From Streptomyces sp. CoH27 (GTDB taxonomy: Bacteria; Actinomycetota; Actinomycetes; Streptomycetales; Streptomycetaceae): 64,000 nucleotides of DNA. Where the stretch lies: assembly GCF_020181035.1 (NCBI RefSeq), contig NZ_JAIQYY010000002.1, forward strand, positions 295,284 through 359,283, written 5' to 3'. Both the position numbers and the translations under genes were made by a program. Shown in pieces: positions 1-64,000 of the stretch. Every line of letters starts with the position of its first letter. Positions within the stretch are counted from its first letter, which is position 1. The notes below the pieces were generated by a model, which saw nothing but the letters and a program-made list of their open reading frames with translations, had not been told where the DNA came from and made no database searches.

Positions 1-1794
1 GAGACGGCCGTTGACCAGGGCGCGGTCGCACAGCTCGACGACCTCCTCGGCGTTCTCGCCGTGGGTCATGGCGTCGAAGGCACGCAGGATGAGCAGGGCG
101 CGCTCGGCGTTGTCGCGGCCGGTGCGGGTGCTCGCGAGTTCGGCCAGGCGCCGGGAGCGGGCTGGGGAGACGGTCTCGCCGTGGATGGTCTCCCACATGA
201 ACTGTACGGCGGTGAGCCGCATCCGGGCGGGGCCCGGTTCGTGCCGGGCGGCCTCGGCCTCGACCGTGCGGACGGCCTCCTCCAGCTGGTCGTTGTGGAG
301 CTGTGCCTGGGAGAGACGGATCACCGCGTCGACGCGCCGGTCGCCTTCGAGGCCGGGCATACCGAGCGCGTCCTGGAGGTGGTCGATGGTAACGGCGGGC
401 GCGGTCAGCAGGGTGGCGCAGCCCAGTTCGTACAGGACATGGGCGTGGACGTCGGGGCGCGGCGGCTCCCGCAGGGCCCGTTCGAGACAGCGGCGGGCCG
501 CGTCGGGCGCGCCGACGGCGAGGTGTTCGCGGGCCGCCTCGCGCAGCTGGGCGACGAGTTCCTCGTCGTCGTCCGGGTGCACCTTGAGCAGGTGCTGGGC
601 CGCCTCGGAGGCGCCGCGGCCCAGGTCGGTGATGATCTGGGCGGCCACGCCGTGCATGGCGGTGCACACGGCGGGCGGGATGGAGTTGTAGACGGCGGTG
701 GCGACCAGCGGGTGGACGAACTCCAGCTCGTCTTCCCGGCGTTCGGCGCCGGCCGCCCGGTCGGGCCTGGTGAGGATGCGGGCGTTGCAGAGGAGTTCGG
801 CGCAGTGCCGGGCGAGGTCGTCGTTCATGGTGGCGAGGCGGGCGACCATGTGGACGGTGATGGAGGTGCCGAGGATGGCGGCGGCCCAGGCGAACCGGGT
901 GGCCTCCAGGCCGAGGTCCTTGAGCCGGTCGACCAGTCCGCCGCTGCGGGCGGAGCGGTTGAGGGCGCGCAGTTCCCCGGCGCGGGACTCGACGGGCGGG
1001 AGCTCGCCGTCCCGCACCTTGGCGAGCAGTTCGACGGTGTAGTAGAGATTGCCGCCGGTGACGGCCCACACCTCACGGCAGAACGCGTCGTCGGCGTGCC
1101 GGCCGAGGGTGGTGCGGGTGAGGCCCGCGGTGGCGTCCGGGGTGAGCGCGCTGAGGTCGCTGACGGGGCGGCCCGCGGCGGCGGCCACCGCGTCGAGGTG
1201 GCGGGCGCTGTCCCCGCTGACCTCACCGGGGCGGCGGGCGACCACGACCAGTACGGACAGGTCGTCCAGGCGCTCGGCGAACGCGGCGAGCCAGCGCAGG
1301 GTCTCCTGGTCGGCCCAGTGCGCGTCGTCGATCAGCAGCACGAGGGGCCACTCCCGGCGGGCGAGCCGACGCACCGCGGCGACGAGTCCGTCGCACACGT
1401 ACTGCGGGTCGGGGCTGCCCTCTTGCGGGTCGACTATGCCGAGGGCGGGTCCGGCGATGTCGTACCAGTCGCCGAGGTACTCGCGGGCCTCCTCCGGCAG
1501 CAGGGACAGCAGGGCGGGCTGGAGCAGCTGCCGTACCACGGTGAACGGGACGGACTTCAGGGTCTGCGCGCCGCGTGCGGACCAGACGGTGCAGCCGCGG
1601 CGTTCGGCGATCCGGCGGGTCTCGGCCAGCAGCGCGGTCTTGCCGAGACCCGCCTCGCCGCGGAAGACCAGCAGGCTGCCCGCGGACGACCGGTCGGCGC
1701 ACAGGACGTCGAGCGCGTCTGCGACGGTGGCCATCTCCGCGTCCCGCTCCCACAGGGAAGCCGAGGCGGCCGTCGGCGGCCGTCCCTCCGTCAT
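1..1794 (-). CDS. LuxR-type large ATPase regulator, 3' end beyond window
   Basis: The frame is open from an ATG at 1794 to base 1, giving 598 residues with no stop, so the C-terminus lies outside the window. A Walker A motif, GEAGLGKT, sits at residues 46-53. A Walker B-like LVLLIDDAHWAD sits at 151-162. Helical TPR-like sequence follows. This is the layout of LAL-type (large ATP-binding) LuxR regulators, whose DNA-binding helix-turn-helix is C-terminal; that part is not visible, so the LuxR assignment is inferred from architecture. A GGGGAGG ribosome site about 8 nt upstream supports the start. The gene diverges from the DUF2510 gene. It could also be an AAA signalling ATPase lacking an HTH. 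Confidence 0.88.
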   Translation of the reverse strand, partial: MTEGRPPTAASASLWERDAEMATVADALDVLCADRSSAGSLLVFRGEAGLGKTALLAETRRIAERRGCTVWSARGAQTLKSVPFTVVRQLLQPALLSLLPEEAREYLGDWYDIAGPALGIVDPQEGSPDPQYVCDGLVAAVRRLARREWPLVLLIDDAHWADQETLRWLAAFAERLDDLSVLVVVARRPGEVSGDSARHLDAVAAAAGRPVSDLSALTPDATAGLTRTTLGRHADDAFCREVWAVTGGNLYYTVELLAKVRDGELPPVESRAGELRALNRSARSGGLVDRLKDLGLEATRFAWAAAILGTSITVHMVARLATMNDDLARHCAELLCNARILTRPDRAAGAERREDELEFVHPLVATAVYNSIPPAVCTAMHGVAAQIITDLGRGASEAAQHLLKVHPDDDEELVAQLREAAREHLAVGAPDAARRCLERALREPPRPDVHAHVLYELGCATLLTAPAVTIDHLQDALGMPGLEGDRRVDAVIRLSQAQLHNDQLEEAVRTVEAEAARHEPGPARMRLTAVQFMWETIHGETVSPARSRRLAELASTRTGRDNAERALLILRAFDAMTHGENAEEVVELCDRALVNGRL

Positions 1795-2128
1795 CCTGTT
1801 ACCTCCCCAGGTCGCCCGAATGACGTACAGAGCACGAGCGTAGCCGTCCGGCAGTGCCTGTGGTGGGCGGTACGCGCAGCTGTTGCCCCGCCGGGTGAAA
1901 GCGGGTGCGCACAGGCGACGCCCGCCCGGCCCGAACCGCCGGTCAGCAGCCGACGGGGCGTCAACCGGGCCACCGGAGGCCGGTGGCGAGGGGCGGGCCC
2001 GGAATCGCCGTCGGAAAAGGGGGTGGGGAGAAAAGAGCGAGAGAAATCCGAGGCGAAATAATCCGGTCTGTTCCGTTCGCGGCAGATCCTCTCATCACAC
2101 TTTCACGGTCGCCTCATACGGTGGGGGC
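1795..2128. other. Divergent intergenic region, 334 bp
   Basis: This separates the LAL-type regulator from the DUF2510 gene. The centre is GC-rich and has a short hairpin (CCACCGG at 1970-1976, CCGGTGG at 1980-1986). From about 2015 to 2065 it becomes purine- and A-rich, unlike its surroundings. TCA triplets recur every 11 bp at 2092, 2103 and 2114. No confident -35/-10 pair was found and no ORF here looks coding. Confidence 0.5.
2090..2121 (+). promoter_or_regulatory. 11-bp-phased TCA direct repeats, possible PhoP-type site
   Basis: Three imperfect 11-bp units (TCTCATCACAC, TTTCACGGTCG, CCTCATACGGT) put TCA at 2092, 2103 and 2114. Streptomyces PHO boxes are built from 11-nt direct repeats with a conserved TCA, so this is a possible but degenerate match. 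It ends 7 bp before the start codon, which would fit repression rather than activation. Confidence 0.25.
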
Positions 2129-3238
2129 ATGACGCAGGTGACTCCCCCCGGGTGGTACCCCGACCCCGGGCAGACGAACGACGGTCCGCCCACCGAGCGC
2201 TGGTGGGACGGCAAGGCCTGGACGGACCAGACCCGCCCCGCCGGGACGGCCGCCGTGTGGGGTCCCCCGCCGCAGCCGGCGCCTGCGGCACCCTCACCGT
2301 CTCCGGTGTTCGGCGCACAGCCGGCGCCCGCCGCGCCCGCCGCACCCGGTGGCTACGGCGAGGCGCCGGGGTACGGGACGTATCCGGCGTACCCCGCCGA
2401 GCCGCCGGCCGGGTCCCGGCGCCGGCTGCGCAACGGCATAGCCGTCACGGTGGCGACCGTGGTACTGGCGAGCATCGGGATCGGCGTCTGGGCGCTGACC
2501 AAGGGCGACGGCGGCGGCAGCGGCGACCGCGCCGGAACGCAGCAGGGCGCGCCGGGCGGGCAGAACGGCGGCCAGGGCGGGCCGTTCGGCGGCGGCTCGG
2601 GCGGCTCCGGGGGCTCGGGAGGTGCCGGCGGATCCGGGGGTTCCGGTGAGTCCGGCGGTTCCGGCGGCGGCGCGCCGTCGCCGGGGCAGTCCGACGCGCC
2701 CAAGGTGCAGGGCGGCGGCACGGTGTCGGACCCGGTCAACGGGATCAGTCTGCCGGTGCCGAAGGGCTGGACCGGGCAGACGATCAGCGTCGGCGCGGAG
2801 GTGACTTCGGACGACTCCTACAAGTGCCCGGGCAACGCCGGCCAGACCTGCACCGCGGGCGGCGCCTACACGGCTCCGGCGGTGGCGCTGGGCCTGAAGG
2901 GCACGACGGCCGAGGAGGTCGCCAAGGCGGACATCGCGGCCAACGCCAGGCAGTCCTACGGCGGCACCACCTACGGCAGCATCACCTCGCACCAGGTGCT
3001 GGCCTCGCAGGCGGTGACGGTGGCCGGGCAGAAGGGCTACATGGTGCGCTGGAAGGCGGTCACCAGCAAGGGCTCCGACGGCTACGTCGAGTCGGTCGCC
3101 TTCCCCTCGCCCAACGACGCCAAGCAGATCGTCGTGGTGCGCTTCGGCATCGACGTCGGACAGCAGACCTCGGTCATCGAGGAGATCCTGAACGGGATCA
3201 AGGTCTCCTCCGGCGGCGGCAACGGCCAGAACGTCTGA
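2129..3238 (+). CDS. DUF2510 single-pass membrane protein
   Basis: The 369-residue product starts at an ATG preceded by GGTGGGGG. Residues 7-32 form a DUF2510 domain (GWYPDPG and RWWDGKAWT), a short Trp-rich module common in actinobacterial membrane proteins. A Pro/Ala linker follows, then one transmembrane helix at about 103-124 preceded by basic SRRRLR. Next is a low-complexity Gly/Ser stretch to about residue 190 and a globular C-terminal domain of about 175 residues. The topology predicts DUF2510 in the cytoplasm and the C-terminal domain outside. The extracellular part has a Cys pair (KCPGNAGQTC) that could form a disulfide. The function is unknown. A strong terminator follows. Confidence 0.9.
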   Translation: MTQVTPPGWYPDPGQTNDGPPTERWWDGKAWTDQTRPAGTAAVWGPPPQPAPAAPSPSPVFGAQPAPAAPAAPGGYGEAPGYGTYPAYPAEPPAGSRRRLRNGIAVTVATVVLASIGIGVWALTKGDGGGSGDRAGTQQGAPGGQNGGQGGPFGGGSGGSGGSGGAGGSGGSGESGGSGGGAPSPGQSDAPKVQGGGTVSDPVNGISLPVPKGWTGQTISVGAEVTSDDSYKCPGNAGQTCTAGGAYTAPAVALGLKGTTAEEVAKADIAANARQSYGGTTYGSITSHQVLASQAVTVAGQKGYMVRWKAVTSKGSDGYVESVAFPSPNDAKQIVVVRFGIDVGQQTSVIEEILNGIKVSSGGGNGQNV

Positions 3239-3269
3239 GCCGGGACCGCCCGGACGCCGGACGTGAAAG

Positions 3270-3314
3270 GGCCGGGTGGGGCACCCCTCCGCTCAAGAGG
3301 AGCCCCACCCGGCC
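3270..3314. terminator. Hairpin terminator between convergent genes
   Basis: The 13-bp perfect arms GGCCGGGTGGGGC (3270-3282) and GCCCCACCCGGCC (3302-3314) flank a 19-nt loop that has its own short CCTC/GAGG pairing. It lies 31 bp after the DUF2510 stop and 81 bp before the TetR gene's 3' end, so it can serve both strands. Confidence 0.85.
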
Positions 3315-3395
3315 GGGGGTGCGCGCCGCCCCCGTCCCCACGGTGCGGCGCGGGCAGACCGCCGTTCAGTCATCCCGTGAACGACGGCCTGGGTC

Positions 3396-4010
3396 CTACG
3401 TCAGCCCGAGCGCGGGCAGCACGGTGGCGTCCACGAACCGGGCGAGGTACTCGGCGTCGGCGTACTGGCCGCTGAGCACGGGCCGTACGCGCAGGACGCC
3501 GAACATCATCGCGGGGATGTACTCCAGCGCCGGATGGCCGGCCGGGACCTCGCCCCGGGCAACGCCCCGCGCGAGCATCTCCTGCAGCGCGGCGATCTCC
3601 GGGTGGACGAGCGCCTCGCGCAGTGCCAGCGCCAGTTCGTGGTCGGCGGTCACCGCGTGTCCCAGCGCCTGGAGCAGCTTGATGTCCTTGCCGGACCAGT
3701 CGCCCGCGGCCCGCGCGGCCTGGCGCAGGTCCTCGGCGAGGGATCCGGTGTCGACACCGGCGAAGCGCACCCGGCGGCTGGCACGCAGCGCGGCCGCGAC
3801 GAACTGGGGCTTGGTCTTCCACTGCCGGTAGAGCGTGGACTTGCTGCACCGGGTGCTGGCGGCGATGCCCTCCATGGTGACGGACTCGTACCCGCACTCG
3901 CGGATCTGCTCCAGCACGGCGTCGAAGAACTCCCGCTCACGCGCCGGCGTGATCTTGGAGCGGCGCGAGGCGGCGACCGTCTCCGGTCCGTCCGCGGCCT
4001 GCGACGTCAT
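3396..4010 (-). CDS. TetR-family transcriptional regulator
   Basis: This 204-residue protein has an N-terminal TetR helix-turn-helix at about residues 30-75 (SVTMEGIAASTRCSKSTLYRQW) and a helical C-terminal ligand domain. The ATG at 4010 was chosen because GAGAGAGGAAG lies about 6 nt upstream; an in-frame extension to 4061 would run through the operator region. It is divergent from the PAP2/permease pair. The gap holds two inverted repeats typical of TetR autorepression, so it probably controls itself and that pair. The ligand is unknown. Confidence 0.92.
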   Translation of the reverse strand: MTSQAADGPETVAASRRSKITPAREREFFDAVLEQIRECGYESVTMEGIAASTRCSKSTLYRQWKTKPQFVAAALRASRRVRFAGVDTGSLAEDLRQAARAAGDWSGKDIKLLQALGHAVTADHELALALREALVHPEIAALQEMLARGVARGEVPAGHPALEYIPAMMFGVLRVRPVLSGQYADAEYLARFVDATVLPALGLT

Positions 4011-4065
4011 GCGGTGCTTCCTCTCTCTCGTGGGCCGGGCCCTGTCTTCAGTGTGGCGCACATCA

Positions 4066-4135
4066 ATCGATACGTCAGTGTACCGGTACCGACCCGTATC
4101 GGTACACTGACGTTTCGGTACGACATCGTATCGAT
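4066..4135. promoter_or_regulatory. Two offset inverted repeats, TetR operator candidates
   Basis: Repeat one has 14-bp perfect arms, ACGTCAGTGTACCG (4072-4085) and CGGTACACTGACGT (4100-4113). Repeat two has 9-bp arms, ATCGATACG (4066-4074) and CGTATCGAT (4127-4135). Their centres differ by 8 bp. The region is much less GC-rich than its surroundings and lies between the divergent TetR and PAP2 genes, where both promoters must be. Confidence 0.75.
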
Positions 4136-4174
4136 GAGTTCTACACGCACCACCGTCAGTGAAGGGGCCGGGGG

Positions 4175-4978
4175 ATGACTGCGCGAACCGAGCCTGGAGA
4201 GGCAGAGGCGGAGCCGCCGGACGCGACCGCGCGCCCGGCGCTCATACGTGAGCTTCTGCTCGTCGCCGGGCTGTTCCTCGTCTACAAGCTCGGCCGGCAG
4301 CTGGCCACCGGTCACACCGGCAACGCCGTCCACAACGCCCACCGCGTGTGGGACCTGGAACGGACGCTGCACCTCCCCCACGAGAACGCCGTGCAGTCCG
4401 CACTGCTGCACGGCGACACCCTCGTCCGCATCGCCAACACCTACTACGCCACCGTCCACTTCCCGGCGACGCTGGCCTTCCTGGTCTGGCTCTACGTCAA
4501 GCGGCCCGCCCACTACACCTGGGCGCGCCGGGTCCTCGCGGTGGTCACCACGGCCGCGCTGGTGCTGCCGTTCACCTTCCCGCTGGCCCCGCCGCGGATG
4601 CTGGCCGGGACCGGTCTGGTGGACACCGCGAAGATCTACGGCCCGTCCGTGTACGGCCCGCCGTCCAGCGACCATCTGTCCAACCAGTTCGCGGCGATGC
4701 CCTCGCTGCACTTCGGCTGGGCGCTGATGGTGGCGATCGGCCTCATCGTGGCCACCCGGTCCCGCCTGCGCTGGCTGTGGCTCCTGCACCCGCTGATCAC
4801 CCTGCTGGTGATCGTGGGCACGGCCAACCACTACTGGCTCGACGCGATCGTCGCCACCGCCATGCTCGGCATCGCCCTCGGCGTGATCCGTCCGCCGCGG
4901 CGGACGCCGCGCACGGCCGGGCGCGGCGCCGGCCGGCTCGCCCCGCGCGAGAGCGTCCTGGTGGGAGCGGTCCGATGA
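4175..4978 (+). CDS. PAP2-superfamily membrane phosphatase or transferase
   Basis: This 267-residue integral membrane protein has about five to six hydrophobic helices. The PAP2 (type 2 phosphatidic acid phosphatase) signature is present as PSLHFGW (176-182) and HYWLDA (219-224), whose histidines form and relay the phospho-enzyme. PPRML at 139-143 sits near the expected first motif. The layout resembles the inositol-phosphorylceramide-synthase-like PAP2 branch, so the substrate could be a lipid phosphate or a phosphoalcohol headgroup. GGGG precedes the ATG. The stop overlaps the next start as ATGA, implying coupled translation, and the pair is probably controlled by the divergent TetR regulator. 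Confidence 0.9.
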   Translation: MTARTEPGEAEAEPPDATARPALIRELLLVAGLFLVYKLGRQLATGHTGNAVHNAHRVWDLERTLHLPHENAVQSALLHGDTLVRIANTYYATVHFPATLAFLVWLYVKRPAHYTWARRVLAVVTTAALVLPFTFPLAPPRMLAGTGLVDTAKIYGPSVYGPPSSDHLSNQFAAMPSLHFGWALMVAIGLIVATRSRLRWLWLLHPLITLLVIVGTANHYWLDAIVATAMLGIALGVIRPPRRTPRTAGRGAGRLAPRESVLVGAVR

Positions 4979-5937
4979 GCGCCGCCGCCTTGGTCGCCGT
5001 CGCCCTGTCCCTCGTCTCGGCCGTCGCCTACGCCCTCGCCGCCGTGGCCCAGGAACGGCTCGCCTCCCGCACCGCCGGCGCCGGACTGCTGCGGCTGCTG
5101 GGCAACGGCGCCTGGTGGTGGGCGGTCGGCCTGAACGCCGCCGCCGCGCTGCTGCACGTCGTCGCCCTCAAGTACGGCCCGCTCACCCTCGTCCAGCCGC
5201 TCGGAGCGCTCACCCTGGTCGCGGCCGTGCCGCTCGGGGCGCAGGCGGCCGGGCGGCGGGTCAGCCCGGTGGAGTGGCGCGGTACGGCGCTGACGCTGCT
5301 CGGGCTCGCCGCGCTGCTCGTGACCGCCTCCGGTCCGGCGCCCGAGCGGGTGCTGTCACTGCCCGAGGCGCTGGCGGTGGCCGGTACGACGGCCGCCGCG
5401 ATCGGCATGCTGTCCCGGCCCGGTGCCCGTCCCGGCCTGCGGCACGCGACGGCGTCCGGCTTCGCCTCCGGTGTCGCCTCGGCGCTCACCCAGACGGTGA
5501 CCGTGGCGGCCACGGACCGCACGGGCCCGGGCCTGGGCGCCGAGGTGATCGTGGTCGCCGTCCTCGTCGCCGCGTTCGCCGTCGGCGGGCTGCTGCTGTC
5601 CCAGACCGCCTACCGCGGCGGTCTCGGCGCCCCGCTCGCCGTGGTCACCCTCGCCAACCCGGTCGCGGCCGCGACGATCGGCCTCACCCTGCTCGGCCAG
5701 GGCCTCCAGGGCGGCGCCGGCGGCGTACTGCTGGCCCTCGCCGGAGCGGTACTGGCCTCCTGGGGCGTGGTCCTGCTCACCCGGGTCACCCCGGGGCCGG
5801 CGCCCGAGGCTCCGGCGCCCGAGGCCGACGACCACCCCGTGGCCGCGGTCCTGGCGCTGGAACCGGGCACGGCGACCGCCGAACCGGCGCTGGTGCCACG
5901 GCAGCCGAAACAGCCGGGGCACCTCACCGCACTCTGA
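4975..5937 (+). CDS. DMT-superfamily (EamA-like) membrane permease
   Basis: This 320-residue protein is mostly Ala/Leu/Val-rich transmembrane helices. About ten segments fall in two similar halves, which is the drug/metabolite transporter layout. The C-terminal ~50 residues are a soluble Pro/Glu/Ala-rich tail. The ATG overlaps the PAP2 stop by four bases, so the two are one operon. Co-transcription with a lipid-phosphatase-like protein under a TetR gene suggests transport of a small amphipathic compound or lipid precursor, which is inference. The substrate cannot be read from sequence. Confidence 0.85.
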   Translation: MSAAALVAVALSLVSAVAYALAAVAQERLASRTAGAGLLRLLGNGAWWWAVGLNAAAALLHVVALKYGPLTLVQPLGALTLVAAVPLGAQAAGRRVSPVEWRGTALTLLGLAALLVTASGPAPERVLSLPEALAVAGTTAAAIGMLSRPGARPGLRHATASGFASGVASALTQTVTVAATDRTGPGLGAEVIVVAVLVAAFAVGGLLLSQTAYRGGLGAPLAVVTLANPVAAATIGLTLLGQGLQGGAGGVLLALAGAVLASWGVVLLTRVTPGPAPEAPAPEADDHPVAAVLALEPGTATAEPALVPRQPKQPGHLTAL

Positions 5938-5946
5938 GCACACAGA

Positions 5947-5989
5947 ACGGCGGCCGGGGCGCAGCTCTTCCGCGCGCACCGGCCGCCGT
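5947..5989. terminator. Hairpin terminator between convergent genes
   Basis: Perfect 11-bp arms ACGGCGGCCGG (5947-5957) and CCGGCCGCCGT (5979-5989) lie 9 bp after the permease stop and 41 bp before the 3' end of the opposing scramblase-like gene. No U-tract follows. Confidence 0.8.
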
Positions 5990-6030
5990 GGTCGTACTTC
6001 CCCGGCCCCGTTTCCCCCGTGGGGGCCTGT

Positions 6031-6879
6031 TCAGTTCCAGCCCCGCGAGTCCTGCTTGAGGGCGGTGTCGACGGTCAGGGCCGTCGCGACCACGAGACTC
6101 AGCAGCGGCTCGGGCAGCTGGTAGTGGATCTGCAGGACATAGTTGTCCGCGGTCGTGAAGAGCGTCTTGGCGAGGCCTTCCCAGGTCTTGGTGATCCGGG
6201 CGACCTCGTTGTCCGCGTGGTCGACGATCGCGAAGTTCCAGGCCCGCCAGTTCTCCGCCTTGATCGCGCCGACCTGCCGGCCGTTCGCGTTCATCGCGAA
6301 GTTGATCTTTCCGATCATGTTCTGCTGGACGATCTCGCCGACCGGCGAGCCGTCCGGACGGGACACGACGACCCGGGACTTGAAGAACTTCGCGGGCCGG
6401 GTCAGCAGCAGCTGCGGCTGGCCGTAGGCGTCACGGATCTCCAGCTTGTGGGTCATGAACTGGTCGAGGCTGGAGACGAAGCGCATGATCTTCTTCAGCA
6501 CCCCCTGCCCGACCTCGGTGACCGAACCGATGTCCCGGCCGTGCTGATCCATGACCTTGTACTCGTTGGTCACCTCGATCAGCTTGGCCTTCTGGTTCAC
6601 GACCAGGATGGGCTCGGTGAAGATCGTGCCGCCGCCGGGGCCGCCGCCCTGGATCCCGGCCTGCTGCTGCACCTGCCGCTGCACCTTGGGGTCGGCGGCC
6701 TGCTGCTGCGGGACGCCGTACTGCTGGGCGGGGGCCTGCACCTGCGGGGCCTGGCCGGCGGGGGCCTGCGCCGGGTTGGTGTGCTGGGTCCACTGGGTGC
6801 CGTCCCAGTAGCGGAGCGTCTGGGGCGCTCCGTGCGGATCCGGGTACCAGCCTGCAGGAGTGTTCGATTGTGTGGTCAC
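6031..6879 (-). CDS. DUF2510 plus scramblase/LURP-one-like protein
   Basis: The GTG-initiated product has 282 residues. A DUF2510 module (AGWYPDPHGAP, RYWDGTQWT) occupies the first ~32 residues. A Gln/Ala/Pro-rich linker runs to about 80. The remainder is a beta-rich domain of the phospholipid scramblase/LURP-one type (LVVNQKAKLIEV, YKVMDQHGRDIGSV, KINFAMNANGRQVGAIK, WNFAIVDHADNEVARI). There is no obvious transmembrane helix except a weak hydrophobic stretch near the C-terminus (LLSLVVATALTV). Family members of this fold may bind or remodel lipids, but bacterial functions are unproven. No strong ribosome site precedes the GTG. It is the second DUF2510 protein within 4 kb. Confidence 0.88.
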   Translation of the reverse strand: MTTQSNTPAGWYPDPHGAPQTLRYWDGTQWTQHTNPAQAPAGQAPQVQAPAQQYGVPQQQAADPKVQRQVQQQAGIQGGGPGGGTIFTEPILVVNQKAKLIEVTNEYKVMDQHGRDIGSVTEVGQGVLKKIMRFVSSLDQFMTHKLEIRDAYGQPQLLLTRPAKFFKSRVVVSRPDGSPVGEIVQQNMIGKINFAMNANGRQVGAIKAENWRAWNFAIVDHADNEVARITKTWEGLAKTLFTTADNYVLQIHYQLPEPLLSLVVATALTVDTALKQDSRGWN

Positions 6880-6945
6880 CGGGGCACACTACCCTGATCT
6901 GACCGGTACCTGACCAGTCCGCACGGAGCGGTGTTCATCGGTCGT

Positions 6946-8994
6946 TCACTCCGTCGCGATGGCCGGGTCGCTGACGCCGGGTCGGCCGTTCTCGACGTGC
7001 CCGGCGAAGCCGCGCAGGAACGCCGGGTCGCCCTCGCAGGTGACCGTCACGTCGTACCAGCGCTTGCTCGCCGTGAGGTCGACGGCGTGCCTGACGGTCG
7101 CGCCGGGCCGGACGGTCACGGTGGCCGGCCGGCCGACGTAGCCGTTCGTCACCTTCAGCTTCACCGTGCCGGATCCCTTGTTGGTGAAGGTGAGTTCGAG
7201 GTTGTCGCCGGCGGTCCGGGCGGTCACCTCCGGTCCCGCGGCCTTCCCCTTGCCCTTGAAGACGCGCAGGAAGCCGTTCGGGCCGTGCACGGTGAGGTCG
7301 TGGCTGCCGCCGGAGTACGCCGAGTTCCAGGAGTCGGAGAGGTGCTTGCCGGCCTCGGTGGTGTACGTCCAGGGGCCGTCGGCACGGTTGCCGGAGGTCA
7401 CCAGGAACGCGGCGCCCGCGCGCGCCCCCGAGGCGAACGTGAGCGTGAGCTTGCCGGTCGCGGTGTCCGCAGCACCGTCCACCACCGGGGCGTACTTCAG
7501 CGGGCGGGTGGGCCGGTGGCCGCGCTCCTGCTTGGGCAGCGAGGGGTTGGCCGGGGGCTTGGGAACATAGTCGGGGTGACGGTTGTGGTCCGGCGGCTCG
7601 TAGGCGGCCGTGGACGGCAGCGCGACCGGCTTGGTGTCCTTGCGGGAGAAGTCGAAGGCGCTGGTCAGATCTCCGGTCACGGTCCGCCGCCAGGGCGAGA
7701 TGTTCGGCTCGTGCACCCCGAAGCGGCGCTCGATGAACCGGATGATCGAGGTGTGGTCGAAGGTCTCGGAGCAGACGTAACCGCCCTTGCTCCAGGGGGA
7801 GACGACCAGCATCGGCACGCGCTGGCCGAGCCCGTAGGCGCCGGGCACGTGGCTCGCGTCGCCCTTGAACAGGTCGAGGGAGGGGTCCACGGTCGACTTG
7901 CCCTGCGCGGCGGAGGCCGGCGGGAAGGGCGGTACGACGTGGTCGAAGAAGCCGTCGTTCTCGTCGTAGGTGATGAACAGCGCCGTCTTGCTCCAGACCT
8001 CGGGGTCGGAGGTGAGCGCGTCGAGGACCTGGGAGACGTACCAGGCGCCGTAGTTGGCGGGCCAGTTGGGGTGCTCGGTGAAGGCCTCGGGGGCGACGAC
8101 CCAGGAGACCTGCGGCAGCGTGCCGGCCTTGACGTCGGCCTTCAGCCGGTCGAAGAAGCCCTCGCCCTTCTTGGCGTCGGTGCCGGTGCGGGCCTTGTCG
8201 TACAGCGGGTCGCCGGGCTTGGCGCCGCGGTACTGGTTGAAGTACAGCAGGGCGTTGTCGCCGTAGTTGCCGCGGTAGGCGTCCTGGATCCAGCCCCAGG
8301 AGCCGTTCGCGTCGAGGCCGTCGCCGATGTCCTGGTAGATCTTCCAGGAGACCCCGGCCTTCTCCAGGCGCTCGGGGTACGTCGTCCAGCCGTAGCCCTT
8401 CTCGTCGTTGCCGAGGACGGGGCCGCCGCCCTGGCCGTCGTTGCCGACGTAACCGGTCCACATGTAGTAGCGGTTCGGGTCGGTCGAGCCCATGAAGGAG
8501 CAGTGGTAGGCGTCGCAGAGGGTGAAGGCGTCGGCGAGCGCGTAGTGGAACGGTATGTCCTCGCGGTTCAGGTACGCCATGGTCGTGGTGCCCTTGGCCG
8601 GCACCCACTTGTCGTACTTACCCCCGTTGAAGGCCGCGTGCGTGTCGTTCCAGCCGTGCGGCAGGTCCTGGATGAAGGCGAGGCCCAGATCGTCGGCGTC
8701 GGGGTGGAAGGGCAGGATGTCCTTCGTGCCGTCGGACTGCTTCCAGACGGACGTGCCGTTCTGGGAGACCGAACGGGGGTCGCCGAAGCCGCGGACGCCG
8801 CGCAGCGAGCCGAAGTAGTGGTCGAAGGAACGGTTCTCCTGCATGAGGACAACGATGTGCTCGACGTCCTGGACGGTCCCGGTGCGGTGGTGGGCGGGCA
8901 GGGCGGCCGCGCGCTGGATGCTGGTGGACAGCGCGGTGAATGCCGTGGTGGCACCCGCGAGTTGGAGGAAACGGCGCCGGTTGACTTCGGGCAT
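6946..8994 (-). CDS. Secreted phosphocholine-type phospholipase C
   Basis: The 682-residue product begins with a Tat signal (NRRRFLQLAGA, then an Ala-rich hydrophobic core to about residue 33). The catalytic domain shows the non-specific phospholipase C signature HIVVLMQENRSFDHYFG, whose ENRSFDHYFG segment carries metal ligands, followed by ITYDENDGFFDHVVPP and FDHTSIIRFIE. The last ~200 residues form beta-rich C-terminal domains. It hydrolyses phosphodiester headgroups such as phosphatidylcholine outside the cell. The start is the ATG preceding the twin arginines; an upstream in-frame extension lacks signal-peptide character. It is monocistronic. Such enzymes are often phosphate-regulated, but I see no clear PHO box upstream. 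Confidence 0.95.
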   Translation of the reverse strand: MPEVNRRRFLQLAGATTAFTALSTSIQRAAALPAHHRTGTVQDVEHIVVLMQENRSFDHYFGSLRGVRGFGDPRSVSQNGTSVWKQSDGTKDILPFHPDADDLGLAFIQDLPHGWNDTHAAFNGGKYDKWVPAKGTTTMAYLNREDIPFHYALADAFTLCDAYHCSFMGSTDPNRYYMWTGYVGNDGQGGGPVLGNDEKGYGWTTYPERLEKAGVSWKIYQDIGDGLDANGSWGWIQDAYRGNYGDNALLYFNQYRGAKPGDPLYDKARTGTDAKKGEGFFDRLKADVKAGTLPQVSWVVAPEAFTEHPNWPANYGAWYVSQVLDALTSDPEVWSKTALFITYDENDGFFDHVVPPFPPASAAQGKSTVDPSLDLFKGDASHVPGAYGLGQRVPMLVVSPWSKGGYVCSETFDHTSIIRFIERRFGVHEPNISPWRRTVTGDLTSAFDFSRKDTKPVALPSTAAYEPPDHNRHPDYVPKPPANPSLPKQERGHRPTRPLKYAPVVDGAADTATGKLTLTFASGARAGAAFLVTSGNRADGPWTYTTEAGKHLSDSWNSAYSGGSHDLTVHGPNGFLRVFKGKGKAAGPEVTARTAGDNLELTFTNKGSGTVKLKVTNGYVGRPATVTVRPGATVRHAVDLTASKRWYDVTVTCEGDPAFLRGFAGHVENGRPGVSDPAIATE

Positions 8995-9128
8995 GGGTGT
9001 TCGGGTCCTCTCGTCCTGACGTACGCGATGCCGCCCATATGACGGAATCTGCGCGGAGCGAGTGTTCCAAGAGCAACAAACGTCAGGGAAGGGTCCGGTG
9101 GCGCCCATGTGAAAGTCGGCTGTCCGTG

Positions 9129-9176
9129 GGGTGCCCGCCGGCCGCGGCCGGTACGGGCCGCGGCCGGTGGGCACCC
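9129..9176. terminator. Very long hairpin downstream of htpG
   Basis: A 21-bp stem (9129-9149 with 9156-9176) has one G:U pair and a 6-nt loop, GGTACG. It lies 32 bp beyond the htpG stop on the minus strand and well upstream of the phospholipase gene, so it should isolate that gene from htpG readthrough. Confidence 0.88.
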
Positions 9177-9207
9177 GCTCACAGAGCGGACATGCCGGGC
9201 GCTTCGG

Positions 9208-11073
9208 TCAGATCGTGCGGGTGAGGCGGTCGGCGAGCAGCTTGGCGAAGCGTGCCGGATCGGCCAGGTCGCCGCCCTCGGCGAGCAGGGCGGTGCCGTA
9301 GAGCAGTTCGGCCGTCTCGGTCAGCCCGGGGTCCCCGGCGCGCTGCTCGTACGCCGCCCTGAGCCCGCTGACCAGCGGGTGCTCGGGGTTCAGTTCGAGG
9401 ATGCGCTTGACCGGCGGCAGGTCCTGGCCCATCGCCTTGTACATCTTCTCCAGCGCCGGCGGGATGCCGTCGGCGTCGCTGACCAGGCAGGCCGGCGAGC
9501 TGGTCAGGCGGGTGGTCAGCCGTACGTCCTTGACGGCGTCGAGCGTCTCGCCCAGCCAGGTCAGCAGCGGGGCGTAGGCACCGGACCTCTCCTCCGACAG
9601 CTCCTCGTCGGCCTCGTCGGCAGGCAGGTCGACCGTGCCTCGTGCGACGGACTGGAACTCCTTGCCGTCGTGGTCGCGCACCGACTCGACCCAGATCTCG
9701 TCCACGGGGTCGGTGAGCAGCAGCACCTCGTACCCCTTGGCCCGGAAGGCCTCCAGGTGCGGGGAGTTCTCGACCTGGGCGCGGCTCTCGCCGGTCATGA
9801 AGTAGATCTTGTCCTGGCCGTCCTTCATCCGGGAGACGTAGTCGGCGAGGGTGGTGGGCTCGTCCCCGGCGGTGGTGGCGAACGACGCGATGTCGAGGAT
9901 CGCCTTGTGGTCCTCGCCCGGGGCGAGCAGGCCCTCCTTGACGACGGGGCCGAACTCCCGCCAGAACGTACGGTACTTGTCGGCGTCGTTCGTCATGAGG
10001 TCCTTGACGGTGGACAGGACCTTCTTGGCGAGACGGCGCCGGATCAGCTGGATGTGCCGGTCCTGCTGGAGGATCTCGCGGGAGATGTTCAGCGACAGGT
10101 CGGCGGCGTCCACGACGCCCTTGACGAACCGCAGGTGGGACGGCAGGAGTTCGCGGGTGTCGGCCATGATGAACACGCGCTTGACGTACAGCTGGACGCC
10201 GTGGCGGGCGTCGCGCTGGAACAGGTCGTGCGGGGCGCGCGCGGGGAGGAAGAGCAGCGCCTCGTACTCGAAGGTGCCCTCCGCCCGCATCCGGATGGTC
10301 TCCAGCGGGTCGGTCCAGTCATGGCTGATGTGCCGGTAGAACTCCCGGTACTCCTCGTCCTGCACCTCCGAACGCGGGCGTGCCCACAGCGCCTTCATCG
10401 AGTTCAGGGTGTCGTCGCCCATCCGGATGGGGAACGCGATGAAGTCCGAGTACCGCTTGACGATCTCCCGGATCTTCCACTCGTCGGCGTAGTCGTGGAG
10501 GGCGTCCTCCTCGTCCGCGGGACGCAGGTGGACGGTGACCGCCGTGCCCTCCGGCACGTCCTCGACGGTCTCGATGGTGTAGGTGCCGCCGCCGTCCGAC
10601 TCCCAGCGCACGCCGGTGTCCTCGCCGGCCTTGCGGGTGACCAGCGTGACCTTGTCGGCGACCATGAACACGGAGTAGAAGCCGACACCGAACTGGCCGA
10701 TCAGCTCCGCCGATTCCGCGCTTTCGCGGTCTTCGCGCTGTTCGCGGTTCGCACGCAGCCGGCGCAGGGTCTCGGCCGTCCCGGAACGGGCGATGGTGCC
10801 GATGAGCCCGACGACGTCGTCGCGTGTCATGCCGATGCCGTTGTCGCGCACGGTCAGGGTGCGCGCGTCCTTGTCGGTTTCCAGCGCGATGTGCGGGTCG
10901 TCGGCCTTCAGGCGGTCGTCCGTGAGGCCGGCGAGGCGCCGCTTGTCCAGGGCGTCGGAGGCGTTGGAGATGAGTTCCCGCAGGAAGATGTCCTTGTTCG
11001 AGTAGATCGAATGGACCATCAGCTGCAGGAGTTGCCGCGCTTCGGCCTGGAACTCCAGCGTCTCGGTGCTCAT
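9208..11073 (-). CDS. htpG: HtpG, Hsp90-family ATP-dependent chaperone
   Basis: The 621-residue protein has the GHKL ATP-binding motifs of Hsp90: ELISNASDALDKRR near the N-terminus, DNGIGMTRDDV, and GQFGVGFYS at the ATP lid. The middle and C-terminal dimerisation domains follow at normal HtpG length. It is a cytosolic chaperone for client folding under stress. The ATG has GGGGAAAGGAC upstream and follows the cold-shock gene's stop by 14 bp, so the two are co-transcribed. Pairing a chaperone with a nucleic-acid-binding cold-shock protein suggests a stress operon. No CIRCE or HAIR element was seen upstream. Confidence 0.97.
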   Translation of the reverse strand: MSTETLEFQAEARQLLQLMVHSIYSNKDIFLRELISNASDALDKRRLAGLTDDRLKADDPHIALETDKDARTLTVRDNGIGMTRDDVVGLIGTIARSGTAETLRRLRANREQREDRESAESAELIGQFGVGFYSVFMVADKVTLVTRKAGEDTGVRWESDGGGTYTIETVEDVPEGTAVTVHLRPADEEDALHDYADEWKIREIVKRYSDFIAFPIRMGDDTLNSMKALWARPRSEVQDEEYREFYRHISHDWTDPLETIRMRAEGTFEYEALLFLPARAPHDLFQRDARHGVQLYVKRVFIMADTRELLPSHLRFVKGVVDAADLSLNISREILQQDRHIQLIRRRLAKKVLSTVKDLMTNDADKYRTFWREFGPVVKEGLLAPGEDHKAILDIASFATTAGDEPTTLADYVSRMKDGQDKIYFMTGESRAQVENSPHLEAFRAKGYEVLLLTDPVDEIWVESVRDHDGKEFQSVARGTVDLPADEADEELSEERSGAYAPLLTWLGETLDAVKDVRLTTRLTSSPACLVSDADGIPPALEKMYKAMGQDLPPVKRILELNPEHPLVSGLRAAYEQRAGDPGLTETAELLYGTALLAEGGDLADPARFAKLLADRLTRTI

Positions 11074-11087
11074 TGTGTCCTTTCCCC

Positions 11088-11510
11088 TCAGTCCTCGATC
11101 CAGCCGTGCCGCTTGGCGAACAGGGCCAGCTGCCTGCGTACGGCGACGATCTGCTGCCCCGTCAGGTCGGGTACGGAGGTCAGCAGCAGCTCCGTCACCT
11201 CGCGTGTGTACTCGGCCGAGCCGAGCACGTCACACATCGGCTCCTGGCCCTCCGCGGTGGCCGCGGGGACGGCCCGCTCGGCCGCCGGTGCCGCCGAACT
11301 TCCCGGCTCCTGCGCGAGACGGACGGACGCGGCCTTCAGCCCGCGGCCGCCGTTCTCGATCTCGAACTCCACCGCCAGGCCCGGACGCACGGACGACTCG
11401 GGAATCAGCAGGTCGTTCACATGCAGGAAGACGTCCTCGCCCCCCTGGTCCGGAGCGATGAAGCCGTACCCACGCATCCCGTCGAACCGGACCACCCGAC
11501 CGACAGCCAT
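11088..11510 (-). CDS. Cold-shock-domain protein with C-terminal extension
   Basis: The 140-residue product starts at the ATG at 11510 (MAVGRVVRFDGMRGYGFIAP), with GGGGG upstream. Residues 1-65 form an OB-fold cold-shock domain with both RNP-type motifs (RGYGFIAP and DVFLHVNDL), which bind single-stranded RNA or DNA. An Ala/Glu-rich linker and a helical ~55-residue tail (REVTELLLTSVPDLTGQQ) follow; the tail makes it twice the size of a minimal CspA. It lies directly upstream of htpG and probably shares its promoter. The tail resembles that of other actinobacterial cold-shock proteins, but its role is unknown. Confidence 0.93.
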   Translation of the reverse strand: MAVGRVVRFDGMRGYGFIAPDQGGEDVFLHVNDLLIPESSVRPGLAVEFEIENGGRGLKAASVRLAQEPGSSAAPAAERAVPAATAEGQEPMCDVLGSAEYTREVTELLLTSVPDLTGQQIVAVRRQLALFAKRHGWIED

Positions 11511-11711
11511 CCGCAACCCCCACGTTCCAAGCCGCACTCAGCCTCTGTACCGCCGCTCAGCGTACGCGACGCGCGAGGCCCGCCGGAATTCCCGGGCGAC
11601 GCCCCACGCACCGTGCCCCAGCACGGTGTTTCCGCGAGGCGGAAGGAGCGTTGCGACCCTGCGACGCGCTCCTCGACGATGCGACCACCACGACAGACGG
11701 GAGCCGGACCG

Positions 11712-12776
11712 ATGCCCCATGTAACCGCCTTCGCACGGAATCAGTGGTACGTCGCCGCCTACAGCCAGGAGGTCGGGCGCGAGTTGCTCGGCCGGACGAT
11801 TCTCGGCGAACCGCTCGTCCTCTACCGCGCCGAGGAGGACGGCACCCCGGTCGCCCTGCACGACCGGTGCGTCCACCGCCGCTATCCGCTCTCCGAGAGC
11901 GGTCTGGACGGCGACCGGATCGTCTGCGGCTACCACGGTTTCACCTACGACCGCACCGGCACCTGTGTGTATGTGCCGGGCCAGAAACGCATCCCGCGCA
12001 CCGCGCGCGTCGCCGCCCACCCGGTCGTGGAGCAGGACTCCCTGGTGTGGGTGTGGATCGGCGACCCGGCCCTCGCCGACCCGGACACCGTCCCGCGGGC
12101 CCGGCATCTCGACTCCCCCGGCTGGGTGACGGTCCGCGGCATGGAGCCGATCGACGCCGACTACGGCCTGCTCGTCGACAACCTCCTCGACCTCTCCCAC
12201 GAGACCTATCTGCACGGCGGGTACATCGGCACCCCGGAGGTCGCCGAGACACCCATCACCACCGAGGTGGACGAGGGCGCGGGCATCGTCCGGGTCAGCC
12301 GGCACATGGCCGACGCCGAGTGCCCGCCGTTCTACGCCCGCTCCACCGGCATCACCGGCCGGATCACCCGCTGGCAGGACATCGAGTACCACGCGCCCTG
12401 CCTGTATCTGCTGCACAGCCGCATCGCGCCGACGGGGGTCGTGCCCGAGCCGGACGGCAGCGACCCGCACGGCATCCACACCGAGATCACCTACGCCATC
12501 ACCCCGTCCGCGGACGGCAAGGTGTACGACTTCTGGATGGTCTCCCGGGACTGGGCGACGGACGACGCCGAGGTCACCGAGTTCCTGCGGGGCAACAACC
12601 ACACGGTGGTCATGCAGGACGTGGACGCCCTCAACCTCCTGCAGCGGACGCTGGGTTCGGAGCGCACCGGCTATCAGGAGCTGAGCATCAACATCGACAC
12701 CGGCGGCCTGGCCGCGCGCCGCATCCTGGCCCGGCTGGCCGAGGAGGGCGACAAGCCCGTGGAGGAGGTCCGGTGA
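11712..12776 (+). CDS. vanA: Rieske aromatic oxygenase, vanillate O-demethylase-like
   Basis: The 354-residue protein has a Rieske [2Fe-2S] centre (C53-x-H55 and C72-x2-H75). Its mononuclear iron site is in NLLDLSHETYLH, with His163 and His168 as likely ligands. Size and order match VanA-type oxygenase components, which remove the O-methyl group of vanillate to give protocatechuate using electrons from a VanB reductase. That reductase is encoded 163 bp downstream. Other methoxy- or chloro-aromatic substrates are possible, so the symbol rests on operon context. The stop overlaps the next start as GTGA. Confidence 0.88.
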   Translation: MPHVTAFARNQWYVAAYSQEVGRELLGRTILGEPLVLYRAEEDGTPVALHDRCVHRRYPLSESGLDGDRIVCGYHGFTYDRTGTCVYVPGQKRIPRTARVAAHPVVEQDSLVWVWIGDPALADPDTVPRARHLDSPGWVTVRGMEPIDADYGLLVDNLLDLSHETYLHGGYIGTPEVAETPITTEVDEGAGIVRVSRHMADAECPPFYARSTGITGRITRWQDIEYHAPCLYLLHSRIAPTGVVPEPDGSDPHGIHTEITYAITPSADGKVYDFWMVSRDWATDDAEVTEFLRGNNHTVVMQDVDALNLLQRTLGSERTGYQELSINIDTGGLAARRILARLAEEGDKPVEEVR

Positions 12777-12943
12777 GCACGCCCACCGGTGAGGTCTACC
12801 GGGTGGACTGGCTGCCGGGCACGGACGTGCTGCACGGCACCTGCCACTGCGGGGCGGAGCACACCGCGCAGGATCCGATGGCGATGTGGGAGTGGATGCT
12901 GGCACACCCCGAGGGGCACGAGGCCCGGGAGGACGTACGGTGA
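12773..12943 (+). CDS. Small coupled ORF with CHC motif, 56 aa
   Basis: A GTG at 12773 overlaps the oxygenase stop, and this ORF's own stop overlaps the reductase start, both as GTGA. The 56-residue product contains GTCHCGAEH, a possible metal-binding Cys-His-Cys-His group, followed by a Trp-containing helix (MAMWEWMLAHPEGH). Being coupled at both ends argues that it is translated. It is too short for a known oxidoreductase domain. It could be an assembly factor, a metal carrier or a regulatory peptide of the oxygenase. I do not recognise a named family. Confidence 0.72.
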   Translation: MSTPTGEVYRVDWLPGTDVLHGTCHCGAEHTAQDPMAMWEWMLAHPEGHEAREDVR

Positions 12944-13869
12944 CGGAGATCGAACTCGTCGTGGCGCGGCGGGAGTCGGCGGCGGACGGGGTGCTGTCGC
13001 TGACCCTGCGCGATCCGCTCGGGCAGGAGCTGCCCGCCTGGGAACCCGGCGCCCATGTGGACCTGCTGCTCGGCCCGGAGCTGGAACGGCAGTACTCGCT
13101 GTGCTCCGACCCGGCGGACCGCTCCGCCTGGCGGATCGCGGTGCTGCGGGAGCCGGACGGCCGGGGCGGATCGGCCTTCGTCCACGAGGAGTTGGGCGAG
13201 GGCGACAAGGTGCGGGTGCGCGGGCCGCGCAACCACTTTCCGCTGGAGTCCGCGCCCGGCTACCGGTTCATCGCGGGCGGCATCGGCATCACCCCGCTGC
13301 TGCCGATGCTCGCAGCGGCCGAGGCGGCGGGCGCCGACTGGTCGCTGCTGTACGGCGGCCGGTCCCGCGCCTCCATGGCCTTCACCGGGGAACTGGCCCG
13401 CTACGGCGACCGGGTGGCCCTCGCCCCGCAGGACGAGACGGGCCTGCTCGATCTGGGCCCAGTGCTGGACGGCGCCCCCGACGGCACCCTGGTGTACTGC
13501 TGCGGTCCGGGGCCGCTGCTGGACGCCGTCGAGGAACGCTGCCCGACCGGACGGCTGCGGGTCGAACGCTTTCAGCCCAAGCCCCGGCCGACCGGCTCCG
13601 ACACCGCGTTCGAGGTGGAGCTCGCGCGCAGCGGCCGTGTCCTCACGGTCGCGCCGCGGGTGTCGGTGCTGGACACGGTGCGCGCCGCCGGCGTCGAGGT
13701 GCTGTACTCGTGCACCGAGGGGACGTGTGGCACCTGTGAGACGGATGTGCTGGAAGGCGTCCCGGATCACCGGGACTCGGTCCTCACCGAGGAGGAGCGG
13801 GCCGCGGGCGACACGATGATGATCTGTGTCTCCCGGTGCCGGGGCGCCCGTCTGGTGCTGGATCTGTGA
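12940..13869 (+). CDS. vanB: VanB-like ferredoxin:NAD(P)H oxidoreductase
   Basis: The GTG-started, 309-residue product is a phthalate-dioxygenase-reductase-type protein. An FMN-binding beta-barrel is followed by an NAD(P)-binding domain (FIAGGIGITPLLPML). A C-terminal plant-type [2Fe-2S] ferredoxin has cysteines at 258, 263, 266 and 296. The N-terminus has ERQYSLCSDP, a flavin-binding motif. It passes electrons from NAD(P)H to the Rieske component. The ORF is coupled to the 56-aa ORF by GTGA, and a strong hairpin follows the gene. Confidence 0.92.
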   Translation: MTEIELVVARRESAADGVLSLTLRDPLGQELPAWEPGAHVDLLLGPELERQYSLCSDPADRSAWRIAVLREPDGRGGSAFVHEELGEGDKVRVRGPRNHFPLESAPGYRFIAGGIGITPLLPMLAAAEAAGADWSLLYGGRSRASMAFTGELARYGDRVALAPQDETGLLDLGPVLDGAPDGTLVYCCGPGPLLDAVEERCPTGRLRVERFQPKPRPTGSDTAFEVELARSGRVLTVAPRVSVLDTVRAAGVEVLYSCTEGTCGTCETDVLEGVPDHRDSVLTEEERAAGDTMMICVSRCRGARLVLDL

Positions 13870-13923
13870 GACGCCTCGGTGGTCGGCGCTCGGCGCCGCC
13901 CCTTCAAGGCGCCGGTCTCCCGG

Positions 13924-13962
13924 CCCGGCGCCGCCGGCGACCTGAACGCCGGCGGTGCCGGG
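13924..13962. terminator. Hairpin terminator between convergent genes
   Basis: The 16-bp arms (13924-13939 and 13947-13962, one G:U pair) enclose a 7-nt loop, ACCTGAA. It ends at the base before the opposing MmyB-type gene's stop codon, so it serves the vanAB-like operon and closes the opposing gene. Confidence 0.87.
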
Positions 13963-14634
13963 TCAGTCCTGGGTGGCCGGGACGACGGAGAGATGGGGGG
14001 CCGTGCCGCGTGCGCGGCGCGGGCGGCGTACGGGGACGGCGGGGCGGCGGGGGTCGCGCAGGACCATCGTCAGGCGCCGGTAGCCGATGTCCCGCAGGGT
14101 CTGCGGGGTCTCGTCGACGACCCGGCACTCGGTGGGGCCCCGGCGCGGGTCGGGGTGGAGGAGCAGGCGGACGGCGCCGTCGAGCCGGGTCGCGGACTCG
14201 CCGACGGAGCGCATCCAGTGCGGCAGACCCTGCCGGTAGGCGGCCTCCATGATCGGGTCCTGGGCGATGTCCCGGCGGACCGCCTGGAGTTCATGGTCGT
14301 GGCCGTACGTCTCCAGCGCGGCCCTGAGGTGGGCCAGCATCGGCAGGCACCAGCCCTGCTCGTGCTCGCCGAGGACCTCGGCCGCGTCCGGGTGGAAGAG
14401 CACGAACCGCAGGAAGCTGTCCCCCGGCATGGCGGTGGGGTGGGGGCCCACCCCGCGGAAGAGCGCCGTGTAGGCCCCGTTGGCCATGACCACGTTCCAG
14501 CAGTGGTCCACGACCAGGGAGGGCAGGGCGAGGGACTCCAGCAGTGCGGCGTAGTCCTGAAGGTACGCCTGGGTGTCGCACGTCTCGGGGACGGGCCGCG
14601 GCGCCGGCCGCTGCCCTCCTGCCTGATGTGCCAT
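13963..14634 (-). CDS. Stand-alone MmyB-type ligand-binding domain protein
   Basis: The predicted 223-residue product resembles the C-terminal sensor of MmyB-like regulators, a PAS-like fold: LALPSLVVDHCWNVVMAN, then RDIAQDPIMEAAYR, and a beta-rich end. In those regulators it follows an XRE helix-turn-helix; none is visible here. The ATG at 14634 has GAGGGG about 10 nt upstream. An in-frame start at 14754 would add 40 basic, low-complexity residues and still no HTH. It diverges from an XRE gene, which could supply a separate DNA-binding partner. Confidence 0.75.
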   Translation of the reverse strand: MAHQAGGQRPAPRPVPETCDTQAYLQDYAALLESLALPSLVVDHCWNVVMANGAYTALFRGVGPHPTAMPGDSFLRFVLFHPDAAEVLGEHEQGWCLPMLAHLRAALETYGHDHELQAVRRDIAQDPIMEAAYRQGLPHWMRSVGESATRLDGAVRLLLHPDPRRGPTECRVVDETPQTLRDIGYRRLTMVLRDPRRPAVPVRRPRRARGTAPHLSVVPATQD

Positions 14635-14882
14635 CGGGAGGTCACCCCTCTTGCCTCTGCGGCCTTGACGCGGCCCCTGCGATCCTGCGGCTCCGACCAG
14701 CGCGATGTCAACTATCGTGGCATTTCCTGCCTGTTGACGGCTGAAATTCGCCACAGTTGTGGCGACACCTGGATGTGAGTTCGAGGCACCGGCTAATCTC
14801 CGGGAAGTTCACGGCGACCGCTCGCGAGACGCATGGCCGAGGCGGACGCGAAGGACGCAACTGCAAACCCGCGAAGAGACGT

Positions 14883-14887
14883 AGGAG
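14883..14887 (+). promoter_or_regulatory. Ribosome site fixing the XRE gene start
   Basis: AGGAG lies 8 nt before the GTG at 14896. The upstream in-frame ATG at 14833 has no purine-rich site, so the shorter product is preferred. Confidence 0.7.
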
Positions 14888-14895
14888 TTCTGTCG

Positions 14896-15552
14896 GTGAC
14901 GGATGGCTACGAGGATCCGGGCGCCACGGCGACCGCCCAGCTGCCGGCCGTCGTCGCCCGCGTCACCGCGCTCGCCGAACGGCTCGGCGTGCCGCACACG
15001 GAGGTCTTCGCCGTCGGCCGGCTCTCCGTGGCCTGCGGTGTGCCGGAGCCGGTGGTCCGGGCCCTGCTCAGCGGCCGGCCTGCGGGCGAGCCGGACGTCC
15101 AGGCACGCTTCCTGCAGCGACTGAGCCTGCTGCGCCGCACCCGGCTCAAGCCCAACGGCCGCAAGTACACCCAGCAGGAGATCGCCGACGGCGCGGGCAT
15201 GTCCCGCCAGCAGGCCGGCGCCCTCATCAACGGCGACCGGCGGCCCACCATGGAGCACTGCGACGCGCTGCAGCGTTTCTTCCGGGTGCACGCCGGATTC
15301 CTGACCGCGGAGGACCCCGAGGCACTGGCGGGCGCGCTGCAGCGCACCGAGCAGGAGATGCTGCAGAAGCTCGCCGACCGGGAGCGGGCCGCGGCCGACG
15401 CCGCCGAGGATCCGCTGGAGAGGCTGCTCCAGGACCACGGGGTGCGCGGGATCGCCTGGCGGGCGGCGCAGTTGCCGACCGACCAGCACCGGGACAAGGT
15501 CGCGGAGTGGCTGGACATGCTCTTGGAGAGCGTCAAGCGGCCCGAGTCGTGA
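14896..15552 (+). CDS. XRE-family helix-turn-helix regulator
   Basis: The 218-residue protein starts at a GTG with a good ribosome site. A Cro/C1-type HTH spans about residues 88-130 (YTQQEIADGAGMSRQQAG, then LINGDRRPT). The N-terminal ~80 residues are helical and the C-terminus carries a charged helix. The next gene, coupled by GTGA, encodes an ImmA/IrrE-like metallopeptidase. Such pairs usually work as repressor plus cleaving protease, or are annotated as toxin-antitoxin pairs. It diverges from the orphan MmyB-type sensor, whose domain is normally fused to just such an HTH. Confidence 0.88.
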   Translation: MTDGYEDPGATATAQLPAVVARVTALAERLGVPHTEVFAVGRLSVACGVPEPVVRALLSGRPAGEPDVQARFLQRLSLLRRTRLKPNGRKYTQQEIADGAGMSRQQAGALINGDRRPTMEHCDALQRFFRVHAGFLTAEDPEALAGALQRTEQEMLQKLADRERAAADAAEDPLERLLQDHGVRGIAWRAAQLPTDQHRDKVAEWLDMLLESVKRPES

Positions 15553-16127
15553 GCCGGGGGAGGACAGTGGGCATCGGCAGGGACATGCGCCGGCTGTGCG
15601 GCGAGCTGGTGGGCGGGCTGGCCCTGCCCGTGCCGGCGCCCGAGCAGGAGCTGTACCGCGCGCTGTGCGAGGCGATGAGCCGCCGCCGGGGCCGCCCGGT
15701 GCACTTCCGTACGGCCGTCTTCCCGCCCGGCACGGCGAGCGGGCTGTGGCTGGACCTGACCGACCGTGACATCGTCGTGGTGGAGGAACGGACCGCCCCC
15801 GGCCACCAGTTGGTGATCCTCGGCCACGAGCTGTGGCACATGCAGGCCGACCACCGCGGGCACCGGACCGACGGGGTCGGGGTCGCCACACGGCTGCTGG
15901 ACGACGACGACACCGACCAGGCGGCGCTTGAGGCCGCGGCGCGGCGGGTCGCGGCCCGGACCCGCTTCGACCTCGCCGAGGAGCGTCAGGCCGAGACCTT
16001 CGGCCTGCTGCTGGCCAGCAAGTGCCGTACGTGGCTGGCCGGTTCGGCCCTGCGCGGGGCGGGCCGGCGCGACGATGTGGCCGGTCGGATCGAGGCGTCG
16101 CTGGGCTATCCGGGGCCGCAGGGCTGA
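15549..16127 (+). CDS. ImmA/IrrE-family metallopeptidase-like protein
   Basis: The 192-residue product contains VILGHELWHMQADHRGH. Its HELWH (93-97) is the zinc-binding HExxH motif of the ImmA/IrrE family. The GTG at 15549 overlaps the XRE stop. A second GTG at 15567 follows GGGGGAGGA but is only about 2 nt from it, so the coupled start is preferred. Family members cleave a partner XRE repressor in response to a signal; the neighbouring XRE protein is the obvious substrate. The toxin annotation often attached to such pairs has no support here. Confidence 0.85.
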   Translation: MSRGRTVGIGRDMRRLCGELVGGLALPVPAPEQELYRALCEAMSRRRGRPVHFRTAVFPPGTASGLWLDLTDRDIVVVEERTAPGHQLVILGHELWHMQADHRGHRTDGVGVATRLLDDDDTDQAALEAAARRVAARTRFDLAEERQAETFGLLLASKCRTWLAGSALRGAGRRDDVAGRIEASLGYPGPQG

Positions 16128-16304
16128 GCCTTTCGCGGCGCGGCGCGCGTGGTGCTGCGTCCAGGGGATTTCCGGGGTCCGGCCTGCGCTGAGCGGGCGA
16201 GACCGGAGCCGAGCCGGACGGCGTTGTCAGTGGTGGGCGGCAAGCTGGAGAGGTGCCCCCGCCGCGGGGCTCGACCGTGATGCCTACTCGGGGAGAGCCG
16301 ACCG

Positions 16305-16532
16305 ATGCCCACCGCCGTACTGACCGACCGCGAGCGCACCGCCGTACAGGCCTACCTGCGGCTGCTGCACACCGTGCGCGCCGTCTTCGACGGGCCGCCG
16401 GACGACGCCCGGCCCGCCGTGGTGCCGCCCGCCGTGCTGGCCGAGGCGGAGCAGGCCCTGGCGCGGGCGGGTCTCGCGGGCAACGAGGCGGAGTTCTTCC
16501 GCCTGCTGCGGGAATGGTGCCCGACCGCCTGA
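16305..16532 (+). CDS. Small conserved-looking hypothetical protein, 75 aa
   Basis: The ATG has GGGGAGAG about 9 nt upstream and the frame has strong GC3 bias. The product is helical and acidic to neutral, with LTDRERTAVQAYLRLLHTVR, a Pro-rich stretch and a C-terminal helix ending EFFRLLREWCPTA. It has no transmembrane segment or signal. It lies 177 bp after the ImmA gene and is convergent with the phosphopantetheinyl transferase, with a hairpin at its stop. I do not recognise a family. Confidence 0.6.
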   Translation: MPTAVLTDRERTAVQAYLRLLHTVRAVFDGPPDDARPAVVPPAVLAEAEQALARAGLAGNEAEFFRLLREWCPTA

Positions 16533-16560
16533 CCGGCCGGCCGTGCCGGACGGCCCGGTC
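16531..16560. terminator. Bulged hairpin between convergent genes
   Basis: GACCGG (16531-16536) pairs with CCGGTC (16555-16560). After a bulge, CCGT (16541-16544) pairs with ACGG (16550-16553). The 75-aa ORF's stop codon overlaps its start, and the phosphopantetheinyl transferase stop lies 13 bp beyond it. Confidence 0.6.
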
Positions 16561-16572
16561 CGTCGGCGGGTC

Positions 16573-17253
16573 TCACCCGTGCGGTACGACCACGGAGGTG
16601 GCGACCAGCCCGTCGTGTACGGCCCACCGGCCGTCGAAGACCTGGAGCCTGCGGCCCGCGACCTGAGGGCCGGGGACGAGAAGTTCGGCGCGCAGGGTGC
16701 CGTGCGCCGTGCCGTCCGGGCCCGGGTGCAGGGTGATGTCGGCCTCGGAGAAGTCCAGCCAGGTGCGGGTGAGCGGGAACCACGCCTTGTAGACGGACTC
16801 CTTGGCGCTGAACAGGATCCGGTCCCAGTGCACGTCGGGCCGCCGTGCGGCGAGCCGGGCGAGCCGGACGGACTCGGTCGGCAGGCAGACCGTCTTGCCG
16901 ACGCCCTCCGGCAGCGGCCCGTGCGGCTCGGCGTCGATACCGAGGGAGAGCAGGTCGCTCGCGCGGGCGAGGACGGCGGCGCAGTAGCCGTCGCAGTGGG
17001 TCATGCTGCCGATCAGGCCGGCCGGCCAGACCGGCGCACCCCGCTCGCCGCTGACGACGGGCTGCGCGGGCACGCCGAGCTTCTCCATGGCGCGCCGGGC
17101 GCAGCCGCGGACGGCGGCGAACTCACGGCGGCGCTTGGTCACCGCGCGCTCGACGAGGGGTTCCTCCTCGGGAAAGAGCGGGGCGTCCCACAGCGGGTCG
17201 TCACGGTGTGCCTCCACGACCACGACCGACTCCGGGAGCAGCTCCTCGATCAC
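16573..17253 (-). CDS. Sfp-type 4'-phosphopantetheinyl transferase
   Basis: The GTG-started, 226-residue enzyme transfers phosphopantetheine from CoA to carrier-protein serines. Three family motifs are clear: SMTHCDG (83-89), GIDAEP (105-110) with the Mg-binding Asp/Glu, and FSAKESVYKAW (148-158) with the WxxKEA-type Lys-Glu pair. Length fits the EntD/NpuA-like branch used for PKS and NRPS carriers. GGAGG lies 9 nt before the GTG, inside the upstream metallophosphoesterase gene, which it overlaps by 53 bp. No carrier-protein, PKS or NRPS gene is in the window, so it probably acts in trans. Confidence 0.95.
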   Translation of the reverse strand: MIEELLPESVVVVEAHRDDPLWDAPLFPEEEPLVERAVTKRRREFAAVRGCARRAMEKLGVPAQPVVSGERGAPVWPAGLIGSMTHCDGYCAAVLARASDLLSLGIDAEPHGPLPEGVGKTVCLPTESVRLARLAARRPDVHWDRILFSAKESVYKAWFPLTRTWLDFSEADITLHPGPDGTAHGTLRAELLVPGPQVAGRRLQVFDGRWAVHDGLVATSVVVPHG

Positions 17254-18106
17254 CGGTTTCGACCTCCATCGGCAGGATACGGCGCAGCCGGCCCGGCGGC
17301 TCCGGACGCTTGCGCCACTCTCGGGGGTAGCCCACGGACACCTCCACGAAGCGGACTCCGTCGTGCCAGGTGGTGCGCGGGATGTGCAGATGGCCGTAGA
17401 CCATCGTGGCGACGGGGAACCGGCGGTGCCAGTCGGCGGTCAGCGTGGTCCCGCACCACATGGCGAACTCGGGATGCCACAGCACGTCGGTGGGGTGCCG
17501 GTGCAGCGGATAGTGGTTGACCGGTACGACGGGCAGGCCGGCGGGGAGCGCGGCGAGCCGGCGCTCGGTCTCGGCGACCCGGGCCCGGCACCAGGCGTCC
17601 CGGGTCGGATAGGGGTCGGGGTGCAGCAGGTACTCGTCGCTGCAGACGATGCCCGTGCTCTCCGCGTAGGCCAGGCCCTCGGCCTTGGTGGCGCAGCCGG
17701 CCGGCAGGAACGAGTAGTCGTAGCCGAGGAACAGCGGGGCGACGGCGACCGGACCGCCCGGGCCCTCCCACACCGGGTAGGGGTCCTCGGGAGTGACGAC
17801 ACCGAGCTCCCGGCACACCTCGACCAGGTGCTCGTAGCGGGCGACGCCGCGCAGGGTGACGGTGTCCTTCGGGTGGGTCCACAGGTCGTGGTTGCCCGGT
17901 GCCCACAGCACCTTGCGGAACCGGCCGGCGAGCGTGGCGAGGGTCCAGCGGATGTCGGCGACGGTCTCGGCGATGTCGCCGGCCACGATCAGCCAGTCGT
18001 CGGCGCTCGCCGGACGCATGTGCTCGACCAGGGCGCGGTTGTCCGGGTAGCTGATGTGCAGGTCGCTGATGGCCAGCAGCTGTCCGGCCCCGGCCGTCGA
18101 CTCCAC
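17201..18106 (-). CDS. Calcineurin-like metallophosphoesterase
   Basis: The 301-residue protein carries the metallophosphoesterase signature in order: ISDLHIS near residue 13, VAGDIAE, APGNHDLW, PVNHYPLH and VYGHLHIPR. These provide the ligands of a di-metal centre. The GTG at 18106 is preferred because GGAAAGGGG lies just upstream; an ATG at 18127 has no ribosome site. Its 3' end overlaps the phosphopantetheinyl transferase gene, so the two are translated together. It could hydrolyse CoA or phosphopantetheine-related phosphoesters, but that is inference from linkage; the family's substrates are very diverse. No signal peptide is present. Confidence 0.9.
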   Translation of the reverse strand: MESTAGAGQLLAISDLHISYPDNRALVEHMRPASADDWLIVAGDIAETVADIRWTLATLAGRFRKVLWAPGNHDLWTHPKDTVTLRGVARYEHLVEVCRELGVVTPEDPYPVWEGPGGPVAVAPLFLGYDYSFLPAGCATKAEGLAYAESTGIVCSDEYLLHPDPYPTRDAWCRARVAETERRLAALPAGLPVVPVNHYPLHRHPTDVLWHPEFAMWCGTTLTADWHRRFPVATMVYGHLHIPRTTWHDGVRFVEVSVGYPREWRKRPEPPGRLRRILPMEVETGDRGAAPGVGRGRGGTP

Positions 18107-18112
18107 CCCGTG

Positions 18113-18121
18113 CCCCTTTCC
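18113..18121 (-). promoter_or_regulatory. Ribosome site fixing the metallophosphoesterase start
   Basis: On the minus strand, GGAAAGGGG lies 6 nt before the GTG at 18106 and inside the longer alternative ORF, which favours the shorter 301-aa product. Confidence 0.6.
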
Positions 18122-18239
18122 GATCATCGTCGCCTGGACCACAAGAGCACATTCCCCGATCCGGGACAAGAGGATCCCCGGCCGACAGGCCCCGCGAATC
18201 CGTAACACCCGCGTTGCACGCGCGGGCTCTTGAAAGCCG

Positions 18240-18296
18240 TATGATCGCCCCAACACCGATGCCCCAACCTCCCTTCTGACAGGGGCTGTTCGGTGT
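18240..18296 (+). promoter_or_regulatory. Promoter -10 and 5'-leader stem-loop of ATP-grasp gene
   Basis: TATGAT at 18240-18245 is a good -10 element; TTGCAC at 18214-18219 is a poorly spaced (20 bp) -35. A stem follows directly: ACACCGA (18253-18259) pairs with TCGGTGT (18290-18296), and inside it GCCCC (18261-18265) pairs with GGGGC (18282-18286). The transcript would begin almost at the stem, 110 nt ahead of the coding start. Confidence 0.45.
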
Positions 18297-18364
18297 CCCT
18301 TCCTTCTTCCTGCCCGGGCACGGGCCGCTGCGCCCTGCCCGAAAACCCCCGAAAGGCGGCCTGC

Positions 18365-19483
18365 ATGCTCTCTCGCGTACGCGTCTGGCTCAACCGCACG
18401 TACGCGGAGAACGTCTTCTTCATGGAACAGCTGCGGAGAAATCCCAGCGACCGCGCCGTGGAGATCCATGCGACGCACGCCGACCCCGACTCCCCCGTGC
18501 TGGCCGCCGCCGACACCGCCGACCTGGAGCCGGACGGCCTGTCCCCGGCCGGTTACGTCGAGTACGCCCTCGACCAGTGCGCCCGGCGCGGCATCGACGT
18601 CTTCGTGCCCCGGCTGCACCAGGCGGCGATCGTGGCACACCGCGCCGAGTTCGCGGCGGCCGGTACGGCGCTGCTGGCGCCGACGCCCGAGGCGGTGGCC
18701 GTGTTCGAGGACAAGGCGACCGCGTACGAGGCGGTCCGCTCGGTGGGCGTCCCGGTGCCGCCGTGGTGGCGGGTGCGCACGGCGGACGAACTCCTCGCCG
18801 CTGTGGAGGAGTTGGAGAAGGCCGGGCACAAGGCGTGCTTCAAGCCGGCCGCCGGTGCGGGCGGGGTCGGCTTCCGTGTGATCACCCGCGCCCCGTTCTC
18901 GCTGGCTCATCTCGCAGGCTTCCCCGGCCCGTACGTGCAGCTGGACCTGGTCCTCGATGCGCTGCGGCGGGCGGAGGACCCGGTGGACTGGCTGGTGATG
19001 CCGCGCCTGGAGCAGCCCGAGGTGTCCGTCGACGTCCTCGCCGGTCCGGACAACCGGGTGCGGCTCGCGGTGGGCCGGACGAAGAACGGCCGCCGGCGGG
19101 GTTTCACCCTGGACGAGCGCTGGCTGGCCCCGGCCCGGCTGATCGCGGAGGGCTTCGGGCTGCACTATCTGTCCAACATCCAGTTCCGCATGTACGGCGA
19201 CGAGCCGGTGCTGCTGGATGTCAACACCCGGCCGGCCGGGGGGCTGCACCAGCTGTCGCTGTGCGGGATCAACGCCCCCTGGGCCGCCGTGCAGCTGGCC
19301 CTCGGCGAGGACCCCGGGGTGGTGGAGCCGCCGTTCCTGGGACAGGACTACACGGTGGTGTCGGGGCCCCGGCCGCTGCTGCCCACGGCGTTTCCGCGGC
19401 AGCGGGAGGCCGAGGTTCCGCTGCCGGTGGCGGCGATGCCGGCACCCGTGCAGGCGGCTTCGGCGGAGGTCCTGCCGCTTTAG
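18365..19483 (+). CDS. ATP-grasp-family protein
   Basis: The 372-residue protein has an ATP-grasp layout. An N-terminal domain (DVFVPRLHQAAIVAHR) is followed by the central ATP-binding segments (EDKATAYEAVRSVGVPVPPWW; GHKACFKPAAGAGGVGF) and the metal-binding end LLDVNTRPAGGLHQL. Such enzymes activate a carboxylate as acyl-phosphate and join it to an amine or thiol. The ATG follows GAAAGGCGG. A promoter-like -10 and a stem-loop lie in its leader. It resembles ATP-grasp proteins of unknown substrate rather than a primary-metabolism ligase. The neighbouring phosphopantetheinyl transferase on the other strand hints at a shared pathway, but that is weak. Confidence 0.85.
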   Translation: MLSRVRVWLNRTYAENVFFMEQLRRNPSDRAVEIHATHADPDSPVLAAADTADLEPDGLSPAGYVEYALDQCARRGIDVFVPRLHQAAIVAHRAEFAAAGTALLAPTPEAVAVFEDKATAYEAVRSVGVPVPPWWRVRTADELLAAVEELEKAGHKACFKPAAGAGGVGFRVITRAPFSLAHLAGFPGPYVQLDLVLDALRRAEDPVDWLVMPRLEQPEVSVDVLAGPDNRVRLAVGRTKNGRRRGFTLDERWLAPARLIAEGFGLHYLSNIQFRMYGDEPVLLDVNTRPAGGLHQLSLCGINAPWAAVQLALGEDPGVVEPPFLGQDYTVVSGPRPLLPTAFPRQREAEVPLPVAAMPAPVQAASAEVLPL

Positions 19484-19543
19484 GACGTACGCCGGGTGCG
19501 GGTTCGTTGCGGCTTGCCGCGCCCACGCGGCGCAGCCGCGGAT

Positions 19544-19584
19544 CGACACAGCCCCGCGCCCCTTGGGGGCACGGGGCTGTGTCG
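19544..19584. terminator. Hairpin terminator between convergent genes
   Basis: Perfect 13-bp arms CGACACAGCCCCG (19544-19556) and CGGGGCTGTGTCG (19572-19584) enclose a loop with extra GCCCC/GGGGC pairing. It lies between the ATP-grasp and GH38 genes, 4 bp before the latter's 3' end. Confidence 0.88.
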
Positions 19585-19588
19585 TGTC

Positions 19589-22500
19589 TCAGCGCGCCAC
19601 CGCCAGCCGCAGCGTGCACACCTCGAACGGCCGGAGCCGCACCGGCACGGCGTTCCCGTCCGTCCGGGCCGGTTCGAGCGGGCGTTCCAGCAGGTCGGTG
19701 ATCTCGGCCCCGGCCAGCGGGAACCCGGTGCGCAGGACACCGCTCGCGCGGCCGCCCCGGGACTCGTACAGCCGGACCACCACATCGCCGGATCCGTCGT
19801 CGGCGAGCTTGACCGCCTCCACGGTCACGCCCTCGCCCTCGGCGGAGACGACCGGCTCGGGCTCGCCCGCCGAATCGGCCACCCGCAGCGGGAGGTTGAG
19901 GGCGTAGCCCTCGGCGACCGCGTCCTCGATGCTCGCGCCGGGCAGCAGGGCGTAGGTGAAGCGGTGGCGGCCCTGGTCGGCCTCGGGGTCGGGGATCCGC
20001 GGGGCGCGGACCAGGCTGAGGCCGACCCTGGTGGTCGTACCCCCGTCCTCGCGGACCGTGCGGGTGACGTCGTGGCCGTAGGTGGAGTCGTTGATCACCG
20101 CGACCCCGTAACCGGGTTCGGCGATGTGCACCCAGCGGTGGCCGGAGACCTCGAAGCGGGCCGCCTCCCAGGTGGTGTTGGTGTGGGTGGGCCGCTGGAT
20201 GTGGCCGAACTGGATCTCGGCCGAGGAGTGCGCGGCGCGCACGTCGACCGGGAAGCCCGCCTTGAGGATCTTCTCCGTCTCGTGCCAGTCGATGTCCGTC
20301 TCGAAGTCGACGCGGGCGCTGCCCGCGCGGACGGTGATCGTCTGGGTGATCCGGGAGCCCTTGCCGAAGGAGCGGACCACGCGGATCGCGCCGACGAGCG
20401 GGGTGTCCTCGACCACGGTGACCGAGTCCGGCTCCAGCAGGTCGGTGTAGCGGTTGCGGTAGTGCTCGTCGATGTCCCAGGCGTCCCAGTAGTTCGGCAG
20501 GTCCGTGTGGAGACGGAGGAGGTTGCCGGGACCGGCGAGGACTTCGCGGCCCGCGCGCAGATCGAATACAGAAGACAGTGTTCCGTCGTCTGTCACCTGT
20601 ACACGGACGATCCCATTTTCCATGCACCGCCCGCCGCTCACCGTCACCGGGTGCGGGGGCTCGGCCGGGTCGAGGGGCGCGGAGCCGTTCGCGGGCACCC
20701 GGACGTACACCGGTGCGCCCTCGGGGGTGCGGACCACCTCGGCGCGGTCCCGGGGGCTCGTGTTGAACACGCGGGGCGCACCGGTGCCCAGGGCGGCGAT
20801 CGCCTCGCCGGTGAGCGCCGTCAGCTCCCCGGCCACGCGGGCGTACTCGGCCTCGGCCTCGCGGTGCACCCAGGCGATGGAGGAGCCGGGCAGGATGTCG
20901 TGGAACTGGTGCAGCAGGACCGTCTTCCACAGCCGGTCGAGCTTCTCGTACGGGTAGGCGTAGCCCGGCGCGTGCAGGGCTGCCGTGGTGGCCCACAGCT
21001 CGGCCTCGCGCAGCAGGTGTTCGCTGCGCCGGTTGCCCTGCTTGGTGCGGGCCTGGGTGGTGTACGTGGCACGGTGCAGCTCCAGGTACAGCTCGCCCAC
21101 CCACACCGGGGCGTTCGGGTACTCGGCCCGGGCCTTGGCGAAGAACGCGTCCGGGTGCTCGATCTCGACCTTCGCCGAGCCCTCCAGGTCCTTCAGACGG
21201 CGGGCGCGTTCCATGATCTCGCGGGTGGGGCCGCCGCCGCCGTCGCCCCAGCCGAAGGGGGCGAGGGAGCGGGTGGCGCCGCCCTTCTCGGCGTAGTTGC
21301 GTACGGCCCGGGACATCTCCTCGCCGCTGAAGCGGGCGTTGTAGGTGTCGATGGGCGGGAAGTGGGTGAAGATCCGGGTGCCGTCGATGCCCTCCCACCA
21401 GAAGGTGTGGTGGGGGAAGGTGTTGGTCTGGTTCCAGGAGATCTTCTGGGTGAGGAACCAGTCGTTGCCGGCGAGCTTGGCCAGCTGCGGGTAGGCCGCG
21501 GTGTAGCCGAAGGAGTCAGGCAGCCAGACGCCCTTGGTCTCGATGCCGAAGTGGTCCATGAAGAACCGCTTGCCGTGGATCAGCTGGCGGGCGAGTGCCT
21601 CGCCGCCGGGCAGGTTGCCGTCGGCCTCCACCCACATGCCGCCGACCGGCGCCCACTGGCCCTTGGCCACGGACTTCTTGATCCGCTCCCATACGTGCGG
21701 GTAGTTGTCGCGGACCCACTCGTACTGCTGGGCCTGGGAGCAGGCGAAGACGAACTCCTCGTACTCGTCGGCGAGCGCGGTGACGTTGGAGAAGGTCCGG
21801 GACGTCTTGCGCTTGGTCTCGCGGATCGGCCACAGCCAGGCGGAGTCGATGTGCGCGTGGCCGACGCCGGAGACGATGTGCGCGCTGGCGTGGGCGGGTT
21901 TGGCCAGGACCGGGCGCAGGGCCTCGCGTACGGCGGTCGCCGAGCCGGGGACGTCGTCCAGGTCGAGCAGGTCCATGGCCCGGTCGAGGGCGTGGGTGAT
22001 CTCGTGCCGGCGCGGGTCGTGCTCGCCGAGCTCCCGCATCAGTTCGCGCAGCACCTGGAGGTCGAGGTCGAGGTGCCAGACCTCCTCGTCGAGGACGGCG
22101 AGATCGGCACGCCGGAATGTATACAGTGGACGGTCGCCTGCCGTCCGTACATCGCCGAGCGGAGTCGGTGCCACGAATTCGTTCGCGAGGATGTCGGGGT
22201 TGGAGGCGGCCTCGACCAGGTAGTCGATGACCTCGCCTCCGGTCGCCGGGTTGGCGATCGGCACGTACTGGTTGAGCGGGTTGACCGCCTTCAGCGGGGT
22301 GCCGTCGGTGCGGTGGACGAGCGCCTCGGCCTGGTTGCCGGGCCAGTCGCCGGTGAAGCCGAGGTCGATGACGGCCTCGACGCGCCGGCCCGCCCACTCG
22401 GCCGGCACCCGGCCGTTCATCCGGAACCAGGTCGTGCCCCAGGGCGGACCCCATGGGGTGTCCATGGCGAACGGCGCGTAGGGGGCGGCCGCGGCCTCCT

Positions 22501-22636
22501 CGAAGGAGACCGGCTCCCCGGGCGCCTGCCAGGCCGCCACCTCCAGGGGGACGCTGGCCGCGTAGATCGCGGGCTTGATGCGCTGGTCGTGGAGGCGTGC
22601 GACACGCTCCTCGATGCGGCGGCGTTCGTCGTGCAT
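19589..22636 (-). CDS. GH38 alpha-mannosidase
   Basis: The 1015-residue cytoplasmic enzyme (no signal peptide) has the GH38 catalytic core. GHAHIDSAWLWP (259-270) supplies zinc ligands His262 and Asp264, and WLPDSFGY (371-378) contains the likely nucleophile Asp374. A later HQFHDILPGSS provides another zinc-site histidine. The N-terminal beta-domain and C-terminal sandwich are of normal length. It hydrolyses terminal alpha-mannosides from imported oligosaccharides. It lies downstream of DeoR and GH4 genes on the same strand, but a palindromic operator in the 45-bp gap suggests extra local control. Two short AT-rich codon patches are present (about 20560-20640 and 22105-22150). Confidence 0.96.
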   Translation of the reverse strand: MHDERRRIEERVARLHDQRIKPAIYAASVPLEVAAWQAPGEPVSFEEAAAAPYAPFAMDTPWGPPWGTTWFRMNGRVPAEWAGRRVEAVIDLGFTGDWPGNQAEALVHRTDGTPLKAVNPLNQYVPIANPATGGEVIDYLVEAASNPDILANEFVAPTPLGDVRTAGDRPLYTFRRADLAVLDEEVWHLDLDLQVLRELMRELGEHDPRRHEITHALDRAMDLLDLDDVPGSATAVREALRPVLAKPAHASAHIVSGVGHAHIDSAWLWPIRETKRKTSRTFSNVTALADEYEEFVFACSQAQQYEWVRDNYPHVWERIKKSVAKGQWAPVGGMWVEADGNLPGGEALARQLIHGKRFFMDHFGIETKGVWLPDSFGYTAAYPQLAKLAGNDWFLTQKISWNQTNTFPHHTFWWEGIDGTRIFTHFPPIDTYNARFSGEEMSRAVRNYAEKGGATRSLAPFGWGDGGGGPTREIMERARRLKDLEGSAKVEIEHPDAFFAKARAEYPNAPVWVGELYLELHRATYTTQARTKQGNRRSEHLLREAELWATTAALHAPGYAYPYEKLDRLWKTVLLHQFHDILPGSSIAWVHREAEAEYARVAGELTALTGEAIAALGTGAPRVFNTSPRDRAEVVRTPEGAPVYVRVPANGSAPLDPAEPPHPVTVSGGRCMENGIVRVQVTDDGTLSSVFDLRAGREVLAGPGNLLRLHTDLPNYWDAWDIDEHYRNRYTDLLEPDSVTVVEDTPLVGAIRVVRSFGKGSRITQTITVRAGSARVDFETDIDWHETEKILKAGFPVDVRAAHSSAEIQFGHIQRPTHTNTTWEAARFEVSGHRWVHIAEPGYGVAVINDSTYGHDVTRTVREDGGTTTRVGLSLVRAPRIPDPEADQGRHRFTYALLPGASIEDAVAEGYALNLPLRVADSAGEPEPVVSAEGEGVTVEAVKLADDGSGDVVVRLYESRGGRASGVLRTGFPLAGAEITDLLERPLEPARTDGNAVPVRLRPFEVCTLRLAVAR

Positions 22637-22659
22637 GGGAAGTCTCCAGAAGAGAGTGA

Positions 22660-22671
22660 GAAAGCGCTTTC
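22660..22671. promoter_or_regulatory. LacI-type palindromic operator before GH38
   Basis: GAAAGCGCTTTC is a perfect 12-bp palindrome with the central GCGC typical of LacI-family operators. It lies 24 bp upstream of the GH38 start and 11 bp from the 22682 end of the GH4 gene. No LacI-family gene is in the window. Confidence 0.6.
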
Positions 22672-22681
22672 CGACCGCTGA

Positions 22682-24019
22682 CTACTTTAGATAGGCCAGA
22701 CCGGGATGGACCTCGGTGTACCCGTCGACCAGCCGGCGGGCCACGTTCACCGAGTCGACCAGCGGATGCAGCGCGAACGCCTTGACGGCCGTCGCACGCG
22801 AACCGGACTCGGCGGCCGCGAGCACCTCGCGCTCGACGGCCTTGACCGAGCAGACGAGGCCGGTGGCGTGGCCGGGCAGCGGGTCGACGGCGACCGGGTG
22901 GGCGCCGTTGGCGTCGATCAGGCAGGGGACCTCGATGACAGCCTCCGTGTCGAGCACCGAGAGGGTGCCGCGGTTACGGACGTTGAGGATCAGGGTGGTG
23001 CGCTCGTCGCGGGCGATGGCCCGCATCAGCGCCAGAGCGACCTTCTCGTAGCCGCCGGAGAGGTCGTCGGCGTCGCGTTCGCCGGCGCCGGCCGTCTCCC
23101 GGTTCTCGGCCATGTAGGTCGCCTCGCGCTCGGCGCGGGTACGGTCCCAGGCCTCCAGAGCGTTCGCACCCGGGTCCCTGACCTCCTCGTAGAAATGCGC
23201 CTGCTGGTCGCGCAGGAAGGCGCCGCGGGTCTTCTCGGCCTGCTGGTAGGCGCGGACCGCCTCGCGGTTGAAGTAGTAGTAGTGCAGGTATTCGTTGGGA
23301 ATGGCACCGAGGGACCGGAGCCAGTCGACGCCGAAGAGCTTGCCCTCCTCGAAGGAGCCGAGCAGGTCCGGGTCGGCGAGCAGGCGCGGGAGTTCGTCGC
23401 GGCCCGCGATGCGCAGGCCGCGCACCCAGCCGAGGTGGTTGAGGCCGACGTAGTCGATCCAGGCCTCCTTCGGATCGGCGCCGAGAACCCGGGCGATACG
23501 GCGGCCGAGGCCGACCGGGGAGTCGCAGATGCCGATGACGCGGTCGCCGAGGTGGCGGGACATGGCTTCGGTGACCAGTCCGGCGGGGTTGGTGAAGTTG
23601 ATGACCCAGGCGTCGGGGGCTAGGCGGGCCACCCGCTGGGCGATGTCGACGGCGACGGGGACGGTGCGCAGACCGTAGGCGATGCCCCCCGCGCCGACCG
23701 TCTCCTGGCCGAGGACGCCCTGCGCCAGCGCGACCCGCTCGTCGTCGGCGCGGCCCTCCAGGCCCCCGACCCTGATCGCCGAGAAGACGAAGTCGGCACC
23801 ACGCAGGGCCTCGTCGAGGTCGGTGGTGGCGGTCACGGTGGGGGCGTCGGCGACGGTCGACGCCTGTTCAGCCAGTACACGGGCGACTGCATGCAGTCGA
23901 CTGTCGTCGAGATCGTGCAGCACGACCTCGGTGACCCGCCCCTCGCCGCGGTCCGTCAGCAGTGCCCCGTACACGAGCGGCACCCGGAACCCGCCGCCGC
24001 CCAGAATCGTCAGTTTCAC
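22682..24019 (-). CDS. GH4 NAD- and metal-dependent glycosidase
   Basis: The GTG-started, 445-residue protein belongs to GH4. This family needs NAD+ and Mn2+ and uses redox-elimination chemistry. Visible features are the dinucleotide-binding LGGGGFRVPL (6-14), VGAGGIAYGLRTVP (108-121), NFTNPAG (141-147), and Cys165 (GICDSPVG) and His195 (LNHLGW) as metal ligands. Closest in pattern are 6-phospho-beta-glucosidases, which act on phosphorylated disaccharides. The start overlaps the DeoR stop as GTGA. No PTS component is nearby, so if the enzyme needs a phosphorylated sugar, the phosphate must come from elsewhere, such as the substrate or the divergent kinase. Some GH4 members act on unphosphorylated substrates. 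Confidence 0.92.
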   Translation of the reverse strand: MKLTILGGGGFRVPLVYGALLTDRGEGRVTEVVLHDLDDSRLHAVARVLAEQASTVADAPTVTATTDLDEALRGADFVFSAIRVGGLEGRADDERVALAQGVLGQETVGAGGIAYGLRTVPVAVDIAQRVARLAPDAWVINFTNPAGLVTEAMSRHLGDRVIGICDSPVGLGRRIARVLGADPKEAWIDYVGLNHLGWVRGLRIAGRDELPRLLADPDLLGSFEEGKLFGVDWLRSLGAIPNEYLHYYYFNREAVRAYQQAEKTRGAFLRDQQAHFYEEVRDPGANALEAWDRTRAEREATYMAENRETAGAGERDADDLSGGYEKVALALMRAIARDERTTLILNVRNRGTLSVLDTEAVIEVPCLIDANGAHPVAVDPLPGHATGLVCSVKAVEREVLAAAESGSRATAVKAFALHPLVDSVNVARRLVDGYTEVHPGLAYLK

Positions 24020-24801
24020 GCTTGAGCCTTTCCTGCCAGGACCACCTCGACACCGGCCTCCTCCAGGGCGGCCCGGGTCGCCGGGTCCACCGGCGCGTTG
24101 GTCACCACCATGTCCAGGTCCTCGGGACCACAGACCTTCGCCATGCCCGTACCCGGGAACTTCGCCGAGTCGGCAAGCAGCACGGCCTTGTCGCTCGCCT
24201 TGATCATGGCGCGCTTGACGGGCACCTCCACGACCGTCGTGTCCATCACCTGTCCGCCCGGGCGCACCCCGCTGGTGCCGAGGAAGAGCCAGTCGGCGTG
24301 CAGCTGCCGCAGGTTGTCCTCCGTGAGGAAGCCGACCAGGGAGCGATACTCGCGCCGGACCATGCCGCCGAGCAGCACCAGCTCGATGCCCTCGTCGTCG
24401 GCCAGTTCCTCGTACACCACCAGGTTGCTGGTGATGACGGTGAGGCGGCGGCCGTGCAGCTGGCGGGCGAGCCGGAAGGCGGTGGTGCCGATGTCGAGCA
24501 GCACCGACTGGCCGTCCTCGACCATCGCCGCGGCGCACGCGGCCAGCGCGTCCTTCTCGGCCACGCGCACCTCGGCGACCTCGGCGAAGGGCTGGTCGCC
24601 CTCCTCGACGACGGCGCCGCCGTGGACACGTGTGAGCAGCCCGTCCTCCTCCAGCTTGACCAGATCGCGTCTGATCGTGGCGGGGCTCACCCCCAGCCGC
24701 TCGGAGAGGTCGGTCACAGCTGCGGGGCCGCCGGAGCGCAGGGCCCGCAGGATGAGTTGGTGTCGTCGTTCTGCCAGCACGCCACGAACACTACTCGTCA
24801 T
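24016..24801 (-). CDS. DeoR-family transcriptional repressor
   Basis: The 261-residue protein has an N-terminal DeoR helix-turn-helix (RRHQLILRAL; LGVSPATIRRDLVKLEEDGLLTRVHGGAV) and a C-terminal sugar-phosphate-binding domain (LDIGTTAFRLARQL; VLLADSAKF). Family members release DNA when bound to a phosphorylated intermediate. The ATG at 24801 was chosen over an in-frame TTG at 24807. No good ribosome site is seen, so translation may start near the transcript's end. It is the first gene of the leftward operon and diverges from the kinase-led operon, so it is the natural regulator of both. Confidence 0.93.
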   Translation of the reverse strand: MTSSVRGVLAERRHQLILRALRSGGPAAVTDLSERLGVSPATIRRDLVKLEEDGLLTRVHGGAVVEEGDQPFAEVAEVRVAEKDALAACAAAMVEDGQSVLLDIGTTAFRLARQLHGRRLTVITSNLVVYEELADDEGIELVLLGGMVRREYRSLVGFLTEDNLRQLHADWLFLGTSGVRPGGQVMDTTVVEVPVKRAMIKASDKAVLLADSAKFPGTGMAKVCGPEDLDMVVTNAPVDPATRAALEEAGVEVVLAGKAQA

Positions 24802-24908
24802 CTTCAATCAAATCTATGCTCACTTCTGCTCGGGTATTGACCAATCTCGCAGAGCAGCGCACGATTCCGGTCATCGAAAATGACGAGTTTTGACGAGAGG
24901 CTGTGCGC
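24802..24908. promoter_or_regulatory. Divergent control region of the glycoside cluster
   Basis: This 107-bp AT-richer gap lies between DeoR and the kinase. It contains repeated TGACGAG at 24881-24887 and again GACGAG at 24892-24897, separated by TTTT. TCAAT/ATTGA and TCAT/ATGA inverted pairs are also present. Tandem short repeats are common at DeoR operators, but an exact site cannot be fixed. Confidence 0.45.
24895..24900 (+). promoter_or_regulatory. Ribosome site fixing the kinase start
   Basis: GAGAGG is 8 nt before the GTG at 24909 and only 2 nt before the GTG at 24903, so the downstream GTG is the better start. Confidence 0.6.
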
Positions 24909-25961
24909 GTGGACGACGACAGGCCCGATGTGCTGCTGACCGGGCTGCTCTTCTACGACCTCGTCCTCACGGGGCTCCGGAAGCCGCCGACGCCGGGCGA
25001 GGAGATCTGGACGGCCGGCATGGGCTGCGGCCCGGGCGGCATCGCCAACCTCGCCGTGGCCGCGTCCCGGTTCGGCCTGCGCACCTCGCTGGCCACGGTC
25101 TTCGGCGACGACTTCTACGGCGCGTACTGCCGTGGCGTCCTCGACGAGCAGGAAGGCGTCGACCTCTCGCTCTCCCGTGTCGCGGACGACTGGCCCACCC
25201 CCGTCACCGTCTCGCTCGCCTCCGGCCACGACCGGGCCCTCGTGACCCACGGCCAGGAACCCCCGTACTCGCAGGACACACTCATGGGCGACCCGCCCGA
25301 GGCGCGCACGGCCCTCGTGCATATCGAGGCCGAACCGCGCGAGTGGCTCGCCAAGGCCGCCGCGAACGGCACCCGGATCTACGCCGACGTCGGCTGGGAC
25401 CCGGCCCAGGAGTGGTCCTCGGACCTGCTCGACCAGCTCGCCCTGTGCCACGCCTTCCTCCCCAACGAGACCGAGGCGATGGCCTACACCCGCACCGACA
25501 GCGCGACGGCGGCCCTCGGCACGCTCGCCGAGCTGGTGCCGGTGGCGGTGGTCACGCGGGGCGGCGACGGCGCGATGGCCGTCGACCAGACGACCGGCGA
25601 GTACGCGGAGGTCCCGGCCCTGGCCGTCGATGTCCTGGACCCGACGGGCGCCGGGGACGTCTTCGGCGCGAGCTTCGTCGCGGCCTCGCTCGGCGGCTGG
25701 CCGCTGGCGCAGCGGCTGCGGTTCGCGGTCCTGGCCGCGGGCCTGTCCGTCCGGCATCACGGCGGGGCGCTCGCGGCTCCGGGCTGGTACGGCGTCGACC
25801 GCTGGTGGCGCTCGCTGACGGACCCGGAACTGCGCCGCGCGTACGGCTTCCTGGCCGACCGCATCCCGGCCGACGTCGGCCCGCCCGTGCGCCACGCCCC
25901 CGTCACCCCGCCGGCCCCTCACCCGACCGTCGGCCCGCACGCCCGCGAACGGCGGCCCTGA
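24909..25961 (+). CDS. PfkB-family carbohydrate kinase
   Basis: The 350-residue protein is a ribokinase-like sugar kinase. The N-terminal glycine-rich substrate motif is GCGPGGIANLAVAASRFG. The C-terminal signature is DPTGAGDVFGASF, whose GAGD supplies the anion hole and catalytic Asp. It phosphorylates a sugar, or a nucleoside or sugar phosphate; the exact acceptor is not predictable. It is the first gene of the rightward operon and may make the phosphorylated inducer for the DeoR repressor or feed phosphorylated sugar to metabolism. The C-terminal ~30 residues are a Pro/His-rich tail. Confidence 0.92.
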   Translation: MDDDRPDVLLTGLLFYDLVLTGLRKPPTPGEEIWTAGMGCGPGGIANLAVAASRFGLRTSLATVFGDDFYGAYCRGVLDEQEGVDLSLSRVADDWPTPVTVSLASGHDRALVTHGQEPPYSQDTLMGDPPEARTALVHIEAEPREWLAKAAANGTRIYADVGWDPAQEWSSDLLDQLALCHAFLPNETEAMAYTRTDSATAALGTLAELVPVAVVTRGGDGAMAVDQTTGEYAEVPALAVDVLDPTGAGDVFGASFVAASLGGWPLAQRLRFAVLAAGLSVRHHGGALAAPGWYGVDRWWRSLTDPELRRAYGFLADRIPADVGPPVRHAPVTPPAPHPTVGPHARERRP

Positions 25962-26008
25962 CCCTCGAACCCCCTCTCCACGTCGAACAGGAACAACAGG
26001 AGTGACCC

Positions 26009-27286
26009 GTGGACCTTTCTCGTAGAGGCTTCCTCCAGGCCGCCGCGCTCACCGCGGCCGCCTCCGGTCTGACCGTCGCGTGCGGCGGCGGCTCGGGCTC
26101 GGGCGGCACCAAGAACGGCAAGAACCTCACCCTGTGGTACTGGGGTGGCGCGCTCAGCGACAAGGTGGTCGCGGAGGCCAAGTCACACTTCGGCAGCGGG
26201 GTCGGGCTGACCGTCGCCTCCATCGGCGGCGACTTCAAGCAGAAGCTCACCACCACCCTCGCGGCGGGCAGCTCCGTGCCCGACATCACCGGCATCAAGG
26301 GCGAGGACATGGCGTCCTTCCTGCCCAACGCCGCCCGCTTCCTCGACCTGAACGACCTGGGCTTCAAGACGCTCTCGTCCCAGTACCTGGGGTGGAAGAC
26401 CAAGCTCGCCCAGACCTCCGACGGCAAGCAGATCGGTTTCCCGATCGACATCGGTCCCACCGCGCTCTTCTACCGCGCGGACCAGTTCGAGAAGGCCGGG
26501 CTGCCCACCGACCCCGGCAAGGTCGCCGCGGCGGCCAAGACCTGGGACGACTACTTCGCGCTCGGCACCGAGCTGACGAAGAAGGCGCCCGGCACCTACC
26601 TCGTCAACAACATCGGCTCGGTGTTCACCATGGCCGTCGGCCAGGGCACCAAGCGGTTCATCGACAAGAACAACCACTTCATCGGCGACCAGGACCACAT
26701 ACGCGCCGCGTGGACCACGGCGATCCGCCCCTACACGCTCGGCATCGACGCCAAGATCAACGACAACAGCTGGAACGCCGCCATCGGCAAGAGCCTGACC
26801 ACCGAACTCGGCGCGGCCTGGCACGCGCTGGACATCGAGCAGGCGGCTCCGGGCACCAAGGGCCAGTGGCGGGTGTGCGCGATGCCCGGAGGACCGGCCA
26901 ACCAGGGCGGCTCCTACCTGGCTCTGCCCCGGCAGTGCCGCAACCCCGAAGAAGCCTTCAAGATCATCAGCTGGATCCTCAGCCCGGCCAACGACGCCCG
27001 CGGCTTCACCGACGCCGCCATCTTCCCCGCCGCCCCGGCCGCCTACTCGATGCCGGCCATGACGGGCCCCGACGCCTTCTTCGGCGGGCAGAAGATCATC
27101 GAGGTCTTCGGCCCGGCCGCCCAGGCCGTTCCGGACAGCTACGAGGCGCCCGCCGACGCCGCCGTCATGGCCCCCTACATGACGGAACTGACCAACGTCG
27201 AGGCCAAGGGCAAGAAGCCCGACGACGCCTGGAAGGACGCCGTCAGCCAGGCCAGGCAGATCGCCCAGCGCCAGGGGGTGAGCTGA
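26009..27286 (+). CDS. ABC sugar-transporter substrate-binding lipoprotein
   Basis: The 425-residue protein has a twin-arginine start (LSRRGFLQAAAL) and a lipobox-like end LTVACGG, placing a lipidated Cys near residue 25. The mature part is a cluster-B family 1 extracellular sugar-binding protein (LTLWYWGGALSDKVV near its start). It captures an oligosaccharide outside the membrane for the two permeases that follow. The GTG start has AGGAG upstream. The kinase gene ends 47 bp before it and a permease gene starts one base after its stop. No ATP-binding subunit is encoded here, so a shared MsiK-like ATPase is likely. Confidence 0.95.
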   Translation: MDLSRRGFLQAAALTAAASGLTVACGGGSGSGGTKNGKNLTLWYWGGALSDKVVAEAKSHFGSGVGLTVASIGGDFKQKLTTTLAAGSSVPDITGIKGEDMASFLPNAARFLDLNDLGFKTLSSQYLGWKTKLAQTSDGKQIGFPIDIGPTALFYRADQFEKAGLPTDPGKVAAAAKTWDDYFALGTELTKKAPGTYLVNNIGSVFTMAVGQGTKRFIDKNNHFIGDQDHIRAAWTTAIRPYTLGIDAKINDNSWNAAIGKSLTTELGAAWHALDIEQAAPGTKGQWRVCAMPGGPANQGGSYLALPRQCRNPEEAFKIISWILSPANDARGFTDAAIFPAAPAAYSMPAMTGPDAFFGGQKIIEVFGPAAQAVPDSYEAPADAAVMAPYMTELTNVEAKGKKPDDAWKDAVSQARQIAQRQGVS

Positions 27287-27287
27287 G

Positions 27288-28295
27288 GTGACGTCACCTC
27301 CGGTCACCGGTTCCGCCGAGCTGCCCGGGCGCCTCGGCGGGTCGGGCCCGGCCCGCTTCCGCCCGCGGCGCACGCCGCCGGCGGGCAGCGTGCCGCCCAG
27401 GCGTCGCGGACTCCTGTCGTACTGGCGGCAGTACCTGGCGATCTCGCCCTTCTATCTGGTCTTCCTCGCCTTCTCGTTCTTCCCTGTCTTCTATTCGCTG
27501 TATCTGGCCTTCCAGCACTGGGACGGCCTGGGCACCATGCGGTTCGTGGGCCTGCAGCAGTTCCGGTTCCTGTGGAAGGACCCGGTCTTCTGGCTGTCGG
27601 TCCGCAACACCCTGGTGATCTGGGTCCTGTCCACCGTTCCCACCCTGTTCGGCGCCCTGGTGCTGGCGACGCTGCTGCACTCGGTGCGCCGCTTCAAGGG
27701 CTTCTACCGCATCGCCCTCTACGTGCCGAACGTCACCTCGATCGTCGCCGTGTCGATCTTCTTCGGCGCGGTGTTCAGCGACAACTTCGGCCTGGTCAAC
27801 GCGATCCTCGGCATGGTCGGCATCTCGCCCGTGCCGTGGCTGAGCAATCCGTGGCTGATCAAACTGGTCATCGCGCTGCTGATGACCTGGATGTGGACCG
27901 GCTACAACATGATCATCTATCTGGCCGGCCTCCAGGCCATCCCCGCGCAGATCTACGAGGCGGCGAAGCTGGACGGCGCCGGGCCCGTGCGTACCTTCTT
28001 CCAGATCACCCTGCCGGTCATGCGGCCCATCATCCTGTTCACCGTCGTCATCTCGACCATCAACGGTCTGCAGAGCTTCAGCGAACCGCAGGTCCTGTTC
28101 GCCAGCAACGCCGCCAACGCGAACCTCGGCGGCCCCGGCCAGGCCGGCCTGACCACGCTGCTGTACTTCTACCAGTCGGCCTTACTCAACAACGACTACG
28201 GCTACGGCGCGGCCATCGTGTGGGCCTTCTTCGTACTGATCATGGTGCTGGTCGTCGTCAACTGGCGCATCGTGCAGCGCGGGAGGAAGTCATGA
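27288..28295 (+). CDS. ABC sugar permease, MalF/UgpA type
   Basis: The 335-residue protein has a basic, Pro-rich N-terminus and six transmembrane helices beginning near residue 50 (YLAISPFYLVFLAFSFF). The EAA loop is seen as EAAKLDGAGPVRTFFQITLP, the contact site for an ABC ATPase. It forms the channel with the next gene's product. The start GTG is one base after the binding-protein stop and the stop overlaps the next ATG, so translation is coupled. Confidence 0.95.
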   Translation: MTSPPVTGSAELPGRLGGSGPARFRPRRTPPAGSVPPRRRGLLSYWRQYLAISPFYLVFLAFSFFPVFYSLYLAFQHWDGLGTMRFVGLQQFRFLWKDPVFWLSVRNTLVIWVLSTVPTLFGALVLATLLHSVRRFKGFYRIALYVPNVTSIVAVSIFFGAVFSDNFGLVNAILGMVGISPVPWLSNPWLIKLVIALLMTWMWTGYNMIIYLAGLQAIPAQIYEAAKLDGAGPVRTFFQITLPVMRPIILFTVVISTINGLQSFSEPQVLFASNAANANLGGPGQAGLTTLLYFYQSALLNNDYGYGAAIVWAFFVLIMVLVVVNWRIVQRGRKS

Positions 28296-29140
28296 CCGCG
28301 ACGGACACGAGGCGGTCCCGGCGCCCCAGGGGCCTGACCGCGCACATCGTCCTGATCCTGGCCGTCCTGATCTCCGTCTTCCCGTTCGTGTGGACGATCG
28401 TCATGGCGACCAACACCACCCAGGACATCTACAAGAGCCCGCCGAAGATGACCCCCGGTTCGCACCTGCTGGAGAACATCCGGCATGTGCTCGACACCAT
28501 CGACTTCTTCGGATCCATGCTCAACACGGTCGTCGTCGCGTGCGTGACCACCGTCCTGGTCCTGTTCGTCGACTCCCTGGCGGCCTTCACCTTCGCCAAG
28601 TTCGACTTTCCCGGACGCCGGGTGCTGTTCGCCACGCTGCTGGGGTTCATGATGCTGCCGCTCCAGCTGGCCGTCCTTCCGCAGTTCATCCTGATGTCCC
28701 ACCTCGGCTGGGTCGGCACGCTCCAGGCACTGATCCCGCCCGCCCTCGCCAACGCCTTCGGTATCTTCTGGCTGCACCAGTACATCGAGAACGGCGTGCC
28801 GGACGAACTCCTCGACGCTGCGCGCATCGACGGCGCCGGGTTCTTCCGCCAGTACTGGAACATCGTGCTGCCGATGATCAGGCCCGCGCTGTCCTTCCTC
28901 GCCATCTACGCCTTCGTCGGCGCCTGGAACGACTACATCTGGCCGCTCGTCGTGCTCACCGACCCGGGCCACCTCACCCTCCAGGTGGCGCTCGCCCAGC
29001 TCCACGTCGGCCACACCACCGACTACAGCATGGTCATGGCCGGCGTGCTCATGGCATCCGTCCCGCTGGTGATCGTCTTCACGATCTTCGCTCGCGGCTT
29101 CATCGCGGGGGCCACGGAGGGAGCGGTGCAGGGCAGCTGA
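28292..29140 (+). CDS. ABC sugar permease, MalG/UgpE type
   Basis: The 282-residue protein has six transmembrane helices and the EAA-type loop DAARIDGAGFFRQYWNIVLP. It pairs with the MalF-like permease upstream, and its ATG overlaps that stop as ATGA after GGGAGGAAG. The set lacks its own ATPase, as is common for Streptomyces sugar importers. It is followed by a 74-bp gap before the phosphodiesterase gene. Confidence 0.95.
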   Translation: MTATDTRRSRRPRGLTAHIVLILAVLISVFPFVWTIVMATNTTQDIYKSPPKMTPGSHLLENIRHVLDTIDFFGSMLNTVVVACVTTVLVLFVDSLAAFTFAKFDFPGRRVLFATLLGFMMLPLQLAVLPQFILMSHLGWVGTLQALIPPALANAFGIFWLHQYIENGVPDELLDAARIDGAGFFRQYWNIVLPMIRPALSFLAIYAFVGAWNDYIWPLVVLTDPGHLTLQVALAQLHVGHTTDYSMVMAGVLMASVPLVIVFTIFARGFIAGATEGAVQGS

Positions 29141-29214
29141 TCCGGCGTGCGGTGGGGGCGGGGCGGGGCGGTCAGGGCCTGTCCGGAGAACGCGAGAGAC
29201 GAGAGGGGAACGTG

Positions 29215-30270
29215 GTGACGGACGTCGAGGCCGGGGGAGGGCGGGCGCCGAGTGAGCGTGCGCGGGAGAGGACGGGACCTTCCGCGCGGCTGCCGTTCCC
29301 CCGTCACAGTGCCGCTGCCCCCGGAGGGGACGGCACCACGCACGGCAGGGTGCTCGTGGTCGGCATGGACGGGCTGCGCTACGACCGGCTGCCCCTCCCC
29401 CAGCCTCCGGCCGGGGGGACCCCCGTCTCGCTTCGCTCACCGTCCCACGCACCCGTGCTGCACGGCCTGATGGCCGCCGGCGCCCACGGCACCAGCCTGC
29501 TGCCGTACGGCGAGGCGGACGGACAGGCCGAGGGCGGGCCGTCGACCAGCATGGCCTACACCGACTCCGGGCCCGGCTGGTCGAGCGTGCTGACCGGGGT
29601 GTGGCCCGATCGGCACGGGGTGACCGGCAACGACTTCACCGGCGCCGACTACGCCCGCTACCCCGACTTCCTCAGCCGTGCCCGCACCGCCCGCCCCGGT
29701 CTGCGCACCGCGGCCGCGGTGTCCTGGCCGGAGCTGGTCCGCCGCGGCACCCTCGGCACCGCCATCGGCCACCGGGTGCACTACGACGGCGAGTCCGACG
29801 GCTACGAGACCGCGGACCGCCTGGTCGCCCGCACCGCCGAACGCTGGCTCACCGAGGAGGACCCGGACGCCGTGTTCGTGTACTTCGGCGCCACCGACGA
29901 GGCCGGCCACGCCACGGGCCCCCTCTCCCCCGCCTACGACGACGCCCTCTTGACCCAGGACACCCACCTCGGGCGGCTGCTGGCAGCGATCGCCGCGCGC
30001 GCCGACGAGCACTGGACCGTGCTGGTCACCACCGACCACGGCCACCTCGACTCCGGCGGCCATGGCGGCGACACCCGTGCCGAACGAGAAGTCTTCGTGA
30101 TCCTCGCCGAGCCTGGCGGCGCCAGCTCCACCCGACTCGACACACCCCGCCTCGTCGACATCGCCCCCACCGTCCTGGACCGTCTCGGCATCCCCGTCGA
30201 CCCCGCCTGGGGCCTGCGGGGCCGCCCCCTGCCCCGGCCCACCCCACCACCGACTCCGGAATGGTCATGA
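29215..30270 (+). CDS. Type I phosphodiesterase/nucleotide pyrophosphatase-like enzyme
   Basis: The 351-residue product is of the alkaline-phosphatase superfamily. GMDGLRYD carries the first metal-binding Asp. GPGWSSVLTGVWPDRHGV holds the Ser/Thr nucleophile region, FGATDEAGHATGP and TTDHGHLDSGGHGG hold further metal ligands. It lacks a signal peptide and so should be cytosolic, cleaving phosphodiester or sulfate esters on imported material. The GTG at 29215 was preferred over the one at 29212 for spacing to GAGAGGGG. Between the first motif and HAPVLHGLMAAG sits a ~20-residue Pro/Ser-rich insert made by a palindromic repeat. The stop overlaps the GH2 start as ATGA. Confidence 0.88.
   Translation: MTDVEAGGGRAPSERARERTGPSARLPFPRHSAAAPGGDGTTHGRVLVVGMDGLRYDRLPLPQPPAGGTPVSLRSPSHAPVLHGLMAAGAHGTSLLPYGEADGQAEGGPSTSMAYTDSGPGWSSVLTGVWPDRHGVTGNDFTGADYARYPDFLSRARTARPGLRTAAAVSWPELVRRGTLGTAIGHRVHYDGESDGYETADRLVARTAERWLTEEDPDAVFVYFGATDEAGHATGPLSPAYDDALLTQDTHLGRLLAAIAARADEHWTVLVTTDHGHLDSGGHGGDTRAEREVFVILAEPGGASSTRLDTPRLVDIAPTVLDRLGIPVDPAWGLRGRPLPRPTPPPTPEWS
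29391..29440. repeat. REP-like palindromic insertion inside a gene
   Basis: CCCCCAGCC (29397-29405) and GGCCGGGGG (29409-29417) form a near-perfect hairpin, followed by CCCCCGTCTCGCTTCGCTCA. From memory, this resembles a dispersed intergenic repeat common in Streptomyces. Here it is in frame and encodes roughly PLPQPPAGGTPVSLRSPS. Confidence 0.6.
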
Positions 30271-33200
30271 CCGACGCACTGCCCGCCGATCCCCTGATCT
30301 CGCTGCGCCCCTGGGAGGCCCCCGAGGTGACCTCCTGGGGGCGCCTCCCCATGAACGCCGTCGACCGGCGGTCCGGCGCCCTCTCCCTGGACGGCGACTG
30401 GCAGTTCCAGCTGCTTCCCGCTCCGGACGCACAGGTGTCCGATGTGTGGTCGTCGGCACATGTTCCGGGTGTCTGGACCATGCAGGACACAGACGACCGT
30501 CCGCAGTACACGAACGTCCGTATGCCGTATACAGAATTCCCTCCGCAGTCGCCCGCCGCCAACCCGACGGGCGTGTACGAGCGCGAGGTGGAGGTGCCCG
30601 GCGAGTGGACCGGGCGCCGGATCGTGCTGCAGGTCGGGGCCGCCGAGAGCGTGCTGCTCGTGCACGTGGACGGGCGGCCCGTCGGCATCTCCAAGGACTC
30701 CCACCTGGCCGCCGAGTTCGACCTCACGGATGTCGTACGTCCCGGCGAGCGGTCGGTCGTACGGCTGACCGTGGTGAAGTGGTCCGACGCCTCGCACGTC
30801 GAGGACCAGGACCAGTGGTGGCACGGGGGCGTGACGCGGTCGGTACTGCTGTATGCGACCGACCCGCTGCACCTGGCCGACGTGAGCGTTCGGGCCGGAT
30901 TCGACGGCGAGCTGCGCGTCGACTGCCGGGTGCGCGACGCGCGCGGGACACTGCCCGACGGGTGGTACGTCAGCGGTGAGCTGGAGGGCCAACTCCTCAC
31001 CCAGGACAGCGAGTTCGACCGCGTCAACGTCGAGGACGAACGCGTCTCCGACTTCCTCGGCGAGGCCCGGATCCACACCACCGTCCCGGACGTGCGCACC
31101 TGGAACGCCGAGACGCCCGAGCTGTACGGCCTCACCGTCCGCCTGCACCGCGCCGACGGGACGGTCGCCGACACCTCGCGGCACCGCATCGGTTTCCGGG
31201 ACGTCCGGATCGTCGGCCGGGACCTGCTGATCAACGGTGAGCGGGTGTTCATCCGGGGCGTCAACCGGCACGACTTCCATCCGCTGACGGGGCGGACGGT
31301 GTCGTACGAGGACATGCGCGCGGATCTCGTGCTGCTGAAGCGTTTCGGCTTCAACGCGATCCGCACCTCGCACTACCCGAACGATCCGACGCTGTACGAC
31401 CTCGCCGACGAGCTCGGCTTCTACGTCGTCGACGAGGCGGACATCGAGTCGCACGACCACGCGCATGAGATCGCCGACGACCCGCGCTATCTGAACGCCT
31501 TCGTGGACCGGGTCTCGCGGATGGTGCTGCGGGACAAGAACCATCCGTCGGTCATCGTCTGGTCGCTGGGCAACGAGTCCGACTACGGCGCCAATCACGA
31601 CGCGGCTGCCGGCTGGGTGCGGCGGCACGATCCGACGCGGCCGGTCCAGTACGAGGGCGCCGCCAAGCTCGACTGGGCGGCCACGGACGACTGCTCCGAC
31701 ATCGCCTGCCCGATGTACGCCCCGCTGGAGGACTGCGTCGCCCACGCCCTGTCGGGGCGGCAGACCAGGCCGCTCATCCAGTGCGAGTACTCCCACGCGA
31801 TGGGCAACAGCAACGGCACCCTCGCGGACCTTTGGGCGGCCATCGAGTCAACGCCAGGTCTTCAGGGCGGGTTCATCTGGGAGTTCTGGGACCACGGCAT
31901 TCTCCAGCGTGTGAACGACGGCAGACCGGTCGGGCGTGGGGGCGCCGGGCTGTATGACAACGGTGTCGCCGCGCCGGGCCACCGCTGGGCGTACGGCGGC
32001 GACTTCGGCGAGACCATCCACGACGGCGCGTTCATCGCGGACGGCGTGGTCTTCCCGGACCGCACCCCGAAGCCTGCCCTGTACGAGCACCGGGAGATCG
32101 CGGCGCCGGTGCGTATCGAGTGCTTCAAGCACGAGGGCATCGTCCTCGGCAACCACCAGCACTTCCGGGGCCTGGACTGGCTGACCGGCACCTGGGAGCT
32201 GTCCCTGGCCGACGGCCGGACGCTGACCGCACCCGCCGCACTGCCCGATCTGCGGCCCGGTGAGACGGCTGCCGTGCCGCTCCCCTTCGAGGTGCCGCGC
32301 GACGGCGGCGAGGCCTGGCTGACGCTGCGGGTGACCGTGGCCGAGGACCAGCCGTGGGCGCCGCGCGGCACCGAGGTGTGCGTGCCGCAGGTCCGGCTGC
32401 GCGGACCCGACGCGGCCGAGGACGCGCTCGTGGACCGGCCCGTCGAGGTCGACGGCGAGGGCCTGCTGGTCCATCCGCTGCTGGCGGCCGCCCCCACGCT
32501 GTCGCTGTGGCGGGCGCCCACCGACAACGACGAGCTGGGCGGCATGGCGGAGCGCTGGCGGGCGTGGGGGCTCGACTCACTCGTCCGCAAGGTCGTGTCG
32601 GTGCGCGGGGACGGCGGCCGGGTGACCGTGGACGCCGAGTACGCCGGCACGGTCGGGGTCGTCACGCACCGGCAGGTGTTCACACGGGTCGAGGGCGGCA
32701 TCCGGATCGACGAACAGGCCGAGCTGCCCGAGCAGTTCGACGACGTGGCGCGAGTCGGCACGGTCTTCGAGACGCCCCCGGGCCTCGACCTGCTGGAGTG
32801 GTTCGGGCAGGGGCCCTGGGAGTCGTATCCCGACCGGAGCGCGGGAGCGCCCGTCGGCCATCACTCGCTGCCGGTCGACGCGTTGTTCACCCCTTATCTT
32901 CGTCCGCAGGAGAGCGGCGGCCGGCACGGCGTACGGCGGTTCACGCTGTCGGCGCCGGACGCCACCGGTCTCGCGGTCGTGCTGGACGAACCGCGGCAGA
33001 TCTCCGTCACCCGGTACCGGGCCGAGGACCTGACCACCGCGGCGCACCACGACGAGCTCATGCCTCGTCCGGGCTGTGTCGTGCACATCGACGCGGCGCA
33101 CCGGGGCCTGGGCACGGCCTCGTGCGGCCCCGACACCTTCCCCTCCTACCGCATCGCCCCGGGCATCCACCGCTGGAGCTGGACCCTGCGCGTTCTGTAA
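30267..33200 (+). CDS. GH2 beta-galactosidase, LacZ-type
   Basis: The 977-residue protein has the full LacZ-like domain order: sugar-binding jelly roll, immunoglobulin-like domain, TIM barrel, and C-terminal beta domains. NRHDFHPLTGR marks the GH2 signature. WSLGNESDYG holds the acid/base Glu and CEYSHAMGNS the nucleophile Glu. There is no signal peptide. It hydrolyses beta-galactosides, or other beta-glycosides, in the cytoplasm. It is coupled to the phosphodiesterase by ATGA. Codons at about 30430-30545 are unusually AT-rich, including the decamer GTATACAGAA. Confidence 0.96.
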   Translation: MTDALPADPLISLRPWEAPEVTSWGRLPMNAVDRRSGALSLDGDWQFQLLPAPDAQVSDVWSSAHVPGVWTMQDTDDRPQYTNVRMPYTEFPPQSPAANPTGVYEREVEVPGEWTGRRIVLQVGAAESVLLVHVDGRPVGISKDSHLAAEFDLTDVVRPGERSVVRLTVVKWSDASHVEDQDQWWHGGVTRSVLLYATDPLHLADVSVRAGFDGELRVDCRVRDARGTLPDGWYVSGELEGQLLTQDSEFDRVNVEDERVSDFLGEARIHTTVPDVRTWNAETPELYGLTVRLHRADGTVADTSRHRIGFRDVRIVGRDLLINGERVFIRGVNRHDFHPLTGRTVSYEDMRADLVLLKRFGFNAIRTSHYPNDPTLYDLADELGFYVVDEADIESHDHAHEIADDPRYLNAFVDRVSRMVLRDKNHPSVIVWSLGNESDYGANHDAAAGWVRRHDPTRPVQYEGAAKLDWAATDDCSDIACPMYAPLEDCVAHALSGRQTRPLIQCEYSHAMGNSNGTLADLWAAIESTPGLQGGFIWEFWDHGILQRVNDGRPVGRGGAGLYDNGVAAPGHRWAYGGDFGETIHDGAFIADGVVFPDRTPKPALYEHREIAAPVRIECFKHEGIVLGNHQHFRGLDWLTGTWELSLADGRTLTAPAALPDLRPGETAAVPLPFEVPRDGGEAWLTLRVTVAEDQPWAPRGTEVCVPQVRLRGPDAAEDALVDRPVEVDGEGLLVHPLLAAAPTLSLWRAPTDNDELGGMAERWRAWGLDSLVRKVVSVRGDGGRVTVDAEYAGTVGVVTHRQVFTRVEGGIRIDEQAELPEQFDDVARVGTVFETPPGLDLLEWFGQGPWESYPDRSAGAPVGHHSLPVDALFTPYLRPQESGGRHGVRRFTLSAPDATGLAVVLDEPRQISVTRYRAEDLTTAAHHDELMPRPGCVVHIDAAHRGLGTASCGPDTFPSYRIAPGIHRWSWTLRVL

Positions 33201-33245
33201 CCCCCCGCCTTCCCTCCTTGTCACATCGCCTCTCACGGAGCACAC

Positions 33246-35084
33246 GTGTGTACGTCGCATGACCACAACCAGGGCGAGGCCGCGCAGGCCGGTGCCGCAC
33301 GACGCAGTTTCCTGAGGGCCACCGCCCTGCTGGGCGCCGCCGCCACGGCCGGGGTCGGCCTGCCGGCCGTCGCCGAGGCGGCTCCCGCGAGCGCGAGCGG
33401 CCGGCGGCCCGATCCCGAGAGCCGCCGCTTCACACTCGCCGTGATGCCGGACACCCAGTACCTCTTCGACGGGCCCAGCATCGACAAGGCGCCGGTCGAG
33501 GCGTCTCTGCGCTATCTGCTGGAGGAGGGCGGTGAATCCGGCGAGAACATCGCCTTCCTCTCCCACCTGGGCGACCTCACCCAGAACGGCGCGCAGGCCG
33601 AATTCGCCGCGATCAGCGAGGCGTTCCGGCTGCTGGACCGGCGGGGCGTCGGCTACAGCGTCCTGGCCGGCAACCACGACGTGAAGTCGTCGACGGACGA
33701 CCAGCGCGGCCCGACGCCGTACCTGGACGCGTTCGGGCCGCAGCGTTTCCAGGGCAAGCCGACGTTCGGCGGGGCCTCTTCGGACGGCTACAACACCTAC
33801 CACCTCTTCAAGGCGGCCGGCCGCGCGTGGATGGTGCTCGCGCTGGACTGGCGGCTGTCGGCGAAGGGGTACGCGTGGGCGAAGGACGTCCTCGCCGCGC
33901 ACCCGAAGACTCCGGTCATCCTCACCACGCACGAACTCGTCGTCGGCGACGACCAGTTGTCGACGTACGGGCAGCAGCTGTGGGACCAGCTCATCAAGGA
34001 CCACGACCAGATCTTCCTGACCCTGAACGGCCACTACTGGCCGGCCGGGCGGGCTGTCCGCAAGAACGCCGCCGGCCACGACGTGCATCTGCACCTGACG
34101 AACTATCAGAACCGCTACTTCGGCGGCGCGGCGATGATCCGCCTGTACCGCTTCGACCTGGACCGGAACGTCATCGACGTCGAGACCGTCTCCCCGTGGA
34201 TCCTCGGCCGGGCCAAGAAGGGCCTGAACGAGCTGGAGCGGCAGGAGATCGAGCTGAGCGGTGATGCGGACCGCTTCTCGGTCGGCATCGACTTCGCGGA
34301 GCGTTTCGCAGGCTTCGACCCGATACCGGCCCGCCCGGCGCGGCCCGCGTCGAAGATGCTGATCCGGGGCACGGCCGCCTACTGGCGGTTCGACTCGGCC
34401 GTCTCCGGCACGGTCCGCGACCTGTCCGGCAACGGCAACGACCTCACCGTCGTCTCGGTGGGCGGCGGCACCCTCGGCTGGTCGGCGGACCACCACCCGG
34501 ACCAGCCGGGCCACGGCAGCCTGGAGTTCACCGGGTACAAGTCCCCGCTGAAGGGCGCGTACCTGCAGACCGTCGACCGCGCGCCGCTCAACTCGGCGAC
34601 GCTCAAGGACGGTTACACCATCGAGGCGTTCTACCGGCTGCCGGCCGACTGGGACCCCGGGCACAACGCGTGGGCCGGCCTCGTCAGCCGCAGGGGCACG
34701 GGCGGCGCGGCCGGCAAGACCGCCGACGACCCCGACGAGCCGCTGGCCACCCTCTCGTTGTCCAACGACCGCGAGCCGCAGTGGGCGATGCGCCCGCTCA
34801 ACCAGGAGGGCATCGCCACCAACTGGGGCCAGGAGACGCCGCTGGAGACCTGGTGGCACCTCGCCGTCGTCAACGACGGCACGCACACGACCCTGTACGT
34901 CGAGGGCTGTCCGGTCGTCCGCAACCCGAAGGCTTCCGCCACCGGTATCGCCTCGGTCGGACTGCCGTGGCTGCTCGGCGGCTATACGTACGCCGACAAG
35001 ATCGACCAGATCCTGCACGGCCGCCTCGGCGACGTCCGGATCGTCTCCCGGGCGCTGCCCGTCTCCTCCTTCATGACCCACTGA
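33246..35084 (+). CDS. Tat-exported metallophosphoesterase with LamG-like domain
   Basis: The 612-residue product has a Tat signal (ARRSFLRATALLG, hydrophobic core, cleavage near AEAAPA). The calcineurin-like phosphatase motifs MPDTQYL, SHLGDLTQNG, LAGNHDV, TTHELVV and NGHYWPAG follow. The C-terminal ~220 residues (YWRFDSAVSGTVRDLSGNGND onward) form a concanavalin-like laminin-G domain that could hold glycans. It should act outside the cell, releasing phosphate from a glycan or lipid-linked phosphoester. ACGGAG precedes the GTG start. It lies 45 bp after the GH2 gene and continues the operon. Confidence 0.93.
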   Translation: MCTSHDHNQGEAAQAGAARRSFLRATALLGAAATAGVGLPAVAEAAPASASGRRPDPESRRFTLAVMPDTQYLFDGPSIDKAPVEASLRYLLEEGGESGENIAFLSHLGDLTQNGAQAEFAAISEAFRLLDRRGVGYSVLAGNHDVKSSTDDQRGPTPYLDAFGPQRFQGKPTFGGASSDGYNTYHLFKAAGRAWMVLALDWRLSAKGYAWAKDVLAAHPKTPVILTTHELVVGDDQLSTYGQQLWDQLIKDHDQIFLTLNGHYWPAGRAVRKNAAGHDVHLHLTNYQNRYFGGAAMIRLYRFDLDRNVIDVETVSPWILGRAKKGLNELERQEIELSGDADRFSVGIDFAERFAGFDPIPARPARPASKMLIRGTAAYWRFDSAVSGTVRDLSGNGNDLTVVSVGGGTLGWSADHHPDQPGHGSLEFTGYKSPLKGAYLQTVDRAPLNSATLKDGYTIEAFYRLPADWDPGHNAWAGLVSRRGTGGAAGKTADDPDEPLATLSLSNDREPQWAMRPLNQEGIATNWGQETPLETWWHLAVVNDGTHTTLYVEGCPVVRNPKASATGIASVGLPWLLGGYTYADKIDQILHGRLGDVRIVSRALPVSSFMTH

Positions 35085-35112
35085 CGCCCTCGAACAGGAC
35101 ACGTACCCGATC

Positions 35113-36810
35113 ATGACCGAGCAGCAGCTGCCCACCTGGGCCGACCCTTCCGTCTCCCCCGCCGACCTCGACGCCCAGAGCGTGTCCCGACGCGGGCTCC
35201 TGCGCCGCGCGGGTCTGTTCGGTGCCGCGTTCGCGCTCGGGTCGGCGGCGACCCCCGCGTTCGCGTCCCCGCAGCGCAACCTGGGCGGGGAGGACCCGCA
35301 CCTCGCCTACCTGGTCGGCGACCACCACGTCCACTCCGTGTACAGCCACGACGCGAAGTACACGTTCTCCCAGCAGGCCCGGGCCGCCGCGCGGTACGGC
35401 CTGGACTGGATGGTGTTCAACGAGCACTCCAACTTCGGGCACGCCTACTACGGCGCGAAGCTGGAGCACGCCGAAATCCTCAAGGCCCGCGCGGAGAACC
35501 CGCGTCAGCTGATCTTCCAGGGCCTGGAGTGGTACATCCCGGCCGCCGAGCACGCCACCGTGTTCGCCGCGCCCGGCCCCAACGAGACCGAGCTGCTCAC
35601 CCGGTTCGAGCTCGCCTACGACGGCAAGCTGCTCGGCTACACCGACGGCTCCGCCACCGGCACGGACACCGCCCGCAACGAGGCCCACGCCGTCAAGGCC
35701 GTCCAGTGGCTGGCCGAACAGCGCCGCACCGGCTACGTCGACGACGTCCTCGTGCTCGCCAACCACCCCCTGCGCCTCGGCATCGACTCCCCGCACGAGA
35801 TGCGCAACTGGCGGGACGCAGGGTGGGGCGGCGGGAACGAGTGGGCCCCCGAGATCGTGATCGGCATGGAGGGCGCGCCCGGCGCCCAGGGCGCGGCCAT
35901 CCCCGGCTGGCGGGGCCCGGCGTCGATCCGCGGCGAGTACGAGAACAAGCCGTCCGCGCAGTCGTGGTCCGGCTATCCGGCCGACGCCTACCTCACCTAC
36001 GGTGGTTTCGACTGGGCGACCGCGACCGTCGGCGGCCTGTGGGACTCGATGCTCGCCGAGGGCAGGCTGTTCTCGGTCACGTCCAACTCCGACAACCACC
36101 GCACGGTCTTCGACACCTGGAAGAACGGCGACTGGGCGCCCGGCCGGAACTTCGACAACACCGGCAGACTGCCCGACCCGGTGAACACGGACACCCCGCA
36201 GCCCGGCAGCGACTTCTGGCCGGGCGAGTTCAGCCGCACCCACGTCGGTGTCACCCGCTACGGCTACCGCGCGGTGATGGCGGGCCTGCGCGCGGGCCGG
36301 GTGTGGGTCGACCACGGGCATCTGCTCGACGGGCTCGACGTGCGCGTGCGGCGGGACTGCGACCACGGCCAGGGCGTCACGCTCGGCGGGCGGCTGCGGG
36401 TCCGCGCGGGCGAGCGGATCACGCTGTCGGTGACGGTCACGACGGCCTCCCGCGCCAACCCGCACGGCATCCTGCCGCGCCTCGCGCACGTGGACGTCGT
36501 CCGGGGCGCCGTGCGCGGCCCGGCCGCCGACCGGGACAGCTGGCGGGCGCCGGACACCACGGTGGTGCACACCGCGGACGTCAGCGGCCGTACCGGCACC
36601 TACACCCTGCGCATCCCGCTCACCGCCGGCGACGAGTCGTTCTACGTGCGGCTGCGCGGCAGTGACGGAAACCGGCACGGAGCCGGTTACCTCGGTGCGT
36701 CCGTCGACCCGCACGGCCCGGTCCCGCACGAGCCCGGGAACGGCGACCCGTGGGCCGACACCTGGTTCTACTCCAACCCGGTCTTCGTCGACGTGACGGC
36801 AGCCCGGTGA
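35113..36810 (+). CDS. Tat-exported PHP-domain phosphoesterase-like protein
   Basis: The 565-residue product has a twin-arginine signal (SRRGLLRRAGLFGAAFALG). A PHP (polymerase and histidinol phosphatase) metal-binding core follows: VGDHHVHSVYSHDAKYT, FNEHSNFG, GLEWYIPAAEHATVF and LANHPLRLGIDS. The C-terminal ~180 residues are beta-rich. PHP proteins use a di- or tri-metal site to cleave phosphoesters. Export and position after the Tat metallophosphoesterase suggest that the two act together outside the cell. It is the last gene of the operon, with a terminator just 4 bp after its stop. The exact substrate is unknown. Confidence 0.93.
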   Translation: MTEQQLPTWADPSVSPADLDAQSVSRRGLLRRAGLFGAAFALGSAATPAFASPQRNLGGEDPHLAYLVGDHHVHSVYSHDAKYTFSQQARAAARYGLDWMVFNEHSNFGHAYYGAKLEHAEILKARAENPRQLIFQGLEWYIPAAEHATVFAAPGPNETELLTRFELAYDGKLLGYTDGSATGTDTARNEAHAVKAVQWLAEQRRTGYVDDVLVLANHPLRLGIDSPHEMRNWRDAGWGGGNEWAPEIVIGMEGAPGAQGAAIPGWRGPASIRGEYENKPSAQSWSGYPADAYLTYGGFDWATATVGGLWDSMLAEGRLFSVTSNSDNHRTVFDTWKNGDWAPGRNFDNTGRLPDPVNTDTPQPGSDFWPGEFSRTHVGVTRYGYRAVMAGLRAGRVWVDHGHLLDGLDVRVRRDCDHGQGVTLGGRLRVRAGERITLSVTVTTASRANPHGILPRLAHVDVVRGAVRGPAADRDSWRAPDTTVVHTADVSGRTGTYTLRIPLTAGDESFYVRLRGSDGNRHGAGYLGASVDPHGPVPHEPGNGDPWADTWFYSNPVFVDVTAAR

Positions 36811-36814
36811 GCCC

Positions 36815-36848
36815 GGTGACACACCGGCCGCAACACCGGTCTGTCACC
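36815..36848 (+). terminator. Terminator of the rightward glycoside operon
   Basis: The 13-bp arms GGTGACACACCGG (36815-36827) and CCGGTCTGTCACC (36836-36848) have one mismatch and an 8-nt loop. The stem begins 4 bp after the PHP gene's stop. Confidence 0.8.
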
Positions 36849-36949
36849 CGCGCCCGCTGATCCGGCGCCCTCGTCCGCATACTGTCAGCAGTGACGTCCC
36901 CGCCGGACCCGGCCGGCGGGGCTGCCCGGCGACAGGGTGAGGTGGGTGT

Positions 36950-37714
36950 GTGCCGGTGAGCGAACTCTCCGCCGCCGACCGGTTGCTGGCTGTGCTCGCC
37001 GCGTTCGACCACGAGCATCCCGCCCTGTCGCTGACCGACATCAGCCGCCGGGCCGGGCTCAGTCTGACCACCGCGCACCGGCTGACGGGCGCGCTGACGG
37101 CCTGGGGCGCGCTGGAGCGGGACACCTCCGGGGTCTACCACGTGGGCCTGCGGCTGTGGGAGGTGGCCGCGCTCGCCCCGCGCGGGCTCGGCCTGCGCCA
37201 GCTGGCACTGCCGTATCTGGAGGATCTGTACGAGGCGACGCACGAGAACGTGCAGTTGGCCGTGCGGGACGGACGCGAGGTCGTCTACGTCGAGTGGCTG
37301 CAGGGACGCTCGGCGGTGGGCGTGCACATCCGGATCGGGGCGCGCTGGCCGCTGCACGCCACCGGGGTCGGGCTCGTCCTCCTCGCGCACGCCGACCCGG
37401 CGTTCCAGGAGGAGTACTGCGCCGGGCCGCTCGCCTCCTTCACCCCGTACACGCTCACCGATCCGGCGCTGCTGCGGCGCACGCTCGCCGAAGTCCGCCG
37501 CGCGGGTGTGGCGGTGAGCGAGCGTCAGGTGACGGACGACGCGCTGTCCGTCGCGGCGGCGGTGCGCGGCGCGGGCGGGGAGGTGGTCGCCGCGGTGTCG
37601 GTGGTGGTGCCCCGGGCGGGCGCCCAGGTGCCGGCGCTGGCCCCGGCGGTCCGGCTGGCCGGCCGGGGCATCTCCCGCGCCCTGGGCTGGCGGCCGGAGC
37701 GGCCCGAGCGCTGA
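36950..37714 (+). CDS. IclR-family transcriptional regulator
   Basis: The 254-residue protein has an N-terminal IclR winged helix (AADRLLAVLAAFDHEHPALSLTDISRRAGLSLTTAHR) and an effector-binding domain with VGVHIRIGARWPLHATGVG. The start GTG at 36950 has an in-frame alternative at 36956. A palindrome GTCA-N4-TGAC at 36884-36895 lies upstream and could be its site. It is separated from the preceding operon by a terminator. It may control the glycoside operon or the GH16 gene, but neither link is shown by sequence. Confidence 0.9.
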   Translation: MPVSELSAADRLLAVLAAFDHEHPALSLTDISRRAGLSLTTAHRLTGALTAWGALERDTSGVYHVGLRLWEVAALAPRGLGLRQLALPYLEDLYEATHENVQLAVRDGREVVYVEWLQGRSAVGVHIRIGARWPLHATGVGLVLLAHADPAFQEEYCAGPLASFTPYTLTDPALLRRTLAEVRRAGVAVSERQVTDDALSVAAAVRGAGGEVVAAVSVVVPRAGAQVPALAPAVRLAGRGISRALGWRPERPER

Positions 37715-38003
37715 CCGAGGGGATCTCGGCCGCTTCGGGCGCGGTGGTGCCGGAGGGTCGCCACGACGACACGCCCTCCGGAGTGCCAGGAACGGTCCGG
37801 ACACGTGGCGTGTCTGTCGCACCGGTCGGGACAGCGGCTGCGGGGGTGGTCCCGGCGCGGTCGGCTCACCGTGCCCGCACAGGCCGTCCCCGCGCCCGGC
37901 ACCGGCCGACAGGCAGGCAGGCAGGCAGCGCGGTCTGAGCGGGTACGGGTGGCTTCACCCGGTGAACTCCCGTGAGAATCAAGCACTTTCCTTGCTTCAA
38001 GGC

Positions 38004-38032
38004 TTGACGGCTGCGAGGCCGGGGAGCACATT
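38004..38032 (+). promoter_or_regulatory. Promoter candidate for GH16
   Basis: TTGACG (38004-38009) and CACATT (38027-38032) are separated by 17 bp. The first operator begins about 10 bp after the -10, around the expected transcription start. Confidence 0.55.
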
Positions 38033-38042
38033 GGCGGCACTC

Positions 38043-38089
38043 TGAGAGCGCTCTCAGGCCAGCCCCGGGTCGGCATGGGAGCGCTCTCA
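38043..38089. promoter_or_regulatory. Twin LacI/CebR-like operators
   Basis: TGAGAGCGCTCTCA (38043-38056) is a perfect 14-bp palindrome. TGGGAGCGCTCTCA (38076-38089) differs by one base in one arm. Centres are 33 bp apart, about three helical turns. The sequence closely resembles the CebR site TGGGAGCGCTCCCA that controls cellulose and beta-glucan use in Streptomyces. Confidence 0.85.
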
Positions 38090-38121
38090 CGCCCGCTCCG
38101 ACCGTACCCGAGAGGCCCCCC

Positions 38122-39519
38122 ATGCGTTCACCTTCCGGCATACCCAGACCCCGCCCCCTGCGGCGCACGCTCATCGCCGTCGTCGCCACGCTCGGCCTGT
38201 CGGCGGCCCTCGCGACGGCCGCCACCGCCCCCGCGGACGCCTCCGCGCCCACGCCCCCGTCCGGCTGGACACAGGTCTTCCTCGACGACTTCAACGGGGC
38301 GGCCGGCTCCGGCGTGAACACCACAGACTGGCAGTACGACACCGGGACGTCGTACCCGGGCGGCGCCGCGAACTGGGGCACCGGCGAGGTCGAGTCGATG
38401 ACGTCGAGCACGAACAACGTCGCGTTGGACGGCAACGGCGATCTGCTCATCACCCCACGCCGTGACGCCTCGGGCAACTGGACCTCCGGCCGCATCGAGA
38501 CCACCCGCACCGACTTCCAGCCGCCGGCCGGCGGGAAGCTGCGGGTGGAGGCCCGGATCCAGATGCCGAACGTGACCGGGAACGCGGCCGCCGGCTACTG
38601 GCCCGCCTTCTGGATGCTGGGCGCGCCGTACCGGGGCAACTACCAGAACTGGCCGAGCGTCGGCGAGCTGGACATCATGGAGAACGTCAACGGCCTGAAC
38701 AAGACGTGGGCCACGATGCACTGCGGCACCAACCCCAACGGCCCCTGCAACGAGACGACGGGCCTGGGCAATTCCACCGCCTGCCCGAACACCACCTGCC
38801 AGTCGGGCTTCCACACCTACACGATGGAGTGGGACCGCTCGGTGAGCCCGGAGGCGATCCGCTTCTACGTCGACGGCGTCAGCTACCAGACGGTCACGGC
38901 GAATCAGATGGACGCCACGACGTGGGCCAACGCCACGAACCACGGCTTCTTCGTCATCCTGAACGTGGCGATGGGCGGCGCCTTCCCGGCGGCGTTCGGC
39001 GGTGGCCCGACCAGCGCCACCGAGCCGGGCCACCCGATGGTCGTGGACTATGTGCAGGTGCTCCAGTCCGGCGGGAGCGGCGGCACCACTCCCCCGCCGA
39101 GCGGCAACCGGGACGCCTACAGCGCGATCCAGGCCGAGTCCTTCGACAGCCAGTCCGGCATCAGCACCGAGACCACGACGGACACCGGCGGCGGGCAGGA
39201 CATCGGCTGGATCGCCAATGGCGACTGGGCGCTCTACAAGGACGTGAACTTCGGCTCGACGCCGGCCACGCAGTTCTACGGCCGGGTCGCCAGCGGTGCC
39301 GCGAGCGGAGTCAGCGGTCTGGTGCAGGTACGCCTGGACAGCCCCACCAGTACCCCGATCGGCAGCTTCGCGGTGGCCAGCACGGGCGGCTGGCAGTCCT
39401 GGCAGACGATCCCGGCCAACATCGGCTCCGTGACCGGCACCCACGACGTCTATCTGACCTTCTCCAGTGGCCAGCCGGCCGACTTCGTGAACGTGAACTG
39501 GTTCGACTTCGGTCACTGA
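38122..39519 (+). CDS. Secreted GH16 beta-glucanase with CBM6-like domain
   Basis: The 465-residue product has a Sec-type signal peptide (RRTLIAVVATLGLSAALATAATA). The GH16 core has the catalytic GELDIMEN motif, with the two Glu as nucleophile and acid/base, typical of endo-beta-1,3(4)-glucanases. A Gly/Pro linker near residue 320 leads to a ~140-residue C-terminal domain (SAIQAESFDSQSG; DIGWIANGDWALYKDVNFG) of CBM6 type, which binds beta-glucans. It degrades fungal or plant beta-glucan outside the cell. Two CebR-like operators upstream suggest cello-oligosaccharide induction. Confidence 0.95.
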   Translation: MRSPSGIPRPRPLRRTLIAVVATLGLSAALATAATAPADASAPTPPSGWTQVFLDDFNGAAGSGVNTTDWQYDTGTSYPGGAANWGTGEVESMTSSTNNVALDGNGDLLITPRRDASGNWTSGRIETTRTDFQPPAGGKLRVEARIQMPNVTGNAAAGYWPAFWMLGAPYRGNYQNWPSVGELDIMENVNGLNKTWATMHCGTNPNGPCNETTGLGNSTACPNTTCQSGFHTYTMEWDRSVSPEAIRFYVDGVSYQTVTANQMDATTWANATNHGFFVILNVAMGGAFPAAFGGGPTSATEPGHPMVVDYVQVLQSGGSGGTTPPPSGNRDAYSAIQAESFDSQSGISTETTTDTGGGQDIGWIANGDWALYKDVNFGSTPATQFYGRVASGAASGVSGLVQVRLDSPTSTPIGSFAVASTGGWQSWQTIPANIGSVTGTHDVYLTFSSGQPADFVNVNWFDFGH

Positions 39520-39542
39520 CACCACCCCGGGCACGGCAACGC

Positions 39543-39586
39543 CGGCGAAAGGGGGCTCCACGCGCGCGTGGAGCCCCCTTTCGCCG
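39543..39586. terminator. Extensive perfect palindrome terminator
   Basis: A 44-bp perfect inverted repeat spans 39543-39586 (centre between 39564 and 39565, arms containing AAAGGGGGCTCCACGCG). It separates the convergent GH16 and AraC genes. Confidence 0.9.
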
Positions 39587-39599
39587 TACCCCGGCGCTC

Positions 39600-40505
39600 T
39601 CAGCGCAACTCCGCCCGGAACCCCACCGGCGTCCGCCCGGTGTGCAGCTGGAAGAACTTGGAGAAGTTCGCCGCGTCGGGGAAGCCGACGGCCGCACCGA
39701 CCCGGCCGATCGGCAGGTCGGTGTGGGCGAGGAGGCGTTTGGCCTCCAGGATCACGCGTTTGTCGATGAAGCCCTTGGGCGTCTCGCCGGTGGCCGCACG
39801 GACGGCGCGGACGAGGGTGCGGCGGGAGTAGCCGAGCGCGTCGGCGTAGGCGCTGACGCTGTGGTTGGTGGCGAAGCCCTGCTCGACGGCGTCCCGGAAC
39901 CGGGTGAACGTGCTGTCCGTCTGTTGCCGGGAGGCCTCCGCGGAACGGGCCGCGAGGTGGGCGAGGCGCAGCAGGAACGCGGTGAGGGTGTGCCGGAGGA
40001 CGGCGGTGTGCAGGCTGAGCGGGAGCGTGGCGGTGTCCTCGTACTCGCGTCGCAGTTGCTCCAGGGCGGCCTGGAGGGCGGCGAGCTGCGCCGGGTCGGG
40101 GTGCAGCAGGGGCGGGAGGTCGTAGCGGTACAGGCCGGTGGCCTCGACGGTGGCGCGGGGCAGGAAGCCGGGCTGCATGGTGAGGACGGTTCCGCGGTAC
40201 GCGCACTCGCGGGAGAAGCGGTGGACCTGTCCGGGGCGGATCCACAGCAGGTCCCCGGGGCCGGCCTCGTACTCGGTGAAGTCGATCATGTGCCGTACGG
40301 GGCCCTCGGTGAAGAGCATCACGACGTGGAAGTCGATGCGGTGGACGCGCTCCAGGGGGGCGTCGGCGTGCCAGGTGCGGTCGGTGCCCATCGGGCCGAC
40401 CTGCATGCCGACACGGCCGACGGCCAGCTCGGTCGGGAAGGGGAAGGTCGTGATGCCGTCGCCGTCCGTAGCCCCGCCGTCAGCTTGTGGCGTTCTGTCA
40501 GCCAT
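39600..40505 (-). CDS. AraC-family transcriptional regulator
   Basis: The 301-residue protein has a cupin-like N-terminal effector domain (FHVVMLFTEGPVRHMIDF; GDLLWIRPGQVHRF) and two C-terminal helix-turn-helix units (SVSAYADALGYSRRTLVRAVRAATG; IGRVGAAVGFPDAANFSKFF). The ATG at 40505 was chosen; upstream in-frame sequence reads into the transketolase promoter and looks non-coding. The ribosome site is weak. It is divergent from transketolase, so it may control the pentose-phosphate operon or itself. Confidence 0.9.
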   Translation of the reverse strand: MADRTPQADGGATDGDGITTFPFPTELAVGRVGMQVGPMGTDRTWHADAPLERVHRIDFHVVMLFTEGPVRHMIDFTEYEAGPGDLLWIRPGQVHRFSRECAYRGTVLTMQPGFLPRATVEATGLYRYDLPPLLHPDPAQLAALQAALEQLRREYEDTATLPLSLHTAVLRHTLTAFLLRLAHLAARSAEASRQQTDSTFTRFRDAVEQGFATNHSVSAYADALGYSRRTLVRAVRAATGETPKGFIDKRVILEAKRLLAHTDLPIGRVGAAVGFPDAANFSKFFQLHTGRTPVGFRAELR

Positions 40506-40651
40506 GTCCTGTTCGCGCCGTCCGTGTTCCGTGATCGCTGTCCCAGATTCACCACAGAGTGACACACCCCGACCTTCCCTCGAAAAAGTCAGACTTTTAA
40601 GTTTGAACGCGTCCGGCCAGCCATTCCGCACTGAACGAGGACTTCTTGAAG

Positions 40652-42727
40652 ATGACCACGCAGACTTCCGACAGCTTCGAGTGGACCGACCTCGACCGGC
40701 GCGCCGTGGACACCGCCCGTCTGCTGGCGGCCGACGCGGTGCAGAAGGTCGGCAACGGCCACCCCGGCACGGCGATGAGCCTGGCACCTGCCGCGTACAC
40801 GATCTTTCAGAAGGTGATGCGTCACGACCCGGCGGACCCGGAGTGGGCCGGCCGTGACCGCTTCGTCCTCTCCCCCGGCCACACCTCGCTGACCCTGTAC
40901 ACGCAGCTGTTCCTCGCCGGGTACGAGCTGGAGCTGGACGACCTCAAGGCCTTCCGCACGCAGGGCTCCAAGACGCCCGGCCACCCGGAGTACGGCCACA
41001 CCGCCGGCGTCGAGACCACCACCGGCCCGCTCGGCCAGGGTGTCGCCAACGCGGTCGGCATGGCGATGGCGGCCCGCTACGAGCGCGGCCTGTTCGACCC
41101 GGAGGCCCCCGAGGGCACCTCCCCCTTCGACCACACCATCTGGGCGATCGTCTCCGACGGCGACCTGGAGGAGGGCGTCTCCGCCGAGGCGTCCTCAATG
41201 GCCGGCCACCAGAAACTCGGCAACCTGGTCTTCCTCTACGACGACAACCACATCTCCATCGAGGGCGACACCGCGACCGCGTTCTCCGAGGACGTGCTGA
41301 AGCGGTACGAGGCCTACGGCTGGCACACCCAGCGGATCGAGCCGACCGCCGAGGGCGACGTCGACACCGAGGCCCTGTACCGGGCGCTGAAGGCCGCGCA
41401 GGCCGAGACCAAGCGGCCCTCGATCATCGCGATGCGCACGATCATCGCCTGGCCCGCCCCGAACGCCCGGAACACCGAGGCCTCCCACGGCTCCGCGCTC
41501 GGCGACGACGAGATCGCCGCCACCAAGCGCCTCCTCGGCTTCGACCCCGAACAGACCTTCGAGGTGACGGACGAGGTCCTGAAGCACACCCGCCGGGCCC
41601 TGGACCGGGGCGCCGAGGCGCACGCGGCCTGGGACAAGCGGATCGCCGAGTGGCGCACCGCCGATGCCGAGCGGGCCGCCCTGTTCGACCGGATCGGCAA
41701 GGGCGAGCTGCCCGAGGGCTGGGAGCAGAAGATCCCGGTCTTCGAGGAGGGCAAGTCCGTCGCCACCCGTGCCGCCTCCGGCACGGTACTGCAGGCGCTC
41801 GGCCCGGTGATCCCCGAGCTGTGGGGCGGCTCCGCCGACCTCGCCGGCTCCAACAACACCACCATCGACAAGACCAGCTCCTTCCTGCCGAAGGGCAACC
41901 CGCTGCCCGAGGCCGACCCGTACGGCCGTACCGTCCACTTCGGCATCCGCGAGTTCTCCATGGCCGCGGAGATGAACGGCATCGCCCTGCACGGCAACAC
42001 CCGCATCTACGGCGGCACCTTCCTGGTGTTCTCCGACTACATGCGCAACGCCGTCCGTATGTCGGCGCTGATGCAGCTGCCGGTGACGTACGTGTGGACG
42101 CACGACTCCATCGGTCTCGGCGAGGACGGCCCGACCCACCAGCCGGTCGAGCACCTGGCCTCGCTGCGCGCGATCCCGGGTCTGAACGTCGTCCGCCCGG
42201 CGGACGCCAACGAGACCGCGATCGCCTGGGCCGAGATCCTGAAGAGGCACGCCACCGACCCCGCCCCGCACGGGCTCGCGCTCACCCGCCAGGGCGTGCC
42301 GGTGTACGCGCCGAACGAGGACGCGGCCAAGGGCGGCTATGTGCTGCGCGAGTCCTCGACCGAGGTCCCGGAGGTGATCGTCATCGCGACGGGTTCCGAG
42401 GTGCAGCTGGCCGTGGCCGCGCGGGAGGCGCTGGAGGCCGAGGGCATCGGCACGCGCGTGGTGTCGATGCCGTCGGTGGAGTGGTTCGAGGAGCAGGACC
42501 AGGCGTACAAGGACGCGGTGCTGCCGCCGGCCGTGAAGGCCCGGGTCGCCGTGGAGGCGGGCATCGGGCTGACCTGGTACCGGTACGTCGGCGACGCCGG
42601 CCGGATCGTCTCCCTGGAGCACTTCGGCGCCTCCGCCGACGCGAAGACCCTGTTCGCCGAGTTCGGCTTCACCCCCGAGAACGTCGCCGCCAAGGCCCGC
42701 GAGTCGCTCGCCGATTCGCGCGCCTGA
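40652..42727 (+). CDS. tkt: Transketolase
   Basis: The 691-residue enzyme moves two-carbon units between sugar phosphates using thiamine diphosphate. Motifs include [13 protein letters not shown] near residue 34, the Mg/ThDP-binding SDGDLEEG, and in the C-terminal half [18 protein letters not shown] with the catalytic Glu. The ATG at 40652 is preferred over a TTG at 40646; CGAGGA lies upstream. It is the first gene of the pentose-phosphate operon. It works in the non-oxidative branch with transaldolase. Confidence 0.97.
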
Positions 42728-42792
42728 CCCGACCGCGACAAGAATCCGCTCCCTACGCCGCGACACGACAACGCGGCGAGAAGACAAGAAAG

Positions 42793-43938
42793 ATGACTGA
42801 CGTGACCGAAGCAATCGCCACCGCCGGAGCCCTCAAGCGCCTCGCCGACGAGGGGGTCTCCATCTGGCTGGACGACCTGTCGCGCAAGCGGATCGCCTCG
42901 GGCAATCTGGCGGACCTGATCGAGAACAAGAACGTCGTCGGCGTCACCACCAACCCGTCGATCTTCCAGGCCGCCATCGGCTCCGGCGAGGGCTACGAGG
43001 AGCAGCTCACCGACCTCGCCGTCCGCGGGGTGACGGTGGACGAGGCGGTGCGGATGATGACGACCGCCGATGTGCGGGCCGCAGCCGATATTCTGCATTC
43101 TGTATACACCGACTCCGAGGGGCGCGACGGCCGCGTCTCCATCGAGGTCGACCCGCGCCTGGCCCACGACACCACGGCGACGATCGCCGAGGCCAAGCAG
43201 CTCGCCTGGCTGGTGGACCGCCCCAACGTGATGATCAAGATCCCGGCGACGAAGGCGGGCCTGCCGGCGATCACCGAGGTCATCGGCCTCGGCATCAGCG
43301 TCAACGTGACCCTGATCTTCTCCCTGGAGCGCTACCGCGAGGTCATGGCCGCCTACCTGGCCGGCCTGGAGAAGGCCAAGGAGCGCGGCATCGACCTCGC
43401 CACGATCCACTCGGTGGCGTCCTTCTTCGTCTCCCGCGTGGACTCCGAGATCGACAAGCGGCTGACCGCCCTCGGCACCGACGAGGCCCTCGCCCTCAAG
43501 GGCCGCGCGGCCCTCGCCAACGCCCGCCTCGCCTACGAGGCGTACGAGGAAGTCTTCGGCTCCGAGCGCTGGCTGGCGCTCGCCGGGGACAAGGCGAACA
43601 AGCAGCGTCCGCTGTGGGCGTCGACCGGCGTGAAGGACCCGGCGTACAAGGACACCCTGTACGTGGACGAGCTGGTCGCGCCGGGCACCGTCAACACCAT
43701 GCCGGAGGCCACGCTGAACGCGGTCGCCGACCACGGCGAGATCACCGGCGACACGGTGACCGGCGGCTACGGCGCGGCCCGCACGGACCTGGCCGCCGTC
43801 GAGGGGCTCGGCATCTCCTACGACGAGATCGTCCAGCAGCTGGAGGACGAGGGCGTCGCCAAGTTCGAGGCGGCCTGGCAGGACCTGCTGGACGCCGTCG
43901 CCACGTCCCTGACGAGCAAGGGAGCTGACGCCCGATGA
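42793..43938 (+). CDS. tal: Transaldolase
   Basis: The 381-residue enzyme transfers a three-carbon unit from sedoheptulose-7-phosphate. VTTNPSIF (51-58) and Lys149 in IKIPATKAG, the Schiff-base lysine, are clear. Length fits the longer actinobacterial transaldolases. A short AT-rich codon patch at 43082-43107 contains TTCTGTATAC. The stop overlaps the zwf start as ATGA. The gap to tkt is 65 bp. Confidence 0.97.
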
Positions 43939-45581
43939 CCGAGAACGCACCCGCCGCCCCGGCACCCGACGCTGCGGCGCCGGACGCCCCGGCACCGGAC
44001 CGGACACCGGCGGAGGTCACCGCGCCGGTGGGCCCGGCCGCCGACGGGGAGAACCCGCTGGGCTGGGAGAACCCGCTCCGGGACGCCCGCGACCGCCGCC
44101 TGCCGCGCATCGCCGGCCCGTCCGGTCTGGTCATCTTCGGTGTCACCGGTGACCTGTCCCGCAAGAAACTGATGCCGGCCGTCTACGACCTCGCCAACCG
44201 GGGTCTGCTGCCGCCGGGCTTCTCCCTCGTCGGGTTCGCCCGCCGGGAGTGGGAGGACCAGGACTTCGCGCAGGTCGTCCACGACTCCGTGCGCGAGCAC
44301 GCCCGCACCCCGTTCCGCGAGGAGGTGTGGCAGCAGCTCGCCGAGGGCATGCGGTTCATCCCCGGCGACTTCGACGACGACACCGCGTTCAAACAGCTCA
44401 AGGACGCCGTGGAGGAGCTGGACGCCTCCCGCGGCACCGGCGGCAACTTCGCCTTCTACCTCTCGGTGCCGCCGAAGTTCTTCCCCAAGGTCGTGCAGCA
44501 GCTGAAGAAGCACGGCCTGGCCTCCCCGCCCCGGGGTTCCTGGCGGCGCGCGGTCATCGAGAAGCCGTTCGGCCACGATCTGGGCAGCGCCCGCGAGCTG
44601 AACGCGATCGTGCACGACGTGTTCGAGCCGGACCAGGTGTTCCGCATCGACCACTACCTGGGCAAGGAGACCGTCCAGAACATCCTGGCGCTGCGCTTCG
44701 CCAACCAGATGTACGAGCCGATCTGGAACCGGTCGTATGTCGACCACGTGCAGATCACCATGGCCGAGGACATCGGCATCGGCGGCCGCGCCGGCTACTA
44801 CGACGGCATCGGCGCCGCCCGTGACGTCATCCAGAACCACCTCCTTCAGCTGATGGCCCTCACCGCCATGGAGGAGCCGATCGCGTTCGACGCGGAGGCG
44901 CTGCTCACCGAGAAGCTGAAGGTGCTGAAATCGGTGCGCCTCCCGGCGGAGCTCGGCAAGCACACCGTGCGCGGGCAGTACGCCGAGGGCTGGCAGGGCG
45001 GCGAGAAGGTCGTCGGCTATCTCCAGGAGGAGGGCATCGACCCCGCGTCGAAGACCGACACCTTCGCCGCGATCAAGCTGGGCATCGACAACCGCCGCTG
45101 GGCGGGCGTCCCCTTCTACCTGCGCACCGGCAAGCGGCTCGGCCGCCGGGTCACCGAGATCGCGGTGGTCTTCAAGCGGGCCCCGCACTCCCCCTTCGAC
45201 TCCACGGCCACCGAGGAGCTGGGCCAGAACGCGATCGTCATCCGCGTCCAGCCCGACGAGGGCATGACCGTCCGCTTCGGCTCCAAGGTGCCGGGCACCT
45301 CGATGGAGATCCGGGACGTGTCGATGGACTTCGCCTACGGCGAGTCGTTCACCGAGTCGAGCCCGGAGGCGTACGAGCGGCTCATCCTGGACGTGCTCCT
45401 CGGCGACGCGAATTTGTTCCCCCGTCACCAGGAAGTGGAAGAGTCCTGGAAGATCCTCGACCCGATCGAGGAGTACTGGGCGGCGCACGGCAGGCCGGCG
45501 CAGTACGCGTCGGGCAGCTGGGGACCCGAGGAAGCGGACGAGATGCTCGCACGAGACGGACGGAGCTGGCGCAGGCCATGA
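43935..45581 (+). CDS. zwf: Glucose-6-phosphate dehydrogenase
   Basis: The 548-residue enzyme oxidises glucose-6-phosphate and reduces NADP+, the entry to the oxidative pentose-phosphate pathway. [10 protein letters not shown] (69-78) binds [13 protein letters not shown] near residue 237 holds the catalytic His and Lys. The N-terminal ~45 residues are Pro/Ala/Asp-rich and precede the conserved core, longer than in most bacterial G6PDs. The start overlaps the tal stop and the stop overlaps the opcA start, so synthesis of the three is coupled. Confidence 0.97.
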
Positions 45582-46504
45582 AGATCGACCTGACCGACAC
45601 CACGGCAAGCAAGATCAACAAGGCGTTGGTGCAGGGCCGCCGCGCCATCGGTACCCCGGCCGTGGGCATGGTCCTGACGATGGTCATCGTCACGGACGAG
45701 GAGAACGCCTACGACTCGATCAAGGCCGCCGAGGACGCCTCGCACGAGCACCCCATGCGGACCCTGGTCGTCATCAAGCGGCATGTGCGCACCCTGCGCG
45801 ACCGCACCCACTCCCGGCTCGATGCCGAGGTGCGGGTCGGCTCCGAGGCCGGCACCGGCGAGACGGTCGTGCTGCGCACCTACGGCGAGGTGTCCGACCA
45901 CGCCGACTCGGTCGTCCTGCCGCTGCTGCTGCCGGACGCCCCGGTGGTCGTGTGGTGGCCGGTGGAGGCCCCCGAGACCCCGTCGAAGGACCCGCTGGGC
46001 GCGCTCGCCCAGCGCCGGATCACCGACCTGTACGCGGCTCTGCGGCCGATGGAGGTCCTGGAGACCCGCGCCCGCAACTACGCGCCGGGCGACACCGACC
46101 TCGCCTGGACCCGGCTCACGCTGTGGCGGTCGATGCTGGCCGCCGCCCTGGACCAGGCCCGCGCGCGGATCACGTCGGCGGCCGTCGAGGCCGAGGCCGA
46201 CAACCCCAGCGCCGAGCTGCTCTCGCGCTGGCTGGAGGCCCGGCTCGGCGTGCGCGTGGACCGTGTGGTCACCGCCGGACCGGTCGTCACGGCCGTACGC
46301 CTGGGCACCGGGAACGGCGAGATCGTCATCGACCGGCCCGAGGGGCCGCTCGCGACCCTGACCCTGCCGGGCCAGCCGCCGCGCACCCTCGCCCTGAAGG
46401 TCCGCCCCACCTCCGAACTCATCGCCGAGGAGCTGCGCCGCCTCGACGCCGACGAGATGTACGCCATCGCCCTGAAGGGCGAGGCCGGCAAGGAGAACGC
46501 CTGA
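45578..46504 (+). CDS. opcA: OpcA, G6PDH assembly/activation factor
   Basis: The 308-residue protein matches the OpcA family in length and position. OpcA helps assembly and activity of glucose-6-phosphate dehydrogenase, which in cyanobacteria is also redox-regulated. Sequence marks include [19 protein letters not shown] near the N-terminus and [11 protein letters not shown]. It is coupled to zwf by an ATGA overlap, as expected for a stoichiometric partner. No catalytic motif is expected. Confidence 0.95.
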
Positions 46505-46505
46505 C

Positions 46506-48200
46506 ATGGCAGCGTCCCAGCTTTCCGGGTTTCCCCAGCTCACCCACCGGCCCGAGTGGACGGCGCTGGCCGACCACCGCGCCGAGGGCCGGCCGCACCT
46601 GCGCGAGCTGTTCGCGCAGGACCCCGGCCGGGCGGAGCGGTACGTCGTGCGGGTCGGGGACCTGTACATCGACTACAGCAAGCACCTGATCACCGACGAG
46701 ACCCTGGCCCTGCTCCAGGAACTCGCCACCGCCACCGGCGTGTTCGGCCTGCGGGACGCCATGTTCCGCGGTGAGAAGATCAACGTCACCGAGGACCGGG
46801 CCGTGCTGCACACCTCGCTGCGCGCCCCACGGGACGCCGTGGTCGAGGTCGACGGCGAGAACGTGGTGCCGAAGGTGCACGCCGTCCTCGACAAGATGGC
46901 CGACTTCGCCGACCGGGTCCGCTCCGGCGAGTGGACCGGCCACACCGGCAAGCGGATCCGCAACGTCGTCAACATCGGCATCGGCGGCTCCGACCTCGGC
47001 CCCGCGATGGCGTACGAGGCGCTGCGCCCGTACACCGCACGGGAGTTGACGTTCCGCTTCGTGTCGAACGTGGACGGCGCCGACCTGCACGAGGCGACCC
47101 GTGACCTGGACCCGGCGGAGACCCTGTTCATCGTCGCGTCCAAGACGTTCACCACGATCGAGACGATCACCAACGCCACGTCGGCGCGTTCCTGGCTGCT
47201 GAAGGCCTTCGAGGGCGACGACAAGGCCGTGGCCAAGCACTTCGTGGCGCTGTCCACGAACGCCGGGAAGGTCACCGAGTTCGGCATCGACCCGGACAAC
47301 ATGTTCGAGTTCTGGGACTGGGTCGGCGGCCGTTACTCGTACGACTCGGCGATCGGCCTGTCCCTGATGATCGCGATCGGCCCGGACCGGTTCCGCGAGA
47401 TGCTCGACGGCTTCCACCTGGTCGACGAGCACTTCCGCACCGCGCCCGCCGAGGCCAACGCGCCTTTGCTGCTGGGCCTGCTGGGCATCTGGTACGGCGA
47501 CTTCCACGACGCCCAGTCGCACGCGGTACTGCCGTACAGCCACTACCTGTCGAAGTTCACCGCCTATCTCCAGCAGCTGGACATGGAGTCCAACGGCAAG
47601 TCGGTGCAGCGCGACGGCAAGCCGGTGCAATGGCAGACCGGCCCGGTGGTGTGGGGCACCCCGGGCACCAACGGGCAGCACGCCTACTACCAGTTGATCC
47701 ACCAGGGCACCAAGCTGATCCCGGCGGACTTCATCGGATTCGCCCGCCCGGCCGGTGAGCTGAGCGAGGAACTCAAGGCGCAGCACGACCTGTTGATGGC
47801 GAACTTCTTCGCCCAGACCCAGGCCCTCGCCTTCGGCAAGACCGCCGAGGAGGTCCGCGCGGAGGGCGTCGCCGAGGAGCAGGTGGCGCACCGCACCTTC
47901 CACGGCGACCACCCCACCACCACGATCCTCGCGCCCGAGCCGACCCCGTCCGTGCTCGGCCAGCTGATCGCCCTCTACGAGCACAAGGTGTTCGTCCAGG
48001 GCGCGGTCTGGAACATCGACTCCTTCGACCAGTGGGGCGTCGAGCTGGGCAAGGTCCTCGCCAAGCGGGTCGAGCCCGCCCTGACCGAGACGTTTGCATC
48101 AGCCGCTGCCGCGGCGGGCTCCGTCCCCGGTCTCGACCCCTCCACCCAGGCCCTCGTCGCCGCCTACCGCACTCTCAAGAACGCATCGGAAGTGAAGTGA
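46506..48200 (+). CDS. pgi: Glucose-6-phosphate isomerase
   Basis: The 564-residue enzyme interconverts glucose-6-phosphate and fructose-6-phosphate. Clear signatures are [52 protein letters not shown] and the C-terminal active-site [11 protein letters not shown]. The ATG is one base after the opcA stop. Placing isomerase inside the operon allows non-oxidative products to be recycled into the oxidative arm. Confidence 0.97.
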
Positions 48201-48202
48201 TC

Positions 48203-49081
48203 ATGCAGCTCGGTCTCATCGGTCTCGGCAAGATGGGCGGCAACATGCGCGAGCGGATCCGCCGCGCCGGCCACACCGTCATCGGCTACGACCGCAACCC
48301 CGACGTCTCCGACGTCAAGTCCCTCGCAGAACTCGTCGAGAAGCTGGACGCGCCCCGCCAGGTGTGGGTGATGGTCCCGGCCGGCACCGCCACCCAGACC
48401 GTCGTGGACGAGCTCGGCGACCTGCTGGAGCCCGGCGACACGGTGATCGACGGCGGCAACTCGCGCTGGACGGACGACGAGAAGCACGCGGCCGCGCTCG
48501 CCATCAAGGGCATCGGCTTCGTCGACGCCGGTGTCTCCGGCGGTGTGTGGGGCCTGCAGAACGGCTACGCGCTCATGGTCGGCGGCGACAAGGAGAACGT
48601 GGACCGGCTCCAGCCGATCTTCGAGGCCCTCAAGCCGGAGGGCCCGTACGGCTACGTCCACGCGGGCCGGGTCGGCGCCGGGCACTTCTCCAAGATGGTC
48701 CACAACGGCATCGAGTACGCCATGATGCAGGCCTACGCCGAGGGCTGGGAGCTCCTGGAGAAGGTCCACTCCGTGGAGAACGTCCGCGAGGTGTTCCGCT
48801 CCTGGCAGGAGGGCACGGTCATCCGGTCCTGGCTGCTGGACCTCGCGGTCAACGCCCTGGACGAGGATGAGCACCTGGAGCAGCTGCGCGGCTACGCCGA
48901 GGACTCCGGCGAGGGCCGCTGGACGGTCGAGGCGGCCATCGACAACGCCGTACCGCTGCCCGCGATCACGGCGTCCCTGTTCGCCCGGTTCGCCTCGCGT
49001 CAGGACGACTCCCCGCAGATGAAGATGATCGCCGCGCTGCGCAACCAGTTCGGCGGCCACGCGGTCGAGAAGAAGGACTGA
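48203..49081 (+). CDS. gnd: 6-phosphogluconate dehydrogenase, short form
   Basis: The 292-residue product is a decarboxylating 6-phosphogluconate dehydrogenase that makes ribulose-5-phosphate. The Rossmann motif LIGLGKMGGNM (5-15), DAGVSGGVWGLQNGYALMVGG and the catalytic KMVHNGIEY with Lys/Asn are seen. It is much shorter than the ~480-residue E. coli type and matches the short GndA/YqeC branch, which can prefer NAD+; cofactor preference is not settled here. The ATG is 2 bp after the pgi stop. Confidence 0.95.
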   Translation: MQLGLIGLGKMGGNMRERIRRAGHTVIGYDRNPDVSDVKSLAELVEKLDAPRQVWVMVPAGTATQTVVDELGDLLEPGDTVIDGGNSRWTDDEKHAAALAIKGIGFVDAGVSGGVWGLQNGYALMVGGDKENVDRLQPIFEALKPEGPYGYVHAGRVGAGHFSKMVHNGIEYAMMQAYAEGWELLEKVHSVENVREVFRSWQEGTVIRSWLLDLAVNALDEDEHLEQLRGYAEDSGEGRWTVEAAIDNAVPLPAITASLFARFASRQDDSPQMKMIAALRNQFGGHAVEKKD

Positions 49082-49087
49082 ACCACC

Positions 49088-49681
49088 GTGGGCGACCTCC
49101 TGCTGGTCCGCCACGGTGAGACGGAGTGGAGCCTGTCGGGCCAGCACACCAGCTGGACCGACCTGCCCCTGACCGAGCACGGCGAGGAACAGGCAAAGTC
49201 CCTCGCCCCGCTCCTCACCGAGCGGACGTACGCCCTCGCGCTGGCCAGCCCGCTGGGCCGCGCGATACGCACCGCCGAACTGGCAGGCCTGACCGGGGTC
49301 GTGCCCGAGCCCGATCTGCACGAGTGGGACTACGGCGGCTACGAGGGCGTCACCACGGTCGACATCCATCGCTCGCGCCCCTCCTGGGACCTGTGGACCG
49401 ACGGTGTGCCGCCCGGCCCCGAGGGCCACCCCGGTGAGTCACCGGAGCAGGTCGGCGCCCGTGCCGACCGGGTGCTGGCCCGCGTCGACGCCGCGCTCGC
49501 CGAGGACGCCGGGGACGTGGTCCTCGTCGCCCACGCCCACTTCCTGCGGGTGCTCACCGCGCGCCGCCTCGGCCTGGCGCCCGCCGAGGGCCGGCTGTTC
49601 CAGCTGGCCACCGGCACGGTCAGCCGGCTGTCCACCGAGCACGGCCGGCCCGTGATCACCGAGTGGAACAGACGGCCGTAA
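49088..49681 (+). CDS. Histidine-phosphatase-family protein (GpmB-like)
   Basis: The 197-residue protein has the branch-1 motif LVRHGETEW (catalytic His about residue 9) and a second catalytic VAHAHFLRVLTARRLG. It resembles phosphoglycerate-mutase-like phosphatases. The GTG start is 6 bp after gnd and it is the last gene of the operon. It could dephosphorylate a sugar phosphate in this pathway, or it may be a broad phosphatase. The assignment as mutase is not supported by sequence. Confidence 0.9.
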   Translation: MGDLLLVRHGETEWSLSGQHTSWTDLPLTEHGEEQAKSLAPLLTERTYALALASPLGRAIRTAELAGLTGVVPEPDLHEWDYGGYEGVTTVDIHRSRPSWDLWTDGVPPGPEGHPGESPEQVGARADRVLARVDAALAEDAGDVVLVAHAHFLRVLTARRLGLAPAEGRLFQLATGTVSRLSTEHGRPVITEWNRRP

Positions 49682-49701
49682 CGGACCGACGGCCTTGCAG
49701 T

Positions 49702-49734
49702 GCGGCCCGGTTCACCTCTGGTGGGCCGGGCCGC
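49702..49734. terminator. Hairpin across convergent 3' ends
   Basis: GCGGCCCGG (49702-49710) pairs with CCGGGCCGC (49726-49734), overlapping the C-terminal codons of the opposing glycosyltransferase and following the histidine-phosphatase stop by 20 bp. Confidence 0.65.
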
Positions 49735-51598
49735 AGTCGTACAGCAGCTTGCTGCGGTCGTGGCGGTCGTAGGCGGAGCGCGGGACGAGCATGCAGTGGG
49801 CGGCGGTCCAGCGCAGCAGCGTGCCGACGGGGCGGCGGTCGTCGCGGGCGCCGTGCCTCAGGTCGGCACGCGGGACGAGGACGTAGCGGAGCCGGCCGGT
49901 GTCCACCAGCGTGCGGAAGGCCGCCGGCTGCGGGAAGGGGACCTGGCCGGTGTAGCCGCCCATGGGCAGCAGGGGCGCGTCGGCGGCGATGACGTACGGG
50001 GCCGTGCTCTCCCAGCCGGACACGGCAGCCAGATAGCGGGCGCCGCCCCGGTGCGCGGTGAGGTAGGCCAGCAGCCGCCGCTGCTCGGGGGCGAGCGTGA
50101 ACCGGGGGCTGCCGCCGCGGACGCTGGTGGGGCCGACCCGGCCGAGGCTGCCGGGCTGGTTGTAGCGCAGCGAGAGCGCGGACGCCGACCAGACGGCCGG
50201 GATCAGGAGCACGGCGGCGAGGCCCGTGGCGAGTGCGGCGGGCCGGCGCAGGGCGGCGAGAGCCACGGCGACCAGGGCGAGGGCCGCCGCGCAGGGCGCC
50301 GCCCAGGTCTCGAAGTGCCGGTACCGCAGCGCCAGGGACACGCACCAGACGACGTTCACCGCCAGCACGGCCGGCAGCAGTACCCGGGAGCGCCGGGCCT
50401 GGACGAATCCGGCGGCGGCGAGCGCGGCCACGGCCACCGCGACGACGCCCATGTAGTAGGTGTGTCCGGTGACGCTGCCGAAGCTGAAGACGGCGAAGAA
50501 GGTCAGGAACCACGAGCCCCACAGCACCAGCCCGGTGAGCTGCCGGTCGGTGCGCGCCGGGCGGCGCCGCCGCAGCGCGACGATCCCGCCGGCCAGGCCG
50601 AGTGCGGCCAGCGGGTACAGCCAGCCGGTCTGGCTGGCCAGGCCCGGGGCGATCATCTTCCACACGCTGTCGCCCATGCCGGGGCCCGCCTCGTGCCCGG
50701 CGCGGGCCATCCGGCTCACCGCGATGCTGCCGGTGCCGGCCGCGATGTCGCCGACGACGTGGAAACGGGTCAGGAAGTTGTAGCCGACGACCAGCGCGAA
50801 CGGGGAGTCGTTCGTGGTGCCGTCGAGGTACGGCCGGGATCCGGCCGGGGTGAGGGCGGCCACCAGCATCCAGGACACGGACACCGCCACGGTCACGGCG
50901 CCGGCCAGGGCCACGTGCGCGATCCGGCGGCGCGCCGCGGCGGGGGCGGCGACGAGGTAGGTGGCGGCGAGCGCGGGCAGCACGGCCCACGCCTCCAGCA
51001 TCTTGCACTGGAAGGCGAGCCCCACCCATGTCCCGGCGAGCAGCAGGGTGCGCGGGCGGCCCCGCTCGGCGGCCCGCCAGGTGGCCTCGGCGGCCAGCAG
51101 CAGGATCAGCACGAACGGCGCGTCCTCGGTGACCGACCGGCCGAGGCCGACGGTCACCGGCGTCAGGGTGAGGAACGCGGCGGCCAGCAGTCCGGCGCCC
51201 ACCCCGGCCCAGCGGCGCACCAGCACATGGAGCAGGAGGACACAGCCCACCATCTCCAGGGCCTGCGGCAGTACCAGCGCCCACGGGTGGAAGCCGAACA
51301 CGAGCGCGGACAGGGCCTGCGGCCACAGGAAGCCGGGCAGCTTGTCCAGGGTGATGGAGCCGGCCGGGTCGAAGGCGCCGTAGAAGAAGTCCGCCGGGCT
51401 GTCGGTCATGCTGCGCACCGCGCTCGCGTAGAACGCGTGGTAGGTGCTGTGCTGCAGCCCCCACAGGCACAGCACGGCCGCGAGCAGGCAGATGCCCGCG
51501 AGCGCCTGCCGCTCGTACCGGTCGGTCCACGGGCGGGGCACGGCCGCGGGCGGTGGGCCGTCGTTCCGGACGACCGGCTCGGTGGAGGGCTTGAGCAT
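49712..51598 (-). CDS. GT39/ArnT-like membrane glycosyltransferase
   Basis: The 628-residue protein has about 10-12 transmembrane helices after a cytoplasmic N-terminus, then a C-terminal ~130-residue soluble domain (GGARYLAAVSGWESTAPYVIAAD). The first extracellular loop has FYASAVRSMTDSPADFFYGAFDPAGSITLDKLPGFLWPQ, matching the acidic catalytic loop of GT39/GT83 protein- and lipid-glycosyltransferases. It uses lipid-linked sugar donors on the outer face of the membrane. A PhoP-type direct repeat is upstream. The acceptor is unknown. Confidence 0.92.
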   Translation of the reverse strand: MLKPSTEPVVRNDGPPPAAVPRPWTDRYERQALAGICLLAAVLCLWGLQHSTYHAFYASAVRSMTDSPADFFYGAFDPAGSITLDKLPGFLWPQALSALVFGFHPWALVLPQALEMVGCVLLLHVLVRRWAGVGAGLLAAAFLTLTPVTVGLGRSVTEDAPFVLILLLAAEATWRAAERGRPRTLLLAGTWVGLAFQCKMLEAWAVLPALAATYLVAAPAAARRRIAHVALAGAVTVAVSVSWMLVAALTPAGSRPYLDGTTNDSPFALVVGYNFLTRFHVVGDIAAGTGSIAVSRMARAGHEAGPGMGDSVWKMIAPGLASQTGWLYPLAALGLAGGIVALRRRRPARTDRQLTGLVLWGSWFLTFFAVFSFGSVTGHTYYMGVVAVAVAALAAAGFVQARRSRVLLPAVLAVNVVWCVSLALRYRHFETWAAPCAAALALVAVALAALRRPAALATGLAAVLLIPAVWSASALSLRYNQPGSLGRVGPTSVRGGSPRFTLAPEQRRLLAYLTAHRGGARYLAAVSGWESTAPYVIAADAPLLPMGGYTGQVPFPQPAAFRTLVDTGRLRYVLVPRADLRHGARDDRRPVGTLLRWTAAHCMLVPRSAYDRHDRSKLLYDCGPAHQR

Positions 51599-51662
51599 GA
51601 ACGGCCTTTCGGGCTCCCGGAACGGACGTGTCCGGGCGCAGCGCGCATACCGGATCCCACCG

Positions 51663-51707
51663 AATATCAGCCGCCGGACATGTACGGAGCCTGAACCCGG
51701 GCTGAAC
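51663..51707 (-). promoter_or_regulatory. PHO-box-like direct repeat and -10 element
   Basis: On the minus strand, GTTCAGCCCGG (51707-51697) is followed directly by GTTCAGGCTCC (51696-51686), giving two 11-nt repeats with the conserved GTTCA of Streptomyces PhoP sites. GATATT (51668-51663) lies 17 bp further on as a -10, so the box occupies the -35 position. The gene's ATG is at 51598. Confidence 0.55.
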
Positions 51708-51722
51708 CCGGTGGAGGTCTCA

Positions 51723-51762
51723 CCGGCCTCTCACCAGCGCGGGGAATCCGGTAAGAGGCCGG
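51723..51762 (-). terminator. Hairpin after the dehydratase-fusion gene
   Basis: CCGGCCTCT (51723-51731) pairs with AGAGGCCGG (51754-51762), with further ACC/GGT pairing inside. It lies 9 bp beyond the fusion gene's stop on the minus strand. Confidence 0.7.
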
Positions 51763-51770
51763 CCGCCCGC

Positions 51771-53573
51771 TCAGCGCGGGAGCCGTCCGGTGTGCTGGGC
51801 GGCGAGCCGCACCGGCGCGTTGGCGGCGCCGTAGCCCTGGTGGCCGGGGTCGCGCTGGACCAGTTCGAAGAAGACGTGGCCGATGGTCTCGGTGTAGCAG
51901 TGCCGGAAGGCGCCGCCCGCGTCCTGGTCGTAGAGGATGCCCAGCTCGCGGTAGGTCTCCAACTCGCCCTCGGCAAAGGTGAACCGGGCCGCGAGGTCGT
52001 CGTAGTAGTTGGCCGGCACCGGCAGCAGCCGGCCGCCGGCCGCGCGGAAGGCGCGGGCCGCGGCCACCACGTCGTCGGTGGCCAGCGCGAGGTGCGCGGC
52101 GTGCAGGGTCTCGTCTGCGGGCGCCGCGCCGACGGTGAGGGCGATACGGACGCTGCCGTCCTGGTTGGCGACGGCCCGGCTGCGGCGCAGCCCGTAGGGG
52201 TCGGCGAGGTCGACGCTGTCCTGGGCGTCCAGCCCGAGGACGCTGCGGTGGAAGAGGGTCGCCTCGTCGAAGTGGTGCCAGGGCTGGGTGAGGGCGAGGT
52301 GGTCGATGCGGGTGCCGTCGGACGGTGCCCGGGCGTCCGGCAGATCGGCGAAGTCGCCCCGCCAGTCGGCGAGTCGGGACTCACCGGAGTCTGCGGTGGC
52401 GACGAAGAACAGTTCCGTTCCGTCGGGCGCGGCGACCGCATCGAGCGGGGCGTCCTCGGGGGCGCGGCGGCGCGGCAGGACGGGCGCGTGGAGGGCCTCG
52501 GCGCGGCGGGCGGCGGCGGCCGGATCCGGGGAGGCGAGGCCGATCGCAGCGAGCCGGGTGCCGTCACGGCGGTCGGTGGCGGCGGTGTTGACCAGGATCC
52601 GGGCCTCGCCGCGCTGCCACAGGTCGACGGGTTTGCCGCGGTGGCGGGCGGCGCGGGTGAAGCCGAGGGCGGCCAGCAGGGCGGTGACGGGTTCGGCGTC
52701 CGGGGTGAGCAGTTCGGCGAAGGCGACCCCGGTGGGCACGACGGGCGGCGGCAACTGGGCCGCGCCGACGGCCTCTTGAAGCAGCAGCAGGGAGCGGTGG
52801 GCGTCCACGGCGGTGGAGCCGGCGTCGGCCTGCCGGAAGACGTCGTTGAAGACCTCCAGCGACAGCGGCCCCCGGTAACCGGCGGCGAGCACGTGCCGCA
52901 GCAGCCCGGCGACGTCGAAGCCGCCCTGCCCCGGGAAGCACCGGTGATGGCGGCTCCACTGGAGGACGTCCATGGCCGGCAGCGGGGCGTCGGCGAGCTG
53001 GAGGAAGAAGATCTTCTCGCCGGGTATGTCCTCGATGCCCCGGGGGTCCGAGCCCCGGGAGAGGATGTGGAAGCTGTCCAGGCAGGTGCCGAGCGCCGGA
53101 TGCCCGGCCGCCTCGACGATCCGCCACGCGTGGTCGTAACGGTTCACATGCCGCCCCCAGGCCAGCGCCTCGTACGCCACCCGGATCCCGGACTCCCGTG
53201 CCAGGTCGGCGAGTTGTGCCAGCTGTTCGGTGGCGAGGGCGTCGTCGTCCAGGGCGAGCGGGGAGACGCTGGAGCACACGAGGACGGTGTCGGCGCCGAG
53301 CCGCTCCATCAGCTCGAACTTGTGCCGGGCGCGCCGGAGATTGCGGGTGAACACCTCCTGCGGGACGGCCTCGATGTCCCGCATCGGCTGGTACAGGTCG
53401 ATGCTCAGGCCGAGATCGGCACAGCGGGCGCGTATCTCCTCGGGGGTGAGGGGGCTGGCGAGGAGGTCGTTCTCGAAGATCTCGACGCCGTCGAAGCCGG
53501 CCCGGGCGGCGGCGGTGAGCTTCTCGGTGAGGGAGCCGCTGAGGGAGACGGTGGCGATGGAGGTGCGCATCAT
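51771..53573 (-). CDS. Dehydroshikimate dehydratase/HPPD-like fusion
   Basis: The 600-residue protein joins two enzyme folds. Residues 1-280 are an AP-endonuclease/xylose-isomerase-like TIM barrel (GFDGVEIFENDLL; DLYQPMRDIEAV; LGTCLDSFHIL; FFLQLADAPLP; SLEVFNDVFRQ) of the 3-dehydroshikimate dehydratase type, which makes protocatechuate. Residues ~285-600 are a glyoxalase/4-hydroxyphenylpyruvate-dioxygenase-like domain (IDHLALTQPWHHFDEATLF; HLALATDDVVAA; IGHVFFELVQR). This matches QsuB-type two-domain enzymes. The ATG at 53573 overlaps the dehydrogenase stop as ATGA. An activity of the second domain on its own is unproven. Confidence 0.93.
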   Translation of the reverse strand: MMRTSIATVSLSGSLTEKLTAAARAGFDGVEIFENDLLASPLTPEEIRARCADLGLSIDLYQPMRDIEAVPQEVFTRNLRRARHKFELMERLGADTVLVCSSVSPLALDDDALATEQLAQLADLARESGIRVAYEALAWGRHVNRYDHAWRIVEAAGHPALGTCLDSFHILSRGSDPRGIEDIPGEKIFFLQLADAPLPAMDVLQWSRHHRCFPGQGGFDVAGLLRHVLAAGYRGPLSLEVFNDVFRQADAGSTAVDAHRSLLLLQEAVGAAQLPPPVVPTGVAFAELLTPDAEPVTALLAALGFTRAARHRGKPVDLWQRGEARILVNTAATDRRDGTRLAAIGLASPDPAAAARRAEALHAPVLPRRRAPEDAPLDAVAAPDGTELFFVATADSGESRLADWRGDFADLPDARAPSDGTRIDHLALTQPWHHFDEATLFHRSVLGLDAQDSVDLADPYGLRRSRAVANQDGSVRIALTVGAAPADETLHAAHLALATDDVVAAARAFRAAGGRLLPVPANYYDDLAARFTFAEGELETYRELGILYDQDAGGAFRHCYTETIGHVFFELVQRDPGHQGYGAANAPVRLAAQHTGRLPR

Positions 53574-54466
53574 CCGACGTGGCTCCCCGAGCGCTCCAGT
53601 CCGGCCAGCTCCTCGAAGTCGGCCAGCATCCGGCCGCTGTCCGGCTCCAGCCCGGTGAACAGCCGGAACGCGTCCGCGGCCTGGAACACGGCCATTCCGC
53701 CCCCGGGCAGAACGGCACAGCCGTGCTCCCGGGCGACCCGCACCAGCGCGGTCTCCAGCGGCCGGTACACGACCTCCGCGATCCACAGCCCCGGCCGCAG
53801 CAGCTCGGCGGGCAGCGGCAGTCCGGGATGGGCGGCCATACCCGTCGGGGTCGCGTGCACGAGACCGCCCGTGCCGTCGGCGTCGGCGAGCAGTGCCGGC
53901 AGCCGGTCGAGGGATGCCGCCTCGGCCCGGCCGGGGCCGAAGTGCCGTACGAGGGAGTCGGCGAGGCCGGCCGCCCGGCCGGGCAGCGCGTCCACCACCG
54001 TCACCCGCCCGGCGCCGAGGGTGAGCACGGCGTGTGCCACGGCCGCGCCGGCGCCGCCCGCGCCGAGCTGGACGACCCGCTCCAGCGGGGCGTCCGGCAG
54101 GCCGCGCGCGAAGGACGCGGCGAAACCGGTGACGTCGGTGTTGTGACCGACGGCCCGGCCGTCGTCCTCGAAGACGACGGTGTTGACCGCGCCGAGCGCC
54201 TCGGCCCGCGGGTCGAGCGCGTCCAGGTGCTCGATGACGAGCTGCTTGCAGGGGTGGGTGATGTTCAGCCCGTCGAAGCCGAGGTCACGGGCTGCGCGGA
54301 CCAGGTCCCCCACAGCCTTCGGGGCCACACCGAGGACGTCGGTGTCGAGGAGCCGGTAGAGGTAGCGCAGGCCCTGGCGGTCGGCCTCCCGCTGATGCAG
54401 GGCGGGGCTGAGCGAGGGGCCGATACCGGCGCCGATCAGCCCGACGAGATACGAGTCCTTGGCCAC
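53570..54466 (-). CDS. Shikimate/quinate dehydrogenase, catabolic AroE paralogue
   Basis: The 298-residue enzyme reduces or oxidises shikimate or quinate with NAD(P). GIGPSLSPALHQREA is the substrate-binding start, GLNITHPCKQ carries the catalytic Lys, GAVNTVVFEDDG and LGAGGAGAAVAHA the nucleotide-binding loop. GGGAGG lies about 6 nt before the GTG start. Coupling to the dehydratase fusion and a divergent TetR gene point to catabolism rather than aromatic biosynthesis. It would supply dehydroshikimate to the next enzyme. Confidence 0.93.
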   Translation of the reverse strand: MAKDSYLVGLIGAGIGPSLSPALHQREADRQGLRYLYRLLDTDVLGVAPKAVGDLVRAARDLGFDGLNITHPCKQLVIEHLDALDPRAEALGAVNTVVFEDDGRAVGHNTDVTGFAASFARGLPDAPLERVVQLGAGGAGAAVAHAVLTLGAGRVTVVDALPGRAAGLADSLVRHFGPGRAEAASLDRLPALLADADGTGGLVHATPTGMAAHPGLPLPAELLRPGLWIAEVVYRPLETALVRVAREHGCAVLPGGGMAVFQAADAFRLFTGLEPDSGRMLADFEELAGLERSGSHVG

Positions 54467-54486
54467 GCGAGCCTCCCGGGGCAGCG

Positions 54487-54510
54487 CTAATGTACGAACC
54501 AGTACGTTAG
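54487..54510. promoter_or_regulatory. TetR operator candidate, shikimate locus
   Basis: CTAATGTAC (54487-54495) and GTACGTTAG (54502-54510) form an inverted repeat with one G:T mismatch and a 6-bp spacer. It lies between the divergent dehydrogenase and TetR genes. Its 24-bp span and CTAA/TTAG ends recur before the transporter gene. Confidence 0.75.
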
Positions 54511-54634
54511 CTATATCAGCAGCGGGGGTCCCCGAGAAAGCCCCCGACGGCATCCGGGGCCCTGCTTCTACAATCACCGGCACCACGGACGAGCGCTCCG
54601 CCCAGGTGTCGTGTCCCCGGCCCGAAGGAAACCG

Positions 54635-55300
54635 ATGACCAGCGTCGAAGAACCCCTGCGACCCGGCGGGCGGGTGCGCGACGCCGCCCGCACCAAGGCC
54701 GAGATCCTCGACGTGGCCACACAGGAGTTCGCGCGGGCCGGCTACGACGGCGCCCGGGTCGACGAGATAGCGGCCCGCACCCGCACCACCAAGCGGATGA
54801 TCTACTACTACTTCGGCGGCAAGGAACAGCTGTTCACGGCCGTGCTGGAGCGGGCGTACGGCGTGATCCGCGACGCCGAGCAGCAGCTCGACGTCGAGCA
54901 TCTGGACCCGGTCGCGGCGATCCGGCGCCTGGCCGAGCTGACCCTCGACCATCACGAGCAGCACCCGGACTTCATCCGCCTGGTCAGCATCGAGAACATC
55001 CACGGCGCGGAGCACATCGCGGCCTCCGCGAAGCTCGGCCGGATCGGCTCCCCGGCCCTGGACGTGATCCGCCGGATCCTCGCCGCCGGACAGGAGTCCG
55101 GGCTGTTCACGGCCGACGTCGACGCGGTCGACCTGCACGCGATGATCAGCTCGTTCTGCTTCTTCCGGGTCGCCAACCGGGCCACCTTCGGCGCCCTGTT
55201 CGGCCGCGACCTGGTGGACCCCGGCCGGCGGGAGCACTACCGCACCATGCTCGGCGACATGGTGATCGCCTATCTGACGGCGGAGCGGGCGGACGCCTGA
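54635..55300 (+). CDS. TetR-family regulator of shikimate-type catabolism
   Basis: The 221-residue protein has a TetR helix-turn-helix (ATQEFARAGYDGARVDEIAARTRTTKRMIYYYFGGKEQLF) and a helical ligand-binding domain. The ATG at 54635 has GAAGGAAA upstream; the GTG at 54611 is less likely. It lies between the dehydrogenase/dehydratase operon and the transporter gene, each of which has a 24-bp CTAA...TTAG site. Its inducer is probably shikimate, quinate or dehydroshikimate, by context. Confidence 0.93.
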   Translation: MTSVEEPLRPGGRVRDAARTKAEILDVATQEFARAGYDGARVDEIAARTRTTKRMIYYYFGGKEQLFTAVLERAYGVIRDAEQQLDVEHLDPVAAIRRLAELTLDHHEQHPDFIRLVSIENIHGAEHIAASAKLGRIGSPALDVIRRILAAGQESGLFTADVDAVDLHAMISSFCFFRVANRATFGALFGRDLVDPGRREHYRTMLGDMVIAYLTAERADA

Positions 55301-55332
55301 CGACTGGGCCCGACGAGTTCGGGCGCCACCTC

Positions 55333-55361
55333 TTGACACAGGGGAAACACGCGCGCAACAT
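55333..55361 (+). promoter_or_regulatory. Promoter candidate for MFS gene
   Basis: TTGACA (55333-55338) and CAACAT (55356-55361) are spaced by 17 bp. The following operator starts about 15 bp after the -10, near or just past the transcription start. Confidence 0.65.
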
Positions 55362-55375
55362 CCCACCCACCACGA

Positions 55376-55399
55376 CTAACTACCCAGTGGGTTAATTAG
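55376..55399. promoter_or_regulatory. Second CTAA...TTAG operator, before MFS gene
   Basis: CTAACTACCC (55376-55385) and GGTTAATTAG (55390-55399) form an imperfect inverted repeat. The span, 24 bp, and ends match the operator at 54487-54510, consistent with control by the same TetR protein. Confidence 0.65.
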
Positions 55400-55471
55400 C
55401 AGCCGAGATCCGGCCCTCGCCCGCTCCCTCCCCTCGTCGCTCACTCCGCCCTCGTAGGGTGGAGTTCCCCC

Positions 55472-55478
55472 GAAGGAG
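55472..55478 (+). promoter_or_regulatory. Ribosome site fixing the MFS start
   Basis: GAAGGAG lies 7 nt before the GTG at 55486, so the longer frame from 55459 is unlikely. Confidence 0.65.
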
Positions 55479-55485
55479 CACCGCC

Positions 55486-56844
55486 GTGTCCGTCCCCGTC
55501 CCCACGCCTGCCTCCGAAGCCCCTCCAGGCCAGCCCTGGAAGGCGGCGACGGCCGCCTGGATCGGCAGCGCCCTGGAGTACTACGACTTCTTCGTCTACG
55601 GCAGCGCCGCCGCGCTGATCTTCCCGAAGGTGTTCTTCGACGCCTCCGACCCCGCCACCGCCACGCTGCTCTCGCTCGCCACGTTCGGCGTCGCCTACGC
55701 CGCCCGGCCGCTCGGCGCGCTGGTCCTCGGGCATGTCGGCGACCGGGTCGGGCGCAAGAAGATCATGGTGTTCACGCTGCTCCTGATGGGTCTGTCGACG
55801 TTCCTGATCGGCTGTCTGCCCACCCGTGCCCAGGCCGGCTCGCTCGCCCCCGTGCTGCTCGTGCTCTGCCGCGTCCTGCAAGGCATATCGGCGGCCGGCG
55901 AGCAGGCCAGCGCCAGTTCCATGAGCCTGGAGCACGCGCCGCCGGACCGGCGTGGGTTCTTCACCAGTTTCACGCTCAGCGGCACCCAGGGCGGCCAGCT
56001 CATCGCCACCCTCGTCTTCATCCCGGTCTCCCGGCTGCCCGAGAACCAGCTGCTGTCCTGGGGCTGGCGGGTGCCGTTCTGGCTGAGCGTGGCGGTCGCC
56101 GTCGCCGGCTTCGTCATCCGGCGCCGGCTGCGCGAGACCCCGGCCTTCGCGAAGCAGGCGGCGACCGAGGGCGTGGTGCGGCTGCCGCTCGCGGTGCTGC
56201 TGCGCGACCACTGGGCGGACGTGCTGCGGGTGATCGCGGGGGCGCTCATCGCCTCGGTCAGCACGATCTTCACCGTGTGGGCGCTGGCGTACGCCACCAG
56301 CGACGCGGTCGGCATGTCCCGTACCTCGATGCTGTGGGTCGGCGCCCTCGCCAACCTGGTCGCGCTCGGCGCGATCCCGCTGTGGGCGACGCTGTCGGAC
56401 CGGATCGGGCGCCGACCGGTGTTCCTGATCGGTGCGATCGGCAGCGCGGCGGCGATGGCCGGCTACCTCTGGGCGATCTCCACCGGCTCCTACGCGCTCA
56501 CCCTGACCCTCGGCGTCGTCGCCTTCGGCCTTGTCTACAGCGCCGCGAACGGGGTGTGGCCCGCCTTCTACGGCGAGATGTTCGCGACCCGGGTCCGGCT
56601 GTCCGGCGTGGCGATCGGCACGCAGACCGGCTTCGCGGTGGCCGGGTTCGCGGTCACCTTCGCCGCCGGGATCGCCGGACCGGGCGGCGACGACTGGGGT
56701 GCGGTGGCCCTGTTCACGGCTGCCCTGTGCGTACCGCCGGTCATCGCCGCGCTGTCCGCCCGCGAGACGCACACCGTCCCGACGGAACTGCTCGGGGAGC
56801 GGGAGGGGCGACAGCCGGCGGGGGTGGAGCGGGTGACGGCCTGA
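55486..56844 (+). CDS. MFS metabolite:proton symporter, shikimate-type
   Basis: The 452-residue protein has 12 transmembrane helices. The metabolite:H+ symporter family signature is clear: WIGSALEYYDFFVYGSAAAL near the N-terminus, then RPLGALVLGHVGDRVGRKKIMV and a second-half repeat of that loop (LSDRIGRRPVFL). ShiA (shikimate) and KgtP-type transporters share this pattern. With the neighbouring dehydrogenase and dehydratase it probably imports shikimate, quinate or dehydroshikimate. Confidence 0.92.
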   Translation: MSVPVPTPASEAPPGQPWKAATAAWIGSALEYYDFFVYGSAAALIFPKVFFDASDPATATLLSLATFGVAYAARPLGALVLGHVGDRVGRKKIMVFTLLLMGLSTFLIGCLPTRAQAGSLAPVLLVLCRVLQGISAAGEQASASSMSLEHAPPDRRGFFTSFTLSGTQGGQLIATLVFIPVSRLPENQLLSWGWRVPFWLSVAVAVAGFVIRRRLRETPAFAKQAATEGVVRLPLAVLLRDHWADVLRVIAGALIASVSTIFTVWALAYATSDAVGMSRTSMLWVGALANLVALGAIPLWATLSDRIGRRPVFLIGAIGSAAAMAGYLWAISTGSYALTLTLGVVAFGLVYSAANGVWPAFYGEMFATRVRLSGVAIGTQTGFAVAGFAVTFAAGIAGPGGDDWGAVALFTAALCVPPVIAALSARETHTVPTELLGEREGRQPAGVERVTA

Positions 56845-57068
56845 GGGGACGGCGGCCTGAGGGGCTGACGCCGGGGCCTGCCGCCGGTCTGTGGGCGGCG
56901 GGGGCCGGCCGTCGGTCCATGGGGGCCTGACGGTCTTCGGGGCGTGGGAGCGTCGGGGCGTGCCCGGTCTGCTGCGCGTGGGGCCTGCCGGACCGAGGGG
57001 TGCGAGATCAAGGCCTGCCGGGCTCACCCCCTGGCTGAGCCCCCCACGCGCACGCGGGACCTACCCGG

Positions 57069-57410
57069 CTAAGGGCGCGGGTGGCGGGGTTCGTACAGGG
57101 CAAGTTCGGCGCCGCCCGGGAGGCGGAGGGCGGTCACCCGGCCCCACGGTGCCTCCTCCACCGGTCGGCTGAAGTCGGCTCCGCGCTCGGTGAGTTGGCG
57201 CCGGGTCTCGTCCAGGTCGTCGCACATCAGCATCAGCTCGTGCGCGGGCTCGCCGTCGGTGGGGTGGCAGGCCACCTCGGTGGGCGGCGCCTTGAAGATG
57301 AGCCAGCCGCGGCCCGCGTCGACGTACGACCAGCAGAGGGTGCCGCGCAGAAAGGCCCGGTCGGCCTCCGGGTCCCGGCTGTAGAGCACCACGTGTGCAC
57401 CGTTGATCAC
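57069..57410 (-). CDS. VOC-superfamily (glyoxalase-like) protein
   Basis: The 113-residue GTG-started product has one glyoxalase/bleomycin-resistance unit (HVVLYSRDPEADRAFLRGTL; GAELALYEP). Such single-domain proteins dimerise to form metal-dependent lyases or resistance proteins, but the substrate is not predictable. No clear ribosome site lies before the GTG, so it may be leaderless. The 3' end faces the MFS gene across 224 bp of GC-rich sequence in which I see no gene. Confidence 0.82.
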   Translation of the reverse strand: MINGAHVVLYSRDPEADRAFLRGTLCWSYVDAGRGWLIFKAPPTEVACHPTDGEPAHELMLMCDDLDETRRQLTERGADFSRPVEEAPWGRVTALRLPGGAELALYEPRHPRP

Positions 57411-57602
57411 GCGGGGAGGTTAGTGCGGCGGGCGGGGCCGGACAAGCACCGGCGCCCCACCGGCGGCCGGCGCCGCTTCCGGCTCGGTCCGGCGGCCCGC
57501 GGGCTCGGACCCCCAGGGCCTTGCTGTCCATCGGGGCTGGTCCGCCCCGCCGAGGGACCACCGGGCCCTGTTGCACCGTGACGGTGCGGGAAGACGATGG
57601 TG

Positions 57603-57610
57603 GGAGGGGG
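57603..57610 (+). promoter_or_regulatory. Ribosome site fixing the LuxR gene start
   Basis: GGAGGGGG ends 6 nt before the GTG at 57617. Other in-frame starts (57521, 57641, 57650) have no such site. Confidence 0.7.
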
Positions 57611-57616
57611 TTGTCG

Positions 57617-60328
57617 GTGACCCGACGATCACGGGTGGTGGTGAGCACCATGGCCGTACCGGGCGAGGACGGGCCGGCGCCGGCATCCACGCACGCCGAT
57701 CCCCGGGGGGACCCGCTCCTCATGACGCGGTTCGCCGTCCCGACGCGTCCCGTGACGTTCCTGCGGCGCGACCGGCTGCTCGGACATCTCGGCGACGACC
57801 CGCCGACCCCGCTGACCGTGGTCCACGGAGCCGCGGGAGCGGGCAAGACACTGCTGGTGGCCGACTGGGCCTCGGCGCGGGACGGGCCCGTCGCCTGGCT
57901 CACCGCCCGGGTGGCGGACAAGGGATGCGGAACCTTCTGGGCGTACCTCCTCCAGGCCCTGCGCCTCGCCGGCCTGCCCCTGGCCGGCGACGTCGGCTTC
58001 CCCACCGAACCCGGCCGCGTGCCCGACGCCCTCCTCACCCGGCTCGCCGCCGCACTGAGCGCCCGGACCGCGCCGGTGATCGTCGTCGTCGACGAGTACG
58101 ACCGGGCGACCGACCCCGAGATCGCGGATCAGCTGGAGTTCGTCCTCCAGCAGGCAGGGCACGGCCTGCGCCTGGTCCTCGTCACGCGCACCGAGCCGCT
58201 GCTCCCCCTGCACCGCTACCGGGCGGCCGGCGCCATCACGGAGATCAGGAACGCGGAGCTGGCCTTCACCCGCGACGAAGCAGCGGACCTGCTGGCGCTG
58301 CACGGGCTGCGGCTCCCGGCGGACGACGTGGACGCGCTGGTGGAACGCACCCGGGGCTGGGCGGCCGGCCTGCGGCTGTGCGCCCTGGCCGCGCGGGACG
58401 AGCCGGATCCGCGCACGTATCTGCAGGAGTTCGAGGCCGACCGCACCACGATCGCCGACTTCCTGCTGGCCGAGGTGCTCAAGCGGCAGAAGGCCGGGGC
58501 ACAGGACCTGCTGCTGCGGACCAGCATCCTCGAACGGGTCTGTCCCGGTCTCGCCGACGCCCTCACCGGCCGCACCGACGCCGGACTCATCCTGACCGGT
58601 CTGCACCGCGAGAACGCGTTCGTCGAGTATCTCGGGCACGACTGGTTCCGTCTCCATCCGCTGTTCGGGGAGATCCTCCGCGCCCACCTGCGGGTGCGCT
58701 CTCCCGGGCTGGAAACCGAACTCCACCGCCGCGCCGCTCACTGGCTGCGGCACTCGGGGTCCCTCGGCGAGACGCTCGGCCACGCGGCCGCCGCGCACGA
58801 GTGGGAGACCGCCGCCGGCGCCCTCGTCGGCGATCTCGCCATCGGGGAGATCTTCACCGGCCTGCACGTCGACGATCTGTCCGAGCTGTTCGCCCCGATG
58901 GGGCCCGGACCCGCCGGCCCCGCCACGGACCTCGTGCGGGCCGCCCGCGCACTGTCCCGGCGCGACCTGGAACGCGGCCTGCCCCGCCTGCACCGCGCGG
59001 CACACGCCCTCGCACCGCGCGGCGCATCCGCCGAGGACGATCCGGACGGCCTGGCGGCGACCCGGCTGAGCTGCGCCTTCCTCGAAACGCTGGCAGCGCG
59101 CCTGACCGGTGCCCCGGGACGGGCGGAGACGGCGGCACAGGCCGCTGAGCGGCTTCGGCGCGACGTACCCGGCAGGCTTCTCGACGAGCATCCGGAGCTG
59201 ATCGCGCTCCTGCACACCCATCTCGGCTCGGCACGGCTGTGGGCCGGCCGGATGCGGGAGGCACGCGCCGTCCTGACCACGGTCGTCGACTCCGGCCGGG
59301 CGGAGGACACGGCCCAGGCACGTGAGGAGTGTCTGGGCCACCTCGCGCTGATCGACTATCTGAAGGGCCGGCCGGGCAGGGCCGAACGCACGGCGTGGGC
59401 CACGGTCACCGCGGCCGGCGGCCACCGCGGCCCGCCCCCGGCGCCCGGACCGGGGCTGGCCCCGCTGGTCCTGGCCGCGGTGGCCGTCGACCGCGACGAG
59501 CTGGACCGGGCCCAGGCGCTCCTCGACGCCGCGGCGGACCCCCGGGGCCTTCCGCCGGACCCGGTGGCGCAGGCCGGGGAGTCCATCGTCACCGGGCGTC
59601 TGCTCCTGGCCCGCGGTGACCCACAGGCCGCGCTCGAAGCGGTGGACCGGACCGTCGTGGCCGAGGAGGCGTCGCCCTGGGCCGCGGCGCACACGGCGTG
59701 CGTGGCCGCCGCCGCTCACCTCGCCGAGGGACGGCCGGAGACGGCCGTCAAGCTGCTCGCGGAACAGCCCGACGGCGAGCCGGTGTGCCTCGTGGGAGCC
59801 GCGCAGGCGGAACTGGCCGCGGGCAGGCCCGAGGCCGCGGCCGAACTGCTCGGCAGAGTGGGGCCGCAGAGCCGCGTCGGCCCCGCCGTCGCGGTACGGG
59901 CGGCACTGGTCGGAGCCCAGGTGGCGGGCGAGGCCGGAGACCTCGCCCGGCAGCGCGGACTCGTCGCCCAGGCGCTCCGGGAGGCCCGGCGCGAACGGCT
60001 GCGCCGCCCCTTCGTGGACGCCGGACCGTGGCTGCGCCCGTTGCTGCGCACCGTGCCGTTGCGCGCCCTGGCCGAGGGCTGGCTCACCCCCGGCCCGCCG
60101 GTGCCGGGCGGGGAGCAGCCGCCGCTGCCGGTGGTGGAAGAGCTGAGCGGACGCGAACGCGACGTCCTGCGCCGGCTGGCGCAGATGATGTCGACGGAGG
60201 AGATCGCCGCCGATCTGTATGTGTCGGTCAACACGGTCAAGACCCATCTCAAGAGCGCCTACCGCAAGCTCGCCGTGAACCGGCGTCACGACGCGGTGCG
60301 CCGGGCACGTGACCTGGGGCTCCTGTGA
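57617..60328 (+). CDS. MalT-like LuxR-family transcriptional regulator
   Basis: The 903-residue protein has an N-terminal STAND-type ATPase with Walker A GAAGAGKT (71-78) and Walker B VIVVVDEYDRA. A long TPR-like helical region fills the middle. The C-terminal ~60 residues are a LuxR HTH (LSGRERDVLRRLAQMMSTEEIAADLYVSVNTVKTHL). MalT-like regulators bind an effector and ATP, oligomerise and activate transcription. No sugar gene adjoins it. Downstream on the same strand are the 65-aa, SHOCT, DUF7144-like and CorA genes, which may be its targets. Confidence 0.95.
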   Translation: MTRRSRVVVSTMAVPGEDGPAPASTHADPRGDPLLMTRFAVPTRPVTFLRRDRLLGHLGDDPPTPLTVVHGAAGAGKTLLVADWASARDGPVAWLTARVADKGCGTFWAYLLQALRLAGLPLAGDVGFPTEPGRVPDALLTRLAAALSARTAPVIVVVDEYDRATDPEIADQLEFVLQQAGHGLRLVLVTRTEPLLPLHRYRAAGAITEIRNAELAFTRDEAADLLALHGLRLPADDVDALVERTRGWAAGLRLCALAARDEPDPRTYLQEFEADRTTIADFLLAEVLKRQKAGAQDLLLRTSILERVCPGLADALTGRTDAGLILTGLHRENAFVEYLGHDWFRLHPLFGEILRAHLRVRSPGLETELHRRAAHWLRHSGSLGETLGHAAAAHEWETAAGALVGDLAIGEIFTGLHVDDLSELFAPMGPGPAGPATDLVRAARALSRRDLERGLPRLHRAAHALAPRGASAEDDPDGLAATRLSCAFLETLAARLTGAPGRAETAAQAAERLRRDVPGRLLDEHPELIALLHTHLGSARLWAGRMREARAVLTTVVDSGRAEDTAQAREECLGHLALIDYLKGRPGRAERTAWATVTAAGGHRGPPPAPGPGLAPLVLAAVAVDRDELDRAQALLDAAADPRGLPPDPVAQAGESIVTGRLLLARGDPQAALEAVDRTVVAEEASPWAAAHTACVAAAAHLAEGRPETAVKLLAEQPDGEPVCLVGAAQAELAAGRPEAAAELLGRVGPQSRVGPAVAVRAALVGAQVAGEAGDLARQRGLVAQALREARRERLRRPFVDAGPWLRPLLRTVPLRALAEGWLTPGPPVPGGEQPPLPVVEELSGRERDVLRRLAQMMSTEEIAADLYVSVNTVKTHLKSAYRKLAVNRRHDAVRRARDLGLL

Positions 60329-60414
60329 CGCGACGGTCGTATCACCTCGCCCGGGTGAGGCAGAGCGGTGGGCCGGGGCGGAGGATCGCGGGGAGACGTG
60401 GGGAAGGGCAGCTC

Positions 60415-60612
60415 ATGCGCTACGAGATTCGCGTCGACGGACAGATGACCAAGACGCTGGTCAAGGCGTTCCCCGAGCTCGACCACGTGCTGATGGCCGG
60501 CCAGACCCTCCTTTACGGAACGGTCGTCGACGAGGCACACCTGTACGGGCTGCTGGCGCGCTGCCGGTCCCTGGGGCTGAGGGTCCTCGAAGTACGCCAG
60601 ATGCCGTCCTGA
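60415..60612 (+). CDS. Small hypothetical protein, 65 aa
   Basis: The ATG follows GGGGAAGGGC by about 5 nt. The product has a ferredoxin-like alternation of strands and helices (MRYEIRVDGQMT; LGLRVLEVRQMPS) with no signal or membrane segment. It lies 86 bp after the MalT-like regulator and may be in its operon. Similar short proteins occur near Streptomyces regulators, but I do not recognise a function. Good codon bias and the ribosome site support translation. Confidence 0.7.
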   Translation: MRYEIRVDGQMTKTLVKAFPELDHVLMAGQTLLYGTVVDEAHLYGLLARCRSLGLRVLEVRQMPS

Positions 60613-60756
60613 CCCGCGGACCGCCGTTCTCGTGCGGGCCGTTCACCCGCCCCGGGTGAGGCGGCCGCCCTCCCGCCCCGCGCAGGCTGAGAACCGCACC
60701 GTACGCACACCGTACGGAACGACCACCGGGTGCGGACCCGGGACGGAGGAGGACAG

Positions 60757-61200
60757 ATGAGCGCGCAGACCTACCTCGCCTACGACTATCCGGCGCTGAG
60801 TGTCTTCTGGTCCATGCTGGTGTTCTTCCTGTGGATCATGTGGTTCGTCCTGCTCTTCCGGATCATCACCGACATCTTCCGGGACGACGGCCTGGGCGGC
60901 TGGGGCAAGGCCGGCTGGGTCGTGTTCGTCGTCGTCCTGCCCTTCCTGGGCGTCTTCGTCTACCTGATCGCCCGGGGAAAGAACATGGGCCGCCGGGAGA
61001 TCGAACAGGCCCGCGCGCAAGCGCAGGCCGTCGACACCTACATCCGGCAGACGGCCCAGGCGGCCGCGCCGCCCACCAGTGCCGACGAACTCGCGAAGCT
61101 GTCCGGGATGCGCGCCCGCGGCGACATCACCGACGACGAATTCCGGCGGGCGAAGGAACTGGTCCTCACCGGCAGCGGGCCCTCCGCCTCGGCGCACTGA
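60757..61200 (+). CDS. SHOCT-domain membrane protein
   Basis: The 147-residue product starts at an ATG with GGAGGAGGA upstream. Two transmembrane helices (FWSMLVFFLWIMWFVLLFRI; AGWVVFVVVLPFLGVFVYLI) form a PLD-nuclease-N-like module. A basic, Gln-rich linker follows, then a C-terminal SHOCT motif (SADELAKLSGMRARGDITDDEFRRAKELVL), a short oligomerisation element. Such proteins are common in Streptomyces and often stress-linked. The function is unknown. A DUF7144-like gene follows 33 bp later. Confidence 0.9.
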   Translation: MSAQTYLAYDYPALSVFWSMLVFFLWIMWFVLLFRIITDIFRDDGLGGWGKAGWVVFVVVLPFLGVFVYLIARGKNMGRREIEQARAQAQAVDTYIRQTAQAAAPPTSADELAKLSGMRARGDITDDEFRRAKELVLTGSGPSASAH

Positions 61201-61233
61201 GCACGTCGCACAGCACAGAAACGAGGTGGCACG

Positions 61234-61665
61234 ATGGCCGCCACACACAGCACACGCACGTCCACCCCCACGGCCAGGGAGCAATGGGCGAGCGGCCTGA
61301 CCGCCTTCGGCGCGGTCATGCTCGTACTCGCCGGGACACTGAACGTCTTCCGCGGCATCATGGCGATCGCGAAGGACAACGTGTTCCTCGTGACCCGCAG
61401 TTATGTCTTCCGGTTCGATCTCACGGGCTGGGGCTGGGTCCATCTGATCCTTGGCGTCGTCGCGCTGCTCGTGGGCTTCGGCCTCTCCTCCGGCGCCCTG
61501 TGGGCGCACGTCTGCGGGGTGGCCATCGCCTCGCTGATCATCATCGCCAACTTCCTCTCCCTGCCGTACTACCCGGTGTGGTCGATCGTGCTGATCGCCT
61601 TCTCCGGATTCATCATCTGGGCCCTGTGCGTGGGCAGGAGCGGTAGCGCCCGCCTGTTCGACTGA
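61234..61665 (+). CDS. DUF7144-type four-helix membrane protein
   Basis: The 143-residue protein has a short charged N-terminus and four transmembrane helices (LTAFGAVMLVLAGTLNVFRGI; WVHLILGVVALLVGFGL; VCGVAIASLIIIANFLSLP; VWSIVLIAFSGFIIWAL). The pattern matches a widespread actinobacterial membrane family without assigned function, probably DUF7144. An AACGAGGTGG ribosome region precedes the ATG. It lies 33 bp after the SHOCT gene, so the two are likely co-transcribed. Confidence 0.88.
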   Translation: MAATHSTRTSTPTAREQWASGLTAFGAVMLVLAGTLNVFRGIMAIAKDNVFLVTRSYVFRFDLTGWGWVHLILGVVALLVGFGLSSGALWAHVCGVAIASLIIIANFLSLPYYPVWSIVLIAFSGFIIWALCVGRSGSARLFD

Positions 61666-61733
61666 CGGCCGTACTCACTCGGCCCCGGCCTGGCCCGGCC
61701 CGGCCATGGGCGACGGGATGAGCGGTGAGGGCG

Positions 61734-62786
61734 ATGATCGTGACGATGGTGTCGATGCCGGACGGGGTCACGACCAGGATCTCCGTGGCGGAGGCGCGGC
61801 AGCGGCTCGCCACGGACCCTTTCCTGCTCCTCGGGGTCGAGCTGCCGGAGGAGGGCGGACCGGCGGGCGGAGCGGAGGAAAGCGGGCCGGCGGGCGGAGC
61901 GGAGGAGAGGGGGCCGGCGGACGAACCGACGGCCCGCCGGCTCGGGCTGGACGCCGAGGAACTGGCCTGGTTCGGCGGACGGGACCAGTCCGCGCGGGCC
62001 GAATTCCTGGGCGACATCGCCGGATTCGTCGTGCCGGTGGCCCGGCAGGGGCGGGTCGCCCATGTGCACGCCCTCGCCTCCGAGCGCTTCCTGGTGATCG
62101 CCCACCGGGGCCCGGCCGTCCTGACGGCGGACGTCATCGCGCACCTGCGGCGGGAGAAGCCCCATGACGCCGTGGCCACCCTGTTCCTGCTGCTCCAGGA
62201 GGCGCTGGCGACGTTCCGCCGCGCCGCGGGGCGTGAGCTGCTCCAGGTGGAGGAGCTGGAGGACGCCATGTTCGAGGAGCGGCGGCCCGAGCAGATCTAC
62301 CGTCTGTCCCAGCTGCGCCGCAGTGCCGCCCTCCTGCACCACTCGTTGCTGCCGTACCTGCAGGTGGTCGAAGAGATGGTCACGCGCAGGATGATGAGCC
62401 GCGATTTTCCGGTGGAACGGCAGCGGCTCGCCCAGGAGTTCCAGCGCGCGGCTCGACTGGTCCTCGCGGACATCGAGTCCCTCCAGGACGCCGCCCGCCG
62501 GACCTTCGCCAGTTACGGCTCCCTCGTCGCGGGCGAACAGAACGGCGTGATCAACCGGTTGACCATCGCGTCGGTGGTCTTCCTGCCGCTGTCGTTCCTG
62601 ACCGGCTTCTTCGGTATGAACTTCGCCTTCCTCACCGACGAGTTGGAGAGCAAGGACGTCTTCTGGCTGCTCGCCGTGGGACTTCAGGTGGTCGTCCTGC
62701 TCGTCGCCTTCTACGTGCTGCACCGCACGCGTGTCTGGCGCAGACTGCGGGACGGGGACCAGGAGACCGGACCGGGAGACGAGTGA
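61734..62786 (+). CDS. CorA-family divalent metal transporter
   Basis: The ~350-residue protein ends with the CorA layout: a long cytoplasmic helix (QEFQRAARLVLADIESLQDAARRTFASY), then TM1 ending in the signature GMN (FFGMNFAFL), and a second TM helix (FWLLAVGLQVVVLLVAFYVL). It forms a pentameric Mg2+, Co2+ or Ni2+ channel. The N-terminal domain holds a 9-residue in-frame repeat (PAGGAEESG, PAGGAEERG). The start is uncertain: GTG 61725, ATG 61734 and GTG 61740 are all in frame, and ATG 61734 was chosen. Confidence 0.88.
   Translation: MIVTMVSMPDGVTTRISVAEARQRLATDPFLLLGVELPEEGGPAGGAEESGPAGGAEERGPADEPTARRLGLDAEELAWFGGRDQSARAEFLGDIAGFVVPVARQGRVAHVHALASERFLVIAHRGPAVLTADVIAHLRREKPHDAVATLFLLLQEALATFRRAAGRELLQVEELEDAMFEERRPEQIYRLSQLRRSAALLHHSLLPYLQVVEEMVTRRMMSRDFPVERQRLAQEFQRAARLVLADIESLQDAARRTFASYGSLVAGEQNGVINRLTIASVVFLPLSFLTGFFGMNFAFLTDELESKDVFWLLAVGLQVVVLLVAFYVLHRTRVWRRLRDGDQETGPGDE
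61860..61920 (+). repeat. 27-bp tandem repeat in corA-like gene
   Basis: Units start at 61860 and 61887, with a partial third at 61914. Each begins CCGGCGG, and the two full units share CCGGCGGGCGGAGCGGAGGA. The unit is nine codons long, so copy-number changes would keep the frame. Confidence 0.75.
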
Positions 62787-62819
62787 GGCCACCGGGACCG
62801 GGCCGGAGTTCGAGCCGTG

Positions 62820-63416
62820 TCAGGGGGCCGGGGGCGGCACCGCCGCATCGAGCAGCGGTGCCAGTTCCCGTACGGCCGTGGTCAGGGGCGTTACGTCCTG
62901 TTCGGCGCGGGCCATCAGGATCGCGCCCTCCAGGGTGCTGATCATCAGCATGGACAGGGACTCGGCGCGGGCCGCGGGGACGCCCATGCCGGTCAGGGCC
63001 TCGGCGAGCGGGGTCCGCCAGGCGGTGAACGCGGAGGCCACGGCCGCTCGCGTCGAGCCGCCGGCACCGGCGCACTCGGCGGTGGCCGCGGCGACCGGGC
63101 AGCCCGCGGCGAAGCCGTCCGCCGCGTACTCGTCGGTCCACTGCGCGACCATCGCCGCGAACAAACCGCTCGGCGTCGGCTCCTCAAGCCCCGCGAGGAA
63201 GCGCGCGATCCGCTTGCCGGCGTACCGTCCGGCCCACCCGACCGCCTCGTTGACCAGCTGTTCCTTGCCGCCCGGGAAGTAGTGCTGGAGGGAGCCGCGA
63301 GGCGCGCCGGCGTGGGCGGCGACATCGCGCATCCCGGTCGCGGCGACCCCCTGGCGCCGGATGAGCTGGGCCGCGCTGAAGACCATCCGCTCCCGGGGAC
63401 CCCGCTGCTCACTCAT
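62820..63416 (-). CDS. TetR-family regulator, LmrA/YxaF-like
   Basis: The 198-residue protein has the TetR HTH with [35 protein letters not shown] and a C-terminal domain with [15 protein letters not shown], typical of the LmrA/YxaF group that responds to flavonoids or drugs. It is divergent from a beta-hydroxyacid dehydrogenase-like gene. Two TATGAC-N4-GTCATA operators lie in the 101-bp gap, so it probably represses both genes. Confidence 0.93.
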
Positions 63417-63445
63417 CCCTGCCTCCGTTCCTCACCGCCCCACTC

Positions 63446-63490
63446 TATGACCGGCGTCATAACGGCCGCTACTATGACAGTGGTCATAGT
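63446..63490. promoter_or_regulatory. Twin TATGAC-N4-GTCATA operators
   Basis: Site one is 63446-63461, with TATGAC and GTCATA arms. Site two is 63471-63490, with 8-bp perfect arms ACTATGAC and GTCATAGT. Their centres are 27 bp apart. Both are in the gap between the divergent TetR and dehydrogenase genes. Confidence 0.85.
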
Positions 63491-63517
63491 CGATTTCCGG
63501 AGGGAAGGACGGACCCC

Positions 63518-64000
63518 GTGCACGTCGGTTTCATCGGTCTCGGAGTGATGGGCCGGCCCATGGGCCTGCGTCTGGCGTCCGCCGGCACTCCCCTGGTGGT
63601 CTGGAACCGGACCCCGGAGCGCGCCGCACCCCTGCGCGCTGCCGGCGCCGACGTCGCGGCGAGCATCGACGAGGTGTTCGCGCGGGCGGACGTGGTGCTG
63701 CTGATGCTCGCCGACGAAGCCGCGATCGACAGCGTCCTCGGCCGCGGCACCCCCGCCCTCGCCGCCCGGGTCGCGGATCGCACCGTCGTCCACATGGGCA
63801 CGACCTCCCCCGAGTACTCCGCCGCCCTGGAGACCGACATCCGCACGGCCGGCGGCCGCTACGTCGAGGCACCCGTCTCCGGGTCACGCGTCCCCGCGGA
63901 ACAGGGTCAGCTGGTCGCCATGCTGGCCGGCGACGAGGACGCCGTGGCCGCCGTACGACCCCTGCTCGCGCCCCTGTGCCGGGAGACGTTCGGATGCGGC
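63518..64000 (+). CDS. Beta-hydroxyacid dehydrogenase-like protein, 3' end beyond window
   Basis: The GTG at 63518 follows GGAGGGAAGGAC. The frame is open for 161 codons to the window end without a stop. The product begins with a Rossmann fold ([21 protein letters not shown], nucleotide-binding) and includes [10 protein letters not shown] and [17 protein letters not shown], the substrate-binding motif of 3-hydroxyisobutyrate/6-phosphogluconate-type dehydrogenases. It is likely an NAD(P)-dependent oxidoreductase controlled by the divergent TetR regulator. The ~130 C-terminal residues are missing. Confidence 0.88.

What the first reader, a model, noticed from the sequence alone, without database searches (positions are those of the whole stretch)
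19589..36810. Candidate uncharacterised catabolic system for a phosphorylated glycan
Seen: GH4, GH38 and DeoR genes divergent from a PfkB kinase, an ABC sugar importer without ATPase, a cytosolic type I phosphodiesterase, a GH2 beta-galactosidase, and two Tat-exported phosphoesterase-type proteins (one with a LamG-like domain), closed by a terminator. Known: GH4 6-phosphoglycosidases often work after PTS uptake, but none is encoded here; GH38 removes alpha-mannose. Inference: the substrate may carry its own phosphates (phosphomannan, phosphodiester-linked mannosides or GPI-like glycan), trimmed partly outside and partly inside.
Basis: partly seen in the sequence, partly recalled or inferred. 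Interest (0 to 1): 0.72.

Follow-up and report, generated by a model that had tools for sequence, protein, structure and literature searches.

The report
Swappable importer–phosphodiesterase in Streptomyces glycan cluster
This Streptomyces stretch holds a gene cluster predicted to take apart a mannose- and galactose-containing glycan, and in related species one block of it (a sugar importer plus a predicted phosphodiesterase) is replaced by a different importer without that enzyme, which suggests that the imported sugar likely still carries a phosphate link.

Summary
The locus is an uncharacterised Streptomyces sugar-catabolic cluster: GH38-GH4-DeoR facing PfkB-SBP-permease-permease-PDE-GH2-MPE/LamG-PHP. 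Many relatives also carry a GH29 alpha-fucosidase beside GH38 (33 of 48 genomes); the window lacks it.

Two alleles occur. Type A (here) pairs its importer with the phosphodiesterase (PDE). Type B has a diverged importer (SBP 43-52%, permeases 49-59% identity) and no PDE; the other cluster genes stay mostly 76-94% identical. PDE tracks the importer: type A with PDE 54 of 55, type B with PDE 0 of 33 (11 of 99 loci had no SBP and were dropped). The GH38 tree needs 12 A/B switches, 6 forced by well-supported branches. Three other loci carry only GH4, DeoR, the type A importer and PDE.

So PDE most likely acts on what the type A importer brings in, which supports 'phosphorylated substrate' for the PDE-bearing allele only. 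The substrate is unknown. Real, new variant, moderate interest.

The parts
19589..22636 (-). GH38 alpha-mannosidase, 1015 aa
   Evidence: Pfam GH38 N, middle and C domains; nearest PDB chains 7ufs, 7ufr, 7ufu, named alpha-mannosidase
22660..22671 (.). palindrome GAAAGCGCTTTC in the GH38-GH4 gap, possible operator
   Evidence: one match in the window against 0.04 expected; core AAGCGCTT in this gap in 75 of 87 loci, 0 of 87 after shuffling
22682..24019 (-). GH4 NAD-dependent glycosidase, 445 aa
   Evidence: Pfam GH4; nearest PDB 6-phospho-beta-glucosidases 5c3m and 1s6y, then 6-phospho-alpha-glucosidases
24016..24807 (-). DeoR-family regulator
   Evidence: Pfam HTH_DeoR and DeoRC
24903..25961 (+). 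PfkB-family sugar kinase
   Evidence: PF00294; ribokinase-like PDB hits
26009..27286 (+). solute-binding lipoprotein of the type A importer
   Evidence: SBP_bac_8 and SBP_bac_1; twin-arginine and lipobox read by eye
27288..28295 (+). importer permease A
   Evidence: BPD_transp_1; UgpA-like below cut-off
28292..29140 (+). importer permease B
   Evidence: BPD_transp_1; UgpE-like below cut-off
29215..30270 (+). cytosolic PF01663 phosphodiesterase-like protein (start codon uncertain, 29215 to 29365)
   Evidence: AlkP-superfamily fold nearest Xac NPP; seven putative catalytic residues kept in 29 of 29 sequences; no signal peptide by eye
30267..33200 (+). GH2 beta-galactosidase, LacZ type
   Evidence: five LacZ domains; NCBIfam Bga2A-type, below cut-off
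33246..35084 (+). exported calcineurin-like phosphoesterase with LamG domain (MPE)
   Evidence: Laminin_G_3; PF00149 in relatives; Tat-type N-terminus by eye
35113..36810 (+). exported PHP-domain protein, CehA/McbA type
   Evidence: PHP and CehA/McbA matches below cut-off; Tat-type N-terminus by eye
36795..36880 (+). hairpin after PHP without a T-run
   Evidence: fold -40 kcal/mol, z -2.33; not in the terminator scan

Best explanation
The cluster is a Streptomyces locus whose enzymes are predicted to trim an alpha-mannose- and beta-galactose-containing glycan, and its importer allele occurs together with a cytosolic, predicted phosphodiesterase that therefore likely cleaves a phosphodiester on the imported solute. 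Shown: gene content; two importer alleles; repeated exchange of the importer, with PDE or without it, while the neighbouring genes stay; and small second loci with GH4, DeoR, the type A importer and PDE only. Inferred: (1) the two Tat-type exported phosphoesterases act first, outside; (2) the type A importer, driven by an ATPase encoded elsewhere, takes up an oligosaccharide that still bears a phosphodiester; (3) PDE hydrolyses it to a phosphomonoester; (4) GH38, GH2 and, in relatives, GH29 remove mannose, galactose and fucose; (5) GH4 cleaves the 6-phosphoglycoside so exposed, or one made by the PfkB kinase; (6) DeoR releases the operon when a phosphorylated product builds up. In type B strains the other importer would take up a solute that needs no PDE.
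For: Type A with PDE 54 of 55, type B with PDE 0 of 33. On the GH38 tree 12 switches, 6 forced by starred branches, and in 6 of 6 independent pairs PDE goes with the importer, p 0.031. Permease B abuts GH2 in type B (median gap 6 bases) and is separated from it by PDE in type A (median 1079). L013, L015 and L034 carry GH4-DeoR and importer-PDE without GH38, PfkB, GH2, MPE or PHP, while the main locus in the same three genomes is type B. PDE has the AlkP-superfamily fold and keeps its putative metal ligands and Ser nucleophile in 29 of 29 sequences. In Nonomuraea and kin its relatives (about 50%) sit in a sugar-type neighbourhood in 25 of 25 loci. GH4 nearest 6-phospho-glycosidases.
Against: PDE lies directly beside the permease, so co-exchange could reflect physical linkage alone. 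Most type A loci were found by searching for PDE, so 54 of 55 is biased; the GH4-centred sample has only 4 type A loci. L005 keeps the type A importer with only a C-terminal remnant of PDE. L270 has a related importer (SBP 71%, permeases 64-66%) at the minimal-locus site with neither PDE nor GH4. L040, L050 and L054 hold PDE alone, and 77 of 246 genomes have only more distant PDE relatives, best hit 41-55% identity. Type B runs the same enzymes without PDE. No activity, induction or growth data. The PDE model is weak around the active site (mean pLDDT 71).
Confidence: 0.55

Rival explanations
1. A neutral-glycan locus: the substrate is an unphosphorylated N-glycan-like or galactomannan-like oligosaccharide. 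The phosphoesterase-type genes have housekeeping or accessory roles, and PDE merely hitch-hikes beside the importer.
For: Type B loci keep the same glycosidases without PDE. GH38, GH2 and GH29 fit complex glycans; GH38's nearest PDB chains are alpha-mannosidases. One type A locus lives with a decayed PDE. The best, sub-cut-off NCBIfam match of GH4 is to alpha-galactosidase.
Against: Three phosphoesterase-type genes in one conserved locus. PDE follows the importer through at least 6 switches and into a second genomic site. GH4 is far closer to 6-phospho-glycosidases than to the unphosphorylated-substrate enzymes in the PDB.
Confidence: 0.28
2. Phosphate rather than carbon scavenging: the locus serves mainly to free phosphate from phosphorylated glycoconjugates, the sugars being a by-product.
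For: MPE relatives lie beside GDPD-PstC-PstA in 3 of 13 regions from other genera. Three phosphoesterase-type genes in the locus.
Against: A DeoR regulator, a sugar kinase and a CUT1-type importer point to sugar control. Type B lacks PDE. No Pho-box search was run.
Confidence: 0.12

Closest known systems
Actinobacterial N-glycan utilisation clusters with Ams1-type GH38 (recalled from Bifidobacterium and Streptomyces work)
   Same: GH38 of the same type, CUT1 importer without its own ATPase, several exo-glycosidases
   Different: No ENGase, GH20 or beta-mannosidase among the eleven genes; GH4, PDE, MPE and PHP instead
GH4 6-phospho-glycosidases (GlvA, BglT)
   Same: Family and nearest PDB relatives. 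PMC10628242 (passages) says that GlvA and BglT both need 6-phospho substrates
   Different: An ABC importer and a phosphodiesterase lie beside it, not a PTS; the anomer and phosphate need are untested
Nucleotide pyrophosphatase/phosphodiesterases (Xac NPP, ENPP7)
   Same: AlkP-superfamily fold and metal ligands
   Different: About 300-350 aa, no signal peptide, Ser where NPPs have a Thr nucleophile (by eye and recall), about 20% identity
CehA/McbA metallohydrolases and secreted calcineurin-like phosphoesterases
   Same: Domain families of PHP and MPE
   Different: PHP is below the NCBIfam cut-off; MPE carries a LamG domain; substrates unknown

Membership tests
GH4 glycosidase | both GH4 Pfam domains | tested here: met
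   PF02056 151 bits and PF11975 170 bits, both over cut-off
GH4 6-phospho-glycosidase subgroup | 6-phosphate-dependent substrate recognition | tested here: inconclusive
   Nearest PDB chains are 6-phospho enzymes, E 1e-68 to 1e-45, against 6e-25 to 4e-19 for the alpha-glucosidase and alpha-galacturonidase chains; one cellulase-named chain at 1e-51. The best NCBIfam match is alpha-galactosidase, below cut-off. Phosphate-binding residues were not tested
AlkP-superfamily phosphodiesterase | two-metal site with Ser/Thr nucleophile | tested here: met
   D17, S83, D193, H197, D239, H240, H248 kept in 29 of 29; roles assigned by analogy with NPPs
AlkP-superfamily phosphodiesterase | phosphodiesterase activity | not testable with these tools
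   needs an enzyme assay
CUT1 sugar importer with shared ATPase | SBP and two permeases locally, MalK/MsiK-type ATPase elsewhere | tested here: inconclusive
   SBP and permeases present; 2 OB_MalK matches elsewhere in the genome; that either serves this importer is not shown
Actinobacterial N-glycan cluster | ENGase (GH85), GH20 and beta-mannosidase (recalled) | tested here: not met
   none among the Pfam matches of the eleven genes
PTS-fed GH4 system | PTS gene in the locus | tested here: not met
   none among the eleven genes; 3 PTS_EIIC matches elsewhere in the genome
CehA/McbA metallohydrolase | NCBIfam NF038032 over cut-off | tested here: not met
   60.6 of 80 bits

The most novel reading that the evidence does not exclude
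A PTS-free route to 6-phosphoglycosides: exported phosphoesterases release phosphodiester-bearing head groups or side chains (fungal or plant glycosylinositol-phosphate lipids, GPI or phosphomannan, rich in alpha-mannose, beta-galactose and alpha-fucose); an allele-specific ABC importer takes them up with a phosphodiester intact; a dedicated cytosolic phosphodiesterase turns it into a phosphomonoester; and GH4 then splits the resulting 6-phosphoglycoside, so that the substrate's own phosphate replaces phosphorylation by a PTS or kinase. Streptomyces strains change diet by exchanging the importer-phosphodiesterase block.
Probability: 0.2. Interest if true: 0.78.

Novelty: new variant of a known kind. 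Interest (0 to 1): 0.55.

Why it matters
It gives a concrete case in which a sugar importer and a predicted phosphodiesterase are exchanged together inside an otherwise constant glycan locus: a natural experiment on what crosses the membrane. If the phosphodiester comes with the substrate, it would show how soil streptomycetes use phosphorylated glycans without a PTS, and would provide new enzymes for phosphoglycans.

Tried and rejected
Considered and set aside: a PTS-coupled GH4 (no PTS gene among the eleven; three PTS_EIIC matches elsewhere in the genome); a nucleotide-processing NPP (no signal peptide by eye, and PDE relatives sit in sugar-type loci in Nonomuraea and kin); bacterial periplasmic glucans and teichoic acids as substrates (no evidence either way; GH38 and GH29 suit them less well); a sulfatase (the Cys/Ser-x-Pro-x-Arg motif is not at the nucleophile, by eye).

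Led nowhere: the MPE model (mean pLDDT 42, not used); the promoter scan (0 found, 0.6 expected); S. scabiei secretome passages (I could not link the paper's locus tags to this locus). Rfam was not run. The notebook was written.

Literature: searches (8 in all, over an open-licence library only) listed no paper that I recognised as describing this locus, judged by titles and abstract starts. Papers opened: PMC10628242 passages; PMC11496612 outline and abstract; PMC4098958 passages; PMC4196476, PMC5872322 and PMC12736695 passages. Recalled, from no call: basidiomycete glycolipids with mannose, galactose and fucose on inositol phosphate; GH4 enzymes for unphosphorylated substrates; MsiK; the make-up of Bifidobacterium and Streptomyces N-glycan clusters; NPP catalytic residues.
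Full report
What is there. The window is Streptomyces: nearly all named relatives are, and a 97% MPE match is named S. camelliae on a contig as long (9,319,598) as contig 1 of the genome that the tool calls the same species. Nine of the eleven genes pass a Pfam cut-off for the named family; MPE passes only for LamG and PHP falls just short. GH4 overlaps DeoR, permease A overlaps permease B, and PDE overlaps GH2 by a few bases.

How far the order is kept. A scan of genome contigs with a PDE alignment found 121 relatives, of which the best 80 were kept. tblastn of the eleven proteins and the IclR neighbour found all eleven in 36 of the 55 Streptomyces loci; the others are cut by contig or flank ends, lack some genes, or hold PDE alone. 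Among 246 Streptomyces genomes GH4 matches in 243 at E 1e-60 or better. PDE at 81% identity or more is in only 22 of the 246, and in 20 of these it lies within about 7 kb of GH4 on the same contig (places read; exceptions G164 and G123). A further 77 have only more distant relatives.

Two alleles. I fetched 60 regions, 59 picked by hand from the listed GH4 places and one, L118, because of its PDE. 31 have an importer: 4 type A with PDE and 27 type B without. 4 have GH38 but no SBP (L118, L121, L127, L129). 25 have GH4 without GH38. In type B the SBP is 43-52% and the permeases 49-59% identical to the window's, whereas GH38 is 83-87%, GH2 78-88%, MPE 76-86% and PHP 81-89%; two outliers, L166 and L167, are lower (GH38 74-76%, GH2 68-69%). 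Over 99 loci, 11 without SBP dropped: A with PDE 54, A without 1, B without 33, B with 0. Near-duplicates such as L046 and L122 were not removed, and most A loci were found through PDE. On a quick GH38 tree of 79 loci (47 A, 32 B) the label changes 12 times on the best tree, 6 of them forced by starred branches; in 6 of 6 independent pairs PDE goes with the importer, p 0.031. Since PDE abuts the importer, physical linkage alone could give this.

The importer-PDE block elsewhere. L013, L015 and L034 carry GH4 (68-69%), DeoR (70-71%), the type A importer and PDE, and none of GH38, PfkB, GH2, MPE or PHP. Their genomes, and those with a lone PDE (L040, L050, L054), all have a main locus of type B (6 of 6). 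L013 and L034 share flanking genes, so the minimal loci may be one event. Exceptions: L005, with only a C-terminal PDE remnant behind a type A importer, and L270, with a 71% SBP and neither PDE nor GH4 at the site of the minimal loci. L052 and L118 are one such pair of records with PfkB followed by PDE and no importer.

More members. A GH29 alpha-fucosidase (PF01120) lies directly downstream of GH38 in 33 of 48 genomes (two genomes that appear twice counted once). It is absent from the window and from its species mate, though the genome has other GH29-family genes elsewhere. A palindrome, GAAAGCGCTTTC in the window, lies in the GH38-GH4 gap; its core is there in 75 of 87 loci. In the whole genome this loose pattern is no commoner than its reversed control (17 against 16 sites).

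The phosphoesterases. PDE is PF01663; nearest PDB sequences and folds are ENPP7, ENPP5 and Xac NPP. Seven putative catalytic residues are kept in 29 of 29 sequences. Its model is weak around the active site (mean pLDDT 71). In 25 of 25 loci of Nonomuraea and kin, PDE relatives of about 50% identity follow a LacI gene and a TIM-barrel gene, and in 24 a PEP-utilising enzyme follows; in 24, TIM-barrel, DUF993 and Gfo/Idh genes face them: a sugar or cyclitol setting. MPE relatives at E 1e-50 or better are in 37 of 394 genomes of the class and 12 of 137 genera. Of 13 regions from other genera, 3 have GDPD-PstC-PstA after MPE and 2 have PHP after it; none matched the cluster's glycosidases by tblastn. 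The SBP matched only one genome outside the genus, at 41%.

Mechanism. The simplest reading is that PDE hydrolyses a phosphodiester on what the type A importer brings in. This is inference from linkage and co-variation; no activity is shown. That GH4 works on 6-phosphoglycosides rests on nearness to such enzymes in the PDB; its best NCBIfam match, below cut-off, is alpha-galactosidase. Phospho-glycoconjugates that would fit exist: GPI-anchored galactomannan with an inositol-phosphoceramide lipid in Aspergillus (PMC5872322, passages) and inositol phosphate glycans from plant sphingolipids (PMC11496612, abstract). No data tie any of them to this locus.

Verdict. Real, conserved within the genus, and not recognised in the papers that my eight searches listed. 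A new variant of a known kind, the actinobacterial sugar-utilisation locus.

Noticed in passing
window 22660-22671: Palindrome GAAAGCGCTTTC between GH38 and GH4, LacI-operator-like in look; its core AAGCGCTT is in this gap in 75 of 87 loci, although no LacI-type gene is in the cluster.
   Followed up: partly
L060-L079, L081-L085: In Nonomuraea and kin the PDE relatives sit in a conserved LacI - TIM barrel - PDE - PEP-utilising enzyme block facing TIM barrel - DUF993 - Gfo/Idh genes: an undescribed-looking sugar or cyclitol locus.
   Followed up: partly
L257, L259, L264: MPE/LamG relatives directly before a GDPD gene and PstC-PstA phosphate-import genes in another actinobacterial family.
   Followed up: partly
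L267, L269: MPE and PHP genes adjacent in another actinobacterial family without the cluster's glycosidases, so the two exported proteins may form a pair of their own.
   Followed up: partly
L150-L165, L168-L175, L147: GH4 orthologues (81-89%) stand without the cluster in 25 of 60 regions, in some beside the same flanking genes (MaoC-like, acyl-CoA ligase) as the full cluster; the role of the lone GH4 is unclear.
   Followed up: no
G270, G271, G272 (L216-L219): Two further GH38 paralogues of about 60% identity per genome, in other sugar-importer neighbourhoods.
   Followed up: no
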